Assembly: GCA_029101305.1 (NCBI GenBank)
Contig: JAQXQS010000163.1
Span: 1 to 39,970, forward strand
Direction of reading: 5' to 3'
DNA: 39,970 bases
Source: Clostridia bacterium
GTDB taxonomy: Bacteria > Bacillota > Clostridia > Lachnospirales > Lachnospiraceae
The notes below the pieces were generated by a model, which ran no database searches, was not told where the DNA came from, and saw nothing but the letters and a program-made list of their open reading frames with translations. Below are positions 1-39,970 of the stretch, piece after piece. Made by a program: the position numbers and the translations under genes. The first letter of the stretch is position 1. Each line of letters starts with the position of its first letter.

Positions 1-1125
1 GGCAACTGGCTGGTACTGGAGAAATGGATGCAGCCATTTATCTTCCAGGGAACAGGTGCGGAGGATGAAACCTGGCTGAACCGTAATGTGCCAAAAGAAA
101 AGCTCTGGCCGATGATGAAGCAGCACAGGGATACTTACGTGACAGAGGATGATTTCCGGAATATTGCTTCTCATGGACTTAACACAGTCCGCATTCCGGT
201 TCCGTATTTTATTTTCGGAGACAGAGAACCATATAGTGGCTGTATCGAATATCTGGACAAAGCTTTTGACTGGGCAGAAAAGTATGGCCTGAAGGTTCTT
301 GTAGATCTGCATACGGCACCTGGTTGTCAGAATAGTTATGACAATGGCGGCTTGATGGGAGTTTGTAAATGGAGCCAGATGCCGGATGAGGTGGAATTTG
401 TATTGACTGTACTGGAAAGACTGGCAGAAAGATATAAGGACAGAGAAGGTCTGTTTGGAATCGAGGTTTTGAATGAGCCAATCAGTTTCAGTGTTTATAT
501 GACTGCGCCAAGCAGGAAAATGGCTGCGGATAAAGACGAGGCGAAGGGTTCCCATCATGTTTCTACCAGATTTCTGAAAAAGTTTTATGTGGATGCTTAC
601 AAGAGATTGCGCCGGATTTTGCCGGAGGAGAAAGTAATCGTATTTCACGATGGCTTCCGTCTTGGAGTATGGAAAGACTTCTTTGTAAAGCAGCATATGA
701 AAAACGTAATGCTGGATACCCATATTTATATTCAGGCAATGGAGGATGTGACGCACATCCACAAATTCTGGGCATATCGGGCATTTATCGCATATCAGCA
801 TCATCTGTTGAAAAAAGCACAGAAATATACACCTGTTTTCGTCGGGGAATGGTGTGTGTGCAATGAGCTTGCGGATAAGAAAAAAGGGCATGAAGTAATC
901 CTTGACAGCTACGAGGTTTACCGTAAAAAATGGTATAAAAAGGCAGCTGTGCTTCAAATGAATGCATGGAAGGATACCGCCGGATTTTTCTACTGGAATT
1001 ATCAGTTGTACAGAGACAAAGAGGTTTCCATGTACGCCAGCAGACTTGATTCCTGGGATCTTTGCAGATGCTGGAAGAAGGGTTGGATGCCAGCAAGACT
1101 GGATAAATATATGGAGAAATTGTAA
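1..1125 (+). CDS. GH5-family glycoside hydrolase (exo-beta-1,3-glucanase-like), 5' end outside window
   Basis: The reading frame is open to the left edge. Codons before the first ATG (28) read NWLVLEKW, which matches the start of the exo-glucanase-like GH5 fold, so the gene begins upstream of the window. The (beta/alpha)8 barrel signatures are visible. The acid/base Glu lies in VLNEP (codon 475-477), the nucleophile Glu in VGEW (codon 847-849), and the barrel motifs NTVRIPVPY and VLVDLHTAPG precede them. In this family these residues hydrolyse beta-glucosidic bonds with retention. No signal peptide can be judged because the N-terminus is missing. A hairpin follows the stop codon, so it appears transcribed separately from the GH2 gene downstream. 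The exact linkage (beta-1,3-glucan, glucosylated aglycone or other) cannot be told from sequence. Confidence 0.88.
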   Translation, partial: GNWLVLEKWMQPFIFQGTGAEDETWLNRNVPKEKLWPMMKQHRDTYVTEDDFRNIASHGLNTVRIPVPYFIFGDREPYSGCIEYLDKAFDWAEKYGLKVLVDLHTAPGCQNSYDNGGLMGVCKWSQMPDEVEFVLTVLERLAERYKDREGLFGIEVLNEPISFSVYMTAPSRKMAADKDEAKGSHHVSTRFLKKFYVDAYKRLRRILPEEKVIVFHDGFRLGVWKDFFVKQHMKNVMLDTHIYIQAMEDVTHIHKFWAYRAFIAYQHHLLKKAQKYTPVFVGEWCVCNELADKKKGHEVILDSYEVYRKKWYKKAAVLQMNAWKDTAGFFYWNYQLYRDKEVSMYASRLDSWDLCRCWKKGWMPARLDKYMEKL

Positions 1126-1142
1126 CAGTTTGCGTGTATTTT

Positions 1143-1184
1143 ATAGCAGGTTGCGCTTTGAATAGTGCAGCCTGCTATTTGTTT
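1143..1184 (+). terminator. Probable terminator after the GH5 gene
   Basis: The 8-bp arms atagcagg (1143-1150) and cctgctat (1171-1178) form a hairpin followed by a short, interrupted T stretch (ttgttt). It is a moderate-quality intrinsic terminator. Confidence 0.55.
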
Positions 1185-1339
1185 GGTAAAATCCAGGTAT
1201 AAATTATGTGAAATGTTGTAACTGTTCAGAGACTGTCTCCGAAATGGTTTACATTTTGTTGGTGCGGTGAATCCACCAAATGGATTGAAAATAGCAATTT
1301 AGCTGTTAAAAAGAAATATATGAATTTCAGGAGGTAATT

Positions 1340-3763
1340 ATGAAGCTGTCATTTAACGAGAATTGGATATGCTATAAAACAGGGGAAAAAGAAGATGCTT
1401 TTGCGGTTACACTTCCTCATGATGCCATGCAGCTGGATGAGAGAAGCGAGACAAGCGCAGGCGGAGTAAATACCGGATGGTACGAGGCTCAGGATTATAC
1501 CTATGAGAAAACTTTTACACTTCCCAAAGAAGCAAAAGAAGAAAAAGTAATCCTGGAATTTGAAGGCGTTTACCGTAAAGCAACTGTATATATCAATGGT
1601 GAAAAAGTGGCTTATCACTCCTATGGATATCTTGGATTTTATGTAGATGCAACAAAACATGTAAAGTTTGGTGAGGAAAATGTGATTCGTGTAGAAGTGA
1701 TCAATCATGACCAGCCAAATAGTCGCTGGTATTCCGGTACCGGAATTTACCGCCCGGTATGGCTTTACACAGTACCGAAAAAGCATCTTCGTTTTGACAG
1801 TGTAAAGATTACAACTCTTGATTATAAAGCGCCGAAGATCCGTGTGGAAGCATGGCCAAATGAAGCTGGTGAAGTGAAGATTGAGATTCTGGAAAGAAAA
1901 GTAAATCAGGGTGTTTCTAAGACAGAAAATGAAGTAGATCTGACGGATAATATCGTAGCTATGGCAATCCTTCAGGCAGACGGCAAATGTTCCTGTGAGA
2001 TCGCACTTCCTGGAGCCCAGTTATGGAGCCCGGAAACTCCAAATCTTTATACCTGTCGTGTGACCTTTGGGGACGATGTACAGGAAGAAGCTTTCGGAAT
2101 CCGTATGGTAAGCTGTACTCCTGAAAAAGGTCTTCAGATCAATGGGAAAAATGTCCTCTTAAAAGGCGGCTGTATCCACCACGATAATGGCCTTCTCGGA
2201 GCATGTGCATATGAATTTGCAGAGCGTCGTAAGATCCGCATTCTTCTGGACGCTGGTTATAATGCAATCCGTTCCGCACACAATCCTTGTTCTAAAGCAC
2301 TTCTTCGTGCCTGCGATGAAATGGGAATGCTGGTAATGGACGAGTATATTGACGGTTGGTATATTCACAAGACTAAATACGATTATGCAGATGAGATACT
2401 GGATAACTACAAAAAAGACTTAAAGGACATGGTAGATAAGGATTACAATCATCCATCAGTCATCATGTACTCTACAGGAAACGAGGTATCCGAGACTGCT
2501 CAGAAGAAAGGAATTGCCCTTACGAAATCCCTTACAGACAGACTGCATGAGCTGGATTCAACCCGCCCCGTTAGCTGCGGAATCAATATTTTCTTTAATT
2601 TCTTAAGCTCTATGGGCTTCGGTGTTTACAGCGATAAAAAGGCAGACGAAGCAGCTGAAAATGCTAAGAAGAAAAAAGCAGTAGGAAGTGAGTTCTATAA
2701 TACGGTTGCCGGAATTTTTGGTGCCGGATTTATGAAAACAGGAGCAACTCTTTATCCATGTGATGTGAAAACAAGAGATGCTTACGCAAATATGGATGTT
2801 GCAGGATATAACTATGGAATCAAGCGTTACCGTCATGATCTGAAAAAATATCCGAAGAGAATCATTCTTGGAAGTGAGACTTTCTGCGCAGATGCCTATC
2901 AGTTTATGCAGGAGGCAAAAAGAGATAAACGTATCATCGGAGATTTTGTCTGGGCTGCACAGGATTATCTGGGCGAAGTAGGAATTGGTGCATGGGAATA
3001 CAAGGATTATGCACCACGTTTTGACGGTGGCTGCGGCTGGGTAAGTGCAGGCTCCGGAAGAATTGACCTGACTGGAAAGCCGCTTGGAGAGATGGCTTAT
3101 ATCAGGGTCGCATTTGAACTGGAAGACCTGGCAATCGCAGTTATGCCGGTAGATCATACAAAAGATGTCCATTCCCCATCTGCATGGAAAATGACCAATG
3201 CCATGGAAAGCTGGTCCTGGGACGGATGTGATGGAAATGCAGCTAAGGTCGAAGTTTATACCCGCGCAGATCATGTAAAGCTTTATGTAAATGGAGAGTG
3301 TGTAGGCACCAAAAAGCCGAAAAACGACTGTAAGGTATTTTTTGACACTACTTATCATAATGGTGAGATCAAAGCAGTTGCATATGACGCAAATGACAAT
3401 GTGATCGCTGAGAAATCACTGAAAACAGCTGGAAAAGAGACAGTACTTCGTGCAGAACCGGAACTTACAAAAGTGAATGCAGACAGTGATCTTTGCTATG
3501 TAAGAATGCGTTATACAGATGAAAACGGCGAGACGAAGCCACTGGCACGAGGCCGGATCAAGCTGGAGATAGAAGGCGGAGAGCTTCTTGCATTCGGAAG
3601 TGCATGCCCATATTATCCGGAGAGATACCAGAGCGATGAGACGGACACCTATTATGGCGAGGCTTTGGCAATCATCCGTCCACAGGCTGGTGCTGGAAAA
3701 GTGGTTGTGAAGGCACAGGCCAAGGTGGGTGAAGCTGTGGCAGAAGTGGAAATTCTGGGCTAA
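1340..3763 (+). CDS. GH2-family glycoside hydrolase (beta-galactosidase-like), cytoplasmic
   Basis: This 807-residue protein has an aggagg ribosome binding site just ahead of ATG 1340. The domain order is typical of GH2: sugar-binding jelly roll (about 1-150, with the SRWYSGTGIYRPVWL signature), immunoglobulin-like domain (about 155-260), TIM barrel (about 265-570, with RSAHNPCS), and C-terminal beta domains. The acid/base Glu382 is in STGNEVSE and the nucleophile Glu513 is in ILGSETF. There is no signal peptide, so it should act on imported oligosaccharides, in contrast to the secreted enzymes that follow. Members with this layout include beta-galactosidases and beta-glucuronidases. The substrate is not assigned here. 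A clear terminator follows. Confidence 0.9.
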   Translation: MKLSFNENWICYKTGEKEDAFAVTLPHDAMQLDERSETSAGGVNTGWYEAQDYTYEKTFTLPKEAKEEKVILEFEGVYRKATVYINGEKVAYHSYGYLGFYVDATKHVKFGEENVIRVEVINHDQPNSRWYSGTGIYRPVWLYTVPKKHLRFDSVKITTLDYKAPKIRVEAWPNEAGEVKIEILERKVNQGVSKTENEVDLTDNIVAMAILQADGKCSCEIALPGAQLWSPETPNLYTCRVTFGDDVQEEAFGIRMVSCTPEKGLQINGKNVLLKGGCIHHDNGLLGACAYEFAERRKIRILLDAGYNAIRSAHNPCSKALLRACDEMGMLVMDEYIDGWYIHKTKYDYADEILDNYKKDLKDMVDKDYNHPSVIMYSTGNEVSETAQKKGIALTKSLTDRLHELDSTRPVSCGINIFFNFLSSMGFGVYSDKKADEAAENAKKKKAVGSEFYNTVAGIFGAGFMKTGATLYPCDVKTRDAYANMDVAGYNYGIKRYRHDLKKYPKRIILGSETFCADAYQFMQEAKRDKRIIGDFVWAAQDYLGEVGIGAWEYKDYAPRFDGGCGWVSAGSGRIDLTGKPLGEMAYIRVAFELEDLAIAVMPVDHTKDVHSPSAWKMTNAMESWSWDGCDGNAAKVEVYTRADHVKLYVNGECVGTKKPKNDCKVFFDTTYHNGEIKAVAYDANDNVIAEKSLKTAGKETVLRAEPELTKVNADSDLCYVRMRYTDENGETKPLARGRIKLEIEGGELLAFGSACPYYPERYQSDETDTYYGEALAIIRPQAGAGKVVVKAQAKVGEAVAEVEILG

Positions 3764-3843
3764 GAACGTACATTGCCAGGGAAAGAAAAATAAAGACGGC
3801 ACTATTATAAAAAAGTAAGATATATCGAAAGATAAATGTAAAG

Positions 3844-3894
3844 TGGCGTGTTATGCAATCGGTTCATTCCAGGCATAACATGCCATTTTAATTT
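3844..3894 (+). terminator. Intrinsic terminator after the GH2 gene
   Basis: A perfectly paired 12-13 bp stem (tggcgtgttatgc, 3844-3856, with gcataacatgcca, 3873-3885) is followed by ttttaattt. Confidence 0.8.
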
Positions 3895-4060
3895 CCCGTA
3901 TTACTATCATGTACTATTGGCATCCCGAAAAATAGGTTGCTACATACAAAAAATAGAATTAAAATCATAAGTAAAAGATATAGATAGTGTTAAAAAAGTG
4001 CAGAAAGCCCTTTTCAAATATACCCGGGTAAAGTGGAGAATTGGTTTTATCTTAGAAACA
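3895..4060. other. Non-coding stretch upstream of two-component pair 1
   Basis: No credible ORF. An extended -10-like TGC-TACATA is present at 3938-3946, but I found no paired direct repeat at the register seen in other promoters of this window. A perfect 10-bp palindrome, tacccgggta (4021-4030), lies about 45 bases before the regulator start. Nothing else was recognised. Confidence 0.4.
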
Positions 4061-4076
4061 GGAGGAGTCAAGTTGT

Positions 4077-4772
4077 ATGCTCACAATTGCAATCGTAGAA
4101 GATGATCTGGAATATCAGAAGCAGCTTCAGAAATACATAGAACAGTACGGAAAAGAACACGAACTGCAATATAAGATCACAGTATTTCAAAATGGATTGA
4201 ACTTTCTGGAGGATTACAAAGGCGACTGTGATCTGATCTTTATGGATATTGCAATGCCTCATATGGACGGTATGGAAACAGCAGCCAAGTTGCGCAAAAG
4301 AGGGGATGAGACCTGTCTTATTTTCATTACAAGTATGGCGCAATATGCGCTGAAGGGATACGAGGTGAACGCTTTTGATTTCCTTGTCAAACCGCTGGTT
4401 TATGAACTATTCTGTATCAAATTTGAAAAAGCACTGTCACATATAGACAAAAAAGAAGCTTACTACATTAAAATACCAAATGGCGCCAAAAAGGTTTCTC
4501 CCGGGCAGATCGCATATATAGAAAGTAATAAACATTATCTGGAATTTCATGTCCATGGAGATGTTTACAAAATGCGTGGGACAATGAAAGAGATACAGGA
4601 GTATTTTCTGGCAAGCCATTTTGCATTGATAAATAGTTCTGTTCTGGTGAATCTTTCTCTGGTGGATGAATGGAAGGGAAATGAGATCAAAGTGGCAGAG
4701 CAGATGTTTGTGATTTCGCAGAAGTATAAGCGGGAATTCCTGGACAGGCTGACGGCATATATGGGTCAATAG
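4077..4772 (+). CDS. LytTR-family response regulator 1 (AgrA/VirR type)
   Basis: This 231-residue cytoplasmic transcription factor has ggagg at 4061-4065 before the ATG. The receiver domain spans about 1-120 with acidic residues E8, D9 and D10, phospho-acceptor Asp57 in LIFMDIAMP, the FITS motif and Lys in LVKPL. A LytTR DNA-binding domain follows at about 130-231 (VSPGQIAYIESNKHYLEF and the INSSVLVNLSLVDEW region). LytTR proteins bind pairs of ~9-bp direct repeats about 21 bp apart. The cognate kinase follows after 100 bp. Its LytTR half is noticeably different from those of regulators 2 and 3, which suggests a different operator. Confidence 0.93.
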   Translation: MLTIAIVEDDLEYQKQLQKYIEQYGKEHELQYKITVFQNGLNFLEDYKGDCDLIFMDIAMPHMDGMETAAKLRKRGDETCLIFITSMAQYALKGYEVNAFDFLVKPLVYELFCIKFEKALSHIDKKEAYYIKIPNGAKKVSPGQIAYIESNKHYLEFHVHGDVYKMRGTMKEIQEYFLASHFALINSSVLVNLSLVDEWKGNEIKVAEQMFVISQKYKREFLDRLTAYMGQ

Positions 4773-4820
4773 CGTAAAGGAGAGAATAGAGCTAATAATG
4801 TGGTAATGTAAACGAGGCAG

Positions 4821-4860
4821 TAACGCTAACAAGGAATATATAAAAGAACAATAACGCATA
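4821..4860 (+). promoter_or_regulatory. TAACGC-type direct repeat between regulator 1 and kinase 1
   Basis: TAACGCTAA (4821-4829) and TAACGCATA (4852-4860) are direct repeats 31 bp apart (three helical turns). They resemble the TTACGC-like half-sites found upstream of the alpha/beta-hydrolase genes. They may allow separate control of the kinase gene, but this is weak evidence. Confidence 0.3.
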
Positions 4861-4872
4861 TGGAGCGATAAA

Positions 4873-6147
4873 ATGGGAAAATTGGACGTATTTAAAATCA
4901 CGCAGGCACACGGATATATTTTTCAGATACTGACCGCTGAAGCATTGTGTATAGGGCATTTGCCAAAAAGAAAAAACTATCTTTTGCGTTTACTGGCAGG
5001 AGGAATTACATTTCTTTTGCTTGCTGTTATTTTGCCCAATATTATAACCTATTATGTGTCGGGGCTTTTTTCTGCTACGGTGTTTTTTCTGAGCCTTGGC
5101 TTCTGGCATTTTTGCTGCCAGGCAGACATACGGGAAATTCTGTATAGTGGTATGCTGGCACTATTTATCCAGAATTTGTCTTCTAATGTGTATAATCTTG
5201 TTTTTTATTCTATTTATAGAAATATTTCTATATTGGGGCAGTTTTTCCTTTCTGTATTTTTGATGGTGCTGATATATGGGATTTTCTATTTTCAGATTAT
5301 AAGACGGTTCGCCAGGGAAAGACTGGAAAATATGCTGAGTAATGTAGCGTGGATCTGGCTGATCGCCGTTGGAATCTTTGTGTTTTTTCTGCATTATTTA
5401 TTCTGGGTTTATGGAATTCGGGAGGTATGGGTGGTATATCCACCGCTGATCTTGTGTGATATTCTGGGGCTTGGTGTTGCCCTTGGATTTGTGGAGCTAC
5501 GGACGAGAAATGCAGATAATGAAAAGCTGCGGCAGCTTCTGGAACTGGAAAAAAAGCAGTTTGAAATGACCAAAACCAATGTGGAATTTGTGAACCAGAA
5601 TGCCCACGACCTGAAACATTATATCCATAAGTTGCAACGTCTGGAAAATCCTGAAAATCAGGAACTGGAGGAAGTTCTGACACAGGTGGAGGCGTATGAA
5701 AGTGCATTTCAGACTGGAAATGCAGCGCTGGATATTGTATTGACGCAGAAGAAAATGGTATGTCAGCAGGAGAGGATTTCTTTTACCTGTATGGCAGATG
5801 GCACAGCACTTCATTTTATGAAAACATTGGATATTGCTTCTTTGTTTGGAAATGCGTTGGATAATGCCATTGAACATGAGAAAAAAGAAAAGGCAGAGAA
5901 CAGATATATCTTCTTAAAAATTCTTCGAAAAGGGAAAATGGTAAGCATAAGAATTGAGAATTACTGTGAGACTTTTCCGGAACTTTCCGAAGCAGGACTA
6001 CCGGTCCACTCTTCAAAAAAAGATTCTGAACTGCATGGCTATGGAACAAAAAGCATGCAGTATATTGCAGAAAAATATGGAGCAAATTTCAGGATCTTTT
6101 CGGAGAAAAATCTGTTTGTGGTGAGTATGCTGTTTCCTATAGAGTAA
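4873..6147 (+). CDS. GHKL sensor histidine kinase 1 (AgrC-like)
   Basis: This 424-residue membrane protein has about six or seven hydrophobic helices in residues 1-210, followed by a short coiled-coil-like linker (residues ~215-240). The dimerisation and phosphotransfer segment contains NAHDLKHYI with candidate phospho-His245. The ATP-binding N box (GNALDNAIEHE) and G box (HGYGTKSMQYI) are intact. It is the expected partner of regulator 1. Kinases of this architecture often sense peptides, but no agrB or agrD gene is present in the window and the ligand is unknown. The gene is separated from its regulator by 100 bp, whereas pair 3 overlaps. Confidence 0.92.
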   Translation: MGKLDVFKITQAHGYIFQILTAEALCIGHLPKRKNYLLRLLAGGITFLLLAVILPNIITYYVSGLFSATVFFLSLGFWHFCCQADIREILYSGMLALFIQNLSSNVYNLVFYSIYRNISILGQFFLSVFLMVLIYGIFYFQIIRRFARERLENMLSNVAWIWLIAVGIFVFFLHYLFWVYGIREVWVVYPPLILCDILGLGVALGFVELRTRNADNEKLRQLLELEKKQFEMTKTNVEFVNQNAHDLKHYIHKLQRLENPENQELEEVLTQVEAYESAFQTGNAALDIVLTQKKMVCQQERISFTCMADGTALHFMKTLDIASLFGNALDNAIEHEKKEKAENRYIFLKILRKGKMVSIRIENYCETFPELSEAGLPVHSSKKDSELHGYGTKSMQYIAEKYGANFRIFSEKNLFVVSMLFPIE

Positions 6148-6350
6148 TATATCTCTTGATAAAGCTATAGTGTAAGGAGTAGAAGAATCCATTTTATAGA
6201 TGAACGATAGTCCAGTAAATTAGATTGATAAAAATGATAGCCTGGTTTTGATATGTACCCCTTTTGTTGGACAGCAGTGAAATGGGAACAATATCATTTG
6301 AGGGAACGGGGCGATTATTTCGGTGGCGCTTCACAGGGATGAGACAATAA

Positions 6351-6413
6351 TTTTGCCAGAAATCCATGTGAATTTGCCACCTTTTTCGATACAGGCTCTT
6401 TTCGTGATAATGT
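6351..6413 (+). promoter_or_regulatory. Promoter of the SGNH gene with a 21-bp-spaced TTTGCCA direct repeat
   Basis: TTTGCCA occurs at 6352-6358 and again at 6373-6379, an exact 21-bp period. An extended -10-like TGA-TAATGT (6405-6413) starts 26 bases after the second 10-bp box (6372-6381), the same register as the other promoters in this locus. The arrangement matches LytTR operators. The box differs from the other classes. The rest of the 309-base gap has no gene. Confidence 0.5.
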
Positions 6414-6456
6414 AGAGACAAATATGCGGGAAACGCAAAGAAAAGGAGAAGAGCCA

Positions 6457-7746
6457 ATGAAAAGAAAGGCAGTTATTATGGCAATGATAATGTGTATGAT
6501 GGGTACCACAGTTGGGGAAGCAGGTACAGTTCTGGCGCAGGCCGAAGCGGCAGACACAACAAATGCGGTCGAAGAAGGCCAGGTACTTCTTCCGGCAGCA
6601 GATGCTACATTCACAGAAGGGGAAGGCGTGGGCCCGGATAACGAAAAAGAGCCAACCTCTTATGATGAAGAAACCGGTATGATCCGGGCAGCAGCACAGG
6701 GCACCGAGATTGTATACACGGTACCAGAAGGTACAGAGGGAACTTTTGATCTGTATCTTACAGTATCTAAGGTTCTGGCAGCATTCAGTTCCCAGCCATT
6801 TACATTTACGATCAACGACGGGGAAACCTTCTCCGTACCGGTAGATCTTCAGGTTCCGGCAGATTCACCAGCTTCTTATAAAGACGACGGAGAGTATGAT
6901 GAAGGAAGCCTTACAGATTCCGGAAGATTTCTTATTAAACAGAATTTGGAATTAAAGGCAGGGGATACCATTAAAGTGACTTGTGCATTTGGCTGCAAAG
7001 CGCCGACCTTAAAGGGAATGGTTTTCCCATATGTAGGAGATGTGCTTCTTGCACCAGCTGGAAGTGAAGTAGCAACCGGATATGATAATACGGTAAAAAC
7101 GATTCCAGAGGCAGATCCATCCGATCCACTTGCCGGACTTGACATTATCTGGCTTGGCTCTTCCGTAACTTATGGAGCACAGGCTGGCGGACATTATTCC
7201 ATGGTAGATGCGATTCAGGACAACCATCCGGGAACTGTGTGTGAGAAATATGCGATCAGTGCCACTACACTGGTAAATGAAAAAGAAGATTCTTATGTTT
7301 CCAGAATGAAACTGATCAGCAAAGACGAAACACCAGATCTGTTTGTAGTCCAGTTATCTACTAACGATGCAACCACAGGAAAACCGATGGGTGAAGTGAC
7401 AGACAGTACAGATCCGGCTGACTTTGACGATACCACAATCGCAGGCGCTATTGAGACTATTATTTCTTATGTACAGGAAACCTTTGGCTGCCCGGTTGTG
7501 TTCTATACCGGAACCTATGCAGAGAAGGAGAACTATGAGGAAATGGTAGATCTGCTCCTTAAGATTCAGGAAAAGTGGGGAATCGGAGTTGTGGATATGT
7601 TTCATAATGAAGAGATGACAGCAATTTATGGTACAGATCTTTATAACGAATACATGCATGACGAGGTTCATCCGTTCCGTAAAGGATATGTGGAGTGGTG
7701 GACTCCGGTAATTGAAGAGTATCTGACGGAGTTTCTTGCAAAATAG
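6457..7746 (+). CDS. Secreted SGNH/GDSL hydrolase with N-terminal beta-sandwich module
   Basis: ATG 6457 is chosen because an aaggaga site lies just upstream and a classical signal peptide follows (MKRKAVIMA to the A-Q-A region, ~28 residues). An in-frame ATG at 6424 would add 11 charged residues and spoil the signal. Residues ~45-215 look like a beta-sandwich accessory domain. The SGNH esterase domain starts near 228. Block I is LGSSVTYG with nucleophile Ser236, block III is LSTNDA with Asn303, and block V is Asp402-x-x-His405 (DEVHP). Such enzymes remove acetyl or other acyl groups from polysaccharides. A role as a polysaccharide de-acetylase is inferred from context. It follows two-component pair 1 and has its own candidate promoter. 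Confidence 0.88.
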   Translation: MKRKAVIMAMIMCMMGTTVGEAGTVLAQAEAADTTNAVEEGQVLLPAADATFTEGEGVGPDNEKEPTSYDEETGMIRAAAQGTEIVYTVPEGTEGTFDLYLTVSKVLAAFSSQPFTFTINDGETFSVPVDLQVPADSPASYKDDGEYDEGSLTDSGRFLIKQNLELKAGDTIKVTCAFGCKAPTLKGMVFPYVGDVLLAPAGSEVATGYDNTVKTIPEADPSDPLAGLDIIWLGSSVTYGAQAGGHYSMVDAIQDNHPGTVCEKYAISATTLVNEKEDSYVSRMKLISKDETPDLFVVQLSTNDATTGKPMGEVTDSTDPADFDDTTIAGAIETIISYVQETFGCPVVFYTGTYAEKENYEEMVDLLLKIQEKWGIGVVDMFHNEEMTAIYGTDLYNEYMHDEVHPFRKGYVEWWTPVIEEYLTEFLAK

Positions 7747-7761
7747 CCAGGAAATATAATA

Positions 7762-7807
7762 ACCGATCATGACGCTAAAATGACGGTTTGTGCCAATCAT
7801 ATTGCGA
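7762..7807 (+). repeat. Element shared with the region upstream of GH3-2 (copy 1)
   Basis: ACCGATCATG, 5 bases, AAAATGACGGTT, 4 bases, CCAA, then TTGCGA. The same blocks at the same spacing occur at 15141-15186. The two inner parts form an imperfect inverted repeat (ACCGATCAT against ATGACGGT). In copy 2, TTGCGA is positioned as the -35 of the GH3-2 promoter. Confidence 0.6.
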
Positions 7808-7830
7808 ATAATATAGTATTTGCTTAACAT

Positions 7831-7893
7831 GTCATTATTGAATAGAAATCTGTCACGATTGGACAACATTACCAATTGCTTTTGTGCTATACT
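7831..7893 (+). promoter_or_regulatory. GH3-1 promoter with class A LytTR-like direct repeats
   Basis: GTCATTATTG (7831-7840) and GTCACGATTG (7852-7861) match at 8 of 10 positions with a 21-bp period. Exactly 26 bases later comes an extended -10, TGC-TATACT (7885-7893). The same boxes, spacing and register recur upstream of the DUF1593 and GH106 genes. The leader to the ATG is about 210 bases and is rich in palindromes. Confidence 0.7.
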
Positions 7894-8034
7894 ACCAAAA
7901 AATAAGCAAGCTTTTTGGTAAAATAGACAAAAGCGGCTGCAATTTGCGTATGAAAATTGACAGTCTGCGCAAGAAATGTACCGTGAACGGTAAAATCTGT
8001 TATAGTACTACCATAAAAGATAAGCTTACGCAAC
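7893..8034 (+). promoter_or_regulatory. Long GH3-1 leader with several palindromes
   Basis: TACCAAAAA (7893-7901) and TTTTTGGTA (7912-7920) are perfect 9-bp arms right at the expected transcription start. TACCGT-GA-ACGGTA (7979-7992) is a perfect palindrome. TTTGCGTAT (7943-7951) and TCTGCGCAA (7964-7972) are 21 bp apart and read on the minus strand as class B-like boxes. TTACGCAAC (8026-8034) is another class B-like box. There is no credible ORF here. Confidence 0.5.
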
Positions 8035-8106
8035 ACCCAGGCATAAATGGAAAGGACGGCTGTCCAAATATGCCGAGGTGGTGCAAATGATAAAAGGAGG
8101 GAGCTT

Positions 8107-11100
8107 ATGAGCAACAAGAAAAAGTCCGCAGGTCTGTGGAGAGGACTTACATCTGTATCAGCCAGTCTTCTTGCAGTGACCGTGGGCGCATCGGCTATCG
8201 TGGATGCCAATGCGGCATTCATCAATACACGTCTTGGAGTTTCCAGCTACAAGGTCGTAGATACCAGTAACGGAGAGAAAACAGATTCCACTTATTTCAA
8301 ATCTGAGTTCTCAAGCCTTGATGAGGTAATCGCAGCAAAAGATGCTCTCGCAGCAGAGATTGCATCTGAAGGAACTGTATTATTCAAAAATGAAGATACA
8401 ACCCTTCCTCTTGATACTTCTTCTGACAAGGTCACCCTTTGGGGATTAAACTCCATTAATCCTACTCTGGGTGGTATGATCGGATCCTCTGTTTCCATCG
8501 ATGCGGAAGCAGGTCAGAAGCAGTATGATATCCAGACCGCACTGACCGAGAAGGGCTTCTCACTGAATCAGGATATGCTGGATCTGTACAGCAGCGAAGA
8601 TGTAAACGGTACATATGGCAGAAAGAATGGACATTCCTTACAGCCATCTTTTGGAACCATGTATGAGAATCCGGCAGCTTATAACGTTGGCGAAGCACCG
8701 GAGAGCATTTATGATGATGACGTTCTGAAATCAGCAGACGACACAGTTGCACTGGTTGTGATTTCCCGTGATAGTTCAGAGGCTTCTGACTATAACCCGA
8801 ACATGACAAGCGCAAATGAGGAAGACAGCTACGAGCGTCCTCTGGCACTTTCCGATAATGAGAAAGCTATGATCGAGCTTGCGAAACAGCACAGCACAAA
8901 GGTTGTAGTTCTTCTTAACACAAACAACCCGGTTGAGATCGACGACCTGAAGAACGATGATGGAATCGGTGCAATCGTATGGGCTGGCGAGCCAGGTGCA
9001 AACGGATTCCTTGGTGTAGCAGATGTTCTTTCCGGTGAGGTGAACCCATCTGGTCACATCTCTGACACATATGCAGTAAATTCCACATCTGCTCCGGCAA
9101 TGGTAAATTATGGTGTATATCTTTACACTAACAATTCCCAGGCTGGTTCTGATGCAGTTCTTACAGAGGAAAACAAAGGTGACTGGTATCTGGTAGAATC
9201 CGAAGGAATCTACACCGGTTACAAATACTATGAGACAAGATACGAAGACGAAGTTCTGGGACAGGGAAATGCAGACACCACAGAAGGTTCTTCAAGCGGT
9301 GATGCATGGAACTATGCAGAGGAAGTAAGCTATCCATTTGGATATGGACTTTCCTATACCACATTTGAGCAGAAGCTTGAATCTGTAGATGTACAGGTTG
9401 GTGGAACTGCAACAGCTAAGGTTAACGTAACCAACACAGGTGACGTTGCTGGTAAATCTGTAGTTCAGCTGTATGTACAGTCTCCATATACAGAGGGCGG
9501 CCTTGAGAAATCTGCTATCCAGCTGATCGGATATGGAAAAACACAGGTTCTTGAGCCAGGTGCTTCCGAAGAAGTAACCATCGAATTTGATCCTCTTTAC
9601 ATGGCAAGCTATGATGAGGAAGCTGTGAAAGCAGACGGAACACAGGGTGCATGGTCACTGGAAGCCGGCGATTATTATTTCGCAATTGGTAACGGTGCAC
9701 ATGAGGCTCTGAACAATGTTCTGGCAAACAAGAACGGAAATGAAGATGGACTTGTAAAAATTGCTGAGACAGACGAGATCAATGCAGACAATGCAATCAA
9801 ATGGAATCTTGCAGATACAGATATTGAGACCTATTCCACTGGCGTTCAGAATGAGCTGCAGGATATGAACATCAACAATCTGATTGAGAACACAGTTGAG
9901 TATACTACAAGATCTGACTGGTCCAAGGGCTGGGAGCCTGTAGAGGCTATCACACCTACAGATGCTATGATGGTTGGTCTTACTGATCAGCTGTATGAGC
10001 TTACCGAAAATGACGGTGATGGCAATGGCATTACCTGGGGTGCAGACAATGGTCTGAAACTGATTGACATGATGAAGCTTGATGAAAACGGCAACTATGC
10101 CGGGGCAATCGACTTCGATGATCCGATGTGGGATCAGCTTCTGGATGAGGTTACTCTGGATGAGGCAATCCAGTTTATTGAAAAAGCAGGTGATGACTTT
10201 GAGAATATCGATTCCATCCAGCTTGCAAGAGTTTATGCAAACGATGGTCCTCTGGGATACACCGGTGACCAGGTTGGCGGTTACTTCGTAAGATGGTCCA
10301 AAGACCTTTCTGATGAAGACTACTACACTGAAGAAACAGACGATAAGGCTACTTACCGTATGGCAACCATGCCGACAGAGCCGATCGTTGCAGCAACCTT
10401 CAACAAAGAGCTTGTTGAAAGAGAAGGTGAGCTTCTCGGAGAAGATGGTCTGTGGGCAAATGAGAGTTCTATCTTTGCACCAGGTCTGAACCTTCACAGA
10501 ACAGTTTATTGCGGACGTAACCATGAGTATTATTCAGAGGATTCCGTCCTTACAGCTAACATGGGAAATGCTTTTGCAATCGGATGCAAGAACAAAGGAA
10601 CCATGTCAGAGCCGAAGCATTTCGCATTTAACCATCAGGAAGCAAACCGTTCCGGTCTGTCTACATTCATGACAGAGCAGGCAGCCCGTGAAAATGAGCT
10701 TCGTGGATTTATGATGTGCATGAGTAACAACAATGCACAGGGTGTTATGACAGCATTTAACCGTGCAGGTACTTCTTTCGTAGGTGCTTACAAGAACCTT
10801 CTTGACAACATTGCAAGAGGTGAGTGGGGTTACCAGGGATGGTTTGTAACCGATATGATCAACGGTGCAGACTACATGAACTGGAGAGACGTTACAGCAG
10901 CAGGCGGCGGTGGAACACTGACATCTTCCGCATATGATACTTCTACAATCGGTGCTATGGCAGATTCCAAGAAAGCAATCGAGAAGGATGTAAACTTCCA
11001 GCAGATGATGAAGAAGAATCTGAAATACTTCCTGTATCAGCTGGTACAGAGTAATGCAATGAACGGAATCAGTTCCACAACTGAGATCCAGGCTGTAAGA

Positions 11101-11211
11101 ACCTGGTATCAGAATGCACTGGTTGGCGCAGAAGCAGCATTCGCTGTACTGACAATCCTGTTCCTGATCATGACGATCCTGAAAACCATTAAACCTAAAA
11201 AAGAAGCGTAA
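8107..11211 (+). CDS. Membrane-anchored GH3 glycoside hydrolase 1, circularly permuted (C-domain first)
   Basis: The start is set at 8107 by aaggaggg directly upstream. An in-frame ATG at 8047 has no such site. The product is 1034 residues. The domain order is reversed relative to most GH3 enzymes: N-terminal membrane anchor (~15-35), GH3 alpha/beta-sandwich C-domain (~45-330, EGTVLFKNED), fibronectin-III-like domain (~410-535, from FGYGLSYTTFE), then the GH3 TIM-barrel domain (~670-960) with nucleophile Asp916 in GWFVTDM. A C-terminal helix (~1003-1024) and a lysine tail follow. This order is known from Butyrivibrio and Ruminococcus beta-glucosidases. Both ends appear membrane-inserted, leaving the catalytic part outside the cell. 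It is followed by the four-helix protein gene, probably in one operon. Beta-glucosidase is the likeliest activity but beta-xylosidase and others are possible. Confidence 0.9.
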   Translation: MSNKKKSAGLWRGLTSVSASLLAVTVGASAIVDANAAFINTRLGVSSYKVVDTSNGEKTDSTYFKSEFSSLDEVIAAKDALAAEIASEGTVLFKNEDTTLPLDTSSDKVTLWGLNSINPTLGGMIGSSVSIDAEAGQKQYDIQTALTEKGFSLNQDMLDLYSSEDVNGTYGRKNGHSLQPSFGTMYENPAAYNVGEAPESIYDDDVLKSADDTVALVVISRDSSEASDYNPNMTSANEEDSYERPLALSDNEKAMIELAKQHSTKVVVLLNTNNPVEIDDLKNDDGIGAIVWAGEPGANGFLGVADVLSGEVNPSGHISDTYAVNSTSAPAMVNYGVYLYTNNSQAGSDAVLTEENKGDWYLVESEGIYTGYKYYETRYEDEVLGQGNADTTEGSSSGDAWNYAEEVSYPFGYGLSYTTFEQKLESVDVQVGGTATAKVNVTNTGDVAGKSVVQLYVQSPYTEGGLEKSAIQLIGYGKTQVLEPGASEEVTIEFDPLYMASYDEEAVKADGTQGAWSLEAGDYYFAIGNGAHEALNNVLANKNGNEDGLVKIAETDEINADNAIKWNLADTDIETYSTGVQNELQDMNINNLIENTVEYTTRSDWSKGWEPVEAITPTDAMMVGLTDQLYELTENDGDGNGITWGADNGLKLIDMMKLDENGNYAGAIDFDDPMWDQLLDEVTLDEAIQFIEKAGDDFENIDSIQLARVYANDGPLGYTGDQVGGYFVRWSKDLSDEDYYTEETDDKATYRMATMPTEPIVAATFNKELVEREGELLGEDGLWANESSIFAPGLNLHRTVYCGRNHEYYSEDSVLTANMGNAFAIGCKNKGTMSEPKHFAFNHQEANRSGLSTFMTEQAARENELRGFMMCMSNNNAQGVMTAFNRAGTSFVGAYKNLLDNIARGEWGYQGWFVTDMINGADYMNWRDVTAAGGGGTLTSSAYDTSTIGAMADSKKAIEKDVNFQQMMKKNLKYFLYQLVQSNAMNGISSTTEIQAVRTWYQNALVGAEAAFAVLTILFLIMTILKTIKPKKEA

Positions 11212-11223
11212 TCGGAGGTGCGG

Positions 11224-11622
11224 ATGATGAATAAGACAAAAAAATCAATCGGACTGTATCTGACGCTTGTAGCAGGCATTATCGCCATTGTAGAAGCAAT
11301 TTACTATGGCAAAGTAATGTATACTTTCCAGCCAGTATATTATTTCCTGGCAGCAGCAATCGTCCTTGCGGTACTTTCCTTTGTACTGGTTGGTTTCAAC
11401 AAAGTGATCACCGGATTTATCCCGGTTGTAAATGCAGTATTAATGGCAAGCGCAGCAGTATGGAGCGCTTCCGTAATGGTAAACCAGATCGGTTATGTAG
11501 TATCCGGACTGGACGGAATTGACACAATCATGAGCTTTATTATCTTCTGCAGCCTGGCAGTAGTTGGTATGATCATTAATATCGTAGCATCTTTCCTGCC
11601 GGTAGCTAAAGAAGCAGAATAA
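11224..11622 (+). CDS. Small four-helix membrane protein of unknown function
   Basis: About 132 residues with four hydrophobic segments (roughly residues 10-28, 38-58, 63-85 and 100-122). I do not recognise the family. A ggagg at 11214-11218 serves ATG 11224 or 11227. A GTG at 11218 overlaps that site and is unlikely to be the start. It begins only about a dozen bases after the GH3-1 stop, so the two are almost certainly co-transcribed. This makes a partner role for the membrane-anchored GH3 plausible (assembly, tethering or product handling), though this is inferred only from position. Confidence 0.75.
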   Translation: MMNKTKKSIGLYLTLVAGIIAIVEAIYYGKVMYTFQPVYYFLAAAIVLAVLSFVLVGFNKVITGFIPVVNAVLMASAAVWSASVMVNQIGYVVSGLDGIDTIMSFIIFCSLAVVGMIINIVASFLPVAKEAE

Positions 11623-11658
11623 GAAATATCTGGAAATAAAAGTTTAGCTACAGTCACT

Positions 11659-11729
11659 GGGAACAGGCGCGTAGGCGACCTGTTTCCAGGATGAAGATGT
11701 AAGAAGTTAACTGCGCGGCATGCAGTTAC
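11659..11729 (+). other. Two hairpins without T tracts between the membrane protein and repeat-protein genes
   Basis: ggaacagg with cctgtttcc (~11660-11687) and taactgc with gcagtta (~11707-11728) can form two consecutive stems. Neither has a following T run, so they look like an mRNA processing or stabilising region, or attenuation, rather than a terminator. No gene lies here. Confidence 0.4.
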
Positions 11730-11750
11730 AATAGAAAAGGAGAGAAAATC

Positions 11751-12872
11751 ATGAAGAAAAAAGTTTTAGCACTTGTACTTGCAGCATCTATGGCAGCATC
11801 TATGGCAGCAACCGTTTCTGTATTCGCAGAGGCAGCTACTGCAACAGAGGCAGATCTTCCGGCAGAGGCACAGTTCGAGCCAAACAAAGACTACGACAAA
11901 TACACAGTAGTTGAGTATACAATCGAAGACATCCAGGCTGATCTTGTTTGCACAGTATCTGCAAAAGAAGACAACAGCGAGTTCTATCTTGAGTGCAACT
12001 TCTATGGTGACGACCAGATGACAAGAACTACTTATGATGGAAAAGAGTTCAAAGTAGAAGAGGATAAGACAGGCTTCATGGCTGGAGATACACCTGCAAT
12101 CCTTCAGAAAGCAATCGACCAGAACGTATGGGTAGCAATCGGTGATGGCGCAGCAGCTGACGATGCAGCAGCAGACGACGCTAAAGCAGACGACGCAAAA
12201 GAAATCAAAGGTGTAACAGAGGACAAGCTTCCGGCTGAGCCACAGTTCGAGGCTAACAAAGACTACGACAAATGGACAGTAGTAGAGTACACAATCGAAG
12301 ACATCCAGGCAGACCTTGTTTGCACAGTATCCGCAAAAGAAGATGACAGCGAGTTCTATCTTGAGTGCAACTTCTATGGCGATGACCAGATGACAAAGAC
12401 AACCTATGACGGAAAAGAGTACAAAGTAGAAGAAGATAAGACAGGCTTCATGGCTGGAGATACACCGGCAATTCTTGACAAAGCTCTTGAGCAGGATCTT
12501 TGGGTATACTTCGATAATGGAGCAGACGCAGCTGATGATGCAGCAGCTACAGACGGAGCAGCAGCTACAGCAGCAGACCTTCCGGCAGAAGCACAGTTCG
12601 AGCCAAACAAAGACTATGACGAGTACACAGTAGTAGAGTATACAATCGAAGACATCCAGGCAGACCTTGTTTGCACAGTATCTACAAACAAAGATCACAC
12701 AGAGTTCTATCTTGAGTGTAACTTCTACGGTGATGACCAGATGACAAAGACAACCTATGATGGAAAAGAGTACAAGGTAGAAGAGGATAAGACTGGCTTC
12801 ATGGCTGGAGATACACCTGCAATCCTTGACAAAGCAATCGAGCAGAACATCTGGGTTCCGATTGAGAAATAA
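11751..12872 (+). CDS. Secreted protein built of three near-identical 95-residue repeats (unrecognised family)
   Basis: 373 residues, with aaaggagag upstream of the ATG. A signal peptide (~1-26, ending near VFAEA) is followed by three copies of one domain at residues 36-130, 160-254 and 277-371. The copies are joined by Ala/Asp-rich linkers. Each unit starts LPAEAQFE, contains DYTVVEYTIED-like and DLVCTVS segments, two cysteines (DLVC and LECN), FYGDDQMT, and ends TGFMAGDTPAIL plus a WV motif. The two cysteines per unit could form a disulfide outside the cell. The protein is strongly acidic and has no anchor, catalytic motif or known binding motif. Codon use looks strongly biased, as in highly expressed genes. 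It lies in the GH3-1 gene cluster. A carbohydrate-binding, inhibitor or matrix role are all possible and unproven. Confidence 0.85.
   Translation: MKKKVLALVLAASMAASMAATVSVFAEAATATEADLPAEAQFEPNKDYDKYTVVEYTIEDIQADLVCTVSAKEDNSEFYLECNFYGDDQMTRTTYDGKEFKVEEDKTGFMAGDTPAILQKAIDQNVWVAIGDGAAADDAAADDAKADDAKEIKGVTEDKLPAEPQFEANKDYDKWTVVEYTIEDIQADLVCTVSAKEDDSEFYLECNFYGDDQMTKTTYDGKEYKVEEDKTGFMAGDTPAILDKALEQDLWVYFDNGADAADDAAATDGAAATAADLPAEAQFEPNKDYDEYTVVEYTIEDIQADLVCTVSTNKDHTEFYLECNFYGDDQMTKTTYDGKEYKVEEDKTGFMAGDTPAILDKAIEQNIWVPIEK
11856..12863 (+). repeat. Three in-frame tandem DNA repeats inside the secreted repeat protein
   Basis: Units of 285 bp at 11856-12140, 12228-12512 and 12579-12863 are near-identical at nucleotide level. 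They are separated by 87-bp and 66-bp linkers rich in gca/gac codons. The high identity suggests recent duplication or continuing gene conversion. Confidence 0.88.
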
Positions 12873-12941
12873 TTATCTGATTTAAAGATAAGCTTACACT
12901 TAAAATTTTATATACAGCATTTCGGTAACTGAGGTGCTGCA

Positions 12942-12979
12942 GCGAAAAGGGTGCCTTTGCCATGGGGCACCTTTTTCGC
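12942..12979 (+). terminator. Strong hairpin terminator after the repeat protein, just before regulator 2
   Basis: gcgaaaagggtgcc and gggcacctttttcgc pair over about 14 bp with A and T runs inside the arms, so it could work in either direction. Only about 30 bases separate it from the ATG of regulator 2. Confidence 0.75.
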
Positions 12980-13008
12980 GTAAAAAGAAATATTATGGGG
13001 GATTTGCT

Positions 13009-13722
13009 ATGTTGAGGGTGGCAATTGCAGAGGATAATCCAAAGGATCGGGAACGTCTTCAATCCTTTTTAAAACAATATGAAACAGAAAAAAATACGCA
13101 GATAGAAATAGCAGAATATACAGATGGAAGTAAGCTCCTGGAACAGTACCGCCCGTGCTATGATGTGATCTTTCTGGATGTGGAAATGCCGGAAATGGAT
13201 GGCATGAAAGCAGCCGAGAAAATCCGGGAAATGGATGAAGAAGTCATTCTGATTTTTATAACAAATATGGCGAAATACGCCATCCGGGGCTACCAGGTTC
13301 AGGCTCTTGACTATGTACTGAAACCAGTAAAATACGAAGCCTTTTCTGTAAAAATGGATAAGGTAAAACGTCTTGCGGAAAAGAAAAAAGATAAGAGCAT
13401 TACCATAAAAACAGGTACTACGACTCATCGGTTACAGCTTTCCCATATCCAGTATGTAGAAGTGGTACAGCATCTGCTGATCTTTCACACAGAGGATGGG
13501 GATTTTTCTACAAGAGGCGTATTGAAGGATGTAGAGTCTGTTCTTGAAGAGAACGGTTTTTATAAGTGTAATAAATGTTATCTGGTAAATCTGCGTCATG
13601 TGCGGAGTGTGCATGATGGGATGGCACTTGTAGGAAATGAGCAGTTACAGGTAAGCAGGGCACGAAAGAAAGCATTTACAGAGGCTGTGGCGGATTATAT
13701 CGGAGATATGCAAAGTATCTAA
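13009..13722 (+). CDS. LytTR-family response regulator 2 (AgrA-like)
   Basis: 237 residues from ATG 13009. An in-frame ATG at 12934 lies inside the upstream terminator and is rejected. The receiver domain has E8, D9 and Asp57 in VIFLDVEMP, FITN and LKPVK. The LytTR domain (~130-237) has SHIQYVEVVQHLLIF and CNKCYLVNLRHVRSV. It is closer to regulator 3 than to regulator 1 in the NxCYxVNL segment. Kinase 2 follows after 117 bp. The gene sits directly behind a strong terminator with little room for its own promoter, so read-through or a promoter within the repeat-gene 3' end may drive it. Confidence 0.93.
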   Translation: MLRVAIAEDNPKDRERLQSFLKQYETEKNTQIEIAEYTDGSKLLEQYRPCYDVIFLDVEMPEMDGMKAAEKIREMDEEVILIFITNMAKYAIRGYQVQALDYVLKPVKYEAFSVKMDKVKRLAEKKKDKSITIKTGTTTHRLQLSHIQYVEVVQHLLIFHTEDGDFSTRGVLKDVESVLEENGFYKCNKCYLVNLRHVRSVHDGMALVGNEQLQVSRARKKAFTEAVADYIGDMQSI

Positions 13723-13839
13723 AACGTTATTGTTCATAGAATGAATAGTAGTTCTAAGGATGCTTATTAGATAATGGTTCAATAGACAATAATTGTAAAG
13801 ATACTAAGTGAAATTAATTAGGCAGGACAGGAGAGAAAA

Positions 13840-15156
13840 ATGGAAAATTGGCTGCAGGGAATGGATGGCTTTTCCTATTGCATAGAGATGTTGGCGGCAT
13901 CTTTTTGCTTCTTCATTTTTTTGAAAAAAAGAAATCATTTCTGGATTCGGGTTGTAATCAGCGTAGGGGTACTGTTTGCGGCAAGCTTGATCATTTATCC
14001 ATATTTTACAGATATTACGAATGTATATAATTGGGTATGGTTTGTTTTTATTTTTGCATTAATAATTGCCATATGTTTTTTTTGCTGTGAGATCACGTGG
14101 AAAGACGCTGTTATGGCAGCTTCCTGTGGTGCATTGCTTCAGCATACAGCCTCTTCTCTTTTTATTGTAGTATTTTATCAGGGGATTATTCCAGAATTTT
14201 CTGGAATAAGATACTGGGGAATGTTTGCAGGCGTATATTTTCTGGGGACCTTTTTAATAGCGAGAAAGCTTCCAGATCAGGGGCATTATCATGTGAGTAA
14301 GGCTAATGCTGCGATTATGGCTGTTACAGTGCTAACAATTGTTCTGGTACTAAGTGTACTGGTGAAAAGTACCACCATTGATGTAATTGGAGTTGGAACA
14401 GCAAACAAAGAATATATAAAATTGTTCCGCTTAAATCAGATTTATGCACTTGGAGCCTGTGTTCTTGTGCTGGCGTTGGAAAGTATTTTGCAGCGTGAAC
14501 TTCGTATCCAGCAGACCCTATCCGAGAACAAAAACCTGTGGACACAGCGTCAGCTTCAGTACGAAATGTCCCGTGAAAATATCGCTATGATCACCCGCAA
14601 ATGTCATGACATGAAGCATCAAATCGAGGCACTGATCCAGACAGAAAGCCATTCCCAGAGACGCAGAAATTTCATAGAAGAAGTTCAGGATATGATCCAG
14701 GTTTATGACAGTGATGTACATACCGGAAACGAAGCGTTGGATACAATATTAATGGAAAAAGGACTGTATTGTAAGGTACATCATATTGACTGGACCTGTG
14801 TGGCAGACGGAAAATTATTGGAATTTATGGATGTAGTTGACCTGTTTACAGTCATGGGAAATGCTCTTGATAATGCTGTAGAAAGCGTGGAAAAACGCGA
14901 CAAGGACCAATACAAAAGCATTGGTGTACGGGTGTGGAAAAAAGATCTTTTTGCAGTGATTCAGGTGGAAAACTCCTTTGAAGGGGAGCTGAAAATGAAG
15001 GACGGTCTGCCTCTTACCAGCAAAGCAGACAAAGAAAATCATGGAATCGGAATCCGCAGTATCAAGTCAATTGTGGAGAAATATCAGGGAACTGTCAGTG
15101 TCCGTGTACAGGATGGAAACTTCGTTCTGACTATACTATTACCGATCATGTCATGA
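13840..15156 (+). CDS. GHKL sensor histidine kinase 2 (AgrC-like)
   Basis: 438 residues, with an acaggagag site before ATG 13840. Multiple hydrophobic helices occupy residues ~1-215. The phosphotransfer segment reads CHDMKHQIEAL with candidate His256. The N box (GNALDNAVESV) and G box (HGIGIRSIKSI) are intact. It is paired with regulator 2. A terminator follows almost immediately. The last codons overlap the conserved element shared with the GH3-1 upstream region, so the GH3-2 control region begins inside this gene. Confidence 0.92.
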   Translation: MENWLQGMDGFSYCIEMLAASFCFFIFLKKRNHFWIRVVISVGVLFAASLIIYPYFTDITNVYNWVWFVFIFALIIAICFFCCEITWKDAVMAASCGALLQHTASSLFIVVFYQGIIPEFSGIRYWGMFAGVYFLGTFLIARKLPDQGHYHVSKANAAIMAVTVLTIVLVLSVLVKSTTIDVIGVGTANKEYIKLFRLNQIYALGACVLVLALESILQRELRIQQTLSENKNLWTQRQLQYEMSRENIAMITRKCHDMKHQIEALIQTESHSQRRRNFIEEVQDMIQVYDSDVHTGNEALDTILMEKGLYCKVHHIDWTCVADGKLLEFMDVVDLFTVMGNALDNAVESVEKRDKDQYKSIGVRVWKKDLFAVIQVENSFEGELKMKDGLPLTSKADKENHGIGIRSIKSIVEKYQGTVSVRVQDGNFVLTILLPIMS

Positions 15157-15186
15157 AAATGACGGTTCATTCCAAAGCCCTTGCGA
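15141..15186 (+). repeat. Element shared with the region upstream of GH3-1 (copy 2)
   Basis: ACCGATCATG, 5 bases, AAAATGACGGTT, 4 bases, CCAA, then TTGCGA, with the same spacing as 7762-7807. It spans the 3' end of kinase 2 and runs into the terminator. Confidence 0.6.
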
Positions 15187-15208
15187 GGGCTTTTTCTTTT
15201 GCTATAAT
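15145..15208 (+). promoter_or_regulatory. GH3-2 promoter
   Basis: The -35 TTGCGA (15181-15186) and extended -10 TGC-TATAAT (15200-15208) have a 16-bp spacer. ATCATGTCAT (15145-15154) and TTCATTCCAA (15166-15175) share TCAT and a later CA at a 21-bp period. The second box ends 27 bases before the -10. This is a degenerate class A-like arrangement. The promoter overlaps the terminator of kinase 2. Confidence 0.55.
15174..15200 (+). terminator. Terminator after kinase 2
   Basis: aaagccc (15174-15180) and gggcttt (15187-15193) form a compact stem with a 6-base loop, followed by tttctttt. Confidence 0.8.
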
Positions 15209-15239
15209 TTACCATAAATAAAAAAGGAGAGGAAAAAAC

Positions 15240-18125
15240 ATGGAGAAGAAAGCCAAAAAGCGAATGGGCAACAAAGCCTTTGCAGGAATCTGGGGAACCG
15301 TTCTTGCAATCCTTCTGATCGCGGTTCTGGTTGGTAACTATTTCGCAATGAAATATACCACAATCATTACCCGTTCACTTGGACACACAACAACAAAGGT
15401 TACCACCACAGGTGATGGAAGTGGTGACAATGAGTACTTTAAAAGTGATTATGCCAGCCATGATGAACTGGTAGATCACGAGACCGAATTCAGCAAACAG
15501 CTGGTAGCAGAGGGTATCGTCCTTATGAGAAACCAGGACAATGTACTGCCTCTGGAAAGCGGCAAAAAGATCAGTCTTTTCGGACTTGGTTCTGCGAAAT
15601 TTGTATACAGCGGACTTGGTTCTGGAGCCATTGATACCACAAAAACAACCAGCCTGAAGGACGCACTTGAGGCAGAAGGCTTCCAGGTAAACCCAGATCT
15701 GTATTCTGTCTATGAGAAATCTGAGTCCCGTGTAGGAAAAGAGGAAGATCCATCTACTTATCTGGATTCCGTAGCAGATTCTGTAAAAGAATACAATGAT
15801 GCTGCAATTGTGGTAATCTCCAGAAACGGAGCAGAGGCACAGGATCTTACCGAAGATCAGCTCTCTCTTTCTGACGCAGAAATGTCACTTGTCAAATATG
15901 CAAACGATAATTTCGACGATGTAATCGTAATGCTGAATACAGCAAATGCCATCGAAATGGGATGGTCTGATTCCAGATTTTTCCCGAATATTAAAGGCTG
16001 CATGTGGGTTGGATATCCAGGACAGGAAGGTATCACTTCTATCGCAAAAGCACTGACAGGAGAGGTAAATCCATCCGGACGTCTGGTTGATACCTATGCA
16101 TATGATGCAATGAGCGCACCGGCAACTCAGATCTTTGAGTATGGTGAATGGACAAACACAAACAACGAAGAAAACGGTCCGAAGAACGCTTATACCGTAT
16201 ATGGTGAAAGCATTTATGTAGGATACCGTTACTATGAAACTCGTTATGAGGACACTGTCCTTGGACAGGGAAATGCTTCCACAGCAGACAGTGAATATGA
16301 TTATACCAAACAGGTTCAGTACCCGTTTGGATATGGAATTTCCTATACACAGTTTGGTTACAGTGACTTCTCCCTGACAGAAAACGGAGACAATTTCACT
16401 GCACAGGTAACCGTTACAAACAACGGTAATGTAGCTGGAAAAGATGTTGTTGAGGTTTATTTCCAGTCTCCATACACCGATTATGACAGAGAAAATCTGG
16501 TTGAAAAATCAGCTGTTGAGCTTTGCGGATTTACAAAAACAGGTGAGATCGCACCTGGAGAAAGCGAGACAGTAAGCGTAGATATTCCAAAAGAAACTCT
16601 TCGCGCATATGATTATAAGAATGCAAAAACTTACATTGTAGATGATGGTACATACTATTTTGCAATCGGTGATGACTGCCATCAGGCACTGAACAATATT
16701 CTTGCTGCAAAAGGTTACACAACTGCAGACGGCATGGATGCAGAGGGAGATGATTCCCTAGTTGGAACTTACGAGCAGAAAGAATTTGACAACACAACCT
16801 ATGCAAAAGATGCCACAACAGGCAATGAGATCACAAATCAGTTTGATTATGGAAACATTCAGACTTATGACGATTCATATGTATATCTGACCAGAAATGA
16901 CTGGACAGGAACATGGCCGACCATTTACGGCGAGCCAGGAGAAAAAGGCAGATACAATGCGGAAGCAACCGATGAATTCGTACAGTTAAGCCAGAATAAC
17001 ATTTATCAGGATGATCCGAACGCAGAGATGCCGACAACCGGTTCCGGTGATAACATCAACCTGATCACCATGCGTGGAAAAGATTATGATGACGAAGGCT
17101 GGGATGCAATCCTGGACTGCCTGACTGTAGATGAGATGGTAGAAATGGTTCGTCTTGGTGGATGGCAGACAATGGCAATCGACAGCATCAGCAAGCCAAT
17201 GTCCAGTGACCAGGATGGCCCTGCAGGTATTTCCGGTGAGCTGATCATGAGTGATGTAGACTGCATGGGATATCCAAATCAGGAACTTCTTGCAGCCACA
17301 TGGAACAAAGATCTGGCACTTGAATTTGGTAAATGTATCGGTGAGGACGGACTTTCTGTAAATGTACAGGGCTGGTATGCACCTGGTGCAGGAACCCACA
17401 GAACACCGCTTGGCGGACGTAACTTCGAGTATTATTCTGAGGATACTTACCTTGCAGGGGCAATGTGTGCAAACGAAGTTTCCGGTGCACAGAGTAAGGG
17501 AATGTACTGCTATCTGAAGCATCTGGTACTGAATGACCAGGAACAGAGACGTTATGGTATTTCTACATTTACTACTGAGCAGGCACTTCGTGAGCTGTAT
17601 CTGACACCATTTGAAATGGCTGTAAAGGATGCTGACTGCCATGGTATGATGGCTGCATTCAACGGTATCGGCGGTATCTGGTGCGGTGCAAGCAAAGAAC
17701 TGATCACCAATGTCCTTGGAAATGAGTGGGGCTTCCACGGTATTATCGTAACCGACTACGCTTCTGCAAACGACGGTTATATGTTCATTGATGCAGGTCT
17801 TCAGGCAGGAACTGACCTGTGGCTGAATACAGATTCCGATGTTTATAAAATGGGAGATGTATCTGGCAATGCAACCTTAGTAACAGCTCTTCGAAATGCT
17901 TCCCATGACATTCTTTACACAGTTGTAAACAGCTCTGCAATGAATGGAATCGATGAGAATGTGGTAGTTAAGAAAGTGCTTCCACTGTGGCAGTACTGGC
18001 TGATCGCATTTGATGTAGTGATGGCTGTGATCATCATCGGCAGTGTGCTTCTGGTAATCAGAAGATGCAGGAAAAAAAACGCGGTTGTGATCGTAGTGGA
18101 AGAAGAAAAAACAGAAAATAAATAG
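15240..18125 (+). CDS. Membrane-anchored GH3 glycoside hydrolase 2, circularly permuted
   Basis: 961 residues, with aaaaaggagagg before ATG 15240. It has the same reversed plan as GH3-1: membrane anchor (~14-36), GH3 sandwich domain (~60-300, EGIVLMRNQDNVLPL), fibronectin-III-like domain (~360-487), TIM-barrel domain (~620-900) with nucleophile Asp839 in GIIVTDYAS, then a C-terminal helix (~920-941) and a basic/acidic tail. Catalytic motifs such as the LKHLVLNDQE segment are intact. It is a diverged paralogue of GH3-1 rather than a recent copy and lacks the downstream four-helix partner. It lies between pair 2 and a strong terminator, as a single-gene unit. Confidence 0.9.
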   Translation: MEKKAKKRMGNKAFAGIWGTVLAILLIAVLVGNYFAMKYTTIITRSLGHTTTKVTTTGDGSGDNEYFKSDYASHDELVDHETEFSKQLVAEGIVLMRNQDNVLPLESGKKISLFGLGSAKFVYSGLGSGAIDTTKTTSLKDALEAEGFQVNPDLYSVYEKSESRVGKEEDPSTYLDSVADSVKEYNDAAIVVISRNGAEAQDLTEDQLSLSDAEMSLVKYANDNFDDVIVMLNTANAIEMGWSDSRFFPNIKGCMWVGYPGQEGITSIAKALTGEVNPSGRLVDTYAYDAMSAPATQIFEYGEWTNTNNEENGPKNAYTVYGESIYVGYRYYETRYEDTVLGQGNASTADSEYDYTKQVQYPFGYGISYTQFGYSDFSLTENGDNFTAQVTVTNNGNVAGKDVVEVYFQSPYTDYDRENLVEKSAVELCGFTKTGEIAPGESETVSVDIPKETLRAYDYKNAKTYIVDDGTYYFAIGDDCHQALNNILAAKGYTTADGMDAEGDDSLVGTYEQKEFDNTTYAKDATTGNEITNQFDYGNIQTYDDSYVYLTRNDWTGTWPTIYGEPGEKGRYNAEATDEFVQLSQNNIYQDDPNAEMPTTGSGDNINLITMRGKDYDDEGWDAILDCLTVDEMVEMVRLGGWQTMAIDSISKPMSSDQDGPAGISGELIMSDVDCMGYPNQELLAATWNKDLALEFGKCIGEDGLSVNVQGWYAPGAGTHRTPLGGRNFEYYSEDTYLAGAMCANEVSGAQSKGMYCYLKHLVLNDQEQRRYGISTFTTEQALRELYLTPFEMAVKDADCHGMMAAFNGIGGIWCGASKELITNVLGNEWGFHGIIVTDYASANDGYMFIDAGLQAGTDLWLNTDSDVYKMGDVSGNATLVTALRNASHDILYTVVNSSAMNGIDENVVVKKVLPLWQYWLIAFDVVMAVIIIGSVLLVIRRCRKKNAVVIVVEEEKTENK

Positions 18126-18141
18126 GTTTTCAGATTTAAGA

Positions 18142-18178
18142 GAGGCGCTTTCCCAGTGAAATGGGGAGGCGCCTTTTA
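18142..18178 (+). terminator. Terminator after GH3-2
   Basis: gaggcgctttccc (18142-18154) pairs with ggggaggcgcc (18163-18173), followed by tttt. Confidence 0.78.
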
Positions 18179-18232
18179 GACATTCCAAGCCAATTTTCGA
18201 CATTTGGGTATATAAAAAGATATGAGTAATCA

Positions 18233-18317
18233 CGAAAACTGACAAATTAAAAAGTCAGTTTCGAACCATAAAATAGTCATAATTGGTTAACTTGAGAGAA
18301 AAATCATGTGTTATGAT
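18233..18317 (+). promoter_or_regulatory. DUF1593 gene promoter with class A direct repeats and an overlapping inverted repeat
   Basis: GTCAGTTTCG (18254-18263) and GTCATAATTG (18276-18285) are 22 bp apart. The second differs by one base from the GH3-1 and GH106 box. Exactly 26 bases on is the extended -10 TGT-TATGAT (18309-18317). The first box is also the right arm of an inverted repeat with cgaaaactgac (18233-18243). Confidence 0.68.
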
Positions 18318-18371
18318 TCATACAGAAATAGAAAATATTCTTGAAGTTTGTAATCATGGAAAAGGAGAATT

Positions 18372-19988
18372 ATGGCTATGAAGAAAAGAATAATGGCACT
18401 GGCTTTAATCGGCGTTATGGTGTTTGGCACAGCTGCACAGGTACAGGCTGGAAGAATCGTAAAGCCAATAGATGAACAGCTGGCTGAAAGAGAGGTGCTT
18501 ACAACTCCGCAGGAGAAACGCATCCGTCTTGGTGAGGATGGGAAACCACGTGTTATCATCACCTCAGACTTGGAAATAGATGACATGAATTCCTTTATTC
18601 ACCAGAGCCTGTTTTTTAACGAGATTGATCTGGCTGGAATCGTTGTATCCGGATCCTTCTGTCACTTTACCGGAGACGGGGAACATACCCAGAAAGAAGT
18701 AAACGACCATATCCAGAACCGCGAAGAAGGAGCCCTGGATATGAAAGAATTCCGTGCCCAGCCACTGGACTGGCTTTCCAATCTCTGGAATAATGAGTAT
18801 GCAGAAGCATATGAATATCTTTCCCAGAATGCGGAAGGATATCCTACACCGGATTATCTGACCAGCATTACCAAGATTGGAAATGTGCAGTTTGAAGGAG
18901 ATGTAAGAGAAGATACAGAAGGTTCCAACCTGATCAAAGAAGCGATTCTGGATGATGATGAAAGAAACCTTTTCATCCTTAACTGGGGCGGATTTAATAC
19001 GGTAGCAAGAGCATTACTCTCCATTTATGAGGAATATTCTGAGACAGACCAGTGGGATGAAATTTACCAGAAGGTATGTGATAAAGTTCTGATCAGCGGA
19101 AATGGACAGGATTTCACATTTGATGATTATATTGCAGATAAATACCCGGATCTTGTACTGGCACATGGTAACTGCGGGTATGCCGGATATTCCACTGCAA
19201 TTAACGGACAGGCAGATGCTTTGTATACTTTCCAGGCAGACTGGCTGAAAGAGAATATCAAATTTGACCATGGTTCTTTGATGGGCTTATATAAACTGGT
19301 AAATGATGGACAGCATCTTGAAAATGAAGAAGACAGATTCCAATTTGGTGAAACCAATACCGTATATGATAAAGAATACAACGACTATGATTTTATCGCA
19401 GAGGGAGACAGCAGCAGTATTATCGGCCTGTATTCCTGCGGACTCCGTGGATTTGAAAATGGTGCATTCGGAAGCTATGGCGGAAGATATTCTTATACAA
19501 AAGCAAATGGTGAAGATGCAGGTTATCTGTCTACTTTATCTGGCGGCGTAGTTCCTACCCAGTATGTAAATCCGGAGACAAACAATATCGAGAAATACAA
19601 TCCGTTTTTACTGGATTTCCAGCTTGAGTGGGCAGCACGTGCTGACTGGTGTGTAAATACTTACGAAAATTGCAATCATGCCCCAGTTGTAGAAATGGAA
19701 GAAAAAGACTTCACTGCAGCACCAGGAGAGACAGTTTCCTTCGCTGCAACCGTATCTGATCCGGATGGGGATGATTGCACAGCTGTGTGGACAACAGAGC
19801 CAACTGGCGGTGTATATAGTGGAAAAGATGAAACTATTTACAACTGGACCCAGGACAGTGCGGAAGGTTCTTTCACAATTCCAGAAGATGCAGCTTCCGG
19901 TGACTGCTTCTGCCTCACACTGAAGGTTCAGGACAATGCGGATGCGGTAATGACAAGATATGCGCAGGTTATGGTTACCGTAGCTTAA
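18372..19988 (+). CDS. Secreted DUF1593 / Sde182-like nucleoside-hydrolase-fold protein
   Basis: 538 residues. aaaggag (18361-18367) can serve ATG 18372 or 18378. A signal peptide ends near VQA (residue ~26). The nucleoside-hydrolase-like domain begins with VIITSDLEIDDMNSF (Asp66, Asp70, Asp71), which corresponds to the metal-binding Asp cluster of the fold, and runs to ~430. A C-terminal immunoglobulin-like domain with an SDPDGDD motif covers ~435-538, as in the family named after the cellulose-binding protein Sde_0182. The enzymatic role of this family is not settled. The context suggests glycoside or nucleoside-like bond cleavage on plant material. It has its own class A promoter and a terminator. 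Confidence 0.82.
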   Translation: MAMKKRIMALALIGVMVFGTAAQVQAGRIVKPIDEQLAEREVLTTPQEKRIRLGEDGKPRVIITSDLEIDDMNSFIHQSLFFNEIDLAGIVVSGSFCHFTGDGEHTQKEVNDHIQNREEGALDMKEFRAQPLDWLSNLWNNEYAEAYEYLSQNAEGYPTPDYLTSITKIGNVQFEGDVREDTEGSNLIKEAILDDDERNLFILNWGGFNTVARALLSIYEEYSETDQWDEIYQKVCDKVLISGNGQDFTFDDYIADKYPDLVLAHGNCGYAGYSTAINGQADALYTFQADWLKENIKFDHGSLMGLYKLVNDGQHLENEEDRFQFGETNTVYDKEYNDYDFIAEGDSSSIIGLYSCGLRGFENGAFGSYGGRYSYTKANGEDAGYLSTLSGGVVPTQYVNPETNNIEKYNPFLLDFQLEWAARADWCVNTYENCNHAPVVEMEEKDFTAAPGETVSFAATVSDPDGDDCTAVWTTEPTGGVYSGKDETIYNWTQDSAEGSFTIPEDAASGDCFCLTLKVQDNADAVMTRYAQVMVTVA

Positions 19989-20002
19989 TTGAATTTTAGA
20001 AG

Positions 20003-20049
20003 ATAAAAGAGAAATACTTTTCTTTTGAAAGAGGGGTATTTCTCTTTTT
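20003..20049 (+). terminator. Terminator after the DUF1593 gene (copy 1 of a duplicated hairpin)
   Basis: agagaaatac and gtatttctcttttt form the stem. The whole ~47-bp block recurs at 21305-21354 with one inserted A and one G/A change. Confidence 0.8.
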
Positions 20050-20059
20050 AAATTAATAG

Positions 20060-20098
20060 AAATCCAATGATTAGTAATGCAAAACTATTGGATTTTTT
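20060..20098 (+). terminator. Second hairpin upstream of the Rpn gene
   Basis: aaatccaat (20060-20068) and attggatttttt (20087-20098) form a 9-bp stem ending in a T run. Confidence 0.55.
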
Positions 20099-20229
20099 GC
20101 TATTAATGTGATGGTCGAGAAGGTGATATTCCTGAACTGAAAATGTTTCTTGTAATCTAAGTTATGCCATGTTACTATAAATTTGTAAATATCTTTTGAT
20201 CTGTGCCATGTTTTCGATAGGGAGGAACA

Positions 20230-21237
20230 ATGGGAAAAATGATGCAGAACAAAAGAAAAAAAGATACGATCTACCATCCTGAACTGCATACGAAAGATGT
20301 AAACAGCAGAGAAATATTCAAAAATGATAAACTGACCAGTCAGTTTTTGAGAAACTACACAAATATTCCCCTGTTTGCAAATGTGAACCCAGAGGATATT
20401 GAGGATGTATCTAGGAAATATCGGGCGTTTCTGGGTGTCGAATATGAGTCTGATACGATTAAGAAAGTGCATATTCGTCGGCAAGACAGCACTGAGGAAA
20501 GTGAAGTATATGTGATTTCTCTGATTGAGAATAAAAGCGACATTGACTATGATGTTGCAATGCAGCTTCTTAAATATATGACTGTAATTTGGCAGGAATA
20601 TAAAAAGAAACGAGAAAAAGGGAATAAGAATGTCAGTAAACGAAAAAATTTCCGGTATCCTTTGATTGTTCCAATTGTATATTATGAAGGTGCAAAAAAA
20701 TGGACTGCTGATTTTCATTTGAAAAATCGCATAGAATATGCAGAACAGATGGAAAAATACATTCCGGATTTTATGTATCAGGTAGTAAGTGTCAATCAAT
20801 ATACGAATGAAGAACTCAGCAGAAAATGTGATGAAATGGCATTGGTCATGCTGATAAATAAAATACAGACGCCGGAGGATTATGAAGAATTTAGGAAAGT
20901 TTCAGAAGAACTGATTAATTCTATATATGGAAATGCTTCGGAAGAGATAAAGGAAATATATCAAAATATATTATGGTCATTACTAATGAAGATGAATGTG
21001 CCCAGTGAAGAAGCGAGAGAATTAATGGGCGAGATTGGAGGTCGTGGAATGGGATATTTATTTGAAAATATGGAAAAAATGGACATCCAGGCTGAAAGAC
21101 GAAATACACAAAGAGAAAAGATAAGGGCAGATGAGGCTTCTAAGAGAGCAGAAAAGGCAGAAAATGAAAAGAAACAGATGGAACTTGAAATACAGCAACT
21201 AAAGCAAGAACTCGAAAGGATGAAGAAAAAAATCTAA
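20230..21237 (+). CDS. Rpn family recombination-promoting nuclease / putative transposase (PD-(D/E)XK)
   Basis: 335 residues, with agggagg just before ATG 20230. The N-terminal half matches the Rpn/YhgA-like PD-(D/E)XK group, with a candidate active-site Asp75 and the E100-x-K102 motif (SLIENKSDIDYD). A conserved LIVPIVYYEG segment follows at ~165. The C-terminus (~275-335) is a highly charged coiled coil (ERRNTQREKIRADEASKRAE region). Proteins of this family are DNA endonucleases that stimulate recombination and are often in expanded, dispersed copies. Base composition is more AT-rich than the neighbouring hydrolase genes. It is flanked by duplicated terminators and is probably a late arrival unrelated to glycan use. 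Confidence 0.82.
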   Translation: MGKMMQNKRKKDTIYHPELHTKDVNSREIFKNDKLTSQFLRNYTNIPLFANVNPEDIEDVSRKYRAFLGVEYESDTIKKVHIRRQDSTEESEVYVISLIENKSDIDYDVAMQLLKYMTVIWQEYKKKREKGNKNVSKRKNFRYPLIVPIVYYEGAKKWTADFHLKNRIEYAEQMEKYIPDFMYQVVSVNQYTNEELSRKCDEMALVMLINKIQTPEDYEEFRKVSEELINSIYGNASEEIKEIYQNILWSLLMKMNVPSEEARELMGEIGGRGMGYLFENMEKMDIQAERRNTQREKIRADEASKRAEKAENEKKQMELEIQQLKQELERMKKKI

Positions 21238-21304
21238 CTTAATAATTATAGTTTTGATAGGAAACAAAGCAGAGATAAAGATATAAAAATTTGACAGTTA
21301 GAGT

Positions 21305-21354
21305 ATAAAAAGAGAAATACTTTTCTTTTGAAAGAGAGGTATTTCTCTTTTTTT
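21305..21354 (+). terminator. Terminator after the Rpn gene (copy 2 of the duplicated hairpin)
   Basis: The sequence is almost identical to 20003-20049, in the same orientation. The stem agagaaatac/gtatttctct is followed by a run of T. Confidence 0.8.
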
Positions 21355-21357
21355 AGT

Positions 21358-21421
21358 TTACGCTGAAAAAGTGCAAGGTTATGCAAAATGCATTGCGGGT
21401 ATTCGCTTTTTTAGATAAATT
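21358..21421 (+). promoter_or_regulatory. Tandem alpha/beta-hydrolase promoter with class B direct repeats
   Basis: TTACGCTGA (21358-21366) and TTATGCAAA (21379-21387) have an exact 21-bp period. TAAATT (21416-21421) starts 37 bases after the second box start. The same boxes and the same 37-base register occur at 31990-32053 upstream of another alpha/beta-hydrolase gene. The block caaggttatgcaa is also shared (12 of 13) with 32006-32018. Confidence 0.62.
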
Positions 21422-21529
21422 TTATACATAATATTTAAAGATGTCAGCGACAAATTAAGTTTTGTTCGCAACATTATTTAATAAGGAGAATGCTACAAAT
21501 AAAACTGGGGAATGAAAAGGAGAGGGCAA

Positions 21530-23197
21530 ATGAAAAGAAAACTGGTTATTTTACTGGCAGCAGCGATGCTGGCACAAACAGGAGTGAGTGCACTTCCGGT
21601 ATGGGGCGAAAGTGCAGAAGCAACAACAGAAAATGAAGATTATCGCCTTATCAGTGAGGAGGGTGCTGTAATCCAAGGTGATGGCTATAGTATGGAAATT
21701 GCCTGGTGTGGTGAGGCAGGAAAAAGAGCGTTCGGACGCATTTATTATCCGGCCGATTTTGACTCCACAAAACAGTATACAACTGTGGTATTAAACCACG
21801 GTGGCGGTGTAAATGCAGATTTCTGGGATAAATGCTATGCACCAGAGTTGGCTAAGCAGGGATATGTCTGCTATACGTTTGACTGCCGCAGCGCGACAGA
21901 AGGTGGACGCGGTGTTTTCAGTGATCCTACAGAGGATGGAGTGGCAACAGTTGCGACTTATTCAGAAGATCTAAATGCAGCTATGGACCTTATGGAAAGC
22001 AAAGAGTTTGTAGATAAAAGCCACTTATATCTGATGGGACAGAGTATGGGCGGTGTTACGGTACAGAATGTGGCTGCGGCAAGAAATGATGAGATTGCCG
22101 GTATGATTGTTTTATATGGAAGTATTTCTGATGATAATAAAGACATGCTTCCAGACTATGAAAGTGTAAAAAAGAATCCGTATCACAATGGTGAAGTCTT
22201 ATTTGTCCAGGGCGCACAGGATGCATCCCTTCCAGTTGACAGAACACTTGAAAATATGAATTGGTATGAAACAAGTTCCATCGTGTACATAAATACGGCG
22301 TTTCATGGATTCGGCGTACAATCTGACCGCCCTGCCAATATCTGCATTGAAAATGTAATAGATTATTTGAAACGTACAGAAAATGCCAGTGATGAAATGC
22401 CGTCATTACCGAGCATTTCCACAGAGGAAGATCTTCTGGCAGATGAAGAGGGTTACACTGCATCTGGAGAAAAATATTCTTTCACAGTTCACTATTGCGG
22501 AGAAGAAGGTTCCAAAGTATTTGGAAGAATGTATTACCCGGCTGATTTTGACGAGACCAAAACCTATCCGGCATTGATCGTATGCCACGGTGGGAATGGA
22601 AATGCAGACAGCCAGGATAAGGTGTATTGTCCCACACTGGCAGAAGCAGGATATATCTGTTATGCCATTGACTGCAGAAGTGAAGCAAGCGGTGGAAGAG
22701 GAAGCTATGGAGACCCTACAGAAAGTGGAACAGCAGATGTAGCGTCTTATTCCAGAGATGTGAAATCAGCACTGGATTATGTAGAAAGTCTCGGCTATGT
22801 GAATAAAGACAGCATCTATCTTATGGGTGGCAGTATGGGAGGTGCTACCTGCCAGGTAGTTGCATCCCAGCGTGCAGATGAAATTGCAGGCTTGATTATT
22901 TTATCCGGAAGTCTTGGAGATGACATGGGAACTTCCATGTATCCGGATTATGAGGAAATCAAAGCCAATCCGTACGATGGGGAAGTCCTTTTTGTGCAAG
23001 GCCTTGATGACCAGCAGTGCATTCTTTCCCGTACTCTTGAAAATATGGAATGGTATCCAAACAGTTCCCTTACTGCAATTAGCGGAATGGGGCATGGATA
23101 CGGCTATCAGATGGATAGACCGGCAGTGATGACCATGGACAATGTGAAAGAGTTTCTTTACAGGACAGTGAATCATATTGGGGAGAAGCAGGAATGA
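21530..23197 (+). CDS. Secreted protein with two fused alpha/beta-hydrolase domains
   Basis: ATG 21530 is preferred over the in-frame ATG 21512 because an aaggagaggg site lies between them and a signal peptide (MKRKLVILLAAAMLAQ) follows. 555 residues hold two homologous domains. Domain 1 (~45-285) has nucleophile Ser172 in LMGQSMGG, an acid Asp in VQGAQDASLP and a His in AFHGFG. Domain 2 (~305-550) has Ser435 in LMGGSMGG, VQGLDDQQ and GMGHGYG. Both triads look complete, so both halves may be active. The domains are most like dienelactone-hydrolase or S9-type esterases. Acyl or feruloyl esterase action on plant polysaccharide is the inferred role. Internal duplication followed by fusion is the simplest origin. 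Confidence 0.85.
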   Translation: MKRKLVILLAAAMLAQTGVSALPVWGESAEATTENEDYRLISEEGAVIQGDGYSMEIAWCGEAGKRAFGRIYYPADFDSTKQYTTVVLNHGGGVNADFWDKCYAPELAKQGYVCYTFDCRSATEGGRGVFSDPTEDGVATVATYSEDLNAAMDLMESKEFVDKSHLYLMGQSMGGVTVQNVAAARNDEIAGMIVLYGSISDDNKDMLPDYESVKKNPYHNGEVLFVQGAQDASLPVDRTLENMNWYETSSIVYINTAFHGFGVQSDRPANICIENVIDYLKRTENASDEMPSLPSISTEEDLLADEEGYTASGEKYSFTVHYCGEEGSKVFGRMYYPADFDETKTYPALIVCHGGNGNADSQDKVYCPTLAEAGYICYAIDCRSEASGGRGSYGDPTESGTADVASYSRDVKSALDYVESLGYVNKDSIYLMGGSMGGATCQVVASQRADEIAGLIILSGSLGDDMGTSMYPDYEEIKANPYDGEVLFVQGLDDQQCILSRTLENMEWYPNSSLTAISGMGHGYGYQMDRPAVMTMDNVKEFLYRTVNHIGEKQE

Positions 23198-23212
23198 GAA
23201 AGTGAACTGTAG

Positions 23213-23251
23213 GCGGTGTCGCAAGAAAATGCCATTGTGATGCCGCTTTTT
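23213..23251 (+). terminator. Terminator between the hydrolase genes
   Basis: gcggtgtcgcaa (23213-23224) pairs with ttgtgatgccgc (23235-23246), including some G-T pairs, and is followed by ttttt. A second weaker hairpin (ggaga/tctcc, ~23269-23294) lies before the next start. Confidence 0.65.
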
Positions 23252-23325
23252 GCACAAAGGAGATTCTTGGAGATGCCCCCGAAAGGTCGTCTCCATTTTG
23301 CTAATATTATTTTGGGAGTTTTGAA

Positions 23326-24303
23326 ATGAAGAAAAAAGTATTGATGATATTATTAACGACAGTGTTGATTTTCGGTTATACAACTCTGCCGGCAATGGCA
23401 GAGTCCCAGGAAGCAGAAAATACAGAATCAGCGGATGCGGAAGCAGAATCTGACCCATCCCTGGAAGAGGGATACACAGAAGAGAATGATGGATGCACAT
23501 CTGTAGTTGCCTGGGCAAAAAACGGAGAGAATGACATCTATGGAAAATTTTATTATCCGGCAGATTATGAGGAAGGAAAAACATATCCGGTTGTGATTAT
23601 GAGCCACGGCGGTTCAGTAACCCACGAATTTTATGAAAAAGCCCAGTGGACAAATTATGTGACTGGTCTGGGATATATCTGTTATGCCTATGATTTTTGT
23701 GGCGGTTCGGACCAGAGCAAAAGCAGTATGACAACCGAAGAAATGTCCTGCCTTACTGAAAAAAGCGACCTGAATGCAGTCCTTGATTTTGTGGAAAGCC
23801 AGCGCTTCTGTGACCAGCAGCAGATCTTTCTTATGGGACAAAGCTTTGGTGGTTTTGTTACAGGAATTACGGCACCGGAAAGACAGGATGAGATTGTTGG
23901 TGTGATGCTTCTTTATCCGGCGCTTAGTGTGGTAGATGTACTGCATGAGCAATATCCGACGAAAGAAGATTTACCTACAGGTGAAGAAGAATCAGAGAAC
24001 TTCGGAACCAAAGTAGGAGCGCAGTATTATACGGATATGTATGATATTGATGTGATGGGAACGTTGGGGCAGTATGAAGGAGATGTGCTGATTATTCATG
24101 GAGTAAATGATCAGACAATTCCTTATACCTATTCTGTCCAGGCAATTGAGGAAGCTTATCAGAATTCATCCTCAGAGCTTGTGCTGATTGGTGGAAAACA
24201 GTCTGTACATGCATTTGAAGTGTTTAATGAAGATGGCAGAGCAGAAGCGCAGGAGGCTGTGGGCGATTATTTGTCCAGACATAAAAATTCAGCAGGAGAG
24301 TAA
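23326..24303 (+). CDS. Secreted single-domain alpha/beta hydrolase
   Basis: 325 residues, with a gggag site 8 bases before ATG 23326. A signal peptide ends near AMA-ES, and an acidic spacer (~24-50, rich in Glu/Ala) follows. The catalytic Ser173 lies in LMGQSFGG, the acid Asp in IHGVNDQTIP and a candidate His in SVHAFEV. Its closest relative in the window is the protein at 32157, which has the same signal, acidic spacer and domain layout. An extended -10-like TGC-TAATAT is present at 23299-23307, but no direct-repeat operator was found. The substrate is unknown. An esterase acting on the same glycan as its neighbours is inferred. Confidence 0.82.
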   Translation: MKKKVLMILLTTVLIFGYTTLPAMAESQEAENTESADAEAESDPSLEEGYTEENDGCTSVVAWAKNGENDIYGKFYYPADYEEGKTYPVVIMSHGGSVTHEFYEKAQWTNYVTGLGYICYAYDFCGGSDQSKSSMTTEEMSCLTEKSDLNAVLDFVESQRFCDQQQIFLMGQSFGGFVTGITAPERQDEIVGVMLLYPALSVVDVLHEQYPTKEDLPTGEEESENFGTKVGAQYYTDMYDIDVMGTLGQYEGDVLIIHGVNDQTIPYTYSVQAIEEAYQNSSSELVLIGGKQSVHAFEVFNEDGRAEAQEAVGDYLSRHKNSAGE

Positions 24304-24386
24304 GACAATAATGTTTCAAAAATTGATGCAAAGCTAATGCCTGATGCGGAATATGTTAAGATTAATAAGGCTGTATGAGTGTGGCT

Positions 24387-24429
24387 AAAATTTATAGCTA
24401 TAGCAATATAGTAAAAATTCATAGCTATA
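24387..24429 (+). repeat. Two 16-bp direct repeats with palindromic core upstream of GH78
   Basis: aaaatttatagctata (24387-24402) and aaaattcatagctata (24414-24429) match at 15 of 16 positions, 27 bp apart. Each contains the palindrome tatagctata or atagctat. They lie about 75 bases upstream of the candidate -10, a possible operator pair. Confidence 0.45.
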
Positions 24430-24447
24430 TTTGAATTGGAAATTCAA

Positions 24448-24510
24448 TTTACGTACAAATATATGCACTTTGCGTTTGAAACATTATTTTTACTGTGAAA
24501 ATGCTACAAT
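24448..24510 (+). promoter_or_regulatory. GH78 promoter with candidate 21-bp-spaced repeats
   Basis: TTTACGTACA (24448-24457) and TTTGCGTTTG (24469-24478) match at 6 of 10 positions with a 21-bp period. Exactly 26 bases later is the extended -10 TGC-TACAAT (24502-24510). The geometry is the same as for class A promoters but the box is different and weaker. The remaining 130-base leader shows nothing else. Confidence 0.45.
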
Positions 24511-24640
24511 GTATTTTAGTAAAGTGAGAAAATTACGAAAGTGATTGACGAACTGCAGCCTATATGATGAAAGAAAAGGCATAGAGTATTTTATTGCAGG
24601 TGTTTCCTGCGAGCTATTACGAATCAAGGAGGAGAAATTC

Positions 24641-27600
24641 ATGAGTATGAAACGAGTGCTTGCCGCATTTATGTGCGTGACACTTATGGTTGGGAACGGT
24701 CCGGTTTCTGTACTGGCCGAAGAAACCGAGCAGGCGGCAGAAGCAGCAGCCAGCACACAAATTGTAAACCTGGAAACCCAGGGACGTACCAATCCTATCG
24801 GTGTGGACGAAGCCAATCCGGCATTTTCCTGGCAGATGGAGTCAGGCCAGATCGGTGCTGCCCAGAAGGCATACCAGATCGTGGTACAGGATCCGGAAGG
24901 AAATGTAGTCTGGGATTCCGGTGTGGTAGAGAGCAGCCAGTCCAATGAAATCAAATACGAAGGAAACGGCCTTACTCCTGCGACACAGTATAGCTGGAAC
25001 GTAACTGTGACCGATAATCAGGACAATGCCATTCAGTCTGAGACCGCAACCTTTGAGACCGGTTTAATGGACACATCCACAGCTTCCTGGGATGGTGCGA
25101 AATGGATCGGAGCAGGAGAGCTTTCCCTGGATGCAGCATCCAAGGCTGTATTCAATATTTCCGCAGACGTCCAGGTGGCAGAGGGCAGCAACGCAGCCTC
25201 CTTCATTCTTGGCGCAGACGATTTCCGTCTGGAAAATAAAGTGTTCAACAGCGAGATGCAGGAAGGTGAGAACTACGTTCGTGTCGAACTGGATCTGTCT
25301 GGTGTTGGTGCAAATGGTGGAGCGAAGATCAATGCTTACCGCATGGGCTATGCCAAAGACGATGATCCGTTTACTCCATTTTTCACAATTGAGGATGACG
25401 AAGATCTGAATGGTCTGATCACAGACCAGAATAAAAATGATGTGCACCACATTAACATTTTCTGTACAGCAAGTACACTTTCTATCAGTGTGGACGGAAC
25501 CAAGGTGGGCGATGATATTGTCGTAAATACCATGGAAAATGGAAACACTTTCCCGAACCTGAATTCTGTAGGTTTTGCAGCAAATGCAGGGGATAGTGCT
25601 ACATTTACTGATTATAAGATTGAAAATGGCGGCAGATATGCCACAGGAACCCTTCTGGATGAGGGCACAGGCGCAACCTATGCGATCTTCGATGGAATGG
25701 ACGGTGTATCTGTTGATGGAAATGTGATCACAGTGAACGGTGGAGATGCAGGAACTCTTGGATATGCAGATCCATCCTATGCAGCAGCACCAATGGTTCG
25801 TACTGATTTTGAAGCGAAATCCGAGATTGAGTCTGCAAGACTTTACCTGACTGCACAGGGTATTTATGATTTCTATATTAATGGACAGGAAGTAGCACCG
25901 GATGAATGGTTTAATCCTGGCTCCACAGAATATGATACCATTCTGGCATATAATTCCTATGATGTAACAGATTACCTTCAGACTGGTGAAAATGCAATGG
26001 GAGCTGTCCTTGGCGAAGGCTGGTGGACTGGTATGACTACTTTTGAATGCCTGAACAACAACTACTATGGTGATCAGCCGGCACTGATGGCGAAGCTGGT
26101 AGTAAATTATACAGATGGCTCCAGTGATGTAGTAGTAACAGATGACGGAAGCTGGACCTATTACAATGATGGTCCGGTACGTCTGGCTTCCCTTTTCCAG
26201 GGCGAAAGATATGACGCGACCAAAGAGGCTGCTGTAGATGGCTGGACAGAGGCTGGCTATGATGATTCTGCATGGACAGCATCTTCTGAGATCGAGACAA
26301 GAAAACAGTTTGCAGATTACCAGCTGGTATCCCGCTATGATGATCCGGTTCATGTGATTCGCACTAACGATGTAAAAGAAGCCCTTGGAGAGACAAAAGA
26401 GGGATCCGGTTCCTATATTTATGATATGGGTGAAAACGTATCCGGTGTTCCGGTAATCACTATTCCGGAAGAATATGCAAAGCCAGGTGAGACTGTAACT
26501 GTTCGTTTTGCAGAGATTCTTTATCCGGAGCTGGAAGAGTATACAAATGAAGGCGTAGACGGAATGCTGATGGTGGAGAACTACCGTACAGCAATGGTAA
26601 CTGATTTCTATACCATGAAAGAGGGCGAGAATGTATTCACACCAGATCTGACTTTCCATGGTTATCGTTACATTGAGATCACCGGACTGGATCAGGAACT
26701 TCCGGCAGATTGCATTAAAATGCAGGTACTTTCCTCTTTGGATGCAAATGCAGAATATGAGTCCTCCAATGAGCTGACGAACCAGTTATTTACCAATATT
26801 ACAAACTCCACAACAAGCAACTACATCTCTATTCCTACAGACTGTCCGCAGCGTGACGAGCGTATGGGATGGACCGGCGATGCGCAGATTTTTGCACTGT
26901 CTGGTTCTTATGTAGCTGACACCTACAACTTCATGCGTCAGTGGATGGATACTGTCCGCGCAGACTGTGGAGAGACAGGAATGTCTTCACAGTATTGTCC
27001 TGCTTTTGTCACCTATGATCCGGAAGCAGATGACAAAATCCCTCATAACGGACAGAGCTTTGGTATTACCTGGAACTGCCTGGTGGTAACAATTCCATAC
27101 AATCTGTATATGCAGACAGGCAAGCTTGATATTGTAAAAGATAACATTGATAACATTTACGCATATGTGGATCATCTTGCTTCCACACCAATGAGTTACA
27201 AGGATGAGAACGGGGACAAAAAAGAGGATGCACGTCTCACTGGTGAGACTGGTACTCTTTGCGATCACCTTTCCAGAATCCCGACAGATGGTGTAATGCT
27301 TGGAAATGCACTTTACATCAATTGCCTGGATCAGGCAGCTGTACTTGCTGATGCGGTAGGAGATACCGAGAAAGCAGAAGGCTACCGTGAGACTGCTGCA
27401 ACTGCAAGAGAAGCATGGAATGAGTTCTTCATTGATCCGGATACCGGAAAAACAAAGAACACCAAGGGAGAAATCCAGGATACACAGGCTTCCTATGCTA
27501 CACCACTTCGTTTCCATGTAGTGAGCGATGAGAATCTGGAAAAAGTTCTGGAGAATTATAATGCAACGATCGCAGAGGCTTCCGGTGAGGATGGTGATGG

Positions 27601-28228
27601 AATGCCAATCGTTCCGTATACTTTGACAACTGGATTTAATGCAACAGGAAATCTGCTGAATGCACTTTCTGATTATGGCCTTAACGATACTGCTTATAAA
27701 CTGTTTGAGTCTACAGACTATGCATCCTGGCTCTACCCGGTAACACAGGGCGCAACCAGTATGTGGGAGCGTTGGAATGGCTATACAAACGAGCTTGGTT
27801 TTAATGGAAATAACAGTATGAACTCCTTTAACCATTATTCACTTGGTGCTGTTTATGAGTGGATGGTTGCTTATCAGCTTGGAATCAAAGCAGATGAAAC
27901 ACAGCCTGGATATCAGCACTTTATCCTGCAGCCGACTGTCGGCGGAGATTTCACAGAAGCCAAAGGAAGCTATGAATCTGTTTACGGAACAATTAAGAGT
28001 GGATGGAGCGCAGCTGACGGTGTGATGACATCCTATGATGTGACCGTTCCTGCAAATACTTCCGCAACCTTATACCTGCCAGTATCCGGTGAAGTGTCAG
28101 CATGCGACGGTGTGACTGCAACTGGCGCAGCTACACATAATGCAATGGATACTCAGCAGATGGAACTGGTAGCTGGTACTTATCACTTTGAGATCGCAGA
28201 TGGAAATGTGACTGTAACAGCTGCATAA
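24641..28228 (+). CDS. Secreted GH78 alpha-L-rhamnosidase with inserted lectin-like domain
   Basis: aaggagg (24626-24632) sits 8 bases before ATG 24641. The frame is open further upstream but without a start of this quality. 1195 residues: signal peptide to ~28, fibronectin-like rhamnosidase N-domain (~40-150), an extra beta-sandwich of lectin type (~165-330), a jelly roll (~385-535, YDFYINGQEV), a concanavalin-like domain (~575-690), the (alpha/alpha)6 catalytic domain (~705-1090) and a C-terminal beta domain. The general acid Glu740 is in CPQRDERMGWTGD and the candidate base Glu1043 is in MWERWNGYT. GH78 enzymes invert and release terminal alpha-L-rhamnose. The extra beta-sandwich splits the usual N-terminal region and may bind carbohydrate. 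Confidence 0.9.
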   Translation: MSMKRVLAAFMCVTLMVGNGPVSVLAEETEQAAEAAASTQIVNLETQGRTNPIGVDEANPAFSWQMESGQIGAAQKAYQIVVQDPEGNVVWDSGVVESSQSNEIKYEGNGLTPATQYSWNVTVTDNQDNAIQSETATFETGLMDTSTASWDGAKWIGAGELSLDAASKAVFNISADVQVAEGSNAASFILGADDFRLENKVFNSEMQEGENYVRVELDLSGVGANGGAKINAYRMGYAKDDDPFTPFFTIEDDEDLNGLITDQNKNDVHHINIFCTASTLSISVDGTKVGDDIVVNTMENGNTFPNLNSVGFAANAGDSATFTDYKIENGGRYATGTLLDEGTGATYAIFDGMDGVSVDGNVITVNGGDAGTLGYADPSYAAAPMVRTDFEAKSEIESARLYLTAQGIYDFYINGQEVAPDEWFNPGSTEYDTILAYNSYDVTDYLQTGENAMGAVLGEGWWTGMTTFECLNNNYYGDQPALMAKLVVNYTDGSSDVVVTDDGSWTYYNDGPVRLASLFQGERYDATKEAAVDGWTEAGYDDSAWTASSEIETRKQFADYQLVSRYDDPVHVIRTNDVKEALGETKEGSGSYIYDMGENVSGVPVITIPEEYAKPGETVTVRFAEILYPELEEYTNEGVDGMLMVENYRTAMVTDFYTMKEGENVFTPDLTFHGYRYIEITGLDQELPADCIKMQVLSSLDANAEYESSNELTNQLFTNITNSTTSNYISIPTDCPQRDERMGWTGDAQIFALSGSYVADTYNFMRQWMDTVRADCGETGMSSQYCPAFVTYDPEADDKIPHNGQSFGITWNCLVVTIPYNLYMQTGKLDIVKDNIDNIYAYVDHLASTPMSYKDENGDKKEDARLTGETGTLCDHLSRIPTDGVMLGNALYINCLDQAAVLADAVGDTEKAEGYRETAATAREAWNEFFIDPDTGKTKNTKGEIQDTQASYATPLRFHVVSDENLEKVLENYNATIAEASGEDGDGMPIVPYTLTTGFNATGNLLNALSDYGLNDTAYKLFESTDYASWLYPVTQGATSMWERWNGYTNELGFNGNNSMNSFNHYSLGAVYEWMVAYQLGIKADETQPGYQHFILQPTVGGDFTEAKGSYESVYGTIKSGWSAADGVMTSYDVTVPANTSATLYLPVSGEVSACDGVTATGAATHNAMDTQQMELVAGTYHFEIADGNVTVTAA

Positions 28229-28290
28229 TTATTAAAGCTTTGTAACTTATCATAGATAAAATCCTCCACTTTATTATGATAAAAGATAGA

Positions 28291-28332
28291 AAAATGTCAG
28301 GAATGGGAAGAAAACTGTTCCTGGCATTTTTT
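28291..28332 (+). terminator. Terminator after GH78
   Basis: tgtcaggaa and ttcctggca pair within an A-run and T-run frame, ending in tttttt. It may work in both directions. Confidence 0.8.
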
Positions 28333-28403
28333 CTGCATTTTAAACTGTTTCTTTCAAAAGTCATGTTATCATTTTGATTGTGGATGTGTGAAAATGCGTG
28401 GAA

Positions 28404-28506
28404 ACTTTTACTTGCTAAATCGTAAAAGTCTGTTAGAATATGTATAATTAAACGTATAGGTAATACTGGTAACGCTCATTATGGTGGCGTAAAAAAACTT
28501 TTTTAC
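28404..28506 (+). promoter_or_regulatory. Promoter region of the RelA/SpoT-like gene with two inverted repeats
   Basis: ACTTTTAC (28404-28411) and GTAAAAGT (28422-28429) are perfect 8-bp arms with a 10-base spacer, just upstream of a TATAAT (28443-28448). A second palindrome, GTAAAAAA with TTTTTTAC (28489-28506), lies in the leader. The shared GTAAAA half-site suggests one repressor. No LytTR-like direct repeat was found here. Confidence 0.45.
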
Positions 28507-28533
28507 ACATGTTCGCAAGACGAGGTGACGATT

Positions 28534-29523
28534 ATGGTTACATTAAACGACTATTTATATTCAGGAGACACAGTTTTAAAGATTTTACAAAGATATACAG
28601 AGGATTTGCGAAAGGAAGCCAAAAAGACACACAACGAGATTGATCTTGTGCACAGTAATTTCCTGATCCAGATCACTGAACTGCTGGAACATAACGATTT
28701 CCTTACCGCCCAGTCCCAGAAAATTCGCGAATTTTATAAATATATGGCACATGAGTATCCTTTTCTTGCTTTTACCTTTAAGGGAAGAATCAAGTCGCTG
28801 ATCCGGGCAGAGGAGAAATTTAACGGCTACATTGTGGAATACATTTATGATTATTACCGGGAGAAAGGAACCTATCCGCCAGTAGCGGAGCTGAAAAATA
28901 AGCTAAGTTGTTTCCGGGATTTTATTGCATATAGGATTGTAGTCTGTATGCCAAGATGCCATCTGAAGCCTGGGGAAGACCAGGAGCAGGCATCCATTCG
29001 TTATCTATATCAGATTGCCAATGTGTTGCCGGGATTTCTGGAGGAGCGGGGATTTACAGCGGAGCCTGCCCATGGTGTGAAGCTAAGTTCTTCGGATTTA
29101 CTGGATGACAATGTGAAGCCTTATTACAGAGACTATATCTGTGGCACCAGCGAGTACGGATACCAGTCCTTACATATCACCTTCTACGATAACAGTTCCA
29201 GATCTTATATGGAGGTACAGCTGCGTACGCAGAAGATGGATGACATTGCAGAAATCGGGCCAGCCAACCATCTGGGCTATGAGAAGCGGCAACAGGATGA
29301 GCGTGCCAGAAGAGATGTGATTCCGGAAGGGGAATGCGTTTATTTTGATGAGGCATATGAGAGAGGAATGCGGCTTCTCTCCTTGGAACTGGCGGATCTG
29401 GATGTGAATATGTTTTCCGCAGTGAACAACAGTCTGATCAATGATGGATGTGGGCTGTTCCGTGGACGGCTGATTTTGCCTTATGAGCATTTATCCAGGT
29501 TCCAGAATGATGTGATCGATTAA
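28534..29523 (+). CDS. RelA/SpoT-domain protein, probable (p)ppGpp synthetase without hydrolase domain
   Basis: 329 residues from ATG 28534. A GTG at 28525 overlaps the gaggtga binding site and is rejected. There is no HD hydrolase domain, TGS or ACT domain. The synthetase core carries FKGRIKS, CFRDFIAYRIVV, the YGYQSLH nucleotide-binding loop and MEVQLRTQKMDDIAE, followed by ANHLGYE, so the active-site set looks complete. Helical segments flank it at 1-75 and ~270-329. It is longer than a minimal small alarmone synthetase (~210-230 residues). It may be a stress alarmone synthetase. Related toxin-type enzymes exist, but no antitoxin-like partner gene is adjacent. Confidence 0.82.
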   Translation: MVTLNDYLYSGDTVLKILQRYTEDLRKEAKKTHNEIDLVHSNFLIQITELLEHNDFLTAQSQKIREFYKYMAHEYPFLAFTFKGRIKSLIRAEEKFNGYIVEYIYDYYREKGTYPPVAELKNKLSCFRDFIAYRIVVCMPRCHLKPGEDQEQASIRYLYQIANVLPGFLEERGFTAEPAHGVKLSSSDLLDDNVKPYYRDYICGTSEYGYQSLHITFYDNSSRSYMEVQLRTQKMDDIAEIGPANHLGYEKRQQDERARRDVIPEGECVYFDEAYERGMRLLSLELADLDVNMFSAVNNSLINDGCGLFRGRLILPYEHLSRFQNDVID

Positions 29524-29566
29524 AAGAGTTTGTTTAGTTTTGGGTTTGACATTAATTAAAAATGGG

Positions 29567-29610
29567 AGTCCTGCTGACGCTATGTAGAGTAGCTGCAGCA
29601 GGGCTTTTTT
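29567..29610 (+). terminator. Terminator after the RelA/SpoT-like gene
   Basis: agtcctgctg (29567-29576) and cagcagggct (29596-29605) form a 10-bp stem followed by six T. Confidence 0.82.
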
Positions 29611-29618
29611 GTACGCTT

Positions 29619-29688
29619 TAGAGTGCACAAAAAAATCATTCCTGCAATCTGCACGCCCCACTTTGCTGTATATTTTTCGCTCTTTTAG
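29619..29688 (-). repeat. Inverted repeat copy 1, matching the 3' end of kinase 3
   Basis: The reverse complement aligns with 31885-31955 over ~70 bp with one indel. The central ~36 bp differ at only two positions. Read on the minus strand it encodes LKERKIYSKVGRADCRNDF, against LKEGKIVSKVGRADRRNDF at the end of kinase 3. It is either a remnant of another kinase gene end or one copy of a dispersed element. Confidence 0.8.
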
Positions 29689-29738
29689 TTGGCATAGCAT
29701 GTATGGACAATTGTGCAATGTGCACATCTATATCTCCG

Positions 29739-29801
29739 TACACGGCAAAAAAACAACAAATTACGTTAAAATGAAATTTATAAAAGATAAAATGCTATAA
29801 T
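29739..29801 (+). promoter_or_regulatory. Regulator 3 promoter
   Basis: An extended -10, TGC-TATAAT (29793-29801), is present. ATTACGTTAA (29760-29769) ends 26 bases before it, and a weaker TACACGGCAA (29739-29748) lies 21 bp further up. The geometry fits possible LytTR autoregulation. The first box is poor, so this is tentative. Confidence 0.4.
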
Positions 29802-29893
29802 TGTGCACAAGATAATATACGGAAATCAATACATGAACCTATGTGCTGGAAAATGCTATTTATCGGAGAACGGCAATTTTGAAGGAGGAAACA

Positions 29894-30604
29894 ATGCTTC
29901 GCATCGCAGTCGTAGAAGATAACGATACAGATAGAAAAGTCATAACAGACGCAATCGCAACCTTTGAAAAGGAAGAAAATGAAAACTTTCATATTTCAGA
30001 ATTTCACGACGCCATGGATTTTCTGGAACAGAGGAAAACAGATTTCCAGATTGTTTTTATGGATATTCAGATGCCCTATATGGATGGTCTGGAGGCTGCA
30101 AGGAAATTCAGGGAAAGAAATACAGAGGCCGCGTTGATTTTTATAACCAGTATGGCACGGTATGCAGTGCACGGCTATGAAGTAGATGCCATGGACTATA
30201 TTGTGAAGCCATTGAATTATTATAGCTTCAACCTGAAAATGAAAAGAGCTGTGAAATACGTCCATTCCAGGGAGCAACAACAGTTTATCATTCAAACGAA
30301 GAATGGTCTGGTGAAGGCCTCTATTGGGGACATAAAATATGTGGAAGTGCTAGGCCATAAAGTAATCTACCATCTGGAGGAAAAAGATGTGGAGGCATAT
30401 GGCAGTATGAGAAAAGTGATGGAAGAGCTTCCAGAGAACACTTTTTCATTATGTAATAACTGCTATTATGTGAATTTATACTATGTAACATCTGTAGAAG
30501 GATACATAGCAAGTCTGGGAGATATTCAGCTGCAGATCAGCCATCCGAGAAAGAAAAGCTTTATGAAAGCATTAAACGATTACGTGGGAGGCTGCAGCGC
30601 ATGA
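29894..30604 (+). CDS. LytTR-family response regulator 3 (AgrA-like)
   Basis: 236 residues from ATG 29894, with aaggagg (29882-29888) directly upstream. An ATG at 29843 in frame lacks a site. The receiver domain has E8, D9 and Asp57 in IVFMDIQMP, FITS and VKPLN. The LytTR domain (~130-236) has GDIKYVEVLGHKVIY and CNNCYYVNLYYVTSV, similar to regulator 2. Its stop codon overlaps the kinase 3 start by 4 bases (ATGA), so the two are translationally coupled, unlike pairs 1 and 2. The pair is framed by the inverted repeat at 29619-29688 and 31885-31955. Confidence 0.93.
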   Translation: MLRIAVVEDNDTDRKVITDAIATFEKEENENFHISEFHDAMDFLEQRKTDFQIVFMDIQMPYMDGLEAARKFRERNTEAALIFITSMARYAVHGYEVDAMDYIVKPLNYYSFNLKMKRAVKYVHSREQQQFIIQTKNGLVKASIGDIKYVEVLGHKVIYHLEEKDVEAYGSMRKVMEELPENTFSLCNNCYYVNLYYVTSVEGYIASLGDIQLQISHPRKKSFMKALNDYVGGCSA

Positions 30605-31956
30605 CGGTATGGGACACGATATGGAAATGTGAGCTTGCATTTGAAATGCTGTTATTCAGCTTTATAATGTGTCGGCATTTTGTGAAAAAATCTTTTTTCT
30701 GGCTGCGTGTAATCGCAGGAAGCGGAATCTGTCTCTTTGGCTCGGCACTGATTGTTAGTAGCACAAGGACCATGTGGGAAAGCATTCCGGGAGTGATCAT
30801 CATATTTTTGCTCAGCATGCTGACCATGGTATTCTGCTATGAAAATCCTGTGAGGGAAATCTTTTTTACCAGTGTAGCGGCATATATTACCCAGATTATC
30901 TTATATAGCGTGTTTATTCTTTTGCAAACATTTTTGAATATAAGCGGTGGAATTGCATTTATTGGTTTATATGTGGTCTTGCTTCTGGTCGCGGTATGTC
31001 TGGTGCTTCATTTTATGGAAAGAAAGCTGGAAGAAATGGAGCATATTACGGTTCAGCCAGGGTTCCTTTTGTTGTTGCTGTTTACGGCGGGGATGCTTGA
31101 TACTGTGTTTAAATTTTATATGGTGGACAACATGCTGGGAATAGAATCCAAGGAAATTTTTCTGGCATGGAAATCTTTTTCCATGGTTGCCTGTCTGCTG
31201 CTTCTGGCTGTACAGTTCGGAACCTTGAAACGAAATTCTATTTCTGCACAGAAACAGCAGCTTGAGAATTTGCTTTACCAGAAACAGCAGCAGTACGAGC
31301 TTTCCAGGAAAAATATGGAACTGATCAATATAAAATGCCATGATCTGAAGCACTGGTTTAAAAGGATCCAGGGGTTATCGGGGAGCGCATACGAAAAAGA
31401 AGCACAGGAAATACAGAAGGCACTGACGATTTATGACTCCATGTTCCAGACTGGAAACCAGGTGCTTGATACGATTCTGACAGAGAAGAAACTGTACTGC
31501 GAATATAACAAAATTAACATGACCTGTATTGCAGAGGGCGAAAAACTGGATTTTTTATCGGAAAGTGAGATCTGTTCCCTGTTTGGAAATATTGTGGACA
31601 ATGCAGTGACTGCAGTTTCCCATCTAAAAGACGAAGAAAAGCGTACCATTAATATTCTGGTTCGGACGCGGGGGAATTTTCTCTCCATTCATGAAGAAAA
31701 TTATTTCGAAGGAGAACTGAAGGAGTCGGCAGATGGTTTCGAAACGACGAAGAAGGATAAGGCGCATCATGGCTTTGGGCTGAAGAGTATTCGAATGATT
31801 ACAGAAAATTACCACGGGAACATGTCGGTGACGGCGGAGAATGGGGTATTTAATATTAATATCCTGATTCCACTGGTCACGCCGCTGAAAGAGGGCAAAA
31901 TCGTCAGTAAAGTGGGGCGTGCAGATCGCAGGAATGATTTTGGGGGCACACTCTAG
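30601..31956 (+). CDS. GHKL sensor histidine kinase 3 (AgrC-like) with a repeat-derived C-tail
   Basis: 451 residues. The ATG overlaps the stop of regulator 3. There are about six or seven hydrophobic helices within residues 1-205. CHDLKHWFKRI carries candidate His247, with N box GNIVDNAVTAV and G box HHGFGLKSIRMI. The kinase fold should end around NINILIPLV, as kinases 1 and 2 do. Here it continues for about 22 basic residues (SKVGRADRRNDFGGTL) that are encoded by the inverted-repeat copy at 31885-31955. The tail therefore looks acquired by insertion or recombination of that element. Whether it affects function is unknown. Confidence 0.92.
   Translation: MTVWDTIWKCELAFEMLLFSFIMCRHFVKKSFFWLRVIAGSGICLFGSALIVSSTRTMWESIPGVIIIFLLSMLTMVFCYENPVREIFFTSVAAYITQIILYSVFILLQTFLNISGGIAFIGLYVVLLLVAVCLVLHFMERKLEEMEHITVQPGFLLLLLFTAGMLDTVFKFYMVDNMLGIESKEIFLAWKSFSMVACLLLLAVQFGTLKRNSISAQKQQLENLLYQKQQQYELSRKNMELINIKCHDLKHWFKRIQGLSGSAYEKEAQEIQKALTIYDSMFQTGNQVLDTILTEKKLYCEYNKINMTCIAEGEKLDFLSESEICSLFGNIVDNAVTAVSHLKDEEKRTINILVRTRGNFLSIHEENYFEGELKESADGFETTKKDKAHHGFGLKSIRMITENYHGNMSVTAENGVFNINILIPLVTPLKEGKIVSKVGRADRRNDFGGTL
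31885..31955 (+). repeat. Inverted repeat copy 2, inside the 3' end of kinase 3
   Basis: Partner of 29619-29688 in opposite orientation. It starts at ctgaaagagg and ends at the ctcta just before the stop. The block agtggggcgtgcagat plus gcaggaatgatttt is shared almost without change. Confidence 0.8.
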
Positions 31957-31989
31957 ATTAGACAAGATATTTGGCGATGTGTTTGAAGT

Positions 31990-32053
31990 TTATGCTATAA
32001 AAATACAAGGTTACGCAATAAAAGTAGAAACTGATGTTTCTTTATGCTAAATT
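31990..32053 (+). promoter_or_regulatory. Alpha/beta-hydrolase promoter with class B direct repeats
   Basis: TTATGCTAT (31990-31998) and TTACGCAAT (32011-32019) have an exact 21-bp period. TGC-TAAATT (32045-32053) has TAAATT starting 37 bases after the second box start, exactly as at 21416. A further TTATGCTAA (32042-32050) overlaps the -10. Confidence 0.65.
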
Positions 32054-32156
32054 GAAAGTAAAAGACGCACGTAGAAAGCACGATTTTCAATTCGGTGGAA
32101 ACCATACAAAGCAGTGGGATTCTGTGTGCAATCAGGAGAAAATGGAGGAATCAAGC

Positions 32157-33200
32157 ATGTTGAAAAAAAGAATGTTAATTGTTTTGGGGATGGCAGCAGT
32201 ATTAAGTGCAAGCTGTGTAAGTGCAACTGTATGGGCAGAAGAGAATGCAGAGACACAGACAGAATCTGAAACGGAGACTACAGATGAGTCCGTGACTGAA
32301 AATGATTCTACAGAAGAGACCGGAGAAGAGGCAGCAGAAGCGGACGTTGCAGAGGAAGAGAATCCAGAGATCCAGGAGGGCTACACTACAGAATTAGAAG
32401 GTTGTACAAAAGTGGTTTCCTGGTGTAAAAATGGCGATAACAATATTTATGGTCAGTTTTACTACCCTGCAGATTTTGACGAAACGAAAACTTATCCAGT
32501 GGTTATCATGAGCCATGGAATCGGTTCTACTTCCCAGATGGTAGAGCGTGCCAAATGGCCGGAGAAAGCAGCGCAGGACGGATATGTGGTTTATACCTTT
32601 GATTTCTGTGGCGGATCTTTAAATGGAAACAGTGATGTAGACTTTATGGATATGACTGTAATGACTGAAAAAGAAGACTTAAGCGCTGTTATGGACTTTG
32701 TGAAATCAAAAGATTATGTAGACCAGGAGCACCTGTTTCTTCTGGGACAGAGTCAGGGAGGACTGGTCAGTGCATTTACAGCTGCTGACAGAAAAGAGGA
32801 TGTAGCGGCAATGGTGCTGGTTTATCCGGCACTTTGCATTGCTGATAATGCCCGTGAAACCTACGCTTCAGCAGAGGATATCCCGGAAGGTCAGGCGGAA
32901 ATGCCTGTTGGAACAGTTGGATCTGAATATGTGAAAGCTGTGTACGATCTTGATGTATATGGAACAATCAGTGCATACGATGGAGATGTAATGATCATTC
33001 ATGGAATTAACGATATGCTGGTTCCTTACAGTTATTCTGAAAAAGCAATGGAGGAAGCATACACAAGCGAGGGCTCTGTGCTGGTACCAGTCTATGGAAA
33101 ACGTTCTACTCATGGATTTGAGATGAATTTTGAAGAGGGCAGAGATTATGCCGAGACAGTTGGAATGGAATTTCTGGATGCCCATCTTGGAAACGAATAA
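32157..33200 (+). CDS. Secreted single-domain alpha/beta hydrolase (paralogue of the 23326 gene)
   Basis: ggagg (32144-32148) sits 8 bases before ATG 32157. In-frame ATGs at 32034 and 32142 would push the signal peptide inward and are less likely. 347 residues: signal peptide to ~24 (VWAEE), an unusually acidic spacer (~25-72, mostly Glu/Thr/Ser), then the hydrolase domain with Ser199 in LLGQSQGG, Asp in IHGINDMLVP and His in STHGFEM. The acidic spacer could extend the enzyme from the cell wall, though no anchor is visible. It follows two-component pair 3 and carries class B boxes, so regulator 3 is a natural candidate controller. Confidence 0.83.
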   Translation: MLKKRMLIVLGMAAVLSASCVSATVWAEENAETQTESETETTDESVTENDSTEETGEEAAEADVAEEENPEIQEGYTTELEGCTKVVSWCKNGDNNIYGQFYYPADFDETKTYPVVIMSHGIGSTSQMVERAKWPEKAAQDGYVVYTFDFCGGSLNGNSDVDFMDMTVMTEKEDLSAVMDFVKSKDYVDQEHLFLLGQSQGGLVSAFTAADRKEDVAAMVLVYPALCIADNARETYASAEDIPEGQAEMPVGTVGSEYVKAVYDLDVYGTISAYDGDVMIIHGINDMLVPYSYSEKAMEEAYTSEGSVLVPVYGKRSTHGFEMNFEEGRDYAETVGMEFLDAHLGNE

Positions 33201-33243
33201 GTTTGTAAGAGATAATCGGTAAACTATACTGACTTCCAAATAA

Positions 33244-33307
33244 GTCATTTTTGAAATGGAAAAAGGTCATTATTGTTATACATTGAAATACGAGAATGTG
33301 TTATTTT
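33244..33307 (+). promoter_or_regulatory. GH106 gene promoter with class A direct repeats
   Basis: GTCATTTTTG (33244-33253) and GTCATTATTG (33266-33275) match at 9 of 10 positions, 22 bp apart. The second box is identical to the GH3-1 box at 7831-7840. The extended -10 TGT-TATTTT (33299-33307) begins exactly 26 bases after it. A TTATGCAAA class B-like box (33311-33319) lies just downstream. Confidence 0.7.
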
Positions 33308-33362
33308 GAATTATGCAAATTGAGATCCTGTTTGAAAAATATAATGTAAAAAGGGGAAAAAG

Positions 33363-36300
33363 ATGGAAAGAAAAAAGCAAACAGCATGGAAACGAAAACT
33401 AACTGTCACTGTTATTCTGGCGGCAATGGCAACTGCATCCGTGCAGTCTCCGTTGCTGATGGTGTATGCCGGGGACAATAACGGAAACGCAGACGATTTT
33501 GCCGCACAGATAGCGGCAGACTATGCCCAGCCGGAAATGAAATACCGCCCATATGCCCGTTGGTGGCTGGCAGAGGGTTCTCACACAGATGAGACCTTGA
33601 AGGAGTCTGTACAGGAGCTTTATGATGACGGATATGGCGGAATCGAATTTGTAACTCTGGATGAGTCCCAGTATTTGGACAATGAAACCTATGCCTGGGG
33701 TTCACCGGAGTGGATTCATGACACGAAGGTTATCATTGAAGAATGCAACCGTCTGGGAATGAGTGTCAGCATGACAAGTGGAACCCACTGGTCCACCGCA
33801 AACCTGGTTTCTATTACACCGGATGAAGAGGCTGCTTCCCAGGAATTGGGATATACAGTGCTGAGCGTGACCGGAAGTGCAGATGAAAGAGGTACAAATG
33901 ATAGTGAAAGTTCAGGAGGGAAAACAACCTACGACGGCTATCTCCCATACTGTAAACTTCCTGCAAACGTTACCAAACAGACCTTGGTGAAGGTAATCGC
34001 AGCCAAAGTCACAGAACGTGGCAGCGCCCCGGAAGAAAAGAACGTAGTTCCATCCCAAATTGATATATCCTCACTGAAGGATGTAACGGATATGGCTTCT
34101 GACGACAATGGAGATGGAATCTACGGAATCCATTTCACAGCAGAGGACGAGGGGGATTACGATCTGTTTGCTTTTTACCAGTATGGTACAGGCGAGTCTT
34201 ACAAACCAGCTATTTCCCCGAGTTACACCATCAACTATCTGGATCAGGAAGGCGCCAATGCCTTAATCGATTACTGGAATTCCAATGTGCTTACTGATGA
34301 TGTGCAGGAATTGATCAATGGAATTGATGAATGTGATATGTATATGGATTCCCTTGAGCTTTCCACTCATGGAACCAACACTACCGGCCAATTGTGGTGT
34401 AAGGACATGGAAGAACAGTTTGAAAAAAGACAGGGATACAGTATGGAAGAAATGTTGCCGCTTCTCGTTCTTACAAGTGGAAGAAGTGGCTGCTTCGGAG
34501 AGCCTCTTGCCTACCGTTATGAACCGGATAAGGAAGAGGATGTCCAGTATGTGGAAAATCTGAGAAGGGATTTTTGCCAGACACAGACGGAGCTTTATAC
34601 GGAGAACTGCCTGAATGTATTAAGTGACTGGCTTCACTCTAAGAATATGAAGCTCCGTGCAGAAAATTCCTATGGTATGCGTTTTGAAATTTCAGAACCG
34701 GCAGCCGCACTGGATTATATTGAGACCGAGTCCATGGAGTTTGCCAATGAGCTGGACAGCCACAGAGGGATGGCAGGAGCAGCCCATTTGCTGAACAAGC
34801 GTATGTCCAGCGAGACTGGTGCCTGGGTTTCTAAAAACTATGTATATAACAATGAATACTACCGTCAGATCTTTTACATGCAGTATGCAGCTGGCATACA
34901 GAAAACAGTCACACATGGTTATTCTTCCGAATATGGTCCGGAAGACAGGGTGAAATGGCCTGGCTACGAGGGAATGAGTGATGAGTGGTCTGACCGTTTC
35001 AATAAGCGCCAGCCGGCATCCCAGGACTATCCGGAGCTGAATGCCCACCTTTCCAGAATCCAGAAAGCTCTTGAGCAGGGCGTTCCGCAGATGGATCTTG
35101 CAATCCTTAGAACAGATTATGCATACAATAATCAGCTTACTCCAGGCGGTTTGATGGCATTTGTGCAGAATGGCGTTTATTCTAATAAGGCGCATAATCA
35201 GGACGCCTATTACTGGCGTGATATGGAGCTTCAGAATGCAGGATATACCTACGATTACTTTTCTCCATATCTGCTCACAAATGAGAATGTGACCAGCGCG
35301 GATGGACTTCTGAATCCGGATGGAGCCGCTTATCAGGCGGTAATTCTTATGGAGGACGAGCTTCCTTATGAGGCTGCCGAAAAGCTGCTTCAGTGGGCAA
35401 AGGATGGTCTGCCTGTAGTATTTGTGAACAATGCATCTGAGATTGTGGCAAATAATGATGTGACAAAGGATAATACAGTAGCGGGCGGTACAACCGGTTC
35501 CAATGATGGAAATGAAGAGGCACTGGCAGAAATTGTAAAAGAGATGAAAACACTTTCCAATGTGAAGACAGTGGAGGCTGAGAGTGATGCCTATGAGGCT
35601 CTGCAGGAACTTGGCGTGTATCCAAGAGTGCAGTACAAAGAAGCCAATACGAAACTTCTTCCAGTTATGAGAAGCGCGGAGGATGTGGATTATCTGTATC
35701 TTTATCATTACATGTATGAGGATGAGGAGAATTACGAAGGGGATGTTTCCCTGGAGGGAAATTATGAACCTTACGTGCTGGATACATGGAGTGGAGATGT
35801 AGATAATGTTCAGAATGTAAGCTATGAAAGCGGCAGAACTGTGATTCATGTGGATCTGGCACCGGGGGAGACAATGGTGCTTGCGCTGAAGCATGGTGAG
35901 GGAGAATTGGATAATGTGGTTGAGGATACAGAGAAGGCAGAAGAAATTGCCGAAAATACAGAAGAAAATGTAACTGAAGATATCACAATGTCTGAACAAA
36001 CAGAGGAAAATGGTGAACAGAATATGCCACAGGATGGAGTGGAAAAAGACCTTAGTCTTACCGACTGGACATTAGTTGTAGATTCCTACGAACCAGGTGA
36101 GAAAATCATCCGTGCCGAGGAAAATGAAGATACTGGAGTTACCACAACGGAAGCAACTTATACCACCAATCGTGTGGAAATTGACGCAGGAATCTTAAGT
36201 GAACTGATTTCCTGGAAGGATATAGATAAGATTGGTGAAAAGGTTTCCGGAACAGGAACTTATACTACCACATTCACCCTTCCGGAAAACTGGTCAGACA

Positions 36301-36572
36301 CAGGAAAAATCCAGTTCCAGGCAGACAGCTTCCAGGGCGGAACTGCTGCTGTATGGATCAATGACACCAAAGTTCCAGTGAATATGGACAGACGTACCGC
36401 TGATCTTACCCCATATGTACAGCCAGGTGAAAATACGATCACAGTCAGAGTGACCAGTTCCCTGCGTAATGTGATGATCGTTCAGGGATACGAGGCCGGA
36501 TGGGTCTTTGGTGCACCAGAGCCTGATGATTATGGAATGACTGGGGAAACGAAGCTTTTATATACAGAGTAG
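33363..36572 (+). CDS. Secreted GH106-like alpha-L-rhamnosidase
   Basis: 1069 residues, with aaaaaggggaaaaag before ATG 33363. A signal peptide ends near VYAGD. The N-terminal barrel opens with RPYARWWLAEG, a Trp-Trp signature followed by a YDDGYGGIEFVTLDE segment, characteristic of the GH106 family (calcium-dependent alpha-L-rhamnosidases). The catalytic residues of this family were not assigned with certainty here. After ~845 there is an acidic, Glu-rich linker (~850-895), then a jelly-roll domain (~955-1065, TYTTTFTLPEN and AAVWINDTKVP) like those that pack against rhamnosidase barrels. With the GH78 enzyme it gives the locus two unrelated rhamnosidase families. It has its own class A promoter and ends at a bidirectional terminator. 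Confidence 0.8.
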   Translation: MERKKQTAWKRKLTVTVILAAMATASVQSPLLMVYAGDNNGNADDFAAQIAADYAQPEMKYRPYARWWLAEGSHTDETLKESVQELYDDGYGGIEFVTLDESQYLDNETYAWGSPEWIHDTKVIIEECNRLGMSVSMTSGTHWSTANLVSITPDEEAASQELGYTVLSVTGSADERGTNDSESSGGKTTYDGYLPYCKLPANVTKQTLVKVIAAKVTERGSAPEEKNVVPSQIDISSLKDVTDMASDDNGDGIYGIHFTAEDEGDYDLFAFYQYGTGESYKPAISPSYTINYLDQEGANALIDYWNSNVLTDDVQELINGIDECDMYMDSLELSTHGTNTTGQLWCKDMEEQFEKRQGYSMEEMLPLLVLTSGRSGCFGEPLAYRYEPDKEEDVQYVENLRRDFCQTQTELYTENCLNVLSDWLHSKNMKLRAENSYGMRFEISEPAAALDYIETESMEFANELDSHRGMAGAAHLLNKRMSSETGAWVSKNYVYNNEYYRQIFYMQYAAGIQKTVTHGYSSEYGPEDRVKWPGYEGMSDEWSDRFNKRQPASQDYPELNAHLSRIQKALEQGVPQMDLAILRTDYAYNNQLTPGGLMAFVQNGVYSNKAHNQDAYYWRDMELQNAGYTYDYFSPYLLTNENVTSADGLLNPDGAAYQAVILMEDELPYEAAEKLLQWAKDGLPVVFVNNASEIVANNDVTKDNTVAGGTTGSNDGNEEALAEIVKEMKTLSNVKTVEAESDAYEALQELGVYPRVQYKEANTKLLPVMRSAEDVDYLYLYHYMYEDEENYEGDVSLEGNYEPYVLDTWSGDVDNVQNVSYESGRTVIHVDLAPGETMVLALKHGEGELDNVVEDTEKAEEIAENTEENVTEDITMSEQTEENGEQNMPQDGVEKDLSLTDWTLVVDSYEPGEKIIRAEENEDTGVTTTEATYTTNRVEIDAGILSELISWKDIDKIGEKVSGTGTYTTTFTLPENWSDTGKIQFQADSFQGGTAAVWINDTKVPVNMDRRTADLTPYVQPGENTITVRVTSSLRNVMIVQGYEAGWVFGAPEPDDYGMTGETKLLYTE

Positions 36573-36581
36573 AAGTATAAA

Positions 36582-36622
36582 CAAAGGCCTTGCAGGAAAT
36601 TGAAACTCCTGCAAGGCCTTTG
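36582..36622. terminator. Bidirectional terminator between convergent genes
   Basis: caaaggccttgcagg and cctgcaaggcctttg are perfectly complementary 15-bp arms. It separates the GH106 gene from the convergent DUF2798 gene. T tracts are short on both sides. Confidence 0.8.
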
Positions 36623-36626
36623 AAAT

Positions 36627-37085
36627 TTATTTCTCTGGAAACATCTTTCTGAAAATGAAACGGATAAACGGTCCGCAGTAGATGAGCTGCCAGAAGAAAG
36701 CAACTGGGAAGTTCATGAAGGTTGTCTGAAGCCATACAGCAACGAACTGGGAACCTGCATTTTTAAATAAAAGTGTAGCAATCAGGCTCATGATCGGGCA
36801 CATGATGCAGCAGATCATAATGGAAATCGCAAGTATGATAACAATCGGTCTGTCCTGTGGTGTAACCATACGGAATGCAAGCTTGTGAGCAAGGTTATCT
36901 ACAAAGAAGAATTCCAGGATAAATGCAACCGGCCACATGATTCTCATTTCTCCGAAGGCCATTAAGAATACCTGGTTGCTCATTCCACCGATATTCAGGG
37001 AAATGTTGTAGCAGATCATGGCATAGACCATCAGGAAAGCCATCATCAGGGTAAAAATAACGTTTTGAAATTTTGTCTTTGGCAT
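36627..37085 (-). CDS. DUF2798-family membrane protein
   Basis: 152 residues with an aaggag site upstream of the ATG on the minus strand. Four hydrophobic helices are visible (about 8-28, 45-65, 80-103 and 115-138). The start MPKTKFQNVIFTLMMAF and the second half with MNFPVAFFWQL match the DUF2798 pattern, which is a duplicated two-helix unit. The function of the family is unknown. It is a separate transcription unit with a strong palindromic operator in its leader and no evident link to glycan use. Confidence 0.8.
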   Translation of the reverse strand: MPKTKFQNVIFTLMMAFLMVYAMICYNISLNIGGMSNQVFLMAFGEMRIMWPVAFILEFFFVDNLAHKLAFRMVTPQDRPIVIILAISIMICCIMCPIMSLIATLLFKNAGSQFVAVWLQTTFMNFPVAFFWQLIYCGPFIRFIFRKMFPEK

Positions 37086-37123
37086 AAAATTGTTCTCCTT
37101 TTTCTAAAAATGGGTACAAAAAA

Positions 37124-37162
37124 GACACATGTGTTGTTCGTTATCAAGCGTACACTTGTGTC
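37124..37162 (-). promoter_or_regulatory. Palindromic operator pair upstream of the DUF2798 gene
   Basis: gacacatgtgt (37124-37134) and acacttgtgtc (37152-37162) are inverted arms matching at 10 of 11 positions. Each arm is itself close to palindromic (acacatgtgt), so two dimer sites centred ~28 bp apart are possible, in the style of TetR- or MarR-type operators. A TGG-TATAAA -10-like sequence is found just upstream on the minus strand. Confidence 0.5.
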
Positions 37163-37298
37163 GTTTCCAATTTTATACCAGTTCTGTTTTGTTATTTAAT
37201 TGTTTACCGAGTGACTATTATATCAGAAAATGTAGAAATTGCAATTAAAAAATATGTCCTTATAATGGGAAAATTTTGGTTGACTTTTCCAAAAAAGT

Positions 37299-37350
37299 AA
37301 AAAGGTGCAACAATGAACTTTGAAAACTAAGTTCTGTTGTTGCTCCTTTT
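37299..37350 (-). terminator. Terminator of the solute-binding protein operon
   Basis: A long imperfect stem: aaaaggtgcaacaatgaactt with aagttctgttgttgctcctttt. On the minus strand it ends in a T-rich tail. The region 37163-37298 shows no gene. Confidence 0.78.
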
Positions 37351-37395
37351 CTTTCTTTCGTCAAAAGAATAACTAAATGAAATGACAGAAAGCAA

Positions 37396-39009
37396 TTATT
37401 CATGGGAATCCAGCCATAAATCCAGCTGCCGCTGATTTTCCTGGATGATCTGTCCGATTCCGGCGTCACTTAAGAGCACGTTCATATTTTTTACAGCTCC
37501 CTTCACATCTGCAATCATACCGCATTCCAGTGGTGGCAGATATTCAGAAAGAACCCGCATTACAGCAGTGTATTCGGAAGCAACAGGTGTAACATCAAAG
37601 GTGTAGCCCAGAAGAGGACTGACTGTCATCTGGCTTTGGAAGTCCTTTAACTCCTGGTAAAAATCTTCCGTAACAGGCTGCCACTGATAGATATCCATGA
37701 AGTCTCCGAAAACGGAAAAATAACGGCTATACCCAATATTGTTAGCGGATACTTGCTCCGGGTAAGTGATGATGTGGTCACTGATCTTCTGATATTCCTG
37801 TCCCTCAATTCCATTCATGAGAAGATTGGAGATCTCAGAATTGGAATACATCAGATTGAGAAATTCCATTGCCTTTTCCGGATTTTTCGAGGTGGAGCTG
37901 ATTCCCCAGCCATCCTCCTGAACCTGACTGGTGCGAAGAGGTGTCTGACTGGTGGTGGCAAACATATCTACGGAAAAAGAATAATTTTTTTCCTGCAGGG
38001 CTTCTTCTACTGGATTTACGGTAAGCCAGGTCATAAAGATTTCCTGATTCTGGAAAAGCTGGTTTACCAGCAGACCAGAAGTCAGGGAGTCATCCGGGAT
38101 CCATCCGTTTTCTTTCCAGCGTCTTAGCATCTGGCAATATTCCAGGTATTCTTCTGTCTCAAATACATTTTTTATATCCGTTCCGGAATCACCGGAAACC
38201 GATACCCCGTTTGCATACATATTACTGCCTACTGGTACAATTGCAGGGAAAAAGGTTCCGAGGAGAACCGGATTATTGCTTCCGTCTCCTTGGGAAAGCA
38301 GATACTTTCCGTGAGTGTGCAGCGTGCTGGCAATGGATTCAATTTCTGCAATGGACATAGTTTCGGAAAGGTTTAAGCCGTATTTGTCTGCCATGTTCTG
38401 ATTGTAGAGAAAGCCTGAATTTCCACCGCAATAAAGGTTCGCGGGGATGGCGTACGTCTGGTTATTGATTAAATTTGCTTCAAGAAGCTTGTCTGCCTTA
38501 TCAAGAAGATCAGTTCCATATTGGTTCAGAAGGTCATCAAGGGGAAGAAGTGCTCCATCTGCAACAAGCTCAGAGAGTGAGATGGTACGTCCGGTATTGA
38601 TGATATCAAGCTGGTCGTTCTGGGCAGACATCAGGCTGATTCTGGTTGCATGGTCTGCAATTGGGATATTTTCAATCTTTACGGTGCAATTGATCGCTGG
38701 AAGGGTGATCGCGCTGACGGCATCTTCCACAGCCTGAAGGTCGGGCATAGGGACATCCCCCAGGGTGAGATGTTCAATGACAATCTCACAAGAGTGAGAG
38801 TCCGTGGTGCTGGCAGTGGAAGAATTATGCAGCACAGCAGCGGAGCAGCCACACATAGGCAGAAAAGCGAGTAAAGTCAATTGTGTTATAGAAATCCTAC
38901 CGAAAATCTTTCTTGAAAATTGATTCTGTATAAATTGTTTGAATGAAAATTGTTTTCGCTCAAAATGAGCTATCTGTAATGTTTTTTTCTGTCTATATTT
39001 ATTTTCCAT
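37396..39009 (-). CDS. Extracellular solute-binding lipoprotein (family 1-like)
   Basis: 537 residues. The start at 39009 overlaps the end of the upstream regulator gene by 11 bases with a cagga site, indicating coupling. The first ~40 residues are basic and aromatic, an unusually long n-region before the hydrophobic core ITQLTLLAFL and a Cys-Gly-Cys (C53/C55) lipid-attachment region whose -1 to -3 residues are not textbook. The mature part is a type I sugar-binding fold (LDIINTGRTISLSELV, DGWGISSTSKNPEKAMEFLN). The C-terminus, AGIGQIIQENQRQLDLWL, is typical of ABC oligosaccharide-binding proteins. No permease genes follow in this window, so the partner transporter is elsewhere or the protein is a sensory component for the adjacent kinase. 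Confidence 0.85.
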   Translation of the reverse strand: MENKYRQKKTLQIAHFERKQFSFKQFIQNQFSRKIFGRISITQLTLLAFLPMCGCSAAVLHNSSTASTTDSHSCEIVIEHLTLGDVPMPDLQAVEDAVSAITLPAINCTVKIENIPIADHATRISLMSAQNDQLDIINTGRTISLSELVADGALLPLDDLLNQYGTDLLDKADKLLEANLINNQTYAIPANLYCGGNSGFLYNQNMADKYGLNLSETMSIAEIESIASTLHTHGKYLLSQGDGSNNPVLLGTFFPAIVPVGSNMYANGVSVSGDSGTDIKNVFETEEYLEYCQMLRRWKENGWIPDDSLTSGLLVNQLFQNQEIFMTWLTVNPVEEALQEKNYSFSVDMFATTSQTPLRTSQVQEDGWGISSTSKNPEKAMEFLNLMYSNSEISNLLMNGIEGQEYQKISDHIITYPEQVSANNIGYSRYFSVFGDFMDIYQWQPVTEDFYQELKDFQSQMTVSPLLGYTFDVTPVASEYTAVMRVLSEYLPPLECGMIADVKGAVKNMNVLLSDAGIGQIIQENQRQLDLWLDSHE

Positions 39010-39763
39010 ATTGTTTCCTGTATTGTCCCGGACTCATGCCGGTGCTTCGTTTAAACACTTTCATGAAATAGGTGTAATTATAATAACCAAGCTGGACGCC
39101 AATGTTTTCAATGGAATTATCTGTGGAAAGCAGCAGTTCTTTTGCCTTAAGAATCCGTTGCTCGGTTACATATTCCAGTATGGACATATCTGTCTCTTTT
39201 TTGAAAAGACGCATCATATACTGGGGATTCAGGGAAACGCTGTCTGCAAGTTCGGAAACGGTAAAGGGCTCCGTCAGATTTTGCTGAATATAAGGGAGCA
39301 CCTTCTGACGGATGATATCCCGGCCAGATTCCGGTTCCTTCGGGGGATTCTTTGAGGCTGTCCTGGTGCGGACATTTAGAGTTTCTACAGCTTTTTTCAG
39401 GCTGGTTTCCAGATCCTCTTCATCTACAGGCTTCAGCAGGTAATCCTGGCAGCCAAGCTGCATGGCTTTGCGGAGAAAACTGTATTCCGGGTGGCAGGTA
39501 AGCATGATGCAGACCATGGGATCTTTGCTGAATCTTGCATATTCCATGGCCCATTCCACCAGATCCAGACCGTTTTCACCTGGCATTTCGATATCACAGA
39601 TAAGAATGTTTACGGGATTTTTTTTCAGAAATTCCTTGGCCTGGCGGACGGAATAGACGCCATTTACCTGGGAAATGCCGCAGTCCTGCCAGGCAATGTC
39701 TTCTATAAGTACTTCAACAGAAAATTCCTCATCGTCAAGAATGAGAGCTGAGTATGTATACAT
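38999..39763 (-). CDS. YesN-type response regulator with AraC DNA-binding domain
   Basis: 254 residues with an aaggaggt site before the ATG. The receiver domain (~1-125) has DDE near the N-terminus, phospho-acceptor Asp in LICDIEMPG, MLTCH and LLKPV. A linker (~130-145) leads to two helix-turn-helix motifs of an AraC domain (~150-252; TVSELADSVSLNPQYMMRLF and IENIGVQLGYYNYTYFMKVF). The downstream gene is a solute-binding protein and the upstream partial gene is a kinase tail, the usual YesM/YesN arrangement that controls carbohydrate uptake in Firmicutes. It is distinct from the three LytTR systems. Confidence 0.93.
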   Translation of the reverse strand: MYTYSALILDDEEFSVEVLIEDIAWQDCGISQVNGVYSVRQAKEFLKKNPVNILICDIEMPGENGLDLVEWAMEYARFSKDPMVCIMLTCHPEYSFLRKAMQLGCQDYLLKPVDEEDLETSLKKAVETLNVRTRTASKNPPKEPESGRDIIRQKVLPYIQQNLTEPFTVSELADSVSLNPQYMMRLFKKETDMSILEYVTEQRILKAKELLLSTDNSIENIGVQLGYYNYTYFMKVFKRSTGMSPGQYRKQYGK

Positions 39764-39888
39764 GACAGACCTCCTTGTATACTAAAGTAAGAGAAATTGG
39801 TAACAGCCTGCTGCGCTGTCCTCAATCGGACAAAATCTTCCACAAATTGTGACGCACATCTTGCAGAAAGTCTTTTGGGCGGCATGCT

Positions 39889-39970
39889 CTAGGAAAGCTC
39901 GGCCTGGTTCAGATGAATCGTAATCTCCACAACAGCGCCATGGGGTGTCCCATTATAGCATCGGATGTTG
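39889..39970 (-). CDS. C-terminal end of a sensor histidine kinase (partial, YesM-like)
   Basis: Reading the minus strand from the right edge gives 26 residues, starting NIRCYNGTPHGAVVEITIHL and ending at a TAG at 39889-39891. The G-x-x-V-x-I-x-I-x-L pattern is typical of the last strand of HATPase domains. The position directly upstream of a YesN-type regulator supports a YesM-like kinase. The 125-base gap to the regulator holds only its ribosome binding site. Confidence 0.6.
   Translation of the reverse strand, partial: NIRCYNGTPHGAVVEITIHLNQAELS

Follow-up and report, generated by a model that had tools for sequence, protein, structure and literature searches.

The window (the whole 39,970-nt stretch of DNA that was analysed) encodes three REC-LytTR response regulators, as originally predicted and confirmed by Pfam, each accompanied by a GHKL histidine kinase. 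It also contains three genes preceded by a common promoter arrangement.

4077..4772, + strand: RR1, REC-LytTR response regulator, candidate binder (Pfam)
4873..6147, + strand: HK1, GHKL histidine kinase (Pfam)
8047..11211, + strand: GH3-1, glycoside hydrolase family 3, C domain before N domain (Pfam), putative target of operator A
12934..13722, + strand: RR2, REC-LytTR response regulator, weakly preferred candidate binder (Pfam; elimination argument)
13840..15156, + strand: HK2, GHKL histidine kinase (Pfam)
18372..19988, + strand: DUF1593 protein, Sde182 nucleoside hydrolase-like in Pfam, putative target of operator B
29843..30604, + strand: RR3, REC-LytTR response regulator, candidate binder (Pfam)
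30601..31956, + strand: HK3, GHKL histidine kinase (Pfam)
33363..36572, + strand: GH106, putative alpha-L-rhamnosidase (Pfam), putative target of operator C

The arrangement consists of two 10-bp boxes in direct repeat, followed by an extended -10 element.

7831..7893, + strand: operator A and extended -10 promoter of GH3-1 (47.9 bits in the matrix scan)
18254..18317, + strand: operator B and extended -10 promoter of the DUF1593 gene (50.9 bits)
33244..33307, + strand: operator C and extended -10 promoter of GH106 (49.2 bits)

In operator A, the boxes GTCATTATTG (7831-7840) and GTCACGATTG (7852-7861) recur with a period of 21 bp, and TGC-TATACT follows at 7885-7893 (hexamer 7888-7893). Operator B carries GTCAGTTTCG (18254-18263) and GTCATAATTG (18276-18285), with a period of 22 bp and TGT-TATGAT at 18309-18317 (hexamer 18312-18317), while operator C carries GTCATTTTTG (33244-33253) and GTCATTATTG (33266-33275), again with a period of 22 bp, and TGT-TATTTT at 33299-33307 (hexamer 33302-33307). 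The hexamer lies 26 bp past box 2 each time. Read directly from the sequence, the three two-box promoters, their periods of 21 or 22 bp and the exact 26-bp gap between box 2 and TGN-TANNNT are all as the original prediction described them.

A genome search with the boxes alone found a fourth site, D, outside the window at C50:23512 (L055:7513-7576). It lies 100 bp upstream of another DUF1593 gene, with a LytTR-kinase pair about 4.5 kb away. Its box 2 is also followed at 26 bp by the predicted -10 (TGA-TAATGT), a distance therefore constant in all four sites, and the spacer between boxes is 11 nt in A and 12 nt in B, C and D. When the genome-wide scan proposed with the original prediction was run with a four-site matrix on the 3.52-Mb assembly, it returned four strong matches, none of them at a random position: A-D scored 47.9-50.9 bits (D, 49.4), against 13.1 for the next match, and none of the four stands before a LytTR gene. 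The best score of the same matrix in 63 other genomes of the genus was 16.6 bits. The predicted sub-regulon of GH3, DUF1593 and GH106 is supported and gains one promoter, that of the second DUF1593 gene. Counted as a two-box pattern, the arrangement occurs four times in the host genome, in none of the 63 genus genomes (control patterns also gave 0) and in none of the 396 other genomes of the family sample (control matches, 2). A T-rich match at C185:864 was set aside, as no -10 is visible by eye at the expected position.

The signal is the GTCA box pair together with its constant distance to the promoter. In the window, GTCA word pairs with a period of 20-23 bp are limited on the + strand to A, B and C, and the - strand has four other pairs. 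Repeated 4-mers with a period of 21 or 22 bp, 26 bp from TGNTANNNT, were counted on both strands and in 300 dinucleotide shuffles. GTCA appeared three times in the real sequence and seven other words once each; no 4-mer reached two in any shuffle, and GTCA appeared once in 2 of the 300. Taken singly, the boxes are no commoner than expected (47 matches to GTCATTATTG at 2 mismatches or fewer, against 54.75 expected), a strict search for both boxes that allowed up to 3 mismatches recovers A only (0.24 expected), and the best ungapped 33-mer between promoter pairs, B against C at 24/33, equals the best of three shuffles. Averaged over all pairs of A-D, identity is high in the two boxes (0.80 and 0.87) and in TGTGNTANNNT (0.71) but low in the upstream sequence (0.37), the spacer (0.47), the linker (0.43) and the downstream sequence (0.30); the four sites are therefore not recent copies of one promoter.

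A-D are probably activator-type operators of one LytTR-family response regulator, defining a four-promoter sub-regulon spread over two contigs (GH3-1, DUF1593, GH106 and the DUF1593 gene of C50). Nearly all LytTR sites are described as repeats of 9-11 nt with spacers of 11-13 nt (PMC4847170), and A-D fit these dimensions, in line with the LytTR-type geometry originally proposed. A LytTR dimer, presumably phosphorylated, would occupy both direct repeats, which lie on the same helix face at a distance of roughly two turns, and the subunit on box 2, held 26 bp from the -10, would aid RNA polymerase at promoters that have an extended -10 (TGTGN-TANNNT) and no recognisable -35. For box 1, a displacement of 1 bp may be tolerated. 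The proteins encoded behind A-D are probably exported, two of them being predicted sugar-cutting enzymes.

Several observations count against a single LytTR regulator. RR1-RR3 differ from one another (34-39% identity), the LytTR beside D is divergent (25% to RR2, 22% to RR1) and has a repeat of its own, and a YesN/AraC regulator is encoded on both contigs as well. Box 2 would end 3 bp before a nominal -35, where the Streptococcus mutans repeats are reported 4-11 bp from it, with a bias to 10 bp elsewhere (PMC6193735). The operator is also absent from the same genes in the relatives examined. Fourteen GH106 homologue loci were viewed; with the box matrix, B, C and D scored 24.8-30.0, and outside the host genome no two-box score in L021-L054 exceeded 17.4. 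Contig ends cut some of these loci, leaving the upstream region missing or short. Among ten DUF1593 loci, one being site D, a GTCA pair of this kind is found in 0 of the 9 others (L074, L078 and L081 are cut), and loci of regulator relatives (L082-L087, 6 of the 80 listed out of 514 relatives) contain no operator of this type. The RR2 homologue loci of the genus hold one look-alike GTCA pair, after the kinase in G037, which is treated as chance because GTCA pairs (16) are no commoner there than other permutations of the letters (range 0-37).

The host genome has 18 LytTR matches, and LytTR-kinase pairs lie near all four sites. RR1 and RR2 have relatives on other contigs that are as close or closer, and RR3 has about equally close ones. 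Kinship cannot name the binder, since RR1-RR3 do not group apart from the other LytTRs of the genome (a comparison made without L005 and L006; a second round of it covered the regulators other than that of C206). One of these three is the most likely binder, which we hold with modest confidence. RR2 is weakly preferred, and only tentatively, because B sits in the run of genes that includes RR2, and the analysis found no further repeat for this regulator.

The LytTR loci of the host also contain other direct repeats, with a period as in A-D and a different sequence. Repeats before an extended -10 with periods of 20, 21 and 22 bp number 3, 6 and 2 among 90 promoters of LytTR loci, and 1, 0 and 0 among 48 of control loci; other periods give 0-2. 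Pooled over periods 20-23, the contrast (11/90 versus 2/48) is by itself modest: the 11 include A, C and D, the C50 stretch was chosen on account of D, and with identity set at 7/10, counts up to 5 occur at other periods too. Run on 12 stretches of other genomes in the genus, 3 of them chosen for GH106 rather than LytTR, the same scan gave one repeat. A GTACCARTTG repeat, not GTCATTATTG, precedes the LytTR gene of C50, and repeats of other sequence lie downstream of RR1-HK1 and RR3-HK3.

An unlikely alternative is that the operator is read by a YesN-type AraC response regulator. A YesN gene paired with one for a DUF3502 solute-binding protein occurs on both operator contigs (46% and 41% identity across contigs, respectively), and on C50 this pair ends just upstream of D. 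A spacing of about 21 bp between direct repeats is recognised by AraC proteins too; their half-site is long and two-part, read by two helix-turn-helix motifs. In A-D each half-site forms a single short block of 10 conserved bases, which on four sites looks more LytTR-like; control stretches, 6 of 13 with an AraC match, show no peak at periods 20-22. HTH_18 matches number 38 in the genome, and the pair could also be present for transport alone. A one-to-one scheme, in which each promoter is served by the LytTR regulator next to it and all these regulators read the same box, is quite improbable: every site does lie a few kb from a LytTR-kinase pair, but the four regulators share little sequence (22-39% identity in the pairs listed), and the other repeats before the C50 LytTR gene and after RR1-HK1 and RR3-HK3 argue against it. 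Chance, or inherited copies of one promoter, is hardly credible: single boxes are as frequent as chance predicts, but the shuffle test, conservation confined to boxes and -10, the score gap in the genome scan and the three unrelated families among the targets all stand against it.

Tentatively, and with somewhat more doubt than confidence, the glycan enzymes may be run by several LytTR-kinase pairs with their own boxes and a common promoter geometry, the boxes being cross-wired: the GTCATTATTG type stands at four promoters and a TTAYGC repeat at several loci, and GH3-1 perhaps has two types in tandem. In such an arrangement, enzyme sets would therefore be combined by operator rather than by operon. 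At least one further shared direct repeat of like design lies within the window. One box is common to the second GH3-1 promoter and GH78, whose first box is poor, and the TTAYGC repeat accompanies two esterase genes and one remote LytTR gene.

As operators of one LytTR regulator, A-D would most likely be a known kind of site with new sequence and targets. The YpdB site of the Escherichia coli yhjX promoter is a direct repeat of a 10-bp motif, GGCATTTCAT, sharing CATT with the present box (PMC4847170); A-D differ from it in sequence, putative regulator and targets. The VirR boxes of Clostridium perfringens are also two imperfect direct repeats directly upstream of the promoter, at a constant position on one helix face, but with 7-8 nt between repeats (by the definition used) and a -35, whereas A-D have 11-12 nt and no recognisable -35 (PMC2838878). 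The layout is like that of HdrR/BrsR in S. mutans, 9-bp direct repeats 11-12 bp apart before an extended -10, in which layout, not sequence, is common (PMC6193735). There, the LytTR protein works together with a membrane inhibitor and the system regulates its own operon; here, the regulators have receiver domains, GHKL kinases follow them and no LytTR gene is preceded by such a site, unlike a LytTR Regulatory System of the HdrRM type.

In the Roseburia and E. rectale Gram-positive polysaccharide utilisation loci, glycan enzymes adjoin regulators, as here, and a LytTR response regulator and kinase are listed for Ros-7; unlike here, no operators are given, LacI and AraC regulators prevail, and such proteins mostly control the glycan loci described for gut Firmicutes (PMC5320581). 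The LytTR proteins of the systems compared serve virulence, bacteriocins or pyruvate uptake, as described in these sources (PMC4847170, PMC2838878, PMC6193735). DUF1593 would be connected, at two separate promoters, with the switch that also serves a rhamnosidase and a GH3 enzyme. With its sequence, spacing and promoter defined at four places, the operator allows a direct test of whether LytTR-kinase pairs play a part in glycan use.

The three two-box promoters of the original prediction are present in the window as described, and a fourth such site lies on another contig (C50) of the same assembly. Each consists of two direct-repeat halves, of which box 2 is nearer the -10 element; the period is the distance between box starts. 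The three LytTR regulators claimed for the locus are REC-LytTR response regulators (RR1-RR3), each followed by a GHKL kinase (HK1-HK3), and the sites are arranged as follows:

7831..7893, forward strand: site A, before GH3-1, in the gene run RR1-HK1-GDSL esterase-[A]-GH3-1
18254..18317, forward strand: site B, before DUF1593, in the gene run RR2-HK2-GH3-2-[B]-DUF1593
33244..33307, forward strand: site C, before GH106, in the gene run RR3-HK3-esterase-[C]-GH106
C50:23512: site D, outside the window

On the forward strand of the window, GTCA pairs at a period of 20-23 occur at A, B, and C only; the reverse strand holds four further pairs. In an unbiased test for 4-mers recurring at period 21/22 with the A-C distance to TGNTANNNT, GTCA was recovered three times and seven other words once each, and 300 dinucleotide shuffles gave no word occurring twice. 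The boxes (mean pairwise identity over A-D, 0.80 and 0.87) and the extended -10 (0.71; TGTGN-TANNNT in all four sites) are conserved, and the upstream, spacer, linker, and downstream segments (0.30-0.47) are not. Taken singly, the boxes do not exceed their expected frequency, the strict two-box pattern matches A alone and misses B and C, and when upstream regions were compared generically by 33-mers, B versus C reached 24, only level with the best of three shuffles.

Judging by gene content and by the closest named match among those listed, [Clostridium] fimetarium, the organism may belong to the Lachnospiraceae. The assembly (3,521,169 bases, 226 contigs, 93.74% complete) was searched with a pattern based on the boxes of site C, allowing up to 3 mismatches, the reversed pattern serving as control. 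This yielded five matches (C, B, D with 2 mismatches, and two more with 3), versus one for the control. The search that found D used the boxes alone, with neither promoter nor target entered; D carries TGA-TAATGT at exactly 26 bp from box 2, as in A-C, and a second DUF1593/Sde182 gene starts 100 bp after it. A LytTR-kinase pair is located about 4.5 kb away from both, as is a GH3 whose C domain comes ahead of the N domain, like those of GH3-1 and of GH3-2, the second GH3 of the window. A period-21 pattern returned A and three matches with 3 mismatches, versus four control matches. The genome-wide matrix scan that had been proposed placed A-D far above the rest: with a sequence-only matrix they score 47.9-50.9 bits, and among the matches listed the next in this genome reach 13.1 and 10.2, and the best in 63 other genomes of the genus 16.6 (82 candidates per genome, scored after a looser first pass with strict filters on). 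The two-box pattern has four matches in this genome, none in the 63 other genus genomes (no control matches), and, in a family sample of 397 genomes, none outside this genome (396 genomes, two control matches). Pattern and matrix were fitted to A-D themselves, and what is informative is the zeros elsewhere and the score gap.

Eighteen LytTR matches were found in the genome, and neighbours were scanned for 11 of them. A glycoside hydrolase is among these neighbours for nine (RR1-RR3, C50, C114, C51, C11, one on C215, and C147); on C206 and C13, the single gene scanned past the LytTR-kinase pair is not one. Signal-like N-termini were recognized by eye in DUF1593, GH106, and the C50 DUF1593, and GH3-1 has a hydrophobic N-terminal stretch, seen in a consensus.

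The window holds further repeats. A second direct repeat, TTAYGCTNNAAAAN6GRTTAYGCA (period 21), precedes two window esterase genes (21358-21385 and 31990-32017) and the LytTR gene of C70 (C70:4874-4901, stretch L166). In the genome it matches exactly at these three places and a further six times at 3 mismatches; the control matched twice. The upstream regions of the two esterases are alike at 26/33 positions, versus at most 24 in three shuffles. A candidate second GH3-1 promoter (7943-8006) reads TGCGTATGAA/TGCGCAAGAA at period 21, with 25 bp to TGTTATAGT, and has the box TTTGCGTWTGAA in common with the GH78 upstream region (24469-24510), where it stands 24 bp before TACAAT. A TTTGCCA direct repeat of period 21, then TGATAATGT (6352-6413), lies before the GDSL esterase gene following RR1-HK1. 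The inverted repeat ACCGATCATG...AAAATGACGGT is located upstream of GH3-1 (7762-7787) and GH3-2 (15141-15166, spanning the HK2 end), with no third copy in 531,355 scanned bases of this genome. A terminator-like 33-base stretch occurs twice, with one mismatch, after DUF1593 (20005-20037) and after a YhgA-like transposase-family gene (21308-21340), as if the latter had arrived with a copied flank.

The repeat-plus-promoter arrangement was counted in 15 LytTR stretches (283,296 bases, 90 intergenic TGNTANNNT promoters) and 13 control stretches from contigs without a LytTR match (248,059 bases, 48 promoters). A direct repeat was counted when its halves agreed at 8 or more of 10 positions and it ended 25-27 bp upstream of the -10; the periods covered were 12 to 45. 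Periods 20, 21, 22, and 23 gave 3, 6, 2, and 0 in the LytTR stretches and 1, 0, 0, and 1 in the controls; all others gave 0-2 in both sets alike. The 11 LytTR-set repeats include A, C, and D, B being excluded at 7/10. With a 7/10 threshold, the LytTR counts become 4, 7, 5, and 2, with 5 also counted at each of periods 12 and 29. The further repeats, the TTAYGC repeat described above among them, differ in sequence: a GTACCARTTG repeat precedes the C50 LytTR gene, TTTATGAAAT is present twice downstream of the C206 LytTR-kinase pair, and a similar repeat comes after the C147 pair, whose regulator is 48% identical to that of C206. Such differing sequences with like geometry fit PMC4847170, by which LytTR sites have structure, not consensus, in common. 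As only one repeat was detected by the same scan in 12 stretches of other genus genomes (nine for RR2 homologues, three for GH106), the pattern is claimed for this genome only. On the minus strand of C206 (L163 near 8110) and C147 (L165 near 8105), each pair is followed by a direct repeat of the TTATGAAAT type and by a GtrA-like gene, with a GH43 gene next on C147.

Outside the LytTR family, the main rival reader of A-D is a YesN/AraC regulator, found together with a solute-binding protein on both operator contigs (46% and 41% identity). As putative operators, A-D follow the mode of LytTR operators. No account of an operator like this in front of glycan genes was found among the open-licence papers listed. 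Among the LytTR regulators, RR2 is weakly preferred as the candidate binder, by elimination, since its gene run contains B and its surroundings yielded no other repeat, and since different-sequence repeats follow the RR1 and RR3 pairs. RR1-RR3 are mutually 34-39% identical; in this genome, RR2 is closest to the C114 regulator (45%), RR1 equally to those of C114 and C206 (38%), and RR3 to RR2 (39%), then C114 (38%). The C50 LytTR shares 25% identity with RR2 and 22% with RR1, and it has its own repeat.

Assuming a 17-bp spacer, a -35 element would begin 3 bp past box 2, where A-D read by eye AACATT, AACTTG, TACATT, and AGCCTG, unlike TTGACA. The missing -35, the extended -10, and the fixed box-2 distance suggest activation via RNA polymerase contact: a regulator on A-D would activate by touching the polymerase. 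Activation of this kind is described for the VirR, HdrR, and AgrA promoters (PMC2838878, PMC6193735, PMC4227749), which A-D resemble in this suggested respect. Box 1 lies 1 bp further off in B, C, and D than in A, and the position of box 2 is constant, which agrees with box 2 being what would be the polymerase-proximal half. We infer that the regulator of A-D activates, rather than represses, these genes.
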